Origin: Anagrus nilaparvatae
Taxonomy: Eukaryota; Arthropoda; Insecta; Hymenoptera; Mymaridae
Assembly (NCBI GenBank): GCA_022575985.1
Contig: JAKSXM010000237.1
Span: 6,590,501-6,654,500 of the forward strand
DNA length: 64,000 nt
Direction: 5' to 3'
Part shown: one piece after another, positions 1-64,000 of the stretch
Numbering within the stretch: the first letter of the stretch is position 1
Layout: every line of letters starts with the position of its first letter
Notes under the pieces: generated by a model
Databases searched by the model: none
What the model was told of the DNA's origin: nothing
What the model saw: only the letters and a program-made list of their open reading frames with translations
Translations under genes and position numbers: made by a program

Positions 1-959
1 CGTGATATTAAAAAAGACTTAGAAAAAGAAGGCTACATTGTGTTAATGCCTGCATTAAAAGGAAAGCGCAGTTCTTTGACATCTGAAGAATCAAATTATT
101 CTCGATTCATTACAAAACTTCGCTGGGTTGTTGAAGCCATCCATGGTGCTGTAAAAATGAGGTTCAAGTTTCTGCGTAATGAAATTCCTAACAGGAAACT
201 TGAAGATATTGAAATAATTTGTAAAATAGCTTTTTTTTTAAATAATCAATTTGGAAATCGTTTACACTCAGATAAAAATATGGTTGATGAAATAATAGAA
301 TTTATGAAAACAAGATTAAATATGAAAAGTAAACTAGCTTCAGATATTGAAGCAAATAACTGGAATAGAAAAAAAAATATTTAAACCGATAGATTCAAGA
401 GAAATTGAAGATTTTCCTATCCTTACTGTTGATGAACTAATATTATTTTTTACTGGATCTTACCAGATGACACAGGCTGTTTATTATTTGGCAGAAATTG
501 TTAATGATGCGATACCATTGAAGGTGGATTTTATAATTATCAAGGCCGTCACATTCTTAGGTATGATGTTCAGTCTCGTCATATAAACAGTAAAGTATAC
601 AAATGTTATGTAGAGTACATACCCTATAAAAAAAAAATCGGAGGAACAAAAGACTATTCCTGCGATTGTGCTAATGGGAAAAGAATAGTAGGTACTTGTG
701 GTCATTTAGCATCAATATTTTTTTTTCTCAGTTATGCTCGATTTGAATAAAAAATTATTCGACCTGCTGAATTTTTAAATAATATATTTGACAAAAAAAT
801 TATTGAAGATATTTTACCTGCAGAAGAAAGTGAAGACGAAGAAAATGATAAAGAAATAAATGATAGTCAGGATACCGATGATTATGAAAATATTTTTGGA
901 AACCGTGAGGATCACTATTTTCTTGAAGATGATCAGGAATACGATAATACTGACAATTA
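1..959 (+). pseudogene. Decayed ISL2EU/PIF-Harbinger-like DDE transposase, C-terminal part
   Basis: The reading frame is open from the first base of the window, so the N-terminal half lies outside. The part present reads as the C-terminus of a DDE-type transposase: a MPALKGKR segment, then TTEESN-like and WVVEAIHG segments typical of ISL2EU-type elements. The frame is lost near 380 and recovered in another frame to about 586. It is then recovered again at about 560-748, where a Cys/His cluster (C-D-C, then G-T-C-G-H, roughly 645-705) matches the zinc-binding domain downstream of such transposases. An in-frame stop near 747 is followed by an acidic tail that ends in a stop at 957-959. At least two frameshifts and one stop make it non-functional. 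The family assignment is from motif recall and is moderately sure. Confidence 0.7.
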
Positions 960-1299
960 AATATACATATATTTATAAATATTTTTATTTAATTTTATTC
1001 GTGGAGGCTTATTTTCTTCTGTAATTATATGAATTTTTTAATACTGATTTCATTTAAATGATCATTTTTAAAAGTATGTAAATTTAAAAACCTTTAATAC
1101 GTAAAAATTATTAAAATTTAATGTATTAACACAAAATAAAATTATATATTGTTTATTCTATAATATATTCAATACTGCTAATTATTAATTGTTCTTCAAA
1201 TCATTTTTGGCATTTTCCACTACTTATAGTAACAATTCATGACCAGTACGGTAATGCTCAACAGAAAATATATATAAGAAAAAAAAAATAATTACCGTA
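960..1299. other. AT-rich spacer with truncated satellite monomer
   Basis: No gene is seen here. From about 1205 the sequence resembles the start of the ~330-bp satellite monomers at 3062 and 3394 (a CCAGTACGGTAAT stretch followed by a poly-A run). The LINE at 1314 therefore interrupts a satellite monomer. Confidence 0.6.
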
Positions 1300-1313
1300 T
1301 CTTTCAAAACGCT

Positions 1314-2774
1314 CGATGGCACAAGAGGTAAAGTATTAAGCGCAGGCATAGCGCAGGGTTCAGTTCTGGGTCCTGATCTGTGGAATGCCTTTTACGACGG
1401 CTTGCTAAAGATTGAGCTCCCGGATGGATGCTCCATGATCGGATACGCGGATGACGTTGCTCTAACCATAACAGCTCGAGAGCCAGAGGACCAGCAGAAT
1501 ACCTTGGATGAGGCCATGCGCCTTATCAATAGCTGAATGTCGGATCACGGACTAAGACTGGCAGTCCCGAAAACGGAGATTGTCCTTCTGACCCGGAGAA
1601 GGGTTGATACCATATTCGGCATCAGCTTTGATGACGGAGGTAATCCCCTTATGATCCAGACCAAACCATCGGTCAAATATTTAGGGGTCTTCTTGGATAA
1701 CAAGTTGACCTACAATAGACAATTCCAGCAGGCCTGTGAAAAGGCTGGCCGGGTGACAAAGTCCCTCTCGTGGCTAATGACGAACATCGGCGGTCTCAGA
1801 TCTGAGAAGAGGAGGCTGTTGATGACGACAGTTAACTCCATCTTGCTCTACGGTGCAGAGGTGTGGGCGGACAATGTCCGCATAAAAAAGTACTGCAAGA
1901 AACTAAAGGCAGTACAGAGGCAGAGGGCACTTCGAATCGCTTGCTCGTACAAGACAGTATCAGAGCCAGCGATCCAGGTGGTGGCTCGGGTGATTCCCAT
2001 CGACCTGCTTGCCTTGGAAAGGCAAGCGATCTATAACCGTGGGGAAGAAGAGCGCGACGTAGCTTCCGTTCGCGCTCGCTCCCGCACAATGGAATGTTGG
2101 CAGTATAGGTGGAATGGTGACCCGAGGGGACGTTGGACGCACCGCCTTATCATCGATTTGGAAAGCTGGATGAACCGTGATCATGGAGAGGTAGACTTCT
2201 ACCTCACACAGTTCCTAACTGGTCACGGTTATTTCCGCGATATGCTTTTCAAGTGGAGCAAGGTGACATCTCCGGAATGCTTGCATTGCCCGGGCGAGCT
2301 GGATACCGCTGAGCACACCTTTTTTGGGTGTCCTCGCTTCGCTGAAGGGCGACCGCCCTTCGATGAATGGAGGCCGGAAGTAGTCGTCCCGGAAATGCTG
2401 CGCAGTGCCGCTAACTGGTACAGTGTGGCAGAGTACGTACGGGCGACACTGATTGGAAAAAAGGAGGAAGGTTTCCTCTCGTAGGAAAATCTCCTCCTTT
2501 ATTGACAGGGTATGGCGAAGAAATGCCTGGGCTGCATTGTTTCCGGACCGAAGTAATACCTAAACAGGGAGTCCCGGTCCGGATTCTATGATATTGTCAT
2601 AAATGCAGGAGGGTGGGGAGTTTAGTGGGTATTGTAATTCCTCAATTGTGTATATCTGGGCAACCCCAGATACAAATTTGAGGTTGAGTCCCACATAACC
2701 ATACAGTACGCGTGTATGGTATGCGTAAATGCATTCTCCTTGTCCTACGAAAAAGGCCCCTTCTTGAAGGGGCC

Positions 2775-2805
<31 letters not shown>
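1314..2805 (+). mobile_element. 5'-truncated R1-clade-like non-LTR retrotransposon
   Basis: The 14-bp sequence TCTTTCAAAACGCT occurs at 1300-1313 and again at 2806-2819. It flanks a segment that ends in a pure poly-A run of about 30 bases (2775-2805). Target-site duplication, A-tail and 5' truncation are the signature of target-primed reverse transcription. The insert is GC-richer than its surroundings and contains the 3' half of a reverse transcriptase and a 3' UTR. The insertion split a satellite monomer. Confidence 0.92.
1315..2484 (+). pseudogene. R1-like reverse transcriptase C-terminal half with one in-frame stop
   Basis: The frame opens at 1315, immediately inside the element, with the RT motif AQGSVLGP, then the catalytic YADD (about residues 45-48). 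This is followed by thumb-type sequence (KYLGVFLDNKLTYNRQF) and a C-terminal Cys/His cluster (C-x2-C...H...C in the SPECLHCPGELDTAEHTFFGCPRF region) typical of R1-type ORF2. A TGA at 1534-1536 interrupts the frame where related elements have a tryptophan, which fits a single TGG-to-TGA change. The frame then runs from 1537 to 2484 without a break. With no endonuclease domain and a premature stop it is dead. Confidence 0.85.
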
Positions 2806-2809
<4 letters not shown>

Positions 2810-3720
2810 TCAAAACGCTAGGAAAGTATCAGATTTTTTAACTTTTTGACTTATTTAATGTAAAGTTTCAAGCGCCTAGTGGGGGAGGGGCGTACGATGA
2901 GGGCGTAAAAAAAAATGTTTCCGAATAATGCATTTCATTCACCATCAAACAAGGCTAGGTATGTCGAAAAAGATTGAAATGTTGAAGAGTATGTTATTAT
3001 AAAGATGAAAGAATAAAATAAGAAAAAATGGTTTTTTTTTTATTTTCCGGCATGTTACACCACCTATAATGAAAAATTATCACCAGTACGGTAATTTTCA
3101 ACAAAAAATATACATAAGAAAAAAAAATTTTTGCAAACCTGTGAACGTGCTAAAAAAAAATCTTTTTTTTTAATTTTTTGACTTTTTGAAAATCTAGTTT
3201 TAAGCGTCTGGCGGAAGAAGGAGGGCCGTAGAGGGCGCGAAAAAAATATTCCCAAAAAGTGCGTTAGATTCCCCGTCGAACAAGCCCAGGTAGGTCTAAA
3301 AAGGTTAACATGGCTAAGAATTATTTTATTGTAAAAATGAAAGAAAAAAATTTTTTAAAATGGTTTTTTCGATTTTTTGGCATGTTTCACCACCTATAAT
3401 GAAAAATTATGACTAACATGGTAATGTTCAACAAAAAATACACATAAGAAAAAAAATTTTTTTTGCAAACCTCTGAACGTGCTCGAAAAAAATCGTTTTT
3501 TTTTAATTTTTTGACTGTTTGAAAATCTAGTTTTAAGCGTCTGGTGAAAGAAGGAGGGCCGTGGAGGGCGCACAAAAAATATTCCCAAAAAGTACGTTAA
3601 ATTTTCCGTCGAACAAGCCCAGTTAGGTCTAAAAAGGTTAACATGGCGAAAAGTTGTGTTATTATGAAAATATGTGGAAAAAAAATCGATTTTTAGACGT
3701 TTTTTGAGATAGCGCGCAAC

Positions 3721-5962
3721 AGAAAGGGGCTAGAGGGCTAAAACCAACGCGAAAAATTTTCTTTTTTGATACCTAAACACATGCTAAATTGAAATTAGCT
3801 ATCAGGATGAGTGCAAATTCGCCTATCTTATACGGCCAAGCTCTTTATTCTCTTCTTTCTCTCAATTGTATGAGGAGCTTTAAAATATTTTTGCTTATAT
3901 AAAATAAATATATTGTAATAAAATAAATATAGAATATATTAATATATTTATAATTTATATTAATATATACATCCTATCCTATTTATATATAAATCTTTAA
4001 TTATGTGTGTATGTGTGTATGTCCGAACGCGATAAACGAGAACACGATAAAAGCTACAGACATCGGGTTTACTGCAAAAGACGGCAAAAATTACGGGTCA
4101 AAACATAGGCTAGGTTTTGTTTTGATTGATAAAGACAAAAATTTTTATGTTGAAAAAACTGAATTTCCAAAAAAAAATTTTTTTTTAAATTTTGAAAAAA
4201 AACCAAAAAAACTGAAAACCGAGGAAATACTTTACTATCAAAAAGAATTTCATTTGATTCGGACATATTTTTTACGTATCCACCTAAATTTTCAAGGTAA
4301 TCGGTTAGATCTGTCAAAAGTTACAATAATTTTTCAAAAATTATAAAAGTTTAGGACTAATATTATATATTTTTCTAATTTTTATAAAAAACAAAAAGTA
4401 AGGAAAAATTTTACAGCCGAAAAGAGTTTCATTCGATTCGGGCATATTTTTTAATATTTCACCTAAATTTTCAAGTTAATTGGTTCGATCTGTTAAAAGA
4501 TCATTTTTCGAAAATTATAAAAGTTTAGGACTAATATTATATATATTTGTAATTCTTACCGGTTACTAATTTAGTAGCTCAATAGACTCACTAAAAGAAG
4601 CTTATACAGCTATTATCAGGGACAATCCTAAAATTTGTAGTTGAGGGAAGCAACTACCACTTGCCGATTATAGGGTAGGTAATCAGCTTTGTATCGCTGA
4701 TCACTAATTATCCGCCTGAGTTCCAACGTCCGTAATTTTTATGATTGAGTAAGTTTTACATAATAAATCGGGTAAAAAAAGGTTATCATACAAAATATTG
4801 AGTAACCTAAAACAAAATATCTTTAATCAAGTTGCAGGGGTCCAGAGGGGCGCAGCCCCCGTAGCGGTTGCCGAGGTGAGCGAAGCGAGCCGGAGGCAGC
4901 TAGTAATATATATAAATATATATTAATATTTAAATTTATATCTTGTAAATAAACATCCAGGAGTTCTGAAATTCGACTCTTTATAATAATAAATTATATT
5001 TTTACCAAATGTAATCAAAATCTGTTTTTTTAATTTTTCACGACGGTAATTGCTTAAGTCTACCTTTACTATTTAATTACGGTTAATATATTTAATTATA
5101 TTACTTAAACTAAATAATATAACAATACTTAAGTCACCCTTTTCAAAAGTAAATATTTTCAATGCAATTTCAGTTTTTTTTGATTTTCTTGTTTATAAAC
5201 ATTTCAAGAATGTATACAAAAATGTTTAGTAAAAAAAATAAAGTTTTTGAGATACTTCGATTATTAAGGGCCGTAGTCATCTGAAAACATAAACATTTAA
5301 AAACTTTAAACGCGTTTTTCTCAAAAATACTTATTCAAATCGGTTCCAGTTCTAACTCAAAAACTAATTAAGCTATTAACCTAAATCTTAGCGCGATTTA
5401 TTTGTTATTGTAGTGCCAAGTGCGATAACTAAAAGATCAGAATAAAGTGCATTAAAAATTTTTTATTGATCATTTTAGGTGTCCTTTTGGACTTGAAAAT
5501 TAATGTTTTTCGTTTTTGGCGCATCAATTTTTGGAATTTATGCTAACTTTCAGTTTCAGCACTTGCGAAGTGTGTAGGAAATAAAATGCTCTTGAATTTT
5601 TTGGTTTTCAATGCCCATAATAGGTGCCTTACCTGGAACCTTTTTTTACTTTTTTTCAGCCTCTACTTTGACGTCCACTATAAAATGTTAAAAATTTAGA
5701 AAATAAAAATTATAATTTTTTTTGTATTCTCTGATATTTAAATGAAAATTAAAAAAAAATTTGAAGTACTTGTAAAATAGTAAAATATTTAAATAGTTAA
5801 CTTTAAAATTAACTTTAAAGTTAAGGTTTTACTAGTAAAATAGTTAGAAAAAAACATGTTTAAAATTTATTAAAAATACACAATAAAATGAAAAGGGGAC
5901 CTAAACTAATAAGGGATTAGAAAAACTTATAAAAATTATAATTTTCTTTATTTATTGTTTAG
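3721..5962. other. AT-rich intergenic or intronic DNA with a small duplication and a GC island
   Basis: No coding region is recognised. A block of about 170 bp is present twice (about 4200-4370 and 4400-4550; shared phrase ATTATAAAAGTTTAGGACTA). A GC-rich patch at 4838-4910 (GGGGCGCAGCCCC, then AGCGAAGCGAGCCGG) is self-complementary in part. If 5963 is the last exon of AcCoAS, this stretch is its last intron. Confidence 0.5.
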
Positions 5963-6159
5963 TTCGAGATAAAATTGGCCCATTCGCTCAACCAGATATA
6001 ATTCAGCATGCCTTGGCTTTACCAAAGACTCGATCTGGAAAAATAATGAGACGTATTTTAAGAAAAATTGCCGCTGGAGATGAAAATGTTGGCGACATAT
6101 CAACACTGGCTGATGAAACTGTAGTAAAAGCACTTTTTCAATCCCGGCCTAGCAGCTAA
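5963..6159 (+). CDS. AcCoAS: Acetyl-CoA synthetase, terminal exon
   Basis: The final 65 codons of an AMP-forming acetyl-CoA synthetase are encoded here. This enzyme makes acetyl-CoA from acetate, ATP and CoA in cytosol and nucleus. The exon starts after a good acceptor (TTTATTGTTTAG, ending at 5962), joined in phase 1. It reads through KIGPFAQPD and the signature [11 protein letters not shown], whose lysine is the catalytic (and acetylatable) residue of the family. It continues into [13 protein letters not shown], which is close to the animal ACSS2/AcCoAS C-terminus, and stops at 6157-6159. An AATAAA signal follows at 6196-6201. No upstream exon is recognisable in the window, so the rest must lie beyond position 1 across a transposon-filled intron, or the exon is a stranded fragment. 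The frame is undamaged, which favours a live gene. Confidence 0.88.
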
Positions 6160-6195
6160 AGTATTTTTAAATTTACCCAACGTATAAAGTATAAT

Positions 6196-6201
6196 AATAA
6201 A
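6196..6201 (+). terminator. AATAAA polyadenylation signal of AcCoAS
   Basis: Canonical hexamer 37 bases after the AcCoAS stop codon, in the expected orientation. Confidence 0.65.
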
Positions 6202-7949
6202 ATGATAGAAATTATTTAATACTTAGAATAATTAAGATTTTGATTATTTTTGAAATTATTTTAAAGAAATTAGTTCTGTTATATTAAAGAATTATTATTT
6301 ATTCAGGTGAGCTAGAGGATAAAAAATTATAAAGTTTGGAAATTATATATTAGTAAAGTAAATAATAACATTGTTGTTTTTTAACTATTCTTTTAAACCT
6401 TCCTATGTATTATAAATTGACTTACTTTTGAAAAATTTAAAGAATTCTTTAAAAAGTAAAATAAAAAAGCTGCTTAGAATTTCATACTAGATACTGTTTA
6501 ATATAGAGCTTCGTGATACGATACGATATTGATAAGACTACTGTGGAATAAGCTATAGTTTCCTGCCCCAGCATAATTTCCACATTTTTTGACTCAGTTT
6601 GATAATTTACGATAATAAATAAGATTCTAAGGGTCGGAACCCCCCTGCATTCACCGGAGAAGATTCAAAGTTTTTTTGGACTCCAAAATTAATATCTCTT
6701 GACCAAATCACACGATTGAGATGTGATCGGTGTCAAAATTTTTGTATTGGAAAATACACCAAAAAAATTTTTGTATTTATTTTTGAACTTATATTGAGGT
6801 TGAAAACTTTAAAAAACGTCATTTTTAGCTTTTTTGACGATTTAAAAATTGAAATATCTCGAGAAAGAGGAATACTTATATTTTTTTCATATAAAAACAT
6901 GAAGTCCTTCAATTATTGCATGAAATTTCTTTTAATTTTCGCATGATAAATAGGATGATCATATTTTTGGAGAAAAAAAAGCAAACTTTGCGGATACGTT
7001 TCTTCAGATACCTTGAACTATATATAGTGAGAAAGAAGCTAGAAACAGAAAAGCCTTTTCTCGTCACGCAAATCTTCCATCACTCTTTGGCACGTAATGA
7101 AGTGAAATCCAACGAAGTCTCTTTTACATATGTAATTAAGAATGTAAATCTGCTCAACTATTAGTTACACAATCAAGTAATATTAAATGAAAATTGTGTC
7201 CTGACCATTAATTTTTTTTCTCGTACTTTTTTTTTCTACTAAGATTTGATTACTTCTATTAATTATTTTATCGGTTATGCTATTTGTTTGTGCGAAAACA
7301 TGGTTTTTGATATTTTTGAAGATACTCGCTTTTTACAGTATTCATACTCAAACTTTTATGATTTGGTGTACTGTAAAAGGAGAGCAAGCTGTCTTTTTGT
7401 TAGTTTGTGTGTGTGTGTGTGTGTGATAAATTTACATTTATATTTACCGCACCGGCTGTCCCGTGGCCACCAAATTCGAGTTTCACAGCATGCGTGCGCT
7501 CGCTGTATCGCTGCCGAACTCACTAACGGCAAACATCGTGCATCACATACAAAACGCGCTTCTTTATTGGATTAATATTCATTATTCTTTTTAATTCATT
7601 CAAATTAAATAAATATCATTTTTAAGTGGATAGAAAATATCTTATTACTTTGATATTCATATAAATTTCCTTTCGAAAAAAACCTCCATAATATCATTAA
7701 CATTATTATTACCGATGATTTGATGATCTTTTTTTGAGCTAATAGTTCTTAGATTTCTTTTACAGCTTATTCTTTCTTGACCATTTTATATCTCAAAGAA
7801 ATTAAAAATTATTTCTCCTAAACGTGACATAACACATAACTCCAATTACACTTATTTATACTTTACTTTACTATTTCAAGGCAAAAATACAAAAGAAGGA
7901 TCCAATACATTAATGCTGACTTTTTTTCGAATCTTTTCTTAAACAATTA
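6202..7949. other. AT-rich DNA without recognisable genes
   Basis: Only short unsupported frames occur. A (GT)n microsatellite lies at about 7407-7426, followed by a slightly GC-richer patch to 7560. Confidence 0.5.
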
Positions 7950-9165
7950 CAGGCATCCCTCATTATCCGCGGGGAAAACGTTCCTGAAAAGAACCGCGGA
8001 TAACAAAACCGCGGATAATAAGACCTTACTCTTATGGGAAAATAGGGGTTACGTTCGTAGAAATTCAAATGATATTAAAATTAATTTTTTTTTCTAATAA
8101 AAATGATTTTTTGCCTAAAAGTACGTTAATTTATTTCAAAAAATACAAAATTTCAATGAAAGTAAGTTCAGGATCAAATTTTTTGTTAAAAAAAGTCTGC
8201 CATCCGCGATTGTTTTGCTCGTTTTAAAACATCCTTGTATAACTCTTCATAAATTTCTACCGCTTTTTCACAATTATTTTTAAAACTCAAACTCCTTGTC
8301 ATTATTGGATCATAATTCATTGCCAAATCAATGGCAGTTTGTAAGGAATTTATGATTTGTAAAATGGTTTTTCTGTTGAGAGAAACTTGAACATTTGGTT
8401 CGGTTTCTGGCACTTCTGGTAAGGGTGTGGCTAGTTCTTCAGTTTCTTCTGGCGTTACATCTGCTGAAGGCAACATCAAATCTAAAACTTCAGTCTCTTG
8501 AAGATCGGCAAATTCCTCTCCATCTATCGTTCGAGCCAAATTTACGATGGTTCGAACACTCTCTTGATATTCTCTTCTTCTCGATTTTTCTTTAGGTGGC
8601 ACAACATTCGGCCAGAATCTTCTCCAGCAAGAATTTAAAGTGGATTCTTTAATTTCAGCCCAAGACTCTTTTGTCATTGTGATGGCATCCATAATGGAAA
8701 AATCTTTCCAAAACTGTTTCACTACGTTGATAGAATTAAATTCTTCACAATTGCGATGGTGATTGACAGTCTGTACTATTTTTTCAATGACTGTTCTCAA
8801 ATAATATGATTTAAACGTAGCAATCACTGTTTGATCCATAGGCTGAATCAAAGATGTTGTGTTTGGAGGAAAAAACATCACCTCCACATCCGGATGAATA
8901 TCTTGAAGACTTTCTGCGTGACTCTTACAGTTATCAAGCAACAACAACACTTTAAATGCAAGATTTTTAGACGTAAGAAAATTCATTGTCATATTGAAAC
9001 AAAATACTTCTTGACGTTGACTTCTTGACGTTTTTTTTTAGTGCACAAAAAAAACCGCGTATAACAAGAATTTTCCTGCGGAAAACAAGGGATTGGATAT
9101 TTTGGTCCTACCGCGGATACGAAGGAAGCGCGGATAATAAAACCGCAGATAACGAGGGGTGCCTG
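7950..9165 (-). mobile_element. Internally deleted Tigger/pogo DNA transposon
   Basis: The left end begins CAGGCATCCCTCATTATCCG and the right end is its near inverse (CAGGCACCCCTCGTTATCTG read on the minus strand). Both ends abut TA (7948-7949 and 9166-9167), the TA target-site duplication of Tc1/mariner/pogo elements. Extra copies of the CCGCGGATAA-type subterminal motif occur near both ends. The transposase ORF inside lacks its DNA-binding N-terminus, so the copy is non-autonomous. Confidence 0.88.
8186..8992 (-). pseudogene. Tigger-like DDE transposase, C-terminal fragment
   Basis: 268 residues are open from 8992 to the stop at 8186. The sequence begins within the DDE_1 catalytic domain. 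LLLDNCKSH carries the second catalytic Asp, and the following PPNTTSLIQPMDQTVIATFK is the hallmark pogo/Tigger/jerky motif. The helix-turn-helix and CENP-B-type DNA-binding domains and the first catalytic Asp are missing, and the sequence upstream goes straight into the terminal repeat. Deletion of the 5' half makes it a pseudogene even though this part is intact. Confidence 0.85.
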
Positions 9166-9167
9166 TA

Positions 9168-12100
9168 TATGTATTTTTTACGAACATTTTACTTTATAAG
9201 TAAACGAATGGGCTGAAAGTTACTAAAATATTTTAGTACACTCCAGCGGACTTGTAGTATTTTTATCTTATTATAAGAATGAAACACCACGAAAGTACAG
9301 TGGGTGGCACTAGAGTGACAATAGAATAGAAAAATATTTCTAGTCTTCGTATACTCTATCTTTCTCTATCACATTTACTTTCTGTGGAGTTGGTGGCGGT
9401 TTTTACTTTAATGTAAGGAGTTGTCGGATTTTAATTTGAAAACGATTAATTTAGCTATTTTTAAATCCTAATTTTTTTACCGAAATTTTTGTTTTAGAAA
9501 TAAAAAAGTTATTTTTTATGAAAGATATACTAATAAGGAATGCAAAAATAAAAAAATATAAATTTTTCAAATTTTGTCGGTTATTGTTTTCTCTATAGCC
9601 ACAGATTTAACGTCATCCTAAACCCAGATTTGTTGGTAAAACTGGACACCTAACTAAGCTTCATAATAAACAAGTCGGTAATAAACAATTAAATTTTAAT
9701 TTAACCTAAACTTGTAAACAATTATGCATAGAAATAAAATTATGATGTTATGTATTATAATTTAATTATTTATGCATGATTATTTACAAGTTGGGTTAAA
9801 TTAAAAAAGGGAGGCATGATAAATTTAATTTGAACTTTTTGGTAATTAAATTATATTTGATAAGGTTTAACATTATAATATTAAAAAAGTAAATTATTTT
9901 TTTTGTTTTATTGTAATTATTTATGAATTATTATTTATAACTAATTTATTATTGTTATTATAAATTATGGATCAATTTTATTATAAAATTTAAAATTATA
10001 AATATTTCTCTATTAGGCAATATTTATTTAACATTTTGGCAAATACTTATTTATTTTTTTTAATTTTTTATTTAAGAGTCTTTCTTTGCCAAAACAGCAA
10101 TGGTGGTCCTGTCGGGTCATCGGATCAGCCAAAAATTTTTTCCATGTTTGTATAACATAAAGATAGGGAAATCCAGAATATCGATTTCTGCCATTAGTTT
10201 TTCGAAAAAATCCCGGGAAATTCCGGAAAATGCGAAAACGCGTTTTAAGAAAAATCGCAATAACTCCGCCATTTTTTTTTGAAAACTTTAAAAAAAAAAA
10301 TTTTTTTCAACCGAAATCCCATCAATCTGTCCGAAAAAAAATTTTGATTTCGACCATTAAGGTCGATTTTAGCCTGTTTTAAATAATTTCTTATTTTTAA
10401 TAGTTCTTTATTTAATTTACCATAAGGGATTAAAATAATAATTTTTTTTTTTTTTTTTAGAATTGAATAGCCAGGCAAAGAGTAGTCCTAAATAAAAAAA
10501 AATTACTATTTTCGATGAAAATTAAGTTATGGTCAAGTAAAGATACTGTCAAAAACTACCATTTTTATACTGATTCTAATTTTAGGCTCTAAAACGACAT
10601 TATAACTTAAAAATACTCAACTCGATTAAATTTTATCGTAATAAGAAAAGTTTTGGATTTTTATCGAATAGCTTTTTCTTGGCTATTCTTTTAAGCAAGA
10701 AAAAAATTAGTTTAGTCAATGAAAAATTTTTTTTTGGTCACAATTTAATGTAACATATTAAAGACTGTTTTTGATTATTATCATTTTAAAAAAAAATAAA
10801 TAAATTTCTGTCAATAAAATTAATTTTTGTATTGGATAAATGAATAGCCAAGGAAAAAATATTCTTTATGATAGTTATATTTAATATATACACCCTTAAG
10901 TTCCGAAAATATCTCCTAGCATAGACCCCGATTTTCGTGATCAGCGACCCAAAAAACATATAGTAGAGCAAATCTCATGTTGGCCAGTGAAAAAACATCC
11001 CCCTCCGGGATTTGACTCAAATAATGTCAACGTTTTATTTATTTGAATTTTTATTTGTACGTACTCATTTTTTATGTTCTAAATAAATAAAGAAATAAAT
11101 AAATACATTAAATATTTACATAGGAATGAGCAGCTTCTGATATGTAATTTATCAATATCTACTGTATCTACTTCTCGATATTTCTACTTTATCTTAATTT
11201 ACTAAAGAATAATTTATTTTATGAATCATTCTTTTTAAATATTTTAATATTGCACCAGTACCATATTCTGTGAGTTTAAAAAATATGTTTATTAAAAAGT
11301 TGTTTTTCAAATTAATAAATTCCCTGCTACTTTTTAACAATTTATTTAATATTTTCCTTAAAAAATGCAAAATCTAGACTAAATTTTTGTTTTCTATTAG
11401 TCCCAGCAATAAAAAATCAAAACGAAGCTAAAATAATTAACTTTATTTGTGTAAGTACAAATGTTCATGTAAGTACAAGTGTTAATCTGATTGCTTGAAC
11501 ATAATATTAAAAAACTTCATATTTTAGAGTAAAACTTTGCTGCACTTCTAAGTAGTAGACGTAAGTACATTTGCGATCAGTATGTCGAAATTCCTAGATA
11601 ATAGAATAAAAATATAGATAAGCTTAGTTAACAAATTACATTCTTTCTCAATCGTATACATTATTTTATTATAATATTAAATCATTGTTTTAAAATAAGA
11701 TAATAATCTTATTTTTTATTATGTTGAACTATATTCTATCAATTTATGATTTACATCTTTATTAATTGAATAAAAAATCAATCAACTTAAATATTTAAAA
11801 AATAAACAACACATAATTTATAAAATATATTTTTTATTTTCATAAAATATTATTTACATTACAGATTGCATTAAAGATTACTAGTACATAACTTATTTTT
11901 ATTTATTATAATTTAGTTACGCTTTATGATTATCTTATACTTATTTTTATAAATATTATTTTACTTAATTATGTTTTTTAATTTTTAATAAATGCTACAA
12001 TATTTCATTATAATATTACATTTATTGTTTTAAAATAAGACAATTTTTGTCAAATTTTAATTATGATTCTTTTCTGTTTTGTTCCTCCCCTTCCCCATTC

Positions 12101-12430
12101 ACTAATTCATTCCCCTTCTGCTTGGGGTCGTGGTTTGCTGTTAGTTTTATGTCAGTTTCTATTCAACAATGAATAAATTTGGTAGACTAATTAAAAACTC
12201 CGATTCAAGCGATTTTAGTTTTTTGTTAAATTTTAATTATGTTTCTTTTTTGAGTTTATCCACCCCTCTTTACCTCTCACTTATAAAATTTCCCTCTTCT
12301 GCTTGGGTTCTAGGTTAACTTACTTTTACACATTATAACTACGTTACGCTTTATGATTAAAGTTATGTAAAAAATACATTATAAAATGAGTTGAAAAATA
12401 CAATATAAAATGAGTTGTTCAATCATTTAA

Positions 12431-12476
<46 letters not shown>

Positions 12477-12703
12477 TTGGTACGTATGCAGAGAAATTTC
12501 GCGCAAAATGGTACTTGTGCAGCGTTTTTGGTACTTGTGCTGATGTGTGCACAATCTCAATTAATTCTCACGTATTTGGTGGTATATATGCTGAGACTCT
12601 GCATAATTACGTAAAATATTAAGAGGTACTTATGCAAAATGATTGCATAATTACTTATTTATATAAATAATTATATATAATTATAAATATTTATAAATAT
12701 TTA
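9168..12703. other. Very AT-rich DNA, no genes recognised
   Basis: No supported coding sequence. A tandem duplication of about 180 bp (about 12035-12160 and 12215-12340, shared ATTTTAATTATG and CTTCTGCTTGGG) and a long (AT)n run at about 12434-12473 are present. The rest looks like decayed repeats. Confidence 0.5.
12434..12473. repeat. (AT)n microsatellite
   Basis: About 20 uninterrupted AT dinucleotides. Confidence 0.95.
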
Positions 12704-13809
12704 CAGTAAACTCGCGATATAACGAACTCAAAGGGACCGCGATTCTAGTTCGGTATATCGCGATTTCGTAATAACGAGCGACCGAGGGTCTCTTAATATA
12801 ACGAAATTTGTTTCTTATATAAAATTTTATCTTTTATTGATTTTTATTCATGCATTTATTTTAAATTATTTAATGCATTTATTTACATTACATTCAGGTG
12901 TTAATTTAACTTTATTTACATGATATTTGTTTAGAAAAATATGATATAAACTTAATAAGCTGAGGGAAAAAATCATTTATATGTTTCTGAAAAAACACAC
13001 CTGTTTCATCTAAATTGAAAATATCTCTTGGACTAAATTTTGATTTAAGACTATCAAAATATGTTAAAAAATCATAAATATCTGTTTCCTTCACTTTTTC
13101 TAATTCACCACAAATAACATGTTGACTAATATGAAACCGGGTAAAAAATTTCTGTAACCAGCCATCAGACGCTTTAAAACCATCATAGTCCAACTTCCTG
13201 TGCGATTCTAAAAGCCTTATCATTAATAATTTTTCCATCAAGTGGAACTTTAGATTGTCGGACTTCTTTAAACAATACAAATAACAATTCTTCTAAATCT
13301 TCAAATTTAGCTGTACACATTTTCTCTTTTTTCGAAGTATGATTTTCCTCAGCTAAAGCTTCATAAATCTTTTCTCTGTCTTTAATTATTGTTGATAATG
13401 AAGATTTTGGTAAATAAAAAGAAGCTTGCGATTTCAGTTTCTGTTTTTAAATTTTTATCAACTTCTTCGAGAATTTTTAATTTAGTATTAAGATCTAAAC
13501 ACTTTCTTTTAGGCATATTTAAAGATATATTGTAAATAAATTGTAAAATAAAAGATACTTTATAGGCAATAGTTTTTTCAATACTGTTATTTTACTCAAA
13601 ATTTAAATAAATATGAATAAATAGTTCGCTATATAAAATAAATTTTTCGTGGTGGGGTCAAAAACCAGTTCGTAATTCGTTATATCGAAAATTCGTTATA
13701 CGGTTTAAAAATCCCATAAGACCTTTAAGAAATCTGCCGGGACCGGCAGATTGGTTCGGAATATCGAGCAATTCGTTATATAGTTGTTCGTTATATCGCG
13801 AGTTTACTG
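12704..13809 (-). mobile_element. Deleted Tigger/pogo-type transposon (second family)
   Basis: Terminal inverted repeats start CAGTAAACTCGCGATATAAC on the left and are matched in inverse orientation at the right end (GTTATATCGCGAGTTTACTG). Both sides are flanked by TA (12702-12703 and 13810-13811). The interior holds the 5' half of a transposase on the minus strand. The catalytic C-terminal half is deleted, the reverse of the situation in the 7950-9165 element. Confidence 0.88.
12912..13515 (-). pseudogene. Tigger-like transposase, N-terminal half
   Basis: Reading starts at an ATG at 13515 with a basic MPKRK start and a KLKILEEVDK-type helix-turn-helix. It breaks by a frameshift near 13435, and is shifted again near 13210. 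It then continues as an open frame from 13280 to 12912. That last part contains a CENP-B/Tc5-type DNA-binding segment (WLQKFFTRFHIS) and the start of the DDE domain at NLDETGVFF, which carries the first catalytic Asp. It ends there, before the second and third catalytic residues. Frameshifts and truncation make it non-functional. Confidence 0.8.
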
Positions 13810-13811
13810 TA

Positions 13812-14683
13812 TATACATTTATAAATATTTATAAACATTTATAAATATTTATAAACATAATTATAAAAACTTATTTATGTTATTTCAAAAAATCATCTAA
13901 AGTGACTATTTGTATATTGTCATTCATATATATATTGCATGCTTTTAAATAAAAGCCAATATGTCTAAGTTGTAAGGTTTAACAGAGGTTATAAACATAA
14001 AAAATAATAGCATACTATAGATTAATACTCTTTTTTAACTGAAAAAAAAAAATAAAATTTGATCTTTTGACTTCAAAAACGTTGCAAGTTGTATACCAAA
14101 ATAGTTGGTATACAATCGCACGTTTTTTTAATTTACACCAAGAAAGAAATATACTCAGCAATCAGCTATAGTATTATGATCCATGCATTTAGTTTATGCT
14201 TATAATATATACACCAAGAAAGGAATATACTCAGCAATCAGCTATAGTAAATATGATCCATCCATTTAGTTTATGCTCATAATATATATATACTAGGGGG
14301 CTCTGCCCCCTGCGCGCTACGCGCGCCAACCACCGCAGAGTGATTGAAGTATAGCGATAGTATATTTTTATAATCACTTGTAAGGCGTACCACAGTGTAG
14401 TAAAAAAAAAAAGTGGCCAAAAATCGGCTTCAAAAATCGGTATTAAAATATGCACATAAATGATAAATAAACCTAAAAAAAGTGTATTAGTATAATTTTA
14501 GATGGTTGTATGTAGTATAAAGAGGTGTTAGTCAACATTTGCAATTTAGTCAAAAAATGAAAAACTTGATTTTTCTATTTTTACTTATATTTTAAACTTA
14601 AACAAAGTATAAAAAATATAGATTATATAAAAATATAAAAAAAACAACTTTATAATAATTGGTTAAATATAGAAAAAACCGCA
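13812..14683. repeat. AT-rich spacer with two copies of a ~70-bp repeat and a GC island
   Basis: The phrase ACACCAAGAAAGRAATATAC with its following ~60 bases occurs near 14137 and 14209, and a third time near 15321 beyond the minisatellite. A GC-rich self-complementary patch lies at 14294-14340 (GGGGGCTCTGCCCCC, then GCGCGCTACGCGCGC). No gene. Confidence 0.65.
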
Positions 14684-15268
14684 TTGGCCCAAAAGGACCA
14701 CATTGGCCCAAAAGGACCACTTTGGCACAATAGGTTCACTTTGGCCCAAAAATACCATTTTGGCCCAAAAGGACCAGATTGGCCCAAAAGGACCACATTG
14801 GCCGAAAAGGTCCATTTTGGCCCAAAAGGACCACATTGGCCCAAAAGGTCCATTTTGGCCCAAAAGGACCACATTGGCCCAAAAGGTCCATTTTGGCACA
14901 AAAGGTCCAATTTGGCCCAAAAGGTCCATTTTGTCACAAAAGGTCCATTTTGGCACAAAAGGTCCATTGGCACAAAAGGTCCATTGGCACAAAAGGTTCA
15001 TTTTGGCACAAAAGGTCCATTGGCACAAAAGGTCCATTTTGGCACAAAAGGTCCATTTTGGCACAAAAGGTCCATTGGCACAAAAGGTCCATTGGCACAA
15101 AAGGTCCATTTTGACACAAAAGGTCCATTGGCACAAAAGGTCCATTGGCACAAAAGGTCCATTGGCACAAAAGTTCCATTTTGGCACAAAAGGTCCATTG
15201 GCACAAAAGGTCCATTGGCACAAAAGGTCCATTTTGGCACAAAAGGTCCATTGGCACAAAGGGCTCAT
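14684..15268. repeat. Minisatellite, GGCCCAAAAGGACCA / GGCACAAAAGGTCCA units
   Basis: About 30 tandem units of two interleaved lengths (about 18 and 21 bases). The left half is built mainly from GGCCCAAAAGGACCACATT-like units and the right half from GGCACAAAAGGTCCATT-like units. Because the repeat lacks stop codons, several frames on both strands stay open and give artificial proteins. It is flanked by copies of the ~70-bp ACACCAAGAAAGG repeat. Confidence 0.95.
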
Positions 15269-15389
15269 GCGACAGCGGCGGCAGCGGCGGCGGCGGTTAT
15301 AACTTTATAATATATAGAGATACACCAAGAAAGGAATATACTCAGGAATCAGATAAAGTAAATATGATCCATGCATTTAGTTTATGCTA

Positions 15390-18300
15390 ACAAAAACTTT
15401 GTCATTAGAGCAGACTTCAAAACCCCCACAAAACAGTTTAAGGCAATTGTTTTGTCAATTTTAAAAAGTTTGGAATTTTGTCGAAAAAAATAGTCTGATT
15501 TCGAGTCAGCAAATTTGAATTATAATATTTAAGTATAAAATTCTAGCTCAGCACGCGTGAAGCCCCCCCCCCCCCGAAACAGTCTCCAAATATAAATTAT
15601 TTTTTTGCACTAAATAAGCGCTGAATTAGCAATAAATTACCGCTGAATCAGCGTGATAAGAAGTAAGGATTTGCGACAATATTGTTGAATTTTTTCAGCG
15701 CGATGAACGTTTTTCAATAATTAAAGCAATAAATAACTAAGTTAAAAAAATTATGTTAATAACAAAAAGTAAATAAGGTAAAACAAAAAAAATTTTAGCA
15801 GTATATTGCATTATTTTGTAAATGCGCCTTTAGCCTTGGTAAAAGAAGAAAGGAATATATGAGAAATCTTTAAGTAGAGAATAATAAATTTTATTAAATA
15901 CATAATTTACTTAGGTATTGTAAGAAGAAAAAAGGAATATATAGGGAAAAATTTATAAAAAAAAAAAAAATATAAATCAAAGTATAATCTGATAAGAGCA
16001 ATGACAGAAGCAATTAACATATGCCAATGATGGACAACATAAAATTAATGCAAAGATGTTTTTTAAATCCTTATCGTTATTTCGTGCGGCAGGGCCTAAT
16101 GTAGGAATGTTTTTTGAGGTTATACTCAAAACCTGGTATTACATTATATGAAATTATCTGAGGTAATATCGGAACCTTAAAATAAAAAAATATAGACCTA
16201 GAGTTAAAATACTATTTAAGATAATACCAGATATTCGGCTTTATATTGCATAAAGATATCTAGCGGGTAATAACAGACCCTTTAAATAATAAAACTTATA
16301 ACCCGTTTGTGTACACACAACCAAAATGCATGGAACATTTTTACTTATACCTAAGCATAGACATACAAAAAACAATAACATTTTCTATTTTTAAAATTTG
16401 TAATTATTACCTTTACTAAATATTAGGATTCTAAAACCAAACTATTCTGATTTTCTAAACGCGTATTATTCTAGGTCACTAAATCAAAAATATTTTATGT
16501 CCCTTAACCCGAATTATTCTAAGTCCCAAAATTGAGATTATTCTAAGTCCCATTTGACCCCCCCCCACCTCACCCGATTTTTAAGTGCTGAAGTAACCCC
16601 ACCTGATAAAAGTGTTCCATGACAATAAACGCCTGGTATAAGATGGTGTTTTAAGGTTATACACTAAACATTTAGCATTGCAGCGAATAATTTATCTTGG
16701 GTAATAACGGAACCTATGAATTTTTATTCATGTTTAAAAATATAAACGTGTATAAAAAAATTCAGTTTAAGATTATACAAGATACACAGGAAATTATCTG
16801 GGTTAATAACGACACCGTAGTACTACGTGTTTTTTTGGAAGTATAAACTTTATACGAAGTTGCTCATCAATGTTAAGTTCATTTGAACTATATCAAGAAC
16901 CATCCATTATCAGTTTGGATAAAATGAATTAAAATTAAGATAATTTTTATTTTACCTTCCCCTAGCAAGAAAAAAATTGACAATTTTCTGGTCAGAAAAT
17001 TTAAATTTTAAAATTTAAGTATAAAATCCTAGCTCAGCACACCCGAAAATCATCAACAATTATTTTTACAGTTATAAAATATTTGTCATTTTTTCGAAAA
17101 AAATTGTCCGATTTCGAATCAACCAATTTAAATTATAAAATTTAAGCATAAAATTCTAGCTCAGCAAACTTCAAAACTCCCCCAAAACTGTTTTCAGCTA
17201 TTATTTTTTGAATTTTAAAATGTTTGGTATTTTTTCGAAAAAAATAGGCCAATTTCGAATCAGCAAATTTGAATTTTAATATTTAAGTATAAAATTCTAG
17301 CTCAGCACGCCTAAACCCCTCCCCCCCCTCCCCACCAAAACAGTCTCCAAATATAAATTATTTTTTTGCACTAAATAGGCGCTGAATTATCGATGAATTT
17401 ACGCTGAATCAGCGTAATGAAAATTTTGGATTTCTGACAATATTGTTGATTTTTATCAGTGCGACGAACGTATTTCGATAATTAAAGCAATAAGTGACTA
17501 AGTTAAAAAAATTATTTTAATTAAAAAAAATGAAATAAGGTAAAACAAAAAAAATTTCAGCAGTATATTGTATTATTTTGTAAATATGTATATAAAATGT
17601 AAGCATAAAATTTTAGCTCAGCAAACTTCAAAAACCCCCCAAAACTGTTTTCAGCTATTATTTTTTGAATTTTAAAAAGTTTGGAATTTTTTCGAAAAAA
17701 ATAGGCCAATTTCGAATCAGCAAGTTTGAATTTTAATATTTAAGTATAAAATTCTAGCTCAGCACGCCTAAACCCCTTCCCCCCCCCCACCAAAACAGTC
17801 TCCAAATATAAATTATTTTTTTGCACTAAATAGGTGCTGAATAAGCGATGAATTTAACGCTGAATCAGCGTATTGAAAATTGCACATTTGCGACAATATT
17901 GTTGAATTTTCTGCGATGAACGTTTTTCGATAATTAAAGCAATAAGTAACTAAAAAAAATATTATTTTATTCAGCGTTAATTCATCGCTCATTCAGCGCT
18001 TATTTAGTGCAAAAAAAACTTATATTTTAAGACTGTTTTGCTGGGTGAAAGAGGGTTTAGGTGTGCTGACCTAAAATTTAACACATAAATATTATTATTT
18101 AAATTTGCTGACTCGAAATTGGCCTATTTTTTTTAGAAAAAATTCCAAACTTTTTAAAATTCAATAAATAATAGCAGAAAACAGTTGGGGGGGGGGGTTT
18201 GAAGTGTACTGAGATAGAATTTTATGCTTCAATTTTATAATTTTAATTGTTTTACTCGAAATTGGACAATTTTTATCGAAAAAATAGTACCGTTTTGCTC

Positions 18301-18570
18301 GAAATTTCTCTGCACAGGTACTGTTTTTTATGTATACTCATAATAATCATTGCAATAATTTTAAGTATTTGAAATAATTTCAGTCTTGCCATTAAATTTA
18401 TATTGTCCATCATTGGCATATATTATTTGCATCTGTCATTGCTCTTATCAGATTATATTTTGATTTATTTTTTATTTTTAAATAAATATTTCCTTATATA
18501 TTCCTTTCTTCTTCATGCAATACCTAAGTAAATTATACTTTTAATAAAATGTAATATTCTCTACTTAACC
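15390..18570. repeat. Composite satellite with direct and inverted copies
   Basis: A ~400-bp unit occurs in direct orientation near 15440, 17190 and 17610, and inverted at about 17960-18300. It includes AATTCTAGCTCAGCA, a C-homopolymer, AAACAGTCTCCAAATATAAA, and GCACTAAATAAGCGCTGAAT with the palindrome CGCTGAATCAGCG. A second pair, about 15965-16050 and 18395-18475, is also inverted (CTGATAAGAGCAATGACAGA). The block is therefore a large foldback built on a satellite. No genes. Confidence 0.8.
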
Positions 18571-18599
18571 CATAAGCGCCTAATCGACAATTCTTGAAC

Positions 18600-20200
18600 A
18601 CTTAAATATTTTGATATGAAAAAATGAATATTTTAGGCTAAAAATCTCACCTAGTAGGTATTTTTTATCGCTCTTTCCATTTGGGTAATGAAATATCAAC
18701 CCCTAAAGTAGGGTAAAATCACTAAAATTGTAAAATTAAAAAAAAAAAAGTTACTACACGAAAAAGAAGTTTCTTTATGTTGGAAATTATATTTTTTACT
18801 TTCCAAAAGGTAAAAAATGAAAATTTATGTATTCTCAGCAAATTTACCCTCTCTAGGGGGTAAATATTAGGGGTAAGGGGGTGGATTTTACAGATGTATA
18901 AAAATTTAATATTTCTAGCTGAAAACATCACCTAGCAGGTATTTTTGGTCGCTCTTTCCATTTCCGAAGTCTGTTTTTACCTACGACCCTTGGGTAATGA
19001 AATATCAACCCCTAAAGTAGGGTAAAATCAATAAAATTGTAAAATTTTAAAAAAAAAAGTTACTACACGAAAAAGAAGTTTCTTTATGTTGGAAATTATA
19101 TTTTTTACTTTCCAAAAGGTAAAAGATGAAAATTTATGAATTCGAAGCACATTTACCCTCTCTAGGGGGTAAATATTAGGGGTAAGGGGGTGGATTTTAC
19201 AGATGTATAAAAATTGAATATTTCTAGCTGAAAACATCACCTAATAGGTATTTTTGGTCGCTCTTTCCATTTCCGTAGTCTGTTTTCACCTACGACCCGT
19301 GGGTAGTGAAATATCAACCCCTAAAATAGGGTAAAATCATTAAAATTGTAAAATTAAAAAAAAAAGTTACTCCACTCAAAAAAAAAGTTTCTTTATGTTT
19401 GAAATTATATTTTTTGCTTTCCAAAAGGTAACAGATGAAAATTTATGTATTCTAAGCACATCATCCTCTCGAGGGGGCAAATATTTGTGGTAAGGGGGTG
19501 AATTTTAGGGTTGTAACAGACTTCGGAAATGGAAAGAGCGACCAAAAATACTTACTAGGTGATGTTTTCAGCTAGAAATATTCATTTTTTATATAACTCT
19601 AAAATCCACCCCCTTACCCCAAATATTTGCACCCTCGAAAGGGTGAATGTGATGAGAATACATAAATTTTCATCTTTTCCCTTTTGGAAAGTAAAAAATG
19701 TAATTTCCAACATAAAGAAACTTATTTTTTGAGTGCAGTAACTTTTTTTTTAAATTTCACAATTTTAATGATTTTACCCTATTTTAGGGGTTGATATTTC
19801 ACTACCCACGGGTCGTAGGTGAAAACAGACTTCGGAAATGGAAAGAGCGACCAAAAATACCTACTAGGTGATGTTTTCAGCTAGAAATATTAAATTTTTA
19901 TACATCTGTAAAATCCACCACCTTACCCCTAATATTTACCCCCCTAGAGAGGGTAAATGTGCTGAGAATACATAAATGTTCATTTTTTACCTTTTGGAAA
20001 GTATAAAATATAATTTCCAACATAAAGAAACTTTTTTTTTGCGCGCAGTAACATTTTTTTTTAAATTTTACAATTTTAGTGATTTTACCCTACTTTAGGG
20101 GTTGATATTTCATTACCCAAGGGTCGTAGGTAAAATAAGACTTCGGAAATGGAAAGAGCGACCAAAACTACCTACTAGTGACTACCTACTGGTTTTTTAT
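18600..20200. repeat. Foldback satellite, ~306-bp units in head-to-head arrays
   Basis: Units starting near 18650, 18956 and 19262 are direct copies with a 306-bp spacing (shared GGTCGCTCTTTCCATTT and CCCTCTCTAGGGGGTAAATA). From about 19505 the same sequence continues in reverse orientation through about 20190, so the array is a palindrome centred near 19.5 kb. Short minus-strand frames of about 70 codons repeat with the unit and are not genes. Confidence 0.88.
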
Positions 20201-22996
20201 ACAAGGTTTATTTTTTATCGCAATTTTCCCAGAAATGAAAAAATTAATATACAATCCTCTGCATCCCCGAATAATTTTTAAACACACGAGTTACTTTTAT
20301 TTATATTTGAAATAAAATGATGCTTATTAAGGTGGCTCGCAGTTTTAGGTCTGTATATTTTAGGGTGACATCACAGGAAGGAATTTGTAACTAATTAAAT
20401 TTTATCATTTATTTTATAGATTGCGAATATTTAGAAGTTATTATTAATAATAATGCACTTTCTTATATAATGAGTCCGGTGTAGAAAAAAATGTTTAAAT
20501 ACAAAATATTTTATTGAAAGGGGCATGCGACTAAAATCATGTGCTTACAATTTGATAGGCAACTATTGTATTTTTTCTCGGAAAAGTTTCTGTTTTTGTT
20601 AATCAACACGTGTGTACAATTCTTGGTACAATTTTATCTAAAAAGATTCGTTATTGAATTGAAGTAAAACAATATCAAGTATCATAAAAACGCGTGTTAA
20701 CCTTAAAACATTTCATTTACTTATTTTTTTCTTAATTTATCGGGAACCTGGATATTGTTTGGGATCAATGGATTTGTTTTTTAATTATCTTCATCTCCAG
20801 CATATTTTAGTTCATATTATTCGTTTTTTGTAAAATGCGTGATCCACCTTAAGAATGTTTTTTAAACCAATTAAAGGGTGTCTTCTTACAAAAAATAAAA
20901 TTTATAGTAATTATTAATTTTTTTGAAAATACTAATAAAGAGGAACAGCAGGAAGGATTTTTTTTTATTTTGTTAAAAAATTTGTTGCATAATCTGTTAA
21001 TTTACTTATGAGAGTTTACTAGATCGGAGACGGCCATTATAAAAAAACTTATAACCAGTTTGTGTAAATCTAACCTCTATACATAAAACATAATTACAAC
21101 AGAAAATAATGGAAAGAAAGAAATGCTCTTAAATGAGCCAAAAAGTATCCCTTTCAAGAATTTTTTTGAACTATATTTAACTACAATAAGTATCTTTTAA
21201 GGTGGGGGTATTTCGGTTTATTTTTTTCTTATTTTACAAAGCTTACCTTTATTTAGTGATTGATACCCTTATTTTTAGGGGTTTCAGATAAAAATGGGCT
21301 GTGAACATGAAAAAACTGATTCACTCCACCAAAAGGGGTTGAATTTAAAATATTTAGGGTTTGTAGGTAAAAACCCTCCCAAAAATACTTACATAAATAC
21401 TTACATAAATTTTTACATAAATTCTTACATATTTTCTTACGTAAAATCCTGCGTAAGAAATATGTAAGAATTTCAAGTAAGAACCTGGGTAAGAACAGAC
21501 ATAAGAAATTATGTAGGACCTGATGTATGAAATTATGTAAGATCCAACATAAGCAAATACAATGTTATTTTTATTTAAAATTAAATTTATTTTAAAATAT
21601 TTTATAAATTTTTCTTTGTTAAAAAGTACTAATTTACTAATTTTTTTTTACAAAAACTTTTATAAATAAAAATTAAAAATTACAATACTATTTAAAAAAT
21701 AATGAGGTATACATTTTTCAAAACCGTTGATAAAATATTTTACAAGCAGTTATAATTCAGTGATGAAAAAGTGCTTTACCCTGGAGCAAAAGATAACGCT
21801 AAATCAGTGCAAAAAATAACTTAATGAATTTTTTTTTTATTTATTTGAAAATTTTTTGAGGGGAGGGTATAGGGAGTTCTTTTAAAACTGCGGACCTAAA
21901 ATTAGACAACTTTTTCGAAAAAATTCCGAATTTTCGAAAATTGAAAAAATAATAGCCTATGACAGTTTCGGGGGTTTTTCAGGTGTGTTAATCTAGAATG
22001 TTATATTTAAATTTTAAAATTCAAAGTTGCTGACCTGAAATTGGCCAATTTTTTTCGCAAAAATGCCAAATTTTTTAAAATTGAAAAAAAATTGCCTAAG
22101 ACTGTTTCGAGGGTTTTTCAGGTTTGTTGAGCTAGAATTTTATACTCATATTTTAAAATACAAATTTGCTGAACCGAAATTGACCAAAGCCAATAATATT
22201 TTAAAACTGAAAAAATAATAGCCGAATGCTGTTTTTAGGGTTTTTAGGTGTGCTAAGCTAGAATTTTATACTTAAATTTTAAAAACAAATTTGCTGATTA
22301 GGAATTGGCCATTTTCTTTCTCAAGAAATTGCTACATTTTTTAAAACTAAAAAAATAAGAGTTGAAGACTGTTTCGGGGTGTTTTCAGGTGTGCTGAACT
22401 AGATTTATATACATGAATATGAATTATAAAATTTAAGTATAAAATTATAACTCTACACACCTAAAAACCATTCAAAATAGTCTTCGGCTATTATTTTTTC
22501 AGTTTTAAGAAATTTAGCATTTTTTCGAATAAAATTGGACGATTTTGGTTCCGCAAATTTGAATTCTAAAATTTAAGTATAAAATTCTAGCTCAGCACAT
22601 CTGAACCCCCCCCCCCCCAACAAACTTCAGCTACTATTTTCTCTAATTTTAAAAATTCGGAATTTTTTTGAAAAAATTGATTATTTTCGCGTCCGCCTTT
22701 TCACGATTTTTAAAAAATCTCCCTCCACTCTCACCTGAAAAATTAAAAAAAAATTTTTTAAGTGATTTTTTTTGGCACTAAATAAGCGCTGAATGAGCGA
22801 TGAATCAGCACTGATTTTTCGATGATTTAGCGCTAAAAATAAGCGCTTATTTATTTATCTTTTGCACTGGGGTGTATTTCCGATTTATAATAAATACATT
22901 TTAATACAAAAAATAACAATAGAAAGCCGCATAATAAGGTAAGTTATTGTATTATAATTATGATATATTTGAACGTTTCTCTATATTCGATTTTTC
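20201..22996. repeat. AT-rich DNA with degenerate satellite copies
   Basis: No genes are seen. A short stretch at 21380-21560 is made of CTTACATAAAT-like repeats in both orientations. From about 21880 to 22870 there are degenerate copies of the 15.4-18.3 kb satellite unit (GTGCTGAGCTAGAATTTTA in both orientations, and GCACTAAATAAGCGCTGAAT near 22775). Confidence 0.65.
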
Positions 22997-24906
22997 CTAT
23001 TGGTCATCTTCGCTGCTACTGCCATCCTCGGTTTCGTTCTCTTCGTCTCTATTATAAAGGGATTCATGATTTTCATATGCTTTCCTCATTAACGGTAATC
23101 TGAGATCCTGGACGTATTGTCCAATTATTCTGCTTATTTTTGGCATAAAAAGTCTTTCTTTTTCTTTAACTTTTGCCTTATATGTTTCGGTAGCTTCATT
23201 TGTTATTTTAGATTTAAAATACTCGTGGCATAAATCTAAAAAAAATTATTTAAATGTAGGTAAATATTGAAATAAAAGCATGAATTTAATGAAAATATCT
23301 TTTAAAATAATGTTAAACTAAATAAAACTCTACGAAGGAATTATATTAATTACATTTATTTAGCACAAGAATTAATTTAGCTGAATAAAAAATAAACGAA
23401 CCTTTTAATAATTGGAACCTTTCAGGCTCAAATTCCTTTCTCGGTGATCTATCAGGCAATTCTGGTGTGTAGACTCGTGATAGATTAATAGCCCGATTGG
23501 CTAGTATACGCTTAGTCCATATATAATCAGCAGCATTTCTTAAAAATATGCTTGCTTTATCAATCAACATATCTTGCCACAATCGTTCAGGAATATAAAT
23601 ATCTAAGCCCAGATACAACTGTAATTGAAAAAAAATTTATTTTCTGATTTTTTGCAGTCAAAATTCAAATTTTAGATACAATTTAGAAGAAATTTTTTAA
23701 TTAATTTTATGTTTTTGAATTAAGTCAAAATAAAATGTTAATACAGTTACCGTCAAAAACGTTACTAATAAAAAAAAAGTTTTTTGATTTTACTTAAAAT
23801 ATTAATTGCGTTGCCAGCAAGAATGTGTTTCCTCGTTAATGAAGAAAATTCGCGCACAACCCTTATCCGCATAAATAAAAAATTACTGAAATCGCAGTTT
23901 CTCATTCTTGGCTTCGCCTGGGAAGTAATTTATGTGCAACTGGGTCATTCTTTACATTTCTAGATACGGGCTCTTAAAAATAGAGTTTACTTAAAATTTT
24001 TTAAAGCTCCCTGTTTTCATACATTATTGAGAAGATATTTTAAGATTTATATTAATAATTTTCTTTTTTTCCACAGTGATAACGGTTCCAAGTATGTAGT
24101 ATTTGTTGAAGTATTTATTAGAAAATTCATAAAGTCTAATATTTCAGAAGGGAAAAAAAATCAAGATAAGGCTTTTCGACCCCTTAATTTTATTGGCTAC
24201 ACTGAAAAAAATTCCGGTTGCGGCAATCGGAATTCCAACTTTGAAAACTGGATTTTTTTTACGTCAAAGACGTAATATAAAACAATTCTTATTATCTATA
24301 AAAACAGATGTTTTAAGAAGGATAATTTAAATTTTTTATGTTTTTTAAAAGTTGTGTAAATTGATATTGTTTATTACAAATTATTTATTTCAACTATTAT
24401 TTTACTATTTTTATTTAATTCTTATTGTTAGCAAATATTGTATAGATAAATATATTGCTTATTCCACATTAAGAACATCAGAAATTTCATATTTTAACCT
24501 ATATGAGGGTCCATGGTAAGTTAAATATTGAATATTTAAGTCTTAAACCACACAAAAATATATTGTTTTAATACAAAAATTTGTTTCCAACCTTGTGATA
24601 GCCCAGAAATAAGTTAAGCTAACCTATTTCTCCTACAAAATCTATTAAACAATACTGAAATTTTGAGTTTTTTCAAGTTTCAATTTTTTGAATCAAAAAA
24701 ATTTTCCAAAAAAGAAAAAGAGTTATTTGAGAAAAACAAACATTTTTGATATCAGCACAGTTGACATTTAAATAAATTTTATGGATCAGAAAAAGATTAT
24801 TCTCACAATAAGTTAATAATCCTGTATTTTCAATAGGAAAAATCGGGTGTTTCTAGAAACAATCGTAAAAACTATATTTTGGCTCAGACAAAATACATTG
24901 TATAAT

Positions 24907-24965
<59 letters not shown>

Positions 24966-26044
24966 GTGTCACGTACACCAAATGGTTATGAATGAGTTTA
25001 TTATATGTTAAAAAAATTTGCCGACTACCCTCCATTTATTATAATGGGCCTTCAAAGTACGGGGGGGGGGGGAGAAACGCAGGGCTCAATGTTATTAAAT
25101 AAGGTTTTTTTATAACTTTCTCTGAAACGCTGAAACCTCACAAGTTAACTAAAACTCTTCTGGTTAGTTTCATTTTTTTGATGTAAGTATCAGCTTTCAA
25201 ACGCTGTAAACCGCAATTTTTTATCATTCATTCTTTCATCACTGTAGCCAATTAACCGAATGGTCATTTTTGGTTAAAAAAGACCAATTTTTAAATTGCT
25301 GACAAATTTGTAATTTTTGACGAACATGGGTTATAAAACCTTTTATAAGACATATAAAAGTCTCAAAATATTTTTAAAAGCTTCAAATTTCTAAAACTTC
25401 TTGACTCTACCTTTTTCAATTATTTGTTAATCAGATTTGATAATTTGAAGTCGGAGTCCCAATTTTATGATTTTTTAAAAAAGCTCATTTTTAATGTTAA
25501 CTTTGAAGAGCCATTTCTGAATCTGAAATCTGAGAACTCTGCGTTTCTTGGCCTGAAAGGCCCATTGGAATGAACGTAGGGTACCCGGCATGTTTTTTCA
25601 ACATAATAAACTCATCCATAACCATTTGGTGTAATTTAGTGTTTCAAATTTATTGAACTCCCCTTGTTAGTCAAATTTTGGTCATAAATTTACACAACTT
25701 TTAAAAAGTATAAAAAATTTAAATTATTCTTTTTAAAACATCTGTTTTTTTGGATAGAATTGTTTTATATTACGTCTTTGAAGTAAAAAAAAAACATTTT
25801 TCAAAGCTATAATTCCAATTGCCGCAACCGGAATTTTATTTCAATGTACATTTCTATTATTGTATTAACGAATTTTTTACTGTAAAAAACCGAACATATT
25901 TTTTTAAATATAATACAATAAAATCACTCAAAAGCATAGATGATACATAAGATTATCAAAAGTAACGTACCTCTCCTTCATCATTAGTAGATACTAATCT
26001 TGTTCCTCTAGTTTGAGTGTCAATAACATGAAGGCTTCTTAATG
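22997..26044 (-). CDS. BEN-domain-containing protein, last three exons
   Basis: Three exons splice in phase on the minus strand. They are 26044-25971 (after TTTTTGCAG, before GTACGT), 23618-23402 (after TTTCAATTACAG, before GTTCGT) and 23235-22997 (after TTTTTTTTAG, stop TAG at 22999-22997). Together they encode about 175 C-terminal residues. The middle exon reads LGLDIYIPERLWQDML and continues with helices that match the BEN domain, a DNA- and protein-binding domain of nuclear repressors. The end of the protein is acidic and serine-rich. Upstream exons are not visible in the remaining 1.65 kb before the giant retroelement at 27702. They may lie beyond it, so the element may sit inside this gene. 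Exon phases and conservation of the domain support a functional gene; the family assignment is fairly sure. Confidence 0.75.
24200..25846. mobile_element. TA-flanked DNA transposon (Tc1/mariner-like MITE) inside a BEN intron
   Basis: The left end CACTGAAAAAAATTCCGGTT and the right end (read inversely CATTGAAATAAAATTCCGGT) are terminal inverted repeats, and similarity continues more than 100 bp inwards. Both ends are flanked by TA. A second inverted pair inside (around 24970-25005 and 25600-25632) indicates a foldback interior. No transposase frame is present. Confidence 0.75.
24903..24965. repeat. (AAT)n microsatellite
   Basis: Some 18 AAT triplets in a row within the TA-flanked transposon. 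Confidence 0.95.
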
Positions 26045-27701
26045 CTGCAAAAATTATAGCATTTAATCAAATATTTAATTATAATATTAAATTATGCATA
26101 TTATGTATTATATTTTAAAATACATAAAGCTGTCCAAAAGTAAAACTTTATGACCTTAAACCATGAAAAAACTTTTTATACCCATGCCCCTAAACATTGC
26201 TTTTAATTAACATAGTCCCAAAAATAAATGTTTTAACAATTTTAACTTATTTTTTTTTTCTGCCAAGCGCTGACTCTTCAAATGTTCAAATCTTTTTATA
26301 CATGGATAAGACTGAAGTCTCTTAAAATTTCAAACTTCTAGTTCAATACATGAAAGTTTCGAATAAATAAAAATTTTGAAATTTCAAACTCTTTATTGGT
26401 CAATAATAGTTTCATAACAAATCTTTAGAATTTATTTCCAAATGTAAAAAACAAACGATGAAAAACGTTTTTTGAGAATAAAAAACACCAAATAAATTAT
26501 GTATGATAAAATAACTACTACAGTAGTTATTTTACCATATAAATATATTTTTTTTAAAGGGGTAAAATACTTATAAGATACTTATTGCGTTATAAAATTA
26601 AAAATTTCTCATAGTAAAAAATGTTAGTATTTTAACACTAGGTATTAAAGGTGTGTGGTTACCCCAAAGTCGGGTCGGGTATCCAAAATGTGTGGTTTTT
26701 TGCTTCGAGTTTAGTCAAATTGGGGGTATCCATGGAAGCTTTCGATTCAAAAATGAAATTGCAGACCTTTTCCGAGAAGTTTCGGGCTTCACACGAATTG
26801 AAAAAAATACCGAAATTTCGGGTACCCGACCCAATTTTCGGGTCACCGCACACCTCTAATAGGTTTACATTCGTAAAATATAATATTTTAAAACAGATTC
26901 TGGTATTATAAATTTTATTTGAAATACATAAATTTTAATTAGGAAATCATTTTAAAAAGTCATTATTTTAGTATTAATATAATATTTAATTAACTTGCAA
27001 TTAATTTTTAATATTTCGAAAATTACTTGGGTTTTTTAAAATCAGCGTGTTTTACAAAAAAAAAATTTTTATTTTATTTTTGTAGATTTTTATTTACTTA
27101 CTTCTTCTGATCATTTAATGAGTTTCGCGCTTAGAATCGAGTTTCAAAATGCATTTTTTTATAATTATGACATTCAGCGCCTTAGCCTTTACGATTCGTG
27201 AAGCAATGCAAAGTTATTTTTTGCGCAGCTAAAGTCTTTTCGCGTTATAAATAGAAAAGGTCACTTTAGGCCACGGTGGAGTAGTATAGGCTGCCTTTAA
27301 ACGTCATAATTATTAAAAAAATAAAGAATGGAACTGCTAAAGAGATGTTATAGATAATAAAAAAAAAAAGTACTGGAACCTCAATTATCCGAACCGCAAG
27401 TATACGGATTCTAGATTAACCGGATAGGCATTTTGCCCAAAAAAATAAGATTTTATGTAAAAATTATTTTTAACACACAGTAAGGAGCATTTCTAAAATT
27501 ATACCCTCTCTAATGGCCTTTTTAAAAAAGATTTTATAATTTTATTCAAACAAAAATTTCGATAAAAAATTTTAAATAAATTTTTTCATTTTTTATTAAA
27601 CTTTATGGCTTTATTACCGGATATTTCATTATTCTTATAGATGCAGGTATAAATCTATTATAAAAATATTCCATTCATTTTTATATTTTTTATGAGTATA
27701 C
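26045..27701. other. AT-rich DNA upstream of the BEN exons, with a MITE
   Basis: No further BEN exon can be identified. At about 26648-26858 a short element has terminal inverted repeats (AGGTGTGTGGTTACCCC on the left, inverse of GGGTCACCGCACACCT on the right); the superfamily is unclear. A perfect small palindrome built on AAAATAACTACT lies near 26508-26535. A Tigger-like terminal remnant (CCTCAATTATCCGAACCG) is at about 27382-27400. Confidence 0.5.
27698..27701. repeat. Target-site duplication ATAC (left copy)
   Basis: Matches 62655-62658 exactly. Confidence 0.9.
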
Positions 27702-28448
27702 TGTTACGTATCCTGAGGTTTTATCCAAGGGATACGTAAATATAAATAATTATGAATATATGAAATATAAGTTTATCCTGGGGATATTGACTGCCCCAGG
27801 TATATTATATAAGTTGGTTTGGTGATTATTTGGTTGGTTTATAGTTAATGTATTTGTAGATGAGTTCGGGTTCGATCTAAGCTGGATGAACCTAACCTGA
27901 GGCTAAGTTCTTAATTACAGAAGGAATTGTCACTTACACAATAATAACTGATAACTGATTTGATATATAACTTTCACTTTATTGATTATAAGTAAATAAA
28001 ACTGTCTAAGTCTTTAAGTCGAGTAATTAAAGGTAGAACTGTAATAGAGTGGTAAGACTCTAAACGAAAGATAGTATTCTAATGGCTGGTTTGGGCGCCT
28101 GAAGGGCAATATATAATCTAATATGAATCTGCCCATATTCCGAGATTTTGAGGGAGACGTCCAATACAAAAAAGCGTCGGTCTCGTCACGTCCAATTAGC
28201 GAAGGCGTCCCTAATTATTACCGAGAATCGCGAGGTGGGATTTATGCAGTTTATAACGCCTAAATCCCTCCTAATTTACGTCATAGTTGACTTTTGGTCC
28301 CACGCTATTGTGCTAGATCAGCAACAGCGGAAATGCACCTGCGGGTTCCTATGTCGTCTGTAATATTAATACAGCTATCGGATATAGGGTTTACTATTTA
28401 TATATATCAAATGTTAGGCATATCAATTTTGACCTACCATACGTAACA
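27702..28448 (-). repeat. 3' LTR of the giant retroelement
   Basis: 747 bp, ending in the 10-bp inverted repeat TGTTACGTAT / ATACGTAACA. It is identical by eye to 61908-62654. In the sense (minus) direction it follows the polypurine tract, and contains an AATAAA about 465 bases in (27983-27978). The short plus-strand open frame at 28148-28363 is present in both LTRs and is antisense to the element. Confidence 0.96.
27978..27983 (-). terminator. AATAAA polyadenylation signal in the 3' LTR
   Basis: On the sense strand the LTR carries AATAAA, here placed as TTTATT on the plus strand. It is the only canonical hexamer I see in the LTR in that orientation and would define the end of R. The same signal at 62184-62189 lies in the 5' LTR. 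Confidence 0.6.
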
Positions 28449-28464
28449 TCTCCCTCCCTTCATT
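28449..28464 (-). promoter_or_regulatory. Polypurine tract (plus-strand primer)
   Basis: On the sense strand AATGAAGGGAGGGAGA abuts the 3' LTR directly. An unbroken purine run (apart from one T) at this position is the expected RNase H-resistant primer for plus-strand DNA synthesis. Confidence 0.85.
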
Positions 28465-28481
28465 CCAATCGTCCCGATTGG
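28465..28481. promoter_or_regulatory. Hairpin next to the polypurine tract
   Basis: CCAATCG-TCC-CGATTGG forms a perfect 7-bp stem with a 3-base loop, immediately inside the polypurine tract and followed by a G-rich run. The identical 17-mer recurs at 32904-32920. Confidence 0.75.
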
Positions 28482-28944
28482 GTCAGGTGGGGGAGATGGG
28501 GTTGAAGGCAGGGTTCCAAGGGGGTGGTAAATTTTAGAATTTTCTGTCAATAGTCAATGTCAATACATAATTATATAATATAAGTACATAATATAAAATT
28601 TTGATTAAATATTGATTTTATATAATTCTAAAATATATGTTTTATGATTATACATATAATGCTAATATTATAGTTTGTTTAATTAAAAAATTAAAAGTAG
28701 TAAAACTTGATTCTTGTAAAACATGTTTGAAAAACTTAATTTTTATATAAAAAAAATTTTTATAAAAGTAGTAAAATAATGAAAAACTTACATATTAAAA
28801 ACTTAATTTTTATAAAAAATTTAAAGTATAAAACTTGATTATTATAAAAATAGTAAAATAAGGAAAAAAAAACTATTTTATAAGATATGAAAAGAAATTT
28901 TTATAAAAAATAAGTGATGTTTTTGGATTTATCGACGCAGAATC
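28482..28944. other. AT-rich 3' untranslated segment after env
   Basis: G-rich start (GGTGGGGGAGATGGGG region) then A/T-rich sequence with loosely repeated GTAAAACTTGATT-like phrases. No coding region. Confidence 0.5.
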
Positions 28945-30915
28945 TTATGGAAGGTGCCAACTTAGTTCATTTATGGTTCTTTGACCTCTACTGTACTGTA
29001 CTAATTGTTCAGCAGGCATAATAATAATTGGGTTTCTTGGCACTTGGATTGGTTGGCTAATTGGTGTCTGTGGGCTGATTTCTGTGATTATTGGACTTTG
29101 GCTTATGTTGTCCTGTTGATTTCTTGTACCTGGAATCAGTCTAGAAAGATTAGTTTTTAAACCCCCGAGACAATATATTCCCAATTTACAGACGCTAAGT
29201 AGAACTATGATTACGATGATTATTATTAAAATTAAAAAAATATTTGATGAATTTGAATCAAATTTCATTTCAAGTTCCTTATACTCAGTCAACTTTTTTG
29301 CCTTTTCAATAATATCCCTTAGGTCAAATCCTGACTGTAAAGAGGTACTTTTAACGTTTGAAAAATTAATAGATTCATTTATAGTTTTGTAAACATTTGG
29401 TAAATATTTTTCATCAGTTTTATTTAGAATTGAAGCTAAGTTTAAATCAAGAGTGTTAAATAAAGTTGTATTAGTTTGTTCAACAAACTCTTGTGATGTT
29501 CTTAATGTAGCATACATAGATTTGCCTAAACAACCACTGTTAAGTTTTATTATGCCAAGTTTTGGTAAGGGCATTGTAACAGGAGCTAATCGGTCACAAG
29601 TTATAAAAATATTGTCGTTTTCAGTGGCAGAAAATGCCCAAGAATTTTCCAGAGATAGACGAATCCAATGACTTTTCGCCAATTTTTTGATCTTTATGTT
29701 ACATTCGTTTAAATCAAATTTTTGGCCTGTTAAAATTTTAATTTCACATTCACTATTATGGTCAATTGTTTGGGTGGGAGCAAAGTTTTTGCAAATATAG
29801 TTGTTTCTTATTTTTTTACAGTGTTGTAGATTTTCATATGTAATGGTTATGTAAGTTAACTTGTTTGATTCTAGAGCTACATATTCGAAACTAGGTAAAA
29901 TGTAAGTACATAAAGTTTGGTCTTGTAAATTTTGTCTAATTGGGAAGGGATTTAGTCTATAGAGGTCGAATCTAACATAATTTAATAAGGGTATTTGCAA
30001 AGAATAAATAAGCTGACCGTGAGTATAAATAACAGTTAATTTGGACATGTGGACTATGTCATTTACTGAATAAATGTTATTTTCCAATGGAAATTCAGCA
30101 TTTAGTGCTGATTCCTTTACTAATAGCATGGTGTGTTCTAATTGCTCTGGGTTCAGGAATTGTGGATGTATAGAACCTGATTGTGCACTTATTACTGCTT
30201 CGGTCAAGGTTTGGGCCTGAAGTTCATAATCTATAATCGCGTCTCTAATAACATTTAATGTGTTCATTACCAACAAATCATGTTTTACTCTCGAGGTCTC
30301 GTGTTTAATGGAGTCTAATTGTTTACTGAATTCATTGAAATGATTTTCAAATTCTGATAATTTTGAAGATATGACCTGAGTTTGATCTAAAAGTAATTTT
30401 GCTATATCTATTGATTTATTATAAGCCCTGGTTGCGATGTCCAATAATTGTTTGCCTTGTTCTTGATCAACGGTTCCAAATAGTATTCTTGAAATCTGGC
30501 CAATGAATTGTAAGGGAGCATCTCTTTTTGTTCTAGGTGAGGGTTTTTGATATACTGTTTTTAAAATGTTTTGAATTTCGCTTTCTGTAGCTGTAATTCT
30601 TTTACGCATTCCAGTGATATCTTCATTTGCAAAACAAGGTGAAAAACAGTATGGAATGGTTTGATTTATCCAAAGGTTTAACATCATGTTCGCTGTCAAT
30701 AAAGGAGTAAGGTCGATTTTGTTGAGAAGCTTCCATGAGATGTCTGAAATTCTGAGTCCATTGGTTCTTTCCAACAGTAGTCCAACATTTTGTTGAATAG
30801 GTTCAATTGAGGCGCCTTCAAAAGATTCTGAAGTCTTGATTATCCTACGAATAATATTTTGTTTTATAGGATGTTTCTTTTGAATTTTAATCTTATTAAA
30901 AGTGTGTTTTGTCAT
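28945..30915 (-). CDS. env: Env: baculovirus-F/errantivirus-type fusion glycoprotein
   Basis: 656 residues. A furin-type site RTKR lies at residues 128-131. It is followed directly by a hydrophobic stretch (APLQFIGQISRILFGT, about 133-148) in the position and style of the fusion peptide of baculovirus F proteins and gypsy-type Env. A long helical region follows. Near the C-terminus a strongly hydrophobic segment (about 559-581, ILIIIIVIIVLL) is the membrane anchor, with a cytoplasmic tail of about 75 residues. The role would be membrane fusion for cell-to-cell or germline transfer. The first 40 residues are basic and not a normal signal peptide. Since errantivirus Env is made from a spliced mRNA, the true N-terminus may come from an upstream exon. 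The frame is complete with no stops or shifts. Confidence 0.92.
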   Translation of the reverse strand: MTKHTFNKIKIQKKHPIKQNIIRRIIKTSESFEGASIEPIQQNVGLLLERTNGLRISDISWKLLNKIDLTPLLTANMMLNLWINQTIPYCFSPCFANEDITGMRKRITATESEIQNILKTVYQKPSPRTKRDAPLQFIGQISRILFGTVDQEQGKQLLDIATRAYNKSIDIAKLLLDQTQVISSKLSEFENHFNEFSKQLDSIKHETSRVKHDLLVMNTLNVIRDAIIDYELQAQTLTEAVISAQSGSIHPQFLNPEQLEHTMLLVKESALNAEFPLENNIYSVNDIVHMSKLTVIYTHGQLIYSLQIPLLNYVRFDLYRLNPFPIRQNLQDQTLCTYILPSFEYVALESNKLTYITITYENLQHCKKIRNNYICKNFAPTQTIDHNSECEIKILTGQKFDLNECNIKIKKLAKSHWIRLSLENSWAFSATENDNIFITCDRLAPVTMPLPKLGIIKLNSGCLGKSMYATLRTSQEFVEQTNTTLFNTLDLNLASILNKTDEKYLPNVYKTINESINFSNVKSTSLQSGFDLRDIIEKAKKLTEYKELEMKFDSNSSNIFLILIIIIVIIVLLSVCKLGIYCLGGLKTNLSRLIPGTRNQQDNISQSPIITEISPQTPISQPIQVPRNPIIIMPAEQLVQYSRGQRTINELSWHLP

Positions 30916-31523
30916 GATTTTTCTACTCGAAAGTTGCTTTGTTCCAATATTATATTTTTTTTGTTAATGTGAAAATAATTATATTATCTATGTAATTTCG
31001 AGGAGTCCGAAAATATTCTGAATTTCCTAAATATTTTAGTGTTTCAAAAATATTCTTATTGATTTTATATGGGTAAATTCTTTATTAAAGATTTACTCTT
31101 TGATAGAAAATTTCACTATTTTTTTTTTTTTTTTTTTTTTTTTTTATTTTTTTATAACTTGCTAATTTTTTATGAAATATTTAAATATAATGGTTAATTA
31201 ATAATTAATTAATAATCTTAAGGGGGTCGTTTATATGGTGGGAAAACATATATTCTACGTTTGTGCATTTGTATATGTTGGTGTTTTAAGCAAAAAAAAT
31301 TTTCTTTACGTTTGAAATGATAATAATAAGTTTCGTGAGTTGATTTGTGTATATGTGAGTGTATGCGTAAGTATGTGTGATTTATTTATTTTATATGATT
31401 TGTGATAATTTTTATAGAGATTTTTATATTATGTTATAGAAAAAGAAAAAAAGAAAAGTAAATAAAAAAAACATTTTTAAATTAAAGTGGCTGACCGTTT
31501 TTGTTGTTGGTTTTAATCCTTAT
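30916..31523. other. AT-rich spacer between env and the first AT-hook gene
   Basis: Contains a T-homopolymer of about 30 bases (31118-31145) and no convincing frame. An env splice acceptor may be here but I could not pick one with confidence. Confidence 0.5.
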
Positions 31524-32351
31524 TTAGTTTTTGAAATTCTTGTTAAAACCATGTACATATGCAATGGTTCTAATATTTAAAATTGGATAATCCTTGGTAT
31601 CCAAGTTACACCATTTGCATATGCTTTTTCCATAAGGGTTTTTGCGGTGACACTCGTTAATTTCGTCAATTTTTTTGCATTGTATTTTGTAATGATGTAT
31701 TTCACTTTTGGCTTGTTCATTTAATAATTGTAATTGATGTATATAGGCGTCTTTTTCTCGAAGTTGTTGATCCATAGTTGCTTGATGAAAATTTTGATTA
31801 TTGAGTGGGGAAAAAGCTGGTTCATTGGAATTATATGGGTAGTTTTGGTATATATTTGTAGCACTCGATGGTTGTATAAAATTGAATGCGTTTCCAATTA
31901 TTGTATCTTGTATTATAGTAGGTTGATTGTTTTCGGCTAATGTATCAATATCATTATCAATAAAACTTTGAGGAGAATTTGAAAAATTTTCTGTATGTTG
32001 AATGTTTCGTCCTTCATTTATAATTAAGTTCAATGATTCGTTACTAGTATTGCTTTCTTTACCAAAATCAATCAGTTCTATTTTTTTACATATGTTATTT
32101 TCTGATTCTGTCCATTGCTGTTCTTCATTTACAGCGGTTGTTATTTGCGTAGCTTTTTGGTTTTCATTTATTATTGTTTCAAGTGTTGTTTTTCTGACTT
32201 TATTTGGTTTATCATAATTTCTTGGTCTGCCAGGGCGTCTTAATGAAATTGGATTTTCAAATGATCCGTCTGGTTCGTTTTCATATTTTCTTTTCTTTTT
32301 ATGTGCGTATTTTATTTTTAGTTTAATTGGTTCTACAGTGATGTTATTCAT
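31524..32351 (-). CDS. AT-hook / Cys-His cluster accessory protein A
   Basis: 275 residues, ATG at 32351. The order is a basic N-terminus, the segment GSFENPISLRRPGRPRN with an AT-hook core GRP flanked by Arg (about residues 38-46), and a long polar Asn/Gln/Ser-rich middle. A short coiled-coil (about 195-225) follows, then a C-terminal cluster ECHRKN...CKWC (about 232-248) that could bind zinc. The same start (GSF-NPI) and the same C-terminal cluster are found in the protein at 33109-33777, so the two are diverged duplicates. AT-hooks bind the minor groove of AT-rich DNA. A chromatin-tethering or transcription role for the element is my inference. I do not recognise a named family for the C-terminal cluster. 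Confidence 0.8.
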   Translation of the reverse strand: MNNITVEPIKLKIKYAHKKKRKYENEPDGSFENPISLRRPGRPRNYDKPNKVRKTTLETIINENQKATQITTAVNEEQQWTESENNICKKIELIDFGKESNTSNESLNLIINEGRNIQHTENFSNSPQSFIDNDIDTLAENNQPTIIQDTIIGNAFNFIQPSSATNIYQNYPYNSNEPAFSPLNNQNFHQATMDQQLREKDAYIHQLQLLNEQAKSEIHHYKIQCKKIDEINECHRKNPYGKSICKWCNLDTKDYPILNIRTIAYVHGFNKNFKN

Positions 32352-33108
32352 TTTGAATCTTGAATCGTACTGAAGGTGTGTAAAATGATGATGACAAAAT
32401 ATGATAAAAGATGGTTAATGAGGAGAAAAGGTTTTTAATCTAGATATTTTATAACAGTAAAGGGGTCATATTTTATGCGAAAGGATGTGATTTTATATTT
32501 TTATCTGAGTTTTAAAGATATTCTTTTTATTTCAATTTTTAGAACAAGTTTAAGATTTCATGAGAAAAAAATTTTTAGAATTTATTGACTGTCTTTTGAT
32601 AAGGTATTGGCAGCAAATTCGGGTTAAAAAAAAATTGTTATTCAGCTAAGCTGTCAATATAATATAATGATTATCTGTAACATTGCTGTATTTCTGTCTA
32701 TTTGTAAATCAAGCTATTTATATGAACTGAAGGGTTAAAATTAAAAAAAATCATACAATTTCAACAACTTTTGTGATTTTTGCTGTAATAATTATAAAAT
32801 TATATGTAATTGAACAAAATAAAGGTGTTTTTATATTTATTTGGGATGGGATTGTTGTATTTTTATATTTTACTATATATATAATATCTCCCTTCCCAGG
32901 ATTCCAATCGTCCCGATTGGGATAGATTGCAGGGGGGGGGAGGTGATTTTTCTTTTTCGATTTATAGTGAGTTAGAAAAGAATTTTGAAAGAATATTAAT
33001 GAAAGACAGAAATTTGGAGTTTGTTCTTATTTGTGTATGAATTTTATGGTTCTTACATATATAATGATTGATATTACTTGTATGTTTATTTTAGAATATG
33101 TTACTTTT
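32352..33108. other. Spacer between the two AT-hook genes, with the second polypurine/hairpin block
   Basis: Apart from the block at 32886-32940 the sequence is AT-rich and has no coding potential that I can support. Confidence 0.5.
32886..32940 (-). promoter_or_regulatory. Internal copy of the polypurine-tract/hairpin block
   Basis: On the plus strand TATCTCCCTTCC is followed by ATTCCAATCGTCCCGATTGG and then a run of ten Gs. This repeats the order at the 3' LTR (pyrimidine run, 7-bp hairpin, G-rich run) at 28449-28500. On the sense strand it gives a purine run with two pyrimidines. It may be an internal plus-strand start, a relic of a tandem duplication that also doubled the AT-hook gene, or a transcription-factor site. 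Confidence 0.6.
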
Positions 33109-33777
33109 TTACTGTTTGTCTTTGTTTATATTTCCACATACATATGATATATGCTTAATGGCTAGTGATGGCATTGTGTTGGTAGATTGTTTGCACCAAT
33201 TACATTTAGAATTTGGTCTGTTATTTTTGCGGTGACATTCTCTTGTAATTTCAATTCTCCGAGTAAGGTTAACTAGGAAAGCTCGTCGTGATTCTAGTCT
33301 CTTATTTTCTTCTTGGAGTTCTCTAATTTCCAGTCTTTTCTTTTGGATGTCTTCGGTTAATGATGCACTATAATCAAAGGAAATTTGTTCCTGATCTATA
33401 AGTTTATGATTTTTATCTTGTAATGTTTCTGTGAATCTTGAAATCTGATTGTTTGTTAATACTGTAGTATTAATTTGTTCTTCAGGAACCGTATGTTCGT
33501 CCTCGATTTTTATTATCTCAGGAGTCAAACTATCTTCGAAATACACTGGTTCTGTTTTAAATTCCATTTCGTTTTCCCAACTTTTAGTTGTGTTAGTTGT
33601 TATTTCAAAATCCTCATTTGTTTTACTTTTTGTAGTTTTCCAAGTATTGTCAACTACTTTGATGGATTTTATTATTTTTTTCGGTCTCCCGACTTGTCTT
33701 TTTCCGATTGGGTTGTCAAAGGAACCTAATGCACTTTTATTTATCACTATTTTATGTATAGAACTTTTCGTTTCCAT
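33109..33777 (-). CDS. AT-hook / Cys-His cluster accessory protein B
   Basis: 222 residues, ATG at 33777. It has an N-terminal GSFDNPIGKRQVGRPKK with an AT-hook-like GRP core (about residues 25-31). An acidic middle includes a KIEDEH stretch and is followed by a heptad-rich coiled-coil (about 145-170). The C-terminal cluster ECHRKN...CNWC (about 181-196) leads into an ISYVCG ending that matches protein A. Its length differs from A mainly in the middle. The gene lies on the sense strand, 3' of the accessory region and 5' of protein A and env, so it could be expressed from spliced sense transcripts. The function is unknown; a DNA-binding accessory role is inferred. Confidence 0.8.
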   Translation of the reverse strand: METKSSIHKIVINKSALGSFDNPIGKRQVGRPKKIIKSIKVVDNTWKTTKSKTNEDFEITTNTTKSWENEMEFKTEPVYFEDSLTPEIIKIEDEHTVPEEQINTTVLTNNQISRFTETLQDKNHKLIDQEQISFDYSASLTEDIQKKRLEIRELQEENKRLESRRAFLVNLTRRIEITRECHRKNNRPNSKCNWCKQSTNTMPSLAIKHISYVCGNINKDKQ

Positions 33778-35389
33778 TGTCTTATTTTATTCAACTGGTC
33801 AATATTTAATAAACGTTAGTTACGTACTGAAGTGGTAAAAAAAAAATTTTTATTTATTTAAATTGAGTATAAGTTTCGAATTTTTAAAGAAAGGAATTCT
33901 TAGAATTTTGCGTGAGACGATAAGTAATGTACTTTTTACTTTTGCTGAGTTAGAATAACTTAAGGAGATAAAACTTTAGCTATTGAATTTGTATTTAAAA
34001 TCATATAGTCTCACTCGAATTTTTATGATTTCTTAATTTGTTTCTAAAAAAAAATTTTATAAAAGAATTTATTGAAAATATTGAAAAAAAAAAATCATAC
34101 AGCTTTGACAGATTTTATCATTTTTGACTGATTTATAATAAATTAATTTACTTTGGAAAAGCAATAATTTCTTAAAAATATTGGAAAAAAAATTGTACAA
34201 TTTCGATAAATTTTATGATTTTTGAATGATGTCTATTAATTTATGGGGTTAAAATTAATAAATTTTATAAATTTCAATTCATAAGCTAAGAATTTATTAA
34301 AATTATTGGGAAAAAATTATACAATTTCTCTAAATTTTATGATTCTTGAACTATTTATAGTAAAAGAGTTAAAAGTTGTTAATTTTTATAAATTTTAGTA
34401 TAATTTAGCTTATAGATTAAGAATTTATTTAAATTTTTGGAAAAAATCGTATAATTTCTATTAATTTTATGAATTTTGAATTTTTTATAAAAATTTAAAG
34501 GGTTAAAATTGATAATTTTTATAAATTTTTAGTGTAATTTAACTTATAAATTAAGAATTTGTTTAAATTATTGGAAAAAATCGTATAATTTCTATTAATT
34601 TTATGAATTTTGAATTATTTATAAAAATTTAAAGGGTTAAAATTGATAATTTTTATAAATTTTTAGTGTAATTTAACTTATAAATTAAGAATTTGTTTAA
34701 ATTATTGGAAAAAATCGTATAATTTCTATTAATTTTATGAATTTTGAATTATTTATAAAAATTTAAAGGGTTAAAATTGATAATTTTTATAAATTTTTAG
34801 TGTAATTTAACTTATAAATTAAGAATTTGTTTAAATTATTGGAAAAAATCGTATAATTTCTATTAATTTTATGAATTTTGAATTATTTATAAAAATTTAA
34901 AGGGTTAAAAACTTATAATTTTGCAATTTTTTATAAAATTTAGTATAAAAATTGAGATTTTATCAATTGATAAGAGAATTTATAGTTAATTTAGAAAATC
35001 GTGAAATTTCGTAAATTTTATGATTTTTATATGAAAATATTATAATTTAAAGGGTTAAAAACTTATAATTTTGCAAATTTTTATAAAATCTAGTATAAAA
35101 ATTGAGATTTTATCAATTGATCAGAGAAAATTTTGAATTTGTATGAGAGTACAGAAATTTAAAAAAAACTATATTATATCGCCCTCTATTGAATTTTTGT
35201 TAGTATTTTCTGATGGGTATTTACATAAATGATGCTGTATGTCGTTTGTGGCAGCAGTGTCAATCAATATTTTTCACATTCGATATTCCTTCTTGTTTAT
35301 ACATACATATAATTTTTGTCGTCTGTTATTCTCGTTACTGCACGAGGTATTGTTTATCTTTTGTATAAGTAGATTAAAGTTTTTATTAT
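33778..35389. repeat. Noncoding tandem repeats of 134 bp and related units
   Basis: The phrase GGGTTAAAATTGATAATTTT recurs at 34500, 34634, 34768 and (altered) 34902, an exact 134-bp period. More diverged units extend back to about 34040. A different unit of about 150 bp (AAACTTATAATTTTGCAA) is present twice at 34905-35110. The final 250 bp before 35390 is unique and would hold the promoter of the membrane-protein gene. Confidence 0.85.
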
Positions 35390-35836
35390 ATGAAAAAAAT
35401 GAATAATTTTGCATTAATTCTTTCCGGTGAGTATATTGTGTGAATTATTTTTTTATTATTTGTTGTTTTTAGTTTATTTATTTAATTTTTTTATACTTAT
35501 TTTGTTACAGGAGTAGTTGGTGTAGTCCAGGCTCTATGTCCTCAGGGTTTGCATTATGTTTCTGGCGAGTGTCGTCCTTTTATATTAGGTAATAATTAAA
35601 TACTTTTTTTTTTTATAATTAAATGGAAGGGGTATTGATATTTTTATTTGTTTTTAGCTGGAAATGAGGAGAATTCTAGTTACATTCTTTGGATGGTTTT
35701 ATTTTTCGTTTTCATCCTGGTGTTGTTGCTATTTACTCTAGGATGGTTTTTTTGGAGGAGGTTTTTTTCTGATTCAGTTGAGGATCGAGTGTCTTTACGT
35801 TATCCAAATCTTTTTACTATTATTTTTAGGAAATAA
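35390..35836 (+). CDS. Three-exon single-pass membrane protein, 97 aa (antisense to the element)
   Basis: Exons 35390-35426, 35511-35588 and 35658-35836 join in frame through consensus introns (GTGAGT...TTGTTACAG and GTAATA...TGTTTTTAG). The protein starts MKKMNNFALILS and continues hydrophobic to about residue 20 (a cleavable signal peptide). A short ectodomain of about 27 residues with two cysteines and one N-x-S site follows. A transmembrane helix (about 47-69, WMVLFFVFILVLLLFTLGW) leads to a basic cytoplasmic tail. AATAAA at 35853-35858 lies 17 bases after the stop. No family is recognised. The topology recalls small viral type I membrane proteins; the role is unknown. The individual exons are too short to be found by simple ORF searches, so the splice model is what supports the gene. 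Confidence 0.72.
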
Positions 35837-35838
35837 TG

Positions 35839-36128
35839 TAAATAATATGTAAAATAAAATCTTCCTTTACCATAATGTATTGTTTATAGATTTATTTATT
35901 TCCTTGACTTTATACTGGTATTTATTTTAATACGTTTATTAAATAGTTTAAATTTATTTATTTAATTTTTATTTGTTTATTTATTTATTTATTTGTTCAA
36001 ACATTCTGCTAGTTATAGTCCATTAAAAATAATTATTGGGTTGACTTGATTTTGTGGTTTTTAATGTTGTAAAGCTATTTTTATTCCGAAAATTGTGTTT
36101 GTTTTTTGTTTTTTTTATTTTTACGTAA
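35839..36128. other. AT-rich spacer
   Basis: Contains the polyadenylation signal of the membrane-protein gene (35853-35858) and TTTA-rich sequence; nothing else. Confidence 0.5.
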
Positions 36129-36768
36129 GTTTTCCGTTTTTCGACCAGGTTTTTTTTGTCTTGTGCGGTCAAATTTCGATTAAATAACTTAGTTTTGATT
36201 TTATTTAGTATATTTCATTGTCGGGAAGCTATTTTTATGGTGAAAATTGCGTTAGTTTTTCGTTTTTTATTTTTACGTAAGTTTTCCGTTTTTTGTCCAG
36301 GTTTTTTGTCTTATGCGGTCAAATTTCGATTAAATAACTTAGTTTTGATTTTATTTAGTATATTTCATTGTCGGGAAGCTATTTTTATGGTGAAAATTGC
36401 GTTAGTTTTTCGTTTTTTATTTTTACGTAAGTTTTCCGTTTTTTGTCCAGGTTTTTTGTCTTATGCGGTCAAATTTCGATTAAATAACTTAGTTTTGATT
36501 TTATTTAGTATATTTCATTGTCGGGAAGCTATTTTTATGGTGAAAATTGCGTTAGTTTTTCGTTTTTTATTTTTACGTAAGTTTTCCGTTTTTTGGCCAG
36601 GTTTTTTGTCTTATGCGGTCAAATTTCGATTAAATAACTTAGTTTTGATTTTATTTAGTATATTTCATTGTCGGGAAGCTATTTTTATGGTGAAAATTGC
36701 GTTAGTTTTTCGTTTTTTATTTTTACGTAAGTTTTCCGTTTTTTGTCCAGGTTTTTTGTCTACTGGTC
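36129..36768. repeat. 150-bp tandem repeat, four near-identical copies
   Basis: The phrase TTATGCGGTCAAATTTCGAT recurs at 36310, 36460 and 36610, with a slightly diverged first copy near 36158. The period is exactly 150, so one plus-strand frame stays open for 207 codons. Hydrophobic T-rich translation and homogenisation of non-coding type argue against a protein. Each unit contains ACGTAAGT, a 5'-splice-site-like string. Confidence 0.9.
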
Positions 36769-37195
36769 ATTCTTTCTAAAAAATAATTATTGGGCTAGGT
36801 TAATTTTGTAGTATTTAATGTTGGGAAACTGAAAAAATCTAAAAATATGGTTATAATATATTTTTTTATTTTAATTTAAGTTTTACGATTTTTGTCTAAA
36901 TTTTTGGCATTTTTAGGGCAATTTGATACATAAACTTTAAAAATAGTTTAAATTAGTTAAAAAAAAATTTTATTTCATAGTATAACTATTAATAATTATT
37001 GATTTGTAAATTTTTATTATTTTGAAAAATTTCAAATCTTTTTAAAATTCGCGGTTAGTTTTAGGTTGGCTGTAGTACCAACTTCAAATTTCTTTAATGC
37101 TTTTTGTTTGATTATTATATTTTTCCACGTTTTGTCGGTCTCTCTTGTGTTTATAATATTTTTTTTTTTTTTGTTGAAGTGTTTTACTATAAACT
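36769..37195. other. AT-rich DNA upstream of the JmjC gene
   Basis: No coding region; probably promoter and 5' UTR of the gene starting at 37196. Confidence 0.45.
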
Positions 37196-40100
37196 ATGGG
37201 AAATCAGGTAAGCTTTTGTTATTATTTTATTTTTCTCAATTAGTTTTTCTTTTAATTTATTGTTTTAATGTAAAATTTATAGTTGTATTGTATCGGAGCG
37301 ATAGTTAGGTTATATTTTTGTTATGTTCGATTTTACTTGTGTTAGTGAATGTCTGTGATGAATTTCGGTATAGTAGTAAATAAGTATATATGTTATCGTA
37401 AAGAGAATTTTGGAGGAGACTGAGCAAATTTGTATATAAAAAAAAATTTTATATTTATAGGAGGAGACTGAGGAAATTTATATAATGATTTTGTATTTTA
37501 TAAGAGGAGACTGAGCAATTTTTTTATGTTGGAGGAGACTGAGGAAATTTTTATATTTTATAGGAGGAGACTGAGCAAATTTATATGATGATTATGTATT
37601 TTATAAGTGGAGACTGAGCAATTTTTTTTTTTTTATGTTGGAGGAGACTGAGGAAATTTATATGAAAAAAAAAATTTTTATATTTTATAGGAGGAGACTG
37701 AGCAAATTTATATGATGATTATGTATTTTATAAGAGGAGACTGAGCAATTTTTTTTATGTTGGAGGAGACTGAGGAAATTTATATGAAAAAAAATTTTAT
37801 ATTTTATAGGAGGAGACTGAGCAAATTTATATGATGATTATGTATTTTATAAGAGGAGACTGAGCAATTTTTTTATGTTGGAGGAGACTGAGGAAATTTA
37901 TATGAAAAAAAAAAATTTTTATATTTTATAGGAGGAGACTGAGCAAATTTATATGATGATTATGTATTTTATAAGAGGAGACTGAGCAATTTTTTTTATG
38001 TTGGAGGAGACTGAGGAAATTTATATGAAAAAAAATTTTATATTTTATAGGAGGAGACTGAGCAAATTTATATGATGATTATGTATTTTATAAGAGGAGA
38101 CTGAGCAATTTTTTTATGTTGGAGGAGACTGAGGAAATTTATATGAAAAAAAAATTTTTATATTTTATAGGAGGAGACTGAGCAAATTTATATGATGATT
38201 ATGTATTTTATAAGAAGAGACTGAGCAATTTTTTTATGTTGGAGGAGACTGAGGGAATTTATATGAAAAAAAAATTTTTATATTTTATAGGAGGAGACTG
38301 AGCAAATTTATATGATGATTATGTATTTTATAAGAGGAGACTGAGCAATTTTTTTATGTTGGAGGAGACTGAGGAAATTTATATGAGAAAAAAAAATTTT
38401 TTATATTTTATAGGAGGAGACTGAGCAAATTTATATGATGATTATGTATTTTATAAGAGGAGACTGAGCAATTTTTTTATGTTGGAGGAGACTGAGGAAA
38501 TTTATATGAAAAAAAAATTTTTATATTTTATAGGAGGAGACTGAGCAAATTTATATGATGATTATGTATTTTATAAGAGGAGACTGAGCAATTTTTTTTA
38601 TGTTGGAGGAGACTGAGGAAATTTTTATATTTTATAGGAGGAGACTGAGCAAATTTATATGATGATTATGTATTTTATAAGAGGAGACTGAGCAATTTTT
38701 TTTTATGTTGGAGGAGACTGAGGAAATTTATATGAAAAAAAATTTTATATTTTATAGGAGGAGACTGAGCAAATTTATATGATGATTATGTATTTTATAA
38801 GAGGAGACTGAGCAATTTTTTTTATGTTGGAGGAGACTGAGGAAATTTATATGAAAAAAAAAATTTTTATATTTTATAGGAGGAGACTGAGCAAATTTAT
38901 ATGATGATTATGTATTTTATAAGAGGAGACTGAGGAAATTTATATGAAAAAAAATTTTATATTTTATAGGAGGAGACTGAGCAAATTTATATGATGATTA
39001 TGTATTTTATAAGAGGAGACTGAGCAATTTTTTTATGTTGGAGGAGACTGAGGAAATTTATATGAAAAAAAAATTTTTATATTTTATAGGAGGAGACTGA
39101 GCAAATTTATATGATGATTATGTATTTTATAAGAAGAGACTGAGCAATTTTTTTATGTTGGAGGAGACTGAGGAAATTTATATGAAAAAAAAAATTTTTA
39201 TATTTTATAGGAGGAGACTGAGCAAATTTATATGATGATTATGTATTTTATAAGAGGAGACTGAGCAATTTTTTTATGTTGGAGGAGACTGAGGAAATTT
39301 ATATGAGAAAAAGAAATTTTTTATATTTTATAGGAGGAGACTGAGCAAATTTATATGATGATTATGTATTTTATAAGAGGAGACTGAGCAATTTTTTTAT
39401 GTTGGAGGAGACTGAGGAAATTTATATGAAAAAAAAAAATTTTTATATTTTATAGGAGGAGACTGAGCAAATTTATATGATGATTATGTATTTTATAAGA
39501 GGAGACTGAGCAATTTTTTTTATGTTGGAGGAGACTGAGGAAATTTTTATATTTTATAGGAGGAGACTGAGCAAATTTATATGATGATTATGTATTTTAT
39601 AAGAGGAGACTGAGGAAATTTATATGAAAAAAAATTTTATATTTTATAGGAGGAGACTGAGCAAATTTATATGATGATTATGTATTTTATAAGAGGAGAC
39701 TGAGCAATTTTTTTATGTTGGAGGAGACTGAGGAAATTTATATGAAAAAAAAATTTTTATATTTTATAGGAGGAGACTGAGCAAATTTATATGATGATTA
39801 TGTATTTTATAAGAAGAGACTGAGCAATTTTTTTATGTTGGAGGAGACTGAGGAAATTTATATGAAAAAAAAAATTTTTATATTTTATAGGAGGAGACTG
39901 AGCAAATTTATATGATGATTATGTATTTTATAAGAGGAGACTGAGCAATTTTTTTATGTTGGAGGAGACTGAGGAAATTTATATGAGAAAAAAAAATTTT
40001 TTATATTTTATAGGAGGAGACTGAGCAAATTTATATGATGATTATGTATTTTATAAGAGGAGACTGAGCAATTTTTTTATGTTGGAGGAGACTGAGGAAA

Positions 40101-42990
40101 TTTATATGAAAAAAAAAAATTTTTATATTTTATAGGAGGAGACTGAGCAAATTTATATGATGATTATGTATTTTATAAGAGGAGACTGAGCAATTTTTTT
40201 TATGTTGGAGGAGACTGAGGAAATTTTTATATTTTATAGGAGGAGACTGAGCAAATTTATATGATGATTATGTATTTTATAAGAGGAGACTGAGCAATTT
40301 TTTTTTATGTTGGAGGAGACTGAGGAAATTTATATGAAAAAAAATTTTATATTTTATAGGAGGAGACTGAGCAAATTTATATGATGATTATGTATTTTAT
40401 AAGAGGAGACTGAGCAATTTTTTTTATGTTGGAGGAGACTGAGGAAATTTATATGAAAAAAAAAATTTTTATATTTTATAGGAGGAGACTGAGCAAATTT
40501 ATATGATGATTATGTATTTTATAAGAGGAGACTGAGCAATTTTTTTTTTTTATGTTGGAGGAGACTGAGGAAATTTATATGAAAAAAAAAAATTTTTATA
40601 TTTTATAGGAGGAGACTGAGCAAATTTATATGATGATTATAATAAAAAAAATTTATATCTTGTAGAAGATTAATAAAAAATTTGTTACAGGGAGAAAAAA
40701 GGCAAGAAGTTCTTGAAGTTTATCCATGGGATCCTTTGTTTGCTGGTATGGATAAAACGGATGTTGCGGGTAGATTTAAACTTTGGGTGGAAAAGCGACT
40801 TCATAATGTGATAGGGGTGTATTCTGTTGTTTTGGTAAATTTGATTTTATTTCTTAATAACTGTTTTATGTGCTATATTTTTATTATGTATATATAAAAA
40901 CTTTTGTATATAGTTTCGTGATTTTGGAGAACTGGCAGATGGAGATTTGTCGATTTTTTTGCGTGAGAAACTAGAAACGCTTATTTCTAATCCAGATGCA
41001 ACAAGAACTGAAGTAACGGAAAAATGGTGTTCAGAAGGGATGATTGTCAACTATTCTAAAGGTTTGGGGTTGATGGAGGTTAAAGCTTCAATGCCTAAAG
41101 GGGCAGTGAATAGATTTGTTAAATCGATGAAATCGACTTGTACATATTATAAAAGGAAAGGAGTAGTTGATGATAATTTTATTGACGAAGTTATGGAACA
41201 ACGGGCAAGGGATCCTTCTGCCAAAATATATTTTCGTGATCAGGAAGAATTATTTCATACTGAACAGTTGGGGATCAAGAAAAAGAAATTTGGTTTGGAA
41301 TTTGCGGACGTACTTCCTGATGCTATGGGAAAATCACCTGGTAAGTGTAGGTTTTGTGAGAAATTTTTATTTTGTTATAATAAAGGGGTTATTATTTTTG
41401 TAGGTTTAAATTCATCTTATACTATGTATGGTCAAATTGGTAGTTGGTCAAGTTTGCATATAGAAGGTGGAGTTTTCTGTTCATTAAATTTAATTATAAA
41501 TGAAGAAGGGGAAAAATATTGGTTAGCGATGAATCCTGATTCCACCAAATTGTATGCAGATGAAGTACATCCGCTTGAATTGCAAACCAACAAATGTCCT
41601 CATCCGAGGGAAAGTGAACAGTGTGGGAAGGGACATCCGTGCGATGTTTGCAAATGCGAAAAATCGGCTTTGCATGGGCCGGGTTACTTCGTAACACCTA
41701 GTTTTCTTAAGGCACATGGGATCCCTTATTTTACTTTTGTACAACGACCACATGATTTAGTTTTTACTTTGCCTGGGGTGGCCCATCAGATTGTAAATAC
41801 GAAGGCAACGGTTTGTGAGGCAAGGAACATCATGCCTTTGCCTCTTGCTGTTAATCCGTTGTCTGATTTAACGTGTACTTGTGGAGATGAGTTTGGTGGG
41901 CGGGAATTATATTCGTTAGATCTCGATATTATGCCTAAGATTATTCCCCATAGTGTGTTTTGTGATGATTGCGGGAAAATTATTTTGGGAGAGAAAAAAC
42001 AAGATCATAAATGTGGGAAAATGGTTAATTCAGGGGAGGCTAAGGAATTTGTTAGTGTTGGTGTGCAGTGTGATCTTGTAGAGGAATCTATTGATGCGTT
42101 TTATGAGGTTGTTTATGGTAATGACGTGAATGGGTCTTGTTTAAGTGTTGATGCAGATGTTATAATAGCTGAATCAAATGAAAATGCTGTTATGAATAAT
42201 ATTAATGAGACTGTAAATGAAAATATTTTGGTAAATGAAGTGGGTGAGGTTCTTAGTGGAAATATTGTAGTGACTGGTATGAATGATGTGAATGTTGATC
42301 AAAGTGATATTTTAAGTGAGGGTTCTAGTATGAGTGGTACTTTGGTTGAAAATACAAGAATAAATGATTTTTTAGAAGTAGGTATTGGTCAAAATATGGT
42401 TTTTAGTGAAAGTGCTGATGTGACTGATATTCTTATTGAAAATACGGAAATAAATGAGGTTTCGGGTGTAAATGATGGTCAAAATGAAGTTTTTAGTGAT
42501 ATGGTTTCTGAGTTTTCGCCCTGTCCGAAGTTGATCGAGGAAATACCTAATATTCCGGATTCTTCTGGAGAGTCAGATTTGGAGGATGATGGTCCAGCCA
42601 AGGTGGGGACATCTGTTGTTGGGGGATCTGTTAATAGAGAATTTAGATGTAATTATTGTGGAAAAAATTTTTTTGAAAAAATTTAATTTGGATAGGCATA
42701 TTGCAACGGTGCATTTAGGGGTAAAGGATGATAAATTTGAATGTAGTTACTGTTCGAAGTTCTTTAAAACAAAACAAGTGTTAAATAGGCATGAGTTAAC
42801 ACATGTGGGTCAGCGATTTGTGTGTGAGACGTGTAATAAAGAATTTACGCAGTTTCGTAATCTACAACGTCATAAATTGTTACATACAGGGGTTAAAGAT
42901 AATTTTATTTGTAGTTTGTGTGGAAAGGGTTTCGCACGGAAGGGTAATTTGTTGAGGCATGAGAAAATTTGTAGTATTATTAAGTTATAA
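37196..42990 (+). CDS. JmjC-domain protein with C-terminal C2H2 zinc fingers (antisense accessory gene)
   Basis: Proposed exons are 37196-37207 (ATG plus three codons, then GTAAGC), 40691-40834 (after TTTGTTACAG, before GTAAAT), 40914-41340 (before GTAAGT) and 41404-42990 (after TTTTTGTAG); all junctions are phase 0. The JmjC fold is read across the third junction. GLNSSYTMYG leads to the Fe(II) motif LHIEGG (His at 41458-41460, Glu at 41464-41466), then the KYWLAMNP strand. A Cys-rich insert, FTFVQRPHDLVFTLPG and the third iron ligand in GVAHQIVN (His at 41784-41786) follow. Family members are 2-oxoglutarate-dependent lysine demethylases or hydroxylases. An acidic linker with repeated ENTxxN phrases leads to four C2H2-type fingers (42640-42975). 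The first finger is split by a one-base frame change in an A-run near 42675-42681, either a sequence error or a real lesion. AATAAA is at 43070-43075. Confidence 0.82.
37410..40640. repeat. 3.2-kb minisatellite inside intron 1 of the JmjC gene
   Basis: About 25 units of roughly 129 bp, each holding three copies of GGAGACTGAG: GGAGGAGACTGAGCAAATTT, then AGAGGAGACTGAGCAATTT, then GGAGGAGACTGAGGAAATTT. Units differ mostly in A/T homopolymer length. Marked variants (AAGAAGAGACTGAG near 38211, 39131 and 39811; a shortened third part near 38620, 39535 and 40215) recur at larger intervals, showing segmental duplication of several units at once. Confidence 0.96.
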
Positions 42991-43603
42991 TTTTTATAAA
43001 AATATCTGTATTATGCTATATCATTTTTATAATTCAAATAATGTATATATATTTTTTTTGTTATCATTAAATAAATTCTTTTTACTACATATAAATTAAA
43101 TTGTTAAATTATTTTGTTTATATTTTTATCCTGTATAAAGGTATAGTGTAGGTTTGGAAATTTGACTTTTATTATAAGTGAATGTCATTATTATTAATAT
43201 TACTATTATTATTATTATTTTCATAATCAGTATTCATTTTAAGAGAAAAAAATTTTTATTCAAAAGATAAATATATGTGTTTGATAATAGGTATATGGTA
43301 TTATATTATAAATATACAGCACATATATAATGTATTAAAATCAGTAGCGGGAAAAATTTGATCTTTTGTTTGGGTTATAAGAATTAAAAGGTAGCTCTCT
43401 CTCTTTTTTTTTTTTGTAAATTGATAAATTAATTTTTATAAACTTTTATCCTTAAGTTCATATTTCTTTTTATAAGATAAGCTTTTGCATTGGGTGGTCA
43501 ATTTAATAAAAAAGGTTTTTAATTTAGTTTTGCTTGCACACTTAAGTGTATTACTTCTAAAAAACCTTGTTTCCATTTTATCAGAAAAAAAAATAGCAAA
43601 ATT
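42991..43603. other. Spacer after the JmjC gene
   Basis: Contains AATAAA at 43070-43075, and a ~130-bp block at 43150-43285 with an (ATT)n core that is repeated at 44165-44290. Confidence 0.6.
43150..43285. repeat. Duplicated noncoding block (copy 1)
   Basis: The AATGTCATTATTATTAATAT core, the (ATT)n run, TTTTCATAAT and GAGAAAAAAATTTTTATTCA recur with about 85% similarity by eye at 44165-44290. The two copies bracket the coiled-coil gene. Confidence 0.7.
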
Positions 43604-43930
43604 ATGGAGGGAAACTTTAAACTTTCCTATACTTTCATCTATTTAAGAAAGTTATTAGCAGAAAATAAGGTTTCTGAATTAGAGGAGGATATAAAGCAAT
43701 GGGAGGGTTGCTATGAGGCAGAAAAAACTTGGCGGATTGTACTCCAAGAAAGATTAAAGAAATTGGAGTCCTTGTATACTGCGGAGAAAGAGAAATGTTT
43801 GGAACTTGAGGAAAAGTTAAACCAGAAGGGAAATGAGGTACAGGGTGTTGCTAACAAAAAACGGGCGGAGGACCTGGATAATATTAAAATGAGTCTAGAG
43901 CAGAAGATTGAAGAGATGAAAAAATATTAA
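43604..43930 (+). CDS. Small coiled-coil protein, 108 aa (antisense accessory gene)
   Basis: ATG at 43604 after AAAATT, stop at 43928-43930. From about residue 15 to the end the sequence is charged with regular Leu/Ile spacing (LEEDIKQWEG, LQERLKKLESL, CLELEEKLNQKG, MSLEQKIEEMKK), a long coiled-coil. No catalytic motif, signal peptide or membrane segment. A T-rich stretch ending in ATCAG at about 43585 could be a splice acceptor, so an upstream exon is possible. Codon use is as AT-rich as its neighbours. No family recognised; a scaffold or dimerising partner is the most that can be said. It lies between the JmjC and F-box genes on the same strand. Confidence 0.6.
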   Translation: MEGNFKLSYTFIYLRKLLAENKVSELEEDIKQWEGCYEAEKTWRIVLQERLKKLESLYTAEKEKCLELEEKLNQKGNEVQGVANKKRAEDLDNIKMSLEQKIEEMKKY

Positions 43931-44164
43931 AAGGAAAAAATCCACACAAAAAACAAACATTTTTTTATTTTAATCAAACATTATTTAATTAAAGTGTGTG
44001 TTCTTATGTATATTTTTTTTGAATTGTAGAGGTCATGTGTTTAATAAAATTTTGTTTGTGTTTCATAATGAAAATGTGTCTATGTTTATTTACGAAGCAC
44101 GTTAAAAAAAATATGCTTTTAAAGTTTGGAAATTTGGCTATTGTTTCAATTTTTTTTTTTTACA

Positions 44165-44290
44165 GATGGCTGTATTTTATTGTAAGCGGATGTCATTATT
44201 ATTATTGGTATTGCTATTATTATTATTATTTTCATAATTATTATTTATTCAAAGGAGAAAAATTTTTATTCAAACGGTAAACGTAGGTAT
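44165..44290. repeat. Duplicated noncoding block (copy 2)
   Basis: Matches 43150-43285 in order and content (GGATGTCATTATTATTATTG, (ATT)n, TTTTCATAATT, GAGAAAAATTTTTATTCAAA). Confidence 0.7.
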
Positions 44291-44421
44291 TTTTATCTGA
44301 TTGTTTGGAGTTAAATTACATTTGAGTAAGTGCTATAGATTTGGGAAAAAAAAAATTTTTTTTTTTTTTTTTTGTTTTATTAAAAAAATTTATAATGAAA
44401 GAGAGAAAAAAAATTTGTATG

Positions 44422-46719
44422 TATATGGGTCAATATTTGTGAACTGTATATGACTTTGCATGGGCGGGTCTCGAAATGTACTCCAAAGTATGTTTGGTCG
44501 AAAGTATATATAAAAAAAATAATTTTCCCCAATTTTTAGCTTTTTAGATCCAATCCTCTATTTTTTACAGCGATTTTTGTTTTTTTCAATTTTTTGAAGT
44601 TTTTAATTTTTGAGAAATTTATGTTCATTAATTTTTCTCGCAAACGCGCACTTTACAACAAAATTTTTTTTCCTTATAGTACCCCATAGGAAATTTCCCG
44701 TAGAATTCGATTCTGGGATCCAAATTTTTTTTTGAACTGCGCATGCGCGAGAAAATCAACTTTCTTGCTTTGCCTTTTCTAGCTAATATGCCTCAACTGC
44801 AGACAGCTCAATTTTCATCCTGATGGTCTCAAATTGTATGTTTTTTCATATACTTTCAGAATATGGAATCATTTTTTTGGGTAAATTTATTTTAAAAGCA
44901 CTAAAATTGAAAAATAGCGATTTTTAAAAAATCATTTTTCACAAATTTTGAATTTGCCGCCAAGTCACGTGACCAAATGAAAATCTGACTGAAAATTCGG
45001 ATTCAGCGGAAAATTTTACATAAGGATACCAATTTTCGTCTTATTTCATTAAATAGTTTCTAAGATATCCCATTTTAAAGATAAAGATTAAAATTGACTT
45101 TTTTTAAAAAACCCTAAAAATGGGACTCTGACTTTATTTATCATATCTGTTAAACAAATAACTATAAAAAGACGACTAAAAATTTTTTGGAAACTAAGGG
45201 CTTGTAAAAAATTTTTGAGGCCTATAGAACTCGTTTCTTTTAAAAATTAGAATTTTGGCAGCAATTTCAAAATTGTTCATTTTTGGGTAAGAATAGGGAT
45301 TTGGTTTATTGACTATTGCCATGAGAGAATTAGTTAATAAAAATTGCGGTGTATGAGAATCGAAAGGTGACACTTATGCGAAAAAAATGAGACCAACTGG
45401 AAGTATTTTGATTAGCTGGCGAGATTGCAGCTTTGTATTAAAGATTATGAAAAAAATCCTATTTTATAACATTATCGTATTTTGTAGTTATTTAGTATTT
45501 TGCTATTTCTTTTATTTCTATAGCGTTACGGAAACATCCAAAACTTTTCCAAAAAGGAGGTCTTTTGTAAAATTTCTCGAGAAATCCGAAAATTTCGTCA
45601 AAATTTTCATTAGGTAACTAGAAAATTCGGAAAATTGAAAATAAGATAGAATAGCTACAAAACACGACAATGTTATAAAATAGGATTTTTTTCATAATCT
45701 TTAATACAAAGCTGCAACCTCGCCAGCTAACTAAAATACTTCCAGTTGGTCTCATTTTTTTCGCATAAGTGTCACCTTTCGATTCTCATACACCGCAATT
45801 TTTATTAACTAATTCTCTCATGGCAATAGTCAATAAACCAAATCCCTATTCTTACCCAAAAATGAACAATTTTGAAATTGCTGCCAAAATTCTAATTTTT
45901 AAAAGAAACGAGTTCTATAGGCCTCAAAAATTTTTTACAAGCCCTTAGTTTCCAAAAAATTTTTAGTCGTCTTTTTATAGTTATTTGTTTAACAGATATG
46001 ATAAATAAAGTCAGAGTCCCATTTTTAGGGTTTTTTAAAAAAAGTCAATTTTAATCTTTATCTTTAAAATGGGATATCTTAGAAACTATTTAATGAAATA
46101 AGACGAAAATTGGTATCCTTATGTAAAATTTTCCGCTGAATCCGAATTTTCAGTCAGATTTTCATTTGGTCACGTGACTTGGCGGCAAATTCAAAATTTG
46201 TGAAAAATGATTTTTTAAAAATCGCTATTTTTCAATTTTAGTGCTTTTAAAATAAATTTACCCAAAAAAATGATTCCATATTCTGAAAGTATATGAAAAA
46301 ACATACAATTTGAGACCATCAGGATGAAAATTGAGCTGTCTGCAGCTGAGGCATATTAGCTAGAAAAGGCAAAGCAAGAAAGTTGATTTTCTCGCGCATG
46401 CGCAGTTCAAAAAAAAATTTGGATCCCAGAATCGAATTCTACGGGAAATTTCCTATGGGGTACTCTAAGGAAAAAAAATTTTGTTGTAAAGTGCGCGTTT
46501 GCGAGAAAAATTAATGAACATAAATTTCTCAAAAATTAAAAACTTCAAAAAATTGAAAAAAACAAAAATCGCTGTAAAAAATAGAGGATTGGATCTAAAA
46601 AGCTAAAAATTGGGGAAAATTATTTTTTTTATATATACTTTCGACCAAACATACTTTGGAGTACATTCTGAGACTCGAAAATCCAAACTGTATACACTTC
46701 ACAAATATTGACCCATATA
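44422..46719. repeat. 2.3-kb palindrome (foldback), ~1.07-kb arms
   Basis: The left arm 44422-45492 is matched in reverse complement by 45650-46719, leaving a unique spacer of about 157 bp. I checked the outer ends (TATATGGGTCAATATTTGTG and its inverse), several interior anchors (AAGTCACGTGACC; GACACTTATGCGAAAAAAAT) and the inner ends. Differences are sparse single-base changes, more in the outer 50 bp. No coding region. It may be a nested foldback transposon or a source of hairpin RNA. Confidence 0.92.
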
Positions 46720-48423
46720 TAAGAAAAAACTACTTAAATTAAAATAAATAGTCGGACTAAATGTATTATCATTATAATTATTAGTTTTAAATTTTTATGA
46801 ATGAAAGGGAGAGAGGAAAAAAATTTTTTTTTTTTTTTTAAACTATTTAATGCATACATACGTAAACATGTGTTTCTATTAAACATACTTATAATGTATG
46901 TGTGTTCTAAGTATTCTAGGTCGAGTATAAGGTGCAATTTACAGTGGTGCCGGTTATACGAAATAAAGAATAAAAAATTATAAATTTATGTTCTTTACTT
47001 TTATTAAAAAATAGGACTTTGCTTGAATTTAAAAAAAATATAAATTGTGTTTTTAAAGAGAAAAAAATTTTATTTTTCTTCAAATATGAATAAGTGAGAG
47101 GGAAAAAAAAATCTCTTTTATACAGCCTTTACTATTGTATCGTCAATTTCAATATCTTGTGTTAAAGAAAAAAAATAATGGAAAAAGGATTCTGAATGTA
47201 ATTAAAAAAAATTTTTTTTTTTTTTTTTAAAGGTAAAAGTTTCTTGAAGCACGTTATAAAACATTCCCAAAGCGGTGACCAGAAAAGTAGGGGAAGCACA
47301 GTACTGTGGAGAAAATTTCATTATAATTTGAGAGTAGGGAGAAAAGGTAAAGTATGTTATTACGCCTACATACTTGGTGTTTTGGGACATCAATGATCCA
47401 TGAAAGTTCAAAAACCGCTATACCTGTACCAAAATTCTGAGGTATTTGATTTCTTTGGCATAAAATGTCAAAAGAAATTTCTTTTTTAGGGGTAAAACAT
47501 TTATTTATTTCCCCGTCCGGTTTATAGGCTCTCGGAAAATCTTATTATCATTCATACAGGGATGATACGTCAGTTTCCCAGCACAATGCAAGCAGGTGAT
47601 TGTGTCATCACTGAATCGATTTCCCATAGTAAGTATGTGTTTTATCGGCGAGCATACTATAGTTCTCCCATTCTCTTTTCTTTTTGTAAATTCTCAATCA
47701 GTTGCGTCCCTTTATATGCATTTATTATTTTTTTTTTTTTTTTTGATAATAGTTTACATATGTAACTTTTCTAGCCAACCGATAAGGGCTGTTGCTTATT
47801 GGTAATTTATTTATTGATTTTTTTCTTTAATTTCTTTAGTATTAGTTTATTTGACTGAAATTTTAAATATTTTCAAGATACTGAAATTGAGCATGCAAAA
47901 AAAATTATTTCTGAGTCTTTGCTTTTCCATCTTAATTTCTTTTTAAAAAAAACACAATTCATTTGAAATATATATAATGTTATAATTCTTATTTTGCTTA
48001 TATAAAAAAAATATTGGTGTCGAATTTTGAGATAATTATATTATAGAGTACTTATAAATTTTAGATTATCAAATCTTAATGGATTTAATTACGCTATAAG
48101 AAATTATGAGTCTGATTTGTTTGCACTTTTTATGAGAAAATATTTTTTTATTTTAAATTTTATGTTCTTACGTTTAGTTATAGTTTGGTTCTTGTTTTGT
48201 TTCGCAATTAATATAAAGGAGCTTTTATTAAATCTGAGATTTTTAGTAAAAAAAATCTTTTTAAATTTTTAGTGACAAGTCTAATTATATTTTAATTATA
48301 TTTAATTATATTCTGTTATACATAAAGTTCAATTTAAATAAGAACTTATTTGTTTTTGAGAAAAATTAAAATATTTATTATTTTTATTTAAATTTATTTG
48401 AAATTTTAATTAAATACAAAACA
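46720..48423. other. AT-rich spacer with an unassigned GC-richer patch
   Basis: Mostly A/T homopolymers. At 47230-47640 the composition is more balanced. A 54-codon plus-strand frame without its own ATG runs from about 47232 to 47396 after a T-tract and AAAG. On the minus strand a 40-codon frame lies at 47627-47505. I cannot assign either. These may be remnants of a gene. Confidence 0.4.
47505..47627 (-). CDS. Possible 40-aa Cys-containing fragment (unassigned)
   Basis: ATG at 47627, stop at 47507-47505. It contains DDTITCLHCAGKL, which faintly resembles the C-x2-C-G half of a BIR zinc domain, but the His and Cys that should follow are not present. With no flanking supporting frame it may be a gene remnant or chance. 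Confidence 0.2.
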   Translation of the reverse strand: MGNRFSDDTITCLHCAGKLTYHPCMNDNKIFREPINRTGK

Positions 48424-49867
48424 ATGGTGAGTAAGGGTTTTGAGCTTATATATTTATTTTGTTTATGCGTATATTTGTTTCTCTAAATATTGGATGTATT
48501 TATAGGTGGGATTCCATAATATTGATGATGATAGTTTCAGACTGATTTGGGATTATTTGGATTTTGAGGATCGTAGTAATTTAATGCAAGTGGATGTTAC
48601 TCTACAAGCTCGTAGTCAGTTTGAGTGGAAAAGGGAAAAATCTTTAGTTTTAAGTTATGTAGGAAATATTAATGAGATTGATCAATTTGAAACAAGTGTA
48701 ATTGATTTGCGTTTTCGATCTGCTGATTTTATGCTGAATATATTTCCTTCACTAGTTAATTTAAATAGATTGACTATATTGCATAAAATAATGAGTACGC
48801 GTTCCGAGCGAGATTTTAGTATAAAATTGCTTCATTGCGCATTGAAAAACTGTTTAAATTTAAAGCATTTAATTTGTTTTGGGGTTCCATTCACTGGAGA
48901 AATTTTTGGAGAGATGCATAAAAATTCCATAATTTTAAATTTACAGACATTACATTTTGATAGTGTGATGGAGTCAGCGTTTCATAGATTAAATTCGTTT
49001 TTAAGTGGATGTAGGGTTTTAAAAGATTTAAATATGCCATATCTCAAGCTTATACATCCTATTATAGATATGTATAGGGAATGGGAGATGCCAATTTTGT
49101 CTGGTACATTAAGAAATTTAAGTATTGGGGGAATGTTGTCAATTAATTTTTCGAAGAGTATTCCTTCGTTTAAGAATTTAATTACATTTATTAGCCGATC
49201 GAAAAATCATGAAATGTTACTTTTATCTCCGTTACGGGTTAGGAAATTTATAACATGTCAAGATTTAGTAGAGCTTGCTATACCCTATACTAATATTATT
49301 GACATTGATTTTATAAATATTGGGAATAATTTAAAAAATTTAAAACGATTAGATATAAGTGGATGTTTTAATTTAAGTGTTGAAGGTATGAGGAATTTCA
49401 ATTTGTTTGTAAATTTAGAACAATTATCAATAGGCTTTATTTATGTTTCAGGGCGTTGGTTACGGGGGTTGGGTAACTTAAAGATTTTGCTAATAACTGA
49501 ATCTTCTATTTCGTTTTTAAGAATGCTGCAGTTTGTATATGAATTGCATAGCTTGGAAAGTATAGTCATTTATAATACAGTTTATCAGTTTGAATTTTTT
49601 TTTATGATAGATAGTTATTTTAAGGATGAATTTTCTGATTTCTTAAGGTTTTGGGTTAATCAAGGTCGTGTAATTAATTTTTATTTGGAAGGGTTTGTTT
49701 CGGAATATATGGGGCGATTACGCGAATTAGAGGGTATAAATGTAACATATGGTGTTCCTAATTGTTTATCTAAAACAACTGCTCATATGAATTGGTTGTC
49801 CTTTCAGTCAGGAGTTAATATATTGGTAAATAGGGATTTTCGAACTCATTACGATGACGATGAATAG
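48424..49867 (+). CDS. F-box / leucine-rich-repeat protein (antisense accessory gene)
   Basis: The ATG (48424-48426) is the last codon of exon 1 and is followed at once by GTGAGT. Exon 2 starts at 48506 after TTTATAG, giving 454 residues to the stop at 49865-49867. The N-terminus (DDSFRLIWDYLDFEDRSNLM, about residues 8-27) fits an F-box. From about residue 75 on there are repeated leucine-rich units (LVNLNRLTIL, LNLKHLICFG, LQTLHFDSV, LRNLSIGG, LKRLDISGCFNLS, LEQLSIGF, NLKILLITES). F-box proteins bind Skp1 and bring targets to SCF ubiquitin ligases, the LRRs choosing the target. An AATAAA lies at 49998-50003. It is complete, with one 79-bp intron. Host capture is likely but I cannot name a cellular orthologue. 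Confidence 0.82.
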
Positions 49868-50090
49868 AGTATATATTTTAATATTTTATTATAAGATTTA
49901 ATTTTGAAAAAAGAAGAGATAAAAAATGTAATTATAGAAATTATATGCTTAGTCATATAAATGAGTTTAAGTATTGTAAATGTTTTTATATGAAGGAAAT
50001 AAAATTTTGTGAAATGAAATTTTTAAATAATAATTTATTTGAATAATTATTCAAATTTTATTTATCGCTCGATATTAAGGAGTGAAGTTT
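49868..50090. other. 3' end region of the F-box gene
   Basis: Carries AATAAA at 49998-50003 in the plus orientation; otherwise AT-rich. Confidence 0.5.
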
Positions 50091-50756
50091 AAATTAATAA
50101 TTTAGAACGTGACTTTTACGAGCATAATTTGTTGTTTATTAATTTTTAAAAAACATTAATCCAACGTTTCGATTACAATGTAATCTTTTTCAAGGCTGGA
50201 ATAATATATGACATTAGTTTACCATAAATATACATAGAAATTTTTTACAAACATAAAAACTTACAAGATGGAATAGTTATTGACAAAACTGTTTTAAAAA
50301 AATATCATAAAACGTTGTGGTATGCATAATAACTATGTGTGACATAATTGAAACAATAACTGTAAAAAGATTTAATTATGCATGTATAGTCAAAATATAA
50401 TTAAAAAAATATAATTAAAAAAATTAATTTTTATTTATTTTTTTAATTATATTTTGACTATACATGCATAATTAAATCTTTTTACAGTTATTGTTTCAAT
50501 TATGTCACACATAGTTATTATGCATACCACAACGTTTTATGATATTTTTTTAAAACAGTTTTGTCAATAACTATTCCATCTTGTAAGTTTTTATGTTTGT
50601 AAAAAATTTCTATGTATATTTATGGTAAACTAATGTCATATATTATTCCAGCCTTGAAAAAGATTACATTGTAATCGAAACGTTGGATTAATGTTTTTTA
50701 AAAATTAATAAACAACAAATTATGCTCGTAAAAGTCACGTTCTAAATTATTAATTT
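50091..50756. repeat. Perfect 321-bp inverted repeat with 24-bp spacer
   Basis: Arms 50091-50411 and 50436-50756 are exact reverse complements wherever I compared them, around the spacer 50412-50435. Near the outer part of the right arm is a 6-bp stem GATTAC-ATT-GTAATC followed by GAAACG. The reverse copy is in the left arm. It separates the convergent F-box (+) and exonuclease (-) genes. Confidence 0.93.
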
Positions 50757-50908
50757 GAAATTTTTAAACTTGTGTGAGTATGTTATTGTAAATTTTGGTA
50801 TTTATACCGGTCCTAGAAATTTATTTTTTGTGGTATTTAAACATTATTATTATTATTATTTTTATTAATAATTTATTTATTTATTTATTATTATTATTAC
50901 TTTTGATA
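50757..50908. other. AT-rich 3' flank of the exonuclease gene
   Basis: Contains (ATT)n and (TTTA)n microsatellites, no coding sequence. Confidence 0.5.
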
Positions 50909-51541
50909 TTAGTTGTAGTTTAAAATATTTAAAATGTTTGCTTTTATTTCGTAAGCAGAAAATTCTATGGTATTTTTGATTAAATCAGTTTGATTAAATC
51001 CTAGATTTTGAAGTACTTTTCTTAAACATCTAACATCATGAATTGCATTATGAGCGGTGTTTAAATTATAATTTGGAATAAGTTCTTTTGACAAATTTTC
51101 TAAACTGTATGAAGGTTTTTTGATTTTATCTTTAATTAAATTTAATGAGTCTATGAAACCGAAAATGTTAGTTTTTAAGGCAATATCAAAATTATGTCTA
51201 TATGCATCTCTAATAATAAATTTAAAATCAAAAGCAAATCCGTTATGAGCTACTAGTATAATTTTTAAATTACTTAAATTATTAATAAAATGTATAAATT
51301 GGTTGATAGCTTCATGAATTGAAATAGTAAAAACTTCTTGATTACGTACAAACATTCTATTATTGTGAATCGTAATTCCTGTGGTTTGTATAGATTTTGG
51401 GTGCATACGTTTATTGTTTGGTAATATGTATACGTTAAATTCCTGATCATAGTATTTTGCGGCAATTTGGATAATGTCGTCTTGTTTTTGATTGAATCCA
51501 GTTGTTTCAATATCTAAATATACAATAGGAAGTTTTTCCAT
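50909..51541 (-). CDS. DEDDh-family 3'-5' exonuclease
   Basis: 210 residues, ATG at 51541, stop at 50909. All catalytic motifs of the DnaQ/DEDDh fold are present: Exo I with D10 and E12 in YLDIETTG, Exo II with D105 in HNGFAFDFKF, and Exo III with H164-x4-D169 in HNAIHD. Members include DNA-polymerase proofreading subunits, TREX-type nucleases and RNA-trimming ERI-type enzymes; the substrate here cannot be told from sequence. There is no polymerase or RNA-binding domain, so it is a stand-alone nuclease. It is the only accessory gene of the mid-region that lies on the sense strand, and has no intron. It is divergent to the coiled-coil gene at 52006 with about 460 bp between them. Confidence 0.88.
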   Translation of the reverse strand: MEKLPIVYLDIETTGFNQKQDDIIQIAAKYYDQEFNVYILPNNKRMHPKSIQTTGITIHNNRMFVRNQEVFTISIHEAINQFIHFINNLSNLKIILVAHNGFAFDFKFIIRDAYRHNFDIALKTNIFGFIDSLNLIKDKIKKPSYSLENLSKELIPNYNLNTAHNAIHDVRCLRKVLQNLGFNQTDLIKNTIEFSAYEIKANILNILNYN

Positions 51542-52005
51542 ATTGTTTTATTTCTTGGTTAAAATTTTATAAATTGTCCACTTTTTCTTTTGGTTTCCTT
51601 GTCGTTTGGAAAAGTTTTAATCTTATCTTTCTTTAAATCTTATAGTTCTGAAGTTAATTTTTTTCACCTATTAAGAAAAAAGGCAAGTGTGATGAAAAAG
51701 ACTATGTGTAAAAGTGTATATGTGTGTAGAATAGTGCATTTTTATAATTTAGATTGAAATCATTTATATGCATAAGGGTTTTTGGAATTGTATTACCTGG
51801 AATTTTTGATAAGATTTGCTTGGTAAATGATTTTAATATATATATGTTAGAAAGAGAAAAAAATAGAAAATTGAAGAGGGGATTTATTACTGATGGAAAA
51901 AAAATTTTTTTTTTGTATTAAAGTCTTATTCTATAGTGTTTGCTCACAAAGTATTTAGTAAGAGGTGATATATATATTTTTTTTTTTTTTTTTTATTTTT
52001 ATACA
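51542..52005. promoter_or_regulatory. Divergent intergenic region between exonuclease and coiled-coil genes
   Basis: The two starts face away from each other across 464 bp, so the promoters of both genes must lie here. A TATATATAT string at 51968-51976 precedes the plus-strand gene. No consensus motif decides more. Confidence 0.4.
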
Positions 52006-52500
52006 ATGGATACTTTTGAAAGTGTAAAATTGGAATTACTGATTAGAAAATTGGAGTATTTGAAGAGAACAATGACTGATGAGGAAAAAAATTTTGATGC
52101 AAGATTAGAAAATTTTAAAAGTTTTGTGGAAAATAGAATGAAATTTTTCTCTGAAGTTGTAAATTGTGAAGTGTCATTGTTACAAAAGCAACGTGAGAAT
52201 ACTAGAAATTGGTTTAAGGATGAAATTAAAGATATACGTATGAAATTTGAAAATTTGGGTGTTGCTGAGGGGGTCGTCCAAGGAAAATCTGTAAAAATTG
52301 GAGAAGAAAGAGATCCTGAACCAGATTATTCCTCAAATGAGGAGGGGCAAAATGAATCTTCTGTGGGAGAGGAAAGTGAATCTGTACCTGGTTATTCTTC
52401 AAATGAGGAAGGGCAAGGCGAAGCTTCTGAAAATCCCGGGGTTTCGCCATTTTGTTATTCACCAGATTTTTCACCTGATTCACCGAATAAAGACATTTAA
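52006..52500 (+). CDS. Coiled-coil protein with acidic repeated tail, 164 aa (antisense accessory gene)
   Basis: The first convincing ATG is at 52006; an in-frame upstream start would add an improbable poly-Phe stretch translated from a T-run. The first 90 residues are heptad-like (VKLELLIRKLEYLKRTM, FVENRMKFFSEVV). The tail has a YSSNEEGQ module twice, each preceded by an acidic Glu-rich spacer. It ends with Ser-Pro motifs (FCYSPDFSPDSP) that look like kinase sites. AATAAA lies at 52564-52569. No family recognised. Together with the 108-aa protein at 43604 it forms a pair of antisense coiled-coil proteins of unknown role. Confidence 0.7.
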   Translation: MDTFESVKLELLIRKLEYLKRTMTDEEKNFDARLENFKSFVENRMKFFSEVVNCEVSLLQKQRENTRNWFKDEIKDIRMKFENLGVAEGVVQGKSVKIGEERDPEPDYSSNEEGQNESSVGEESESVPGYSSNEEGQGEASENPGVSPFCYSPDFSPDSPNKDI

Positions 52501-53229
52501 TTGATTTGTGGATAAAAAAAATTTTTAAAAGAAAATGAAATTTATTTTGTAAGCTTCTTTTAAAATAAATGGTTTCTGAGTTTAAATATAAAAGTGCATA
52601 TTTTTTTTTGTTATTATTTTTGTGTTGTTTTTGTTTTCAGAATTGTAAAAATAGGTGAGTTTTAAATTAGTTATGTTAATCGTGTTTTCTAAATCAAGCA
52701 GGGTTTTATTGATAATTTTATAAAAATTCTATTTTTCTAAGATAATTTTTCTAAAGAGCACAACGTAGAAATATATGTTTTTATTACTTGGGTAATTTTG
52801 TTAAACTTAAAATATCTTATTTTATGATAATATTCTAACTAATAATTAAAAAGATTAGTATTTTTAAATAATAATTGATTTATATTACGCTAAATATTCG
52901 GATATAGGTGATATATATATGAGTAAAAATATGTTTTATGTATTTAATATTTTATAATATGGAATTTAATTATATATTATTGATTTTATAATAAGGTTAC
53001 TATAGTCTTACATTAGTTAGATGGATTATTTGAACTTATATCTATAAATAAGTAAGTAATAAGGGTAAAATTTTAAACTTAAATTACTATTGTAGGTGTT
53101 ATTTTAGAATACTTTATATTTTTTGTTGTTGTTTTTTTTATTTTTGTATAATTTTTTTGTACTTTTTAATTAATGTATTTATGTATTTTTTTTTTTTTGT
53201 TTATTTTACTATTTTTTTTTTTGTTTGTT
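52501..53229. other. AT-rich spacer between the coiled-coil gene and the pol stop
   Basis: Holds AATAAA at 52564-52569; near pol it is T-rich. No gene. Confidence 0.5.
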
Positions 53230-56200
53230 TTATACATCTGTATCGCTACTAGGAGCATCATCTAGCCAGTCCGTATTTTCTTCTGTAGGTGATTCGCAGA
53301 TATTACCGGGTTCTGTAGCTTCTCTAGCCGGTTTTAATAAATTCATGTGGACAACTTTTCTTATTTTTCCACATTTTATTTCGGCGTTATGTTTATCGTA
53401 ATCTATGCACGTGATTTCAAAAAATCCTAAAAAGGATGGTTTGGAGTGTTTTTCGCCGCTCCTGTTATTTATTAGGTAAATTATGTCACCAGTTTTAAAA
53501 TGTATTAAATTTGTTGACCTGTCATAATATTCCTTACTTTTATATTTTCTTTGTCTTTCCATAAAAATTGCATTAATACGCATTTCTGACAGTTTGGTGG
53601 TCATATCAGCAAGGTAATTATCATATAAAAGTATTTGTTCTCTAGGTGGGAATTCTGAAGGTATTCTAGCTTTGTATCCATAAATCAAAGTAAATGGAGG
53701 GTATCCTGTGCTTTCATGTTTTGTAATATTAAATGAAAAACAGGCTAATGGCAACCATTTTGGCCAATCATTACATTCAGACATATATATTTTAAGGTAA
53801 TTAATAAGTGGGGAGTGAAGTCTCTCAATGCATCCTTGGCTCATCGGGTGAAACGCGCTACTTTTGTACTTCCGTATTTTGAAAATCCTTGCGAGACCTT
53901 GGATGACCTTGTTACAGAAATGTGTCCCTTGATCCGAGGTCAGAATTTTAGGAGGACCATGCTTTGTTATGACATTATTAACTAATGCTTCTGCAACTTC
54001 CGTGGCTGAAGTGCCATGTAAAGGAGCAGCTATAAAAAATTTTGACATTATGTCAACTACGGTGAGTATCCAACAATAATTTTCAAATTTTGGTAAGGGT
54101 CCATGTAAATCTATGCTAATGTGGTCAAAGGGATGAACTGGAGAGTCTGAAATAGCCATGGGTAATTTAGTTTTGACTCTGGTAGATTTGACTCGTTGAC
54201 ATGTTGGACAACTGCGTATAAATAACAGTACTTCATCTCTCATGTGACGCCAGTAATGCCTTTCCGAGATTTTCGCTAAGCATTTGTGATATCCTCTATG
54301 TCCGCTCGTAGGAGGTTCGTGATATTGCCTAATAATTCTTTGTCTTTCTTCGGGAGGAGGTACTTGTAAATTGTCATGATAAAAAGTTGCTAGGATCTTT
54401 TTGCTTCCTAAATAATGATTTAATCTACTAATAAAATTTAATACTTGATTTGCGTTAAGAATATCTAGATCTTTAATGATTGAAATTGATTTAAAGTCAA
54501 ACCTGTCGATTAATGCTGCAAGATTTTTTAATGTTTTGTCTAAGTCAGTTCTCATAAACTTAGAGTCTATAAAAGGTTTGATAACTAAAGCGATTAAATT
54601 TTTATCTAATAATGGTATTACGATTACTTCGTGCATTTTTGGATAGTTACGAGTAATATCAGTAAGTCTTAATAAATTTTTTTCAATCAATGTACTCAAT
54701 ACTTCGGTTTGGTGTGCATCTTCAGTGATGCAAAAAACTAAATTTTGGAAACCGTGGTATGGGTGCTCTCCGGATATATCAACACATTTTAAAGGGTTTA
54801 AATTTGTATACTTAATATTTTTCTTATAGACCCATGGTGGTTTTCTAGGGGATGGTTCATGAGGGGTTTTATCTATGGGTTTTTCTTTTCCTGTTTCAGC
54901 TAACTCTTTTGATTTTTTTGAATTATTTTCGTTATGTGATTCAAGATTTTCAATTTCCATTGGGATTTTTATAGAATTTTCTGGAATATTCTCAATATTA
55001 GTGTTTTTAATTAAAGGGGTATAATGATTTGAAGCTAAATGTAAATGAAAAGTTTCAAATTTTTCACCTGCATAATAATAATTGAATTGATTTAGTTCAT
55101 TATCGCAGTAATGTACACATATATTTTTCTTAAATTCTTTTGCAAATAAATATACACAGTCGCTATCTCCCCATTCTTTGTCTTTGCTTAAAATATGGAA
55201 TGTGCTATCAGTATTTTCACAGTATTTTAAATAATTACTAGTTTTTAATTTATTTTTCAATTCTTTTATACTTAAATTAGTTTTTAATAAAATTACGAGG
55301 CTGTGGAATAAACAATCACCATCATTAGCTACTTTTAAATACCTAGTGAATTTTTCATTGGGTTCAGCACATTTTTCTATAGGGTTATAACGATTAAATT
55401 CATTTGGGTCATCAATTATTTTTTTATATTCAATTTTTTTATTACTGGTGGGAGCACATATTATTGCATTATCAGCTTCATTTTCTATTTCTTTAATATT
55501 TCCATTTTTATTAATATTTTCGATTTCCATATTTTCTATGTTATTATTTTCTAATTTATTATTTATTGGGTTATTTTTTAAATTATTTTTGCTTAAATTT
55601 TTAGTAAATATCGTAATTTCTGAATTTTTATCTATTACTTTGACATCTAATGATCCTTCAAATAAAATTTTATCTTGTATTTTTGCTTTATTTAATGTTA
55701 ATTTACATTTTTCTGAATCAATTGATTTTAATTTACTTTTGTTTAAAATATTATTTTCTGCATGATCTAATTTATCCATTTTATGTTTTAATATATCTTG
55801 CATAATTATTTCGTTTTCAGAAGTTGTTGCAGAATTTGGTATTTCTAAATCAGAGGTGTCAGAACTGGAAGTTCTTGGTAATTTAAATGATGAGGCTTTT
55901 GAAACGCAAGGGGACATTGGAGGTGGTTTATAATTCATGCCAGGGTATTTTGGGGTAAGTGGAGGGATTTTGGGTTTATCTTTTTTTGGTCTGCCTCTAC
56001 CTCTTTTAGGGATGTCGGAGGGTTGAGGGTAAGGTTCAACATCTTTTCTAGGTCTACCTCTGTTTCTTTTTATTGCTTTAGTTATTAGGGGATGGCTTTC
56101 TTCTGTCACAATTTCAACCTTTTTTATGATTGGTTTGGGTTTTTCAGGATTTTTTTTTGGTTTTTTCTTTTCAACATTAGATTCAGAACTACTTTCGAAA

Positions 56201-59200
56201 TATTTCTCGAAAGATACATTTTTATTTCTCCTTTCTCTTTTTCGTTTAGCCATAAATATATGAGATGCTGAGTAATTTTCTGAATCTTCAGAGTCAGAAT
56301 TGCTGCTGAGTTTAAATGTAACCTTTTTCTTTTGTATATATGAGTCAGATTCTGAAGAATAGCTTGAAAAATTGTCTTGTGTAAAAAAAATTTTGTTTGA
56401 TTCAATCCTAAGGAAGTGAGCAGATGAGTCAGAATCTGATGTGTCTGCAAGCATTTTATTTTCTGCTAAATTGTATAACTCAGTTCTAGGCATTTCTTCA
56501 CTTGGTATACCATCTTTAGTAACCGGATTTCTTGACAAAGCATCAGCAGCAGAATTTTTTGGTCCAGGTCTGTAGATTACTTCAAAATCATAATTCATTA
56601 TTTTAGCTCTTAAGTTACAAGCTCTTTGGTCAACTTTAGAAGAATTATGTTGTGATTTTAGTGGGAGGTGGTCACTAATAATATAAAATTTCTTTCCATA
56701 AATATAACTTCTGTATTGTTCGGTAGCAAACACCGTACTTAAGAGTTCACGGTGATAAACGCTGTAAAACGTCTCTGTATTAGTAAGTAGTCTTGAACTA
56801 TATGCAATTACATGCTCGTTTCCATCTTCGTCTAACTGTTCCAAGATGGCGCTCACGGCGATATCGCTAGCATCGCAGACTATGTAAAAAAATTTTGAAA
56901 AATCTGGAAGTACTAGAATTGGGTGTTCACACAATTTTTGCTTTAAGGTGTTAAAAGCAGTTTCTTGTTCGGTACCCCAAATAAATGGTTCATCTTTTCT
57001 TAACAAGTTTGTAAGTGGTTTAGCTATAGTTGCATAGTCTTTTATGAATTTTCTGTAGAAGCCGGATAGGCCAAGAAATTGTCTTATTTTTTTGACAGTA
57101 TTTGGAACAGGGAATTTTTCAACGGCTTCGATTTTATCAGGGGATGGAGTAATTTTGTTGTCGCCGACAATATGACCCAGAATTTTGATTTGGCGTCGCA
57201 GGAAAAAGCATTTTTTTGGATCTATAAGAAGTTTCGTTTCTTTTAATCGTTGTAGAAGCTGTCTGAGTCTGATTGAGTGTTGTTCAAGTGATTTTGCGAT
57301 CATAATTAGATCATCCAAGTATGCGAAGACCCAGTCGGGTCCTAGAGTCTCCAGAATCTTCTGCATTAGCCTGCAGAACACTAATGGGCTCGATTTTAAA
57401 CCCATAGGTGAACGCTCATACAGCCACAGATTGTTATTGGCTGCAAATGCAGTGTATTTTTGAGAATCTTCAGTTAGCTTAATTTGATGGAAAGCCATTT
57501 TTGCATCAAGAGAGCTTAAGTAGCGGCAATTGCTTAATTTATCAAGTATTTCGGTTATATTTGGCATGGGAAAAGCATCTCCTATAATTATTTCATTTAT
57601 TTTTCTAAAATCTAAAATTGCCCTATATTGTTTTTCCCCATTTTCACCACATTGTTTCTTAGGGATGACATAAATTGGAGAACAATACTCAGAATATCCA
57701 GGTTTTATAATTCCTAACTCTAAATGTTCTTTCAGAATTTTATCCAGAGCTTTTTGAGCTTCAGGAGGGTGTCTAAAGGTTTTACATCTGATAGGTACAT
57801 TAGAAGAAACTTCAATTTTATGTTCAATTAAAGGGGTACAAGTAAATTTTCTACCCTTAACATAAAATACTTCGGCAAATTCGTAAACTAAGGTTTCTAT
57901 ACTTTTTCTTTCTTCATTATCTAGGCCATTTAAGTCAATATCTTTTATAACTTTGGCATATAATTCGTCTCTATCAAAATTTTCTTCATCAAAATCATTT
58001 TTTATTTCAGAAATTTCATTAATTGTTTCAGGAATGTAATTTTCTTCAATATTTTCAACTATTTCATATGGTTCTAATTCGACAGTTGGGGCTTCAATTT
58101 CGATTTTTTCATCACTGAGGTTTACACACATGATATATGCTAAACCGTTTCTATTTGTTGCTAATACGTCTCCAATGTAAAGATTTGGATGTAAATTTAT
58201 TTCAGGCATATATCCTTCTTTTACGGCATTGGATACATGAACATATATTCCTTGTTCGGAGTTTGGTCCAATAACAAACTTTTCTTTATTTCTAAACGGG
58301 ATAACGAGTGGTCCTAAGTATAAGTTCATTTTTGCTAGGTCAATTAATCCTTCATATTTTTGCATCATATCTAAGCCTAAAATTCCATCATAACCAGTAC
58401 AATAATCGTCTTTTACAACATGAAAAAGGCATTGTAATTTATTTAATGTTATTATTACTGCGCCTTTAGTACATTCGGCTACGCCTGAAAATCCGATTAA
58501 TCTTAAAATAACGCCAGTGTTTACAAAAACAGATGAGCGTAGTGCTGATTCTTTAATTAATGAGACGTCCGCGCCCGTATCTATTAAGAGATTTGAGCCG
58601 TTTTCGACTAAATCTGGGCTGTGGAATTGGACAACGGGTGGTATTTTTTTTATAGTTGCGTATCTTATGTGAGCAGAAGGAAATTCAGTTTTAATTGGTA
58701 ATATAAAAGTTAACGGTTTTTGTTTAATTTCTTCAGGTTGTAATACATATATAAGGTTTAATTGTTTATCAATTATTGTTTGTTTAACTTTAGTTTCAAG
58801 ATTTGAAGTATTTTCTGGTTTAGCTTTTTGTTTTTCTGTATTAGTTTTTAATTTTGAATTTTTATCATTTGTTGAAAAAGGGAAAGAATCTTCTAATTTA
58901 AAAGTTGATTTAGGTTTTTCGATAGTTAAGCTAGAGGTTTTATTTATCTTTGGGGCATCAAGTATTTCCTTAGGTTTTTCAGTAATTAAGTCTAAATCAG
59001 ATTGGGTTTGAGTGATTATTTTTAATTTTTCAGAGTTTGTAGGGTTTATTTTTGGTTTAAGAGTTGATTTCGGCTTTTCAAATTTAAAATTTATTTCTGG
59101 TTCATGGGTTAATTTATTGTTATTTGAAGTAAAATCCTTTTCTGGAATGTTTGAAGAAGGGGTGCGATTTTCTATATTAATTGGGGTTTCAAAGGGTATT

Positions 59201-59352
59201 ATGTTTGAAATGTGTATTTCATCATTATTAAGGTTTAAAATTGAAGGTAAAGAGTTATTGTAAAAGGTTTTCGAGATTGCGTTTGTATAAAAGGTGTCAA
59301 AATCTTGTTTTAATTTTGGCCCAAACTCACTCGAGGATGGGCAAGTAACTAG
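53230..59352 (-). CDS. pol: Pol polyprotein: protease, RT, RNase H, AT-hook linker, OTU-like protease, integrase
   Basis: The frame is open from the gag frameshift site (59352) to the stop at 53230, about 2,040 codons, in the -1 frame relative to gag. An ATG occurs only at 58368. Using residue numbers from that ATG: the retropepsin DTG lies upstream (58581-58573) and ends at ILGLDMM; RT has YLDD at 350-353; RNase H has its first Asp at 499 (VCDAS) and another at 609. A Ser/Lys-rich linker carries two AT-hooks (GRP cores about 770 and 792). An OTU-like domain has D1016-G-D-C1019 and H1115. The integrase zinc finger spans about 1350-1390, and the integrase core is D1420, D1479, E1515 (35 residues between the last two). 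A GPY/F-like end lies about 1640-1690. All catalytic residues are present and there is no stop. Ordinary gypsy Pol is about 1,000-1,200 residues; the excess is the linker plus OTU region between RNase H and integrase. Confidence 0.95.
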   Translation of the reverse strand, partial: LVTCPSSSEFGPKLKQDFDTFYTNAISKTFYNNSLPSILNLNNDEIHISNIIPFETPINIENRTPSSNIPEKDFTSNNNKLTHEPEINFKFEKPKSTLKPKINPTNSEKLKIITQTQSDLDLITEKPKEILDAPKINKTSSLTIEKPKSTFKLEDSFPFSTNDKNSKLKTNTEKQKAKPENTSNLETKVKQTIIDKQLNLIYVLQPEEIKQKPLTFILPIKTEFPSAHIRYATIKKIPPVVQFHSPDLVENGSNLLIDTGADVSLIKESALRSSVFVNTGVILRLIGFSGVAECTKGAVIITLNKLQCLFHVVKDDYCTGYDGILGLDMMQKYEGLIDLAKMNLYLGPLVIPFRNKEKFVIGPNSEQGIYVHVSNAVKEGYMPEINLHPNLYIGDVLATNRNGLAYIMCVNLSDEKIEIEAPTVELEPYEIVENIEENYIPETINEISEIKNDFDEENFDRDELYAKVIKDIDLNGLDNEERKSIETLVYEFAEVFYVKGRKFTCTPLIEHKIEVSSNVPIRCKTFRHPPEAQKALDKILKEHLELGIIKPGYSEYCSPIYVIPKKQCGENGEKQYRAILDFRKINEIIIGDAFPMPNITEILDKLSNCRYLSSLDAKMAFHQIKLTEDSQKYTAFAANNNLWLYERSPMGLKSSPLVFCRLMQKILETLGPDWVFAYLDDLIMIAKSLEQHSIRLRQLLQRLKETKLLIDPKKCFFLRRQIKILGHIVGDNKITPSPDKIEAVEKFPVPNTVKKIRQFLGLSGFYRKFIKDYATIAKPLTNLLRKDEPFIWGTEQETAFNTLKQKLCEHPILVLPDFSKFFYIVCDASDIAVSAILEQLDEDGNEHVIAYSSRLLTNTETFYSVYHRELLSTVFATEQYRSYIYGKKFYIISDHLPLKSQHNSSKVDQRACNLRAKIMNYDFEVIYRPGPKNSAADALSRNPVTKDGIPSEEMPRTELYNLAENKMLADTSDSDSSAHFLRIESNKIFFTQDNFSSYSSESDSYIQKKKVTFKLSSNSDSEDSENYSASHIFMAKRKRERRNKNVSFEKYFESSSESNVEKKKPKKNPEKPKPIIKKVEIVTEESHPLITKAIKRNRGRPRKDVEPYPQPSDIPKRGRGRPKKDKPKIPPLTPKYPGMNYKPPPMSPCVSKASSFKLPRTSSSDTSDLEIPNSATTSENEIIMQDILKHKMDKLDHAENNILNKSKLKSIDSEKCKLTLNKAKIQDKILFEGSLDVKVIDKNSEITIFTKNLSKNNLKNNPINNKLENNNIENMEIENINKNGNIKEIENEADNAIICAPTSNKKIEYKKIIDDPNEFNRYNPIEKCAEPNEKFTRYLKVANDGDCLFHSLVILLKTNLSIKELKNKLKTSNYLKYCENTDSTFHILSKDKEWGDSDCVYLFAKEFKKNICVHYCDNELNQFNYYYAGEKFETFHLHLASNHYTPLIKNTNIENIPENSIKIPMEIENLESHNENNSKKSKELAETGKEKPIDKTPHEPSPRKPPWVYKKNIKYTNLNPLKCVDISGEHPYHGFQNLVFCITEDAHQTEVLSTLIEKNLLRLTDITRNYPKMHEVIVIPLLDKNLIALVIKPFIDSKFMRTDLDKTLKNLAALIDRFDFKSISIIKDLDILNANQVLNFISRLNHYLGSKKILATFYHDNLQVPPPEERQRIIRQYHEPPTSGHRGYHKCLAKISERHYWRHMRDEVLLFIRSCPTCQRVKSTRVKTKLPMAISDSPVHPFDHISIDLHGPLPKFENYCWILTVVDIMSKFFIAAPLHGTSATEVAEALVNNVITKHGPPKILTSDQGTHFCNKVIQGLARIFKIRKYKSSAFHPMSQGCIERLHSPLINYLKIYMSECNDWPKWLPLACFSFNITKHESTGYPPFTLIYGYKARIPSEFPPREQILLYDNYLADMTTKLSEMRINAIFMERQRKYKSKEYYDRSTNLIHFKTGDIIYLINNRSGEKHSKPSFLGFFEITCIDYDKHNAEIKCGKIRKVVHMNLLKPAREATEPGNICESPTEENTDWLDDAPSSDTDV

Positions 59353-61157
59353 TTTAAATGCTTTTCTGGTTTATTTTCAATACTTTGGGAGTTTTTTATA
59401 TTGTTGGAAGAGTTATTTGGTTGTTGGTTTGGATTACTATTCATAGGAGGGGGGGTATTAGAGAAATTGTGAGGGAAATTTTGATTATTTTCATTTTGAG
59501 GATAATTTTGAGCAAAATTTTGGCCTTGGTCGAAATTTTGGGTTTGGTTAGAATAATTTTGGTTTTGGGATGGGAAATTTTGGTATTCCATCATATTTTG
59601 ATTTGAATAATTTGGATAAAAGTTATTAGGGTTTGAAAAATTACGATTTCTATTATTACCGCGATATTGTCCACGATTATTATTGTAGTTTTGGCGATTA
59701 TTTGGGTTAAAATTCTGATTGTTGGGGTATCTATTAAAATTTTGATAAGAATTAAAATTTTGTTGACTGTTTGGGTATTGATTAAAATTTTGGTTATATC
59801 GGTTATTATTGTTTCGGCCTCCTCTATTATAACCCTGATTGTAACGATTATAGTTATTTCCTCTGTTTGGTTGCCACCAAGGTGGTGGGTAATTTTGGGG
59901 GTAATTTTCAAAAGCAGGAGTTAAGGTTGTAATTGGAGTATCAGGTTCTTGGATTTCGGTAGGGTGTTTAATTTTTCCTTGTTCAACAGATTTAAATAAT
60001 TCTTTACATTGGGATATATCATGACTAGTACTTTTACAGAAAATACATTGCTTTTTTGGAGGTTCCGCGGCAACAGTGCGTATACCTGTTATATCATGTC
60101 CTGTTGTATTCATCACGTTATTACGTAATTTTTGTATTTCTAAAAATTGGTTTATTAATTGAAAAATTTCTGAAGTTGAGGCTGTGCTGACACTGGATGT
60201 GTCGTCCATCGCAAAGTTGTTTGGTTCAACTGGAGTAACTGGTGCGTGTTTTAATGTACAAAACTCATGTCTTTGTACCGAGCGACGTCTACCTTCAAGG
60301 TTAACTGCAATGTTAGCAGCTTCTCGCAAAGTTTTTGGTTGTTTTGAGGCTACTCTATATTCCGGAGGATTTCTCAATCCAAAAAGAAAGCATTCAAGGG
60401 CTTCAATACTAGTTCGCTTTTTCCATTGTTCTTTTTCGGTTGCGGTTAAGCTAACTGATGAATCATAAATTGCATGTAAAGCTTGTTCTAAATTTTGTAC
60501 GCGTAAGGCATAATCGGCTACTGGTTCGCCAGGGTTTTGTTCGGCTTGTCTCATATCTAATTTAATAGTATCTGCGTCAGTGATACCTCCAAAACTTAAT
60601 TTTAAATCTTGTAAAAAATTTTCTAAACTGGTGTAATTAGGAGCAATTCCTGCGTAAGCGTCGTATGCTCGGCCTTTAAGGCGGCGAGGGATTGAATTTA
60701 ACAAAAATTGTTCGCAGCCTGGTCCATACGTTTTAACAATATCTTTCAAAACTTTAGAAAAAGCTTGTAGGGTTTGTGGTTGACCGGAAAAATCGGGTAT
60801 ATTTGCAATAGCAGTTATAAGTGGCACAAGATTATTTAATCTGGGTCTATTATTAGCGTTGTTTGGTACATTTTGTATTCCATTGTTACGATTTTGTTCA
60901 TTATTTTCCATTTCGTTCAAAATTTCGTTAGCTACTTCTATATTTAATGATCTTTCAGAGTTAATTATATTTGTCATTTGTTCACGTTGTCGTAGCATTT
61001 CTAAATTGAGGCGTTCAATTTCTTGGGCTAAATTGGTTACATCTATATTATTGGGTGGGTTAGTTTGAGGGCCGTCCATGGTTCGGTTTAATTCACTATT
61101 AATTGATTCGGTATCAGAAAATGTATCTCGCGGTTGTCGCCAAGAATTATTTGGCAT
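59349..61157 (-). CDS. gag: Gag polyprotein
   Basis: 602 residues, ATG at 61157, stop TAG at 59351-59349. A coiled-coil N-terminus (about 45-90) precedes a capsid-like helical region (about 115-300, containing FSGQPQTLQAF and YGPGCEQFLL). A CCHC zinc knuckle (C-x2-C-x4-H-x4-C, residues 371-384) follows. The last 180 residues are extremely Asn/Gln/Tyr-rich with RGGRNNNNRYNQ-type phrases, a low-complexity tail that could bind RNA or condense. The role is assembly of virus-like particles and packaging of the genomic RNA. The presence of a CCHC knuckle is typical of many Ty3/gypsy elements. Confidence 0.93.
   Translation of the reverse strand: MPNNSWRQPRDTFSDTESINSELNRTMDGPQTNPPNNIDVTNLAQEIERLNLEMLRQREQMTNIINSERSLNIEVANEILNEMENNEQNRNNGIQNVPNNANNRPRLNNLVPLITAIANIPDFSGQPQTLQAFSKVLKDIVKTYGPGCEQFLLNSIPRRLKGRAYDAYAGIAPNYTSLENFLQDLKLSFGGITDADTIKLDMRQAEQNPGEPVADYALRVQNLEQALHAIYDSSVSLTATEKEQWKKRTSIEALECFLFGLRNPPEYRVASKQPKTLREAANIAVNLEGRRRSVQRHEFCTLKHAPVTPVEPNNFAMDDTSSVSTASTSEIFQLINQFLEIQKLRNNVMNTTGHDITGIRTVAAEPPKKQCIFCKSTSHDISQCKELFKSVEQGKIKHPTEIQEPDTPITTLTPAFENYPQNYPPPWWQPNRGNNYNRYNQGYNRGGRNNNNRYNQNFNQYPNSQQNFNSYQNFNRYPNNQNFNPNNRQNYNNNRGQYRGNNRNRNFSNPNNFYPNYSNQNMMEYQNFPSQNQNYSNQTQNFDQGQNFAQNYPQNENNQNFPHNFSNTPPPMNSNPNQQPNNSSNNIKNSQSIENKPEKHLN
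59352..59358 (-). promoter_or_regulatory. UUUAAAC -1 ribosomal frameshift site
   Basis: In the gag frame the last codons are read T-TTA-AAC followed at once by the TAG stop (59351-59349). This heptamer is a classical X-XXY-YYZ slippery site, and a slip of -1 enters exactly the pol frame. I did not establish a downstream pseudoknot. Confidence 0.85.
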
Positions 61158-61399
61158 AATAATTTTACAAAAAAATTTGCGAAATTGTTTATTTGTTTAT
61201 AAGAAAAGTAAAAATAAAAAAAATTTTTTTTTTTTTGTAAAAATTTTGAAATGTCTCGGAGATTTAAGTATAGAATAAAAATATTTTTAAGGTACTTACA
61301 TTAAGAATGTAGTTATAACAACAGTCCTGAATTCCATTATATTTTCCAATGATTTGTTGGATAGGTCCTAAAACTGCTTGGCAATGAAAAAAAAATGAA
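61158..61399. other. Retroelement leader, part between gag and the 26-bp repeats
   Basis: AT-rich, with an A/T homopolymer near 61215-61236. No coding region. Confidence 0.5.
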
Positions 61400-61539
61400 C
61401 AGCTTGGCTACGGCTTGGCAATATACAGCTTGGCTACAGCTTGGCAATATACAGCTTGGCTACAGCTTGGCAATATACAGCTTGGCTACAGCTTGGCAAT
61501 ATACAGCTTGGCTACAGCCTGGCAATATACAGCTTGGCA
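61400..61539 (-). repeat. 26-bp tandem repeat in the 5' leader (5.4 copies)
   Basis: CAGCTTGGCTACAGCTTGGC plus AATATA repeats at 61400, 61426, 61452, 61478 and 61504, with a partial sixth copy at 61530. Only two substitutions occur among the copies. Each unit itself contains two AGCTTGG halves. The position, between the primer-binding site and gag, is that of the Su(Hw) insulator array in gypsy. Confidence 0.95.
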
Positions 61540-61624
61540 AAAAATAATTTTTCAGGAACTGCTTACGAAGATGTAGATAAATTTCTTTAGATGGTATTGT
61601 GTGGTATAACGGTTTTAAATAATT

Positions 61625-61831
61625 TCAATGATCTTGAGATTTTGATTGATTAGAGTTGATTTCTTCGTTGAGTTCGGTAGTATAATTTACAGTCACTATT
61701 ACTTTACTATTTGACTTGTTTGTTGATAGTATTTCGTGTTTTGAAATTTTAAAATTTTCTTTTACTTTTCCTTTACAATTTTGGCAGTTTGGATATTTGC
61801 AGGTATAATAGCGTTGGCCTTTCTTTGCCAT
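61625..61831 (-). CDS. Small Cys-containing leader ORF, 68 aa
   Basis: ATG at 61831, about 55 bases downstream of the primer-binding site, so it would be the first ORF of the genomic transcript. The protein is basic with YYTCKYPNCQNCKGKVK near the start (three Cys in C-x3-C-x2-C-like spacing) and a polar C-terminus. No domain is recognised. It may be a real upstream ORF, the first exon of spliced accessory or env messages, or chance in AT-rich DNA. Confidence 0.4.
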   Translation of the reverse strand: MAKKGQRYYTCKYPNCQNCKGKVKENFKISKHEILSTNKSNSKVIVTVNYTTELNEEINSNQSKSQDH

Positions 61832-61884
61832 ATACTTTAAATGTTATCTTGATAGGAAATATGCTTTTGTTCCTTCTTACCAGC

Positions 61885-61902
61885 TTTCCTTTGAGGGAGC
61901 CA
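61885..61902 (-). promoter_or_regulatory. Candidate primer-binding site
   Basis: On the sense strand the 5' LTR is followed by TAAAT and then TGGCTCCCTCAAAGGAAA. TGG complements the 3' CCA of a tRNA. I could not match the rest to a specific tRNA from memory. The position five bases after the LTR is plausible. Confidence 0.6.
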
Positions 61903-61907
61903 ATTTA

Positions 61908-62654
61908 TGTTACGTATCCTGAGGTTTTATCCAAGGGATACGTAAATATAAATAATTATGAATATATGAAATATAAGTTTATCCTGGGGATATTGACTGC
62001 CCCAGGTATATTATATAAGTTGGTTTGGTGATTATTTGGTTGGTTTATAGTTAATGTATTTGTAGATGAGTTCGGGTTCGATCTAAGCTGGATGAACCTA
62101 ACCTGAGGCTAAGTTCTTAATTACAGAAGGAATTGTCACTTACACAATAATAACTGATAACTGATTTGATATATAACTTTCACTTTATTGATTATAAGTA
62201 AATAAAACTGTCTAAGTCTTTAAGTCGAGTAATTAAAGGTAGAACTGTAATAGAGTGGTAAGACTCTAAACGAAAGATAGTATTCTAATGGCTGGTTTGG
62301 GCGCCTGAAGGGCAATATATAATCTAATATGAATCTGCCCATATTCCGAGATTTTGAGGGAGACGTCCAATACAAAAAAGCGTCGGTCTCGTCACGTCCA
62401 ATTAGCGAAGGCGTCCCTAATTATTACCGAGAATCGCGAGGTGGGATTTATGCAGTTTATAACGCCTAAATCCCTCCTAATTTACGTCATAGTTGACTTT
62501 TGGTCCCACGCTATTGTGCTAGATCAGCAACAGCGGAAATGCACCTGCGGGTTCCTATGTCGTCTGTAATATTAATACAGCTATCGGATATAGGGTTTAC
62601 TATTTATATATATCAAATGTTAGGCATATCAATTTTGACCTACCATACGTAACA
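61908..62654 (-). repeat. 5' LTR of the giant retroelement
   Basis: Direct repeat of 27702-28448. In the sense direction transcription would start here. AATAAA is at 62189-62184. A TATATAAATAG string close to the outer end is probably too near the edge to be the promoter TATA. Confidence 0.96.
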
Positions 62655-62658
62655 ATAC
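62655..62658. repeat. Target-site duplication ATAC (right copy)
   Basis: Matches 27698-27701 exactly. Confidence 0.9.
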
Positions 62659-64000
62659 TTAAAAATTTTTTTTTGCTTTTTTATTTTTAATATTTTTTTA
62701 AATCGTAAAACATTAAGTCATTTATTTGTTGGCCATTGACCTAATGCTTTACAATCTATCGTTATGTATAATATATTTACATATTTTAATTCTGAGTATA
62801 ATCTTCTTTTTTTTATATTGATTCTCATTTCTTGAAAATACAGCTGTTTGATATAGTAAAACGTATAAAAATTTTTTTTTTATTTTTATGATTTATCTGA
62901 AAAGTGAAAAGCATTTTGTAATTTTTATTTAAAAAATTTTATGTATATACGTATAAATTTTTTTTTCAACCTCATATTCACGTTTTTTTAATTTTAATAA
63001 TTTATCAAATTATTTCAAATAAAGTTTTTTTTTAGAACCATGTTAAATTATGCACTAATGCACCATTAAATAAAGGTCTTGACATGGACAAAAAACCTCC
63101 AGAAAAAAAAAGTTGTGGAATGTATTGGTTTTGGGCTAATTTGAAAGGGGTAACAAAATCGGACATTCCACCCAATGCTAGCTAAAGGTGAGGCAAAACG
63201 GTTTTTTGCAAATAACTCAAAGAGAAAAAGAAATTAAAAAAAAGTTTAAAATAAAAGTTGTAGCTGAGGCAATTTTCCACAAAAATGGTCATTAGTAATT
63301 TTTCATAGCACTGGGACCGATTTATAATCGGTGAAAGTTTAGACCTTTTTTACCAAATTTTCAAAATTCGATATTTCACAAAAAAACGCGTTTTTGATGA
63401 GTTTTTCGGATTTTTTAGTACACTGAATATTATATTTATCTATATTTAACATATTTTGAACTGCTGTAAGACGTTAAAATAAATTAAAATAAAAATTATT
63501 TTCAACAAAGATAATACTTCAAAATATGTAAAATTAAAGTAAATAATAAAAAATCTGTAAAAAAATTAGTAATAAACAAAATCATTAAAAACGAGACTGA
63601 TTTTGTTATTTTAAAAATGATCCAAAATTGGTTAATTTAGCTTTGGAGTTGTTTTCAGCTGTTTTCGGTAATTTCTAAAGCTCGTAAACTTTTTATTATT
63701 ACCTTCAATAATAATTCCACTTAAAAAAGTTTTAAAATTTAAATAAGGAATCTTTATTTATAAACACGTTTTTTTTAACTTTTGAGCTTTAAAATTCAGT
63801 CTTATGAAGTTTTGAGTGCAAAAAAATAATTTTTTTTATAATAATTTTTACGTTTCAAGCCATTTGCAATGGTTTAAACAAAAAAAAATAATTCCGCTTG
63901 CGGCAAGCGCAATTTTTTTACAGTGTAATAAAAAGTGTTGGATATGGGTATGTAAGTTATTTTACATATAAATTTTGATTGTATACGTTTCTGCACCCCC
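62659..64000. other. Host AT-rich repeat DNA right of the retroelement
   Basis: No gene or BEN exon recognised. At about 63888-63926 there is one end of a DNA transposon (ATTCCGCTTGCGGCAAGCGC followed by TTACAGTG and TA). It resembles, but is not identical to, the TIR of the 24200-25846 element. Its partner end is not in the window. Confidence 0.5.

Follow-up and report, generated by a model that had tools for sequence, protein, structure and literature searches.

Organization of the locus

The window analysed here, a 64,000-nucleotide stretch of Anagrus nilaparvatae DNA taken at its full length, contains an LTR retroelement that reads on the minus strand. Its termini and core genes are listed in the direction of reading.

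62655..62658, no strand: right target-site duplication, ATAC
61908..62654, minus: 5' LTR, identical to 27702-28448 at 747 of 747 positions
61885..61902, minus: putative primer-binding site starting with TGG (TGGCTCCCTCAAAGG...), 5 nt inward of the 5' LTR, found by eye
59349..61157, minus: gag, 602 aa, open; one CCHC-pattern match and a weak PNMA-type match
53230..58368, minus: pol, 1712 aa, open; reverse transcriptase (RT; YLDD), RNase H, a middle region of ~740 aa, and integrase
54409..55491, minus: tentative OTU-like cysteine-protease region within pol (DGDCLFHSL ... NHYTPL, by eye)
28945..30915, minus: env, 656 aa, open; baculovirus-F-type fusion protein (Baculo_F, E=3e-45)
28449..28466, minus: polypurine tract GAAGGGAGGGAGA, abutting the 3' LTR
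27702..28448, minus: 3' LTR, identical to 61908-62654 at 747 of 747 positions
27698..27701, no strand: left target-site duplication, ATAC

Both LTRs start with TGTTACGTA and finish with TACGTAACA. The element is assigned to the Ty3/Gypsy group (Metaviridae) based on its paired TG...CA LTRs, polypurine tract, and target-site duplication, together with a gag gene followed by a pol gene of RT-RNase H-integrase order. Ty3-type enzymes are among the closest solved chains to its RT. In addition, the position of a baculovirus-F-type env between pol and the 3' LTR is errantivirus-like; among solved structures, env matches fusion protein 9w4d (E=2.7e-20). Other matches are weaker: gag against PNMA (E=0.0016) and the OTU-like region against Pfam OTU (E=0.012) both fall below the cut-off, and the latter region matches solved chain 6dx2 at E=0.79 and has a structure model with a mean pLDDT of 34. 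An NCBIfam scan of gag, env, and the leucine-rich repeat (LRR) protein described below returned no family.

A preliminary description of this locus had reported identically reading 747-bp LTRs, an exact ATAC duplication, a polypurine tract, and intact gag, pol, and env, all of which are borne out: the recounted LTRs are the same at every position, ATAC lies on the outer side of each, the purine tract adjoins the 3' LTR, and the three genes are open. Its wording of an "apparently intact" 35-kb unit holds for gag, pol, and env, but not for a JmjC-zinc-finger gene with a broken frame or for 2.3 kb that probably represent a nested palindrome.

The accessory block

In the window copy, pol and env are separated by ~22 kb that contain the following features.

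52006..52500, plus: 164-aa antisense ORF; no family passes the cut-off
50909..51541, minus: DEDDh 3'-5' exonuclease, 210 aa; Pfam RNase_T, E=4.9e-15
48424..49867, plus: antisense F-box-LRR gene; an ATG exon and exon 48506-49867 on either side of a predicted 79-nt GT-AG intron (48427-48505)
44422..46719, no strand: nested foldback element; 1038-nt arms, 99% complementary, forming a near-perfect 2.3-kb palindrome
41040..42990, plus: antisense JmjC-C2H2 gene; exon 41040-41340 and the JmjC exon, separated by a predicted 63-nt GT-AG intron (41341-41403), with zinc fingers extending to 42990
37435..40645, plus: copy-specific tandem array, proposed as a binding array; 12-mer GAGGAGACTGAG 76 times, upstream of the JmjC-zinc-finger gene
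36072..36761, no strand: 150-bp tandem array, present too in L085, L088, and L041
34166..34922, no strand: 134-bp AT-rich tandem array, present too in L085, L086 (132 bp), L088, and L089
33109..33777, minus: 222-aa accessory ORF in sense orientation; by eye, a GRP (AT-hook-like) and a CHRK...CNWC motif
31524..32351, minus: 275-aa accessory ORF in sense orientation; by eye, a GRP and a CHRK...CKWC motif

The exonuclease retains its motif residues (DxE, D, HxxxxD) and is closest to solved chain 9l8b (E=1.8e-22). The F-box was recognized by eye, and a Pfam scan of the F-box-LRR protein reports none. The best solved matches to its structure model include TIR1, SKP2, FBXL2, and FBXL17, alongside NLR and ribonuclease-inhibitor LRRs, all with TM-scores below 0.55; the model's pLDDT stays under 50 over its first 37 residues. 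The JmjC domain matches at the Pfam level (E=1.1e-11) and is a weak sequence match to solved demethylases (best E=0.033), and the frame of the window gene breaks in the first finger. The C-terminal part of the 275-aa sense ORF matches the 222-aa ORF (32%). Both antisense genes have predicted GT-AG introns, in the window and three of seven loci for the F-box-LRR gene, and in the window, L051, and L052 for the JmjC gene (three of nine sequences caught by the search pattern).

Full-length, stop-free matches in the same genome were found for env (11 of 72 rows, 99-100% identity), the exonuclease (10 of 89 rows at 95-100%, plus three at 70%), and the LRR protein (10 of 98 rows, 83-100%). The exonuclease, F-box-LRR, and JmjC genes are under purifying selection, with dN/dS values of 0.02-0.14 for the exonuclease where dS is finite, 0.23-0.28 for the LRR (taken over the pairs showing more than eight changes, 12 out of 15), and 0.24-0.44 for the JmjC exon.

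The palindrome is probably a nested insertion outside the native unit, because a comparison of spacing shows precisely the interval 44422-46719 to be reduced by 2.22-2.34 kb in three other copies, the retrieved loci themselves ending before it. Without it, the window element would measure ~32.7 kb.

Further giant copies and a sister family

In the source assembly, contig C146 has a COX1 100% identical to that of Nilaparvata lugens, a second animal-type COX1 lies on C18, and split COX1 rows fall on C244/C264; the genome is probably that of an insect living alongside N. lugens. Searching it with the LTR gave at least 41 rows, including both window LTRs (40 of 1008 candidates were scored). Six giant LTR pairs of the window's family (family 1) are among the matches listed. 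Five, including the window copy, were checked for duplications, with C95:17922259-17955303 left out. All five have matching 4-bp duplications at different sites on five contigs, and their LTRs are 99.3-100% identical. The four copies besides that of the window span 30-41 kb. Exonuclease and LRR rows lie within all five, and JmjC and gag rows within four, which retain the full gene order; the remaining copy (C215:212908-248302) has no JmjC or gag matches, and its env is split and broken.

A second family, with an env 36% identical and LTRs of ~0.59 kb, comprises elements of 48.9-63.0 kb with exact 4-bp duplications at all four LTR pairs checked. Across both families, duplications read by eye from the flanks match in nine of nine giant pairs (29.9-63.0 kb; five of family 1 and four of family 2). 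The chance of a single 4-bp match at this base composition is 0.0079, and that of nine matches is ~1e-19. In the family 2 element on C347, two F-box-LRR-like ORFs and a JmjC piece (by eye), all antisense, are followed by env, with at least 35 kb between the first LRR and env; the 63.0-kb element has an antisense PF02373 row. Among 34 diverged env loci, 13 are accompanied by an antisense LRR no more than 60 kb away in the direction of gag-pol; the shift control gave a mean of 0.08 and at most 4. The accessory block is both old and mobile, and copies and families have accessory genes in common.

The preliminary description had held that the ~35-kb unit moved whole as one LTR retroelement, and had proposed a search for further copies carrying the block with their own duplications. 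This search, run on the same genome, recovered such copies, and the block is whole in three of the four. The opposite outcome that it had named, in which all other copies would be ordinary 8-10-kb elements lacking the block, does not describe the 30-41-kb copies, which carry it in whole or in part. The nested palindrome, the antisense genes with their predicted introns, the copy-specific arrays, and the 49-63-kb family go beyond what that description had noticed. The two short copies read are non-autonomous, as one (12.3 kb) has gag and part of the pol middle region without an RT/integrase ORF, and the other (8.0 kb) has no ORF of 100 aa. Two LTR pairings were dropped: C79:17854794/17864743, with identical flanks on both LTRs and outer ends that do not match, and C196:8749506/8807605, where the first LTR is solo and flanked by a separate ATAA duplication.

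Tandem arrays and zinc fingers

The array beside the JmjC gene is different in each of five giant copies read that are otherwise near-identical, and the fingers differ too. The window's array recurs in an older copy whose JmjC is of the same type as the window's (87%). Copy-specific noncoding tandem repeats adjoin a candidate factor gene, in the manner of VANC systems. When arrays were scored with assumed zinc-finger recognition preferences, the fingers of the window, C342, and C175 copies, with three to four read in each, outscored 97-99% of alternative finger sets on their own array (fractions scoring as well: 0.012, 0.027, and 0.017), with the best predicted site on the gene's strand. A match was absent in the other two of five pairs, C147 (0.95; two fingers read) and C215:144k (0.47; three fingers). 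The five-by-five permutation of fingers and arrays ranked the true pairing 3 of 120 by one score and 12 of 120 by another. The C175 fingers reach a z-score of 4.37 on the C342 array versus 3.61 on their own, the two C147 fingers score highest on the window array (z 8.13), and for the window and the older copy the match is not significant once normalised to each set's maximum (0.18 and 0.29).

Interpretation

These elements insert as whole units with 4-bp duplications, carry genes in antisense orientation, and vary in the array beside a varying JmjC-zinc-finger gene. They very probably form a lineage of giant env-bearing Ty3/Gypsy (errantivirus-like) elements, 30-63-kb units moving by the LTR route, with the antisense JmjC-zinc-finger and F-box genes and the sense genes in the roles proposed here. 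From the antisense strand, a JmjC-zinc-finger protein would be made that attaches through its fingers to the tandem array next to its own gene; there, the demethylase may strip that copy, and others closely related to it, of repressive histone marks. The F-box-LRR protein, likewise antisense, may eliminate a host restriction factor by serving as a ubiquitin-ligase adaptor. The sense genes would provide gag, pol, env, and two DNA-binding-like proteins, and the family 1 exonuclease may trim nucleic acids. Introns would survive the RNA stage because the genes lie antisense to the genomic RNA. Short derivatives are presumably mobilised by proteins of giant copies.

One alternative is that this copy is either an assembly join or a normal errantivirus of ~10 kb into which 20 kb were privately inserted, and the palindrome is indeed, by spacing, a private insertion of 2.3 kb. 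We reject this explanation as extremely improbable: giant copies with paired LTRs and duplications of their own lie on five contigs, four of the five with full gene order; genes of the block are under purifying selection; and the second family holds part of the block. Spread of the giant elements through segmental duplication or inter-LTR recombination, instead of reverse transcription of a giant RNA, is also very unlikely. Rearrangement does occur, as seen in the identical flanks at the LTRs C79:17854794 and on the C79:17865488 side, in two env genes around one gag-pol (C95, 21.09-21.13 Mb), and in an env opposite to its gag-pol (C317, 12.25-12.28 Mb), but exact duplications at the LTR ends of nine pairs at nine sites argue against it as the route of spread. 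A proofreading role for the exonuclease, which would permit great genome length in the way that ExoN serves the large nidoviruses, is improbable. The enzyme is present with its motifs in all five LTR-paired family 1 copies checked; however, no RNase_T row occurs in the four larger 49-63-kb elements, and therefore it is seemingly not needed for size. The solved chains nearest to it carry labels such as exodeoxyribonuclease III and exuperantia, and none is ExoN.

A serious possibility, though one below even, is that the arrays serve as promoters, insulators, or structural repeats and have nothing to do with the fingers, the two co-varying only through exchange of the JmjC-array segment as a unit. 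Insulator arrays are known in errantiviruses, for example the Su(Hw) sites of gypsy, and the adjacent array and gene would be expected to be exchanged together as one segment in any case. The two pairs lacking a match and the modest permutation support are consistent with this. Against it stand the three copies whose fingers match their own array, in each case best on the gene's strand, and the C342 and C175 copies, whose JmjC exons are similar (dN 0.067) yet whose finger contact residues and arrays differ. The self-addressed reading, in which a 30-63-kb genomic RNA is made and each copy's antisense JmjC-zinc-finger protein is matched to a private array, opening itself and its kin but not rivals, with an SCF-type F-box protein as second arm, is tentative, somewhat short of an even chance. 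The observed anatomy and co-variation would then represent anti-silencing in an animal retroelement analogous to that of Arabidopsis VANC, which is not known to be a JmjC protein. If true, an LTR retroelement would escape silencing through copy-by-copy re-addressing.

Relation to known elements

Insect errantiviruses (Metaviridae; gypsy, ZAM) share with these elements the gag-pol-env order, Ty3-type RT, baculovirus-F-type env, polypurine tract, and 4-bp duplication. The present elements are several times longer, with the ~740-aa pol middle region and the long pol-env interval. If their RNA is full length, the 49-63-kb family would rival the longest known RNA genomes. The pairing of a JmjC-zinc-finger gene with a private array makes escape of retroelements from heterochromatin silencing testable, and antisense intron-bearing genes suggest how introns might simply be retained despite passage through RNA.

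Traditionally, ~10 kb has been taken as the upper size of a retrotransposon, and the largest LTR elements on record are Ogre, at 25 kb, and Burro, at slightly more than 30 kb, according to the accessible part of the Burro report (PMC6431247); within the accessible parts of the sources, a literature search for giant LTR elements found none longer than Burro. Nine pairs of 29.9-63.0 kb with exact duplications suggest that much longer units can pass through reverse transcription and integration. As far as the same part of that report describes it, the planarian Burro (Ty3/Gypsy, >30 kb) is likewise giant and Gypsy-like, with ubiquitin/apoptosis-type extra domains, tandem repeats, an env homologue, and an internal region of up to 25 kb, but its env lies inside one huge polyprotein with gag and pol (PMC6431247). 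In the present elements, gag, pol, env, and the accessory genes are separate, several are antisense, env is 3' of pol, and family 2 reaches 49-63 kb.

In the available portions of the VANDAL/VANC reports, an element-encoded factor acts on noncoding tandem repeats of its own element that differ from one related copy to another (PMC5735166, PMC10398659), as proposed here. VANDAL is a plant DNA transposon, whereas the present system is an animal LTR retroelement with C2H2 fingers and a JmjC domain, known from sequence. An orchid Gypsy element is likewise giant (25,510 bp) and gained a demethylase gene; in the accessible text, this is an AlkB m6A RNA demethylase, and the size comes largely from 6.4-kb LTRs (PMC9289625). 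By contrast, the present elements have a histone-demethylase-type domain with zinc fingers, in antisense, and short LTRs. Ginger1 DNA transposons, a different element class, associate a Gypsy-type integrase with an OTU protease in the part of the report available (PMC2836005); here, the tentative OTU-like region lies between RNase H and integrase.

Structure and copies of the giant element

The element at 27702..62654 on the minus strand of the window is a giant Ty3/Gypsy element with env. Its LTRs are identical at 747 of 747 positions and ATAC is present at both flanks, as the preliminary description stated, and the gag, pol and env that it called intact are open, all three on the minus strand. 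The reverse transcriptase carries a YLDD motif and has Ty3 among its closest solved chains, the env is of the baculovirus-F type, and approximately 14.9 of the 35.0 kb are coding. Nested in the element is a near-perfect 2.3-kb palindrome (44422-46719; 1038-nt arms, 99% complementary), an interval in which three other copies are shorter by the palindrome's length. In addition, pol (53230-58368) contains an unusual region of ~740 aa with an OTU-like motif between RNase H and integrase (residues ~600-1330).

The source assembly (488.7 Mb, 393 contigs) was searched for further full-length copies carrying the accessory block and their own target-site duplications (TSDs), and those on contigs C342, C147 and C175 qualify. 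The finding is real, bigger than the preliminary description supposed, and general within this genome. Copy counts are lower bounds, since the LTR search yielded 41 rows and 40 of 1008 candidates were scored. Five of the six giant LTR pairs of this family (family 1) were checked for duplications, the sixth being C95:17922259-17955303.

Giant family-1 copies checked for duplications (location; length; TSD; LTR identity)
Window copy; 35.0 kb; ATAC; 747/747
C342:14476950-14508177; 31.2 kb; ATAT; 749/753
C147:2013560-2043452; 29.9 kb; ATTG; 757/758
C175:1226676-1267302; 40.6 kb; ACTT; 750/750
C215:212908-248302; 35.4 kb; AAAT; 746/751

In gene searches, the C342, C147 and C175 copies keep the window's gene order (env, the 275-aa ORF, JmjC, LRR, exonuclease, pol and gag). 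The same searches found pol, exonuclease, LRR and the 275-aa ORF in the C215:212908 copy but no JmjC or gag row; its env is in two pieces, with stops. LRR and env are 99-100% identical among the window, C342 and C175 copies. A distant subfamily (pol 75% in DNA; C218:1473696-1487690 and C215:279844-297855) has exonuclease (70%), LRR and JmjC rows, with order and strands kept.

The C175 stretch (L087) contains extra arrays of 123, 128 and 152 bp at 155-4801 that are absent from the other stretches read; these are perhaps nested material lengthening the 40.6-kb copy. Two giant loci are rearranged: C95:21093000-21128600 has two env/JmjC flanking one gag-pol, and C317:12249500-12275800 has env opposite in direction to gag-pol.

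Four short LTR pairs (12.3, 8.2, 8.0 and 13.2 kb) have matching 4-bp duplications, and two were read inside. The 12.3-kb copy contains gag (87%) and part of the pol middle region, with no reverse transcriptase or integrase ORF within the 7.9 kb read; the 8.0-kb copy has no ORF of 100 aa within the 6.3 kb read. Both look non-autonomous, which agrees with the dozens of gag rows at 85-87% that lack a matching pol row among the 40 scored.

A second family of 49-63 kb

A second family, with LTRs of ~590 bp, was traced through env rows of 36% identity, and exact duplications flank all four pairs tested.

Family-2 elements (location; length; TSD; LTR matches and mismatches, a few small gaps being left uncounted)
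C347:431510-480456; 48.9 kb; CCAT; 589 and 0
C79:5432126-5483938; 51.8 kb; CCGT; 584 and 5
C79:17684571-17740708; 56.1 kb; CTAA; 589 and 0
C1:1128709-1191711; 63.0 kb; ATTG; 578 and 4

Some of these lengths may be inflated by nested insertions, as in the window. Each of the four carries an env row free of stops, in an open frame of 664-665 aa, along with two antisense LRR rows. C347 441,000-460,900 contains two F-box-LRR-like ORFs and, by eye, a JmjC-like piece, all antisense; on the sense strand, an ORF there bears a CHKK...CKWC motif. The 63.0-kb element has an antisense PF02373 row; no PF00929 row lies inside any of the four, and neither gag nor pol was located for this family.

Antisense LRR genes extend to more distant families. 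The 34 env loci examined are rows below ~62% identity, excluding C79:14832016 and C281:299317, each the second piece of another row. At 13 of them an antisense LRR lies no more than 60 kb away on the gag-pol side; several of the 13 are copies of one family, including the four family-2 elements, and hence not 13 independent events. The corresponding counts were 2 for the other side and 3 for the same strand, with a shift-control mean of 0.08 and maximum of 4. This count used the 65 of 98 LRR rows at ≤32% identity. The 49-63-kb length and the antisense accessory genes common to different families are new here.

Accessory genes

The exonuclease is of the DEDDh type (RNase_T); its nearest solved chains are labelled exodeoxyribonuclease III, followed by polC-type, DnaQ and exuperantia. 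Relatives among public proteins are few for both the exonuclease (five) and JmjC-ZnF (two).

A predicted 79-nt intron extends the 427-aa F-box-LRR ORF to a start that is F-box-like, and this intron recurs in three of seven loci searched (L044, L045, L046); a Pfam scan reported no F-box. The family-2 F-box-LRR structure model (pLDDT 73; residues 1-37 below 50) best matches TIR1, SKP2, FBXL2 and FBXL17, but it also matches NLR and ribonuclease-inhibitor LRRs, all at TM-scores below 0.55.

JmjC-ZnF retains the HxE...H residues. Its predicted 63-nt intron occupies the same position in loci L051 and L052, where it contains stops. Four C2H2 fingers are present in each of L051, L052, L058 and L059; the window's frame is broken in finger 1. 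Many more JmjC ORFs, about 200-460 aa long, occur genome-wide at ~30% identity and may represent another repeat family that carries JmjC.

Nei-Gojobori dN/dS estimates support the reading that all three genes are under selection. The exonuclease range (0.02-0.14) omits two pairs with infinite dS, and the LRR range (0.23-0.28) omits three pairs with 6-8 changes (0.15, 0.25, 0.50); several exonuclease pairs are saturated (dS >2).

Zinc fingers and the adjoining array

The tandem array adjoining the JmjC gene is different in all five giant copies read, four of them LTR-paired and one (C215:134306-158210) without a recognised LTR pair.

Arrays adjoining the JmjC gene
Window: GGAGGAGACTGAG
C342:14.49 Mb: CAGGTAGTGGGTTTGGA
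C175: GGGGTTCGGATTGGA
C147: GGCGGTTGGACTCGAAA
C215:144k: TTGTGGTATGGGTGAAA

A 134-bp array farther from the gene is common to four of the five; the part of C175 that was read did not show it. JmjC exon dN is 0.39-0.57 in nine of ten pairs (window, L051, L052, L056, L059); C342 versus C175 gives 0.067, although the two copies have different finger contact residues. The array of the window recurs at locus L040, whose JmjC matches that of the window at 87%.

Each copy's own fingers were scored on its array against alternative finger sets, using a simplified recognition code. Alternatives scored as well in 1.2% (window), 2.7% (C342) and 1.7% (C175) of cases, in 95% (C147) and 47% (C215:144k) where finger reads are incomplete, and in 0 of 42 for an older copy with two fingers. 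Normalised values were 18%, 2.4%, 1.5%, 84%, 59% and 29%, respectively. The combined p was 0.004 for five copies and 0.0005 for the three best, a subset picked after the result was known. Permutations ranked the true pairing 3 of 120 on one score and 12 of 120 on another; by z-score, C175 fingers slightly favour C342's array and C147 fingers favour the window's. These matches are support for self-addressing, not proof, and a probable self-addressed JmjC-ZnF system is a further novelty.

The assembly itself includes a COX1 contig of Nilaparvata lugens (C146), a second animal-type COX1 (C18) and intron-split COX1 of another source, perhaps fungal (C244, C264).
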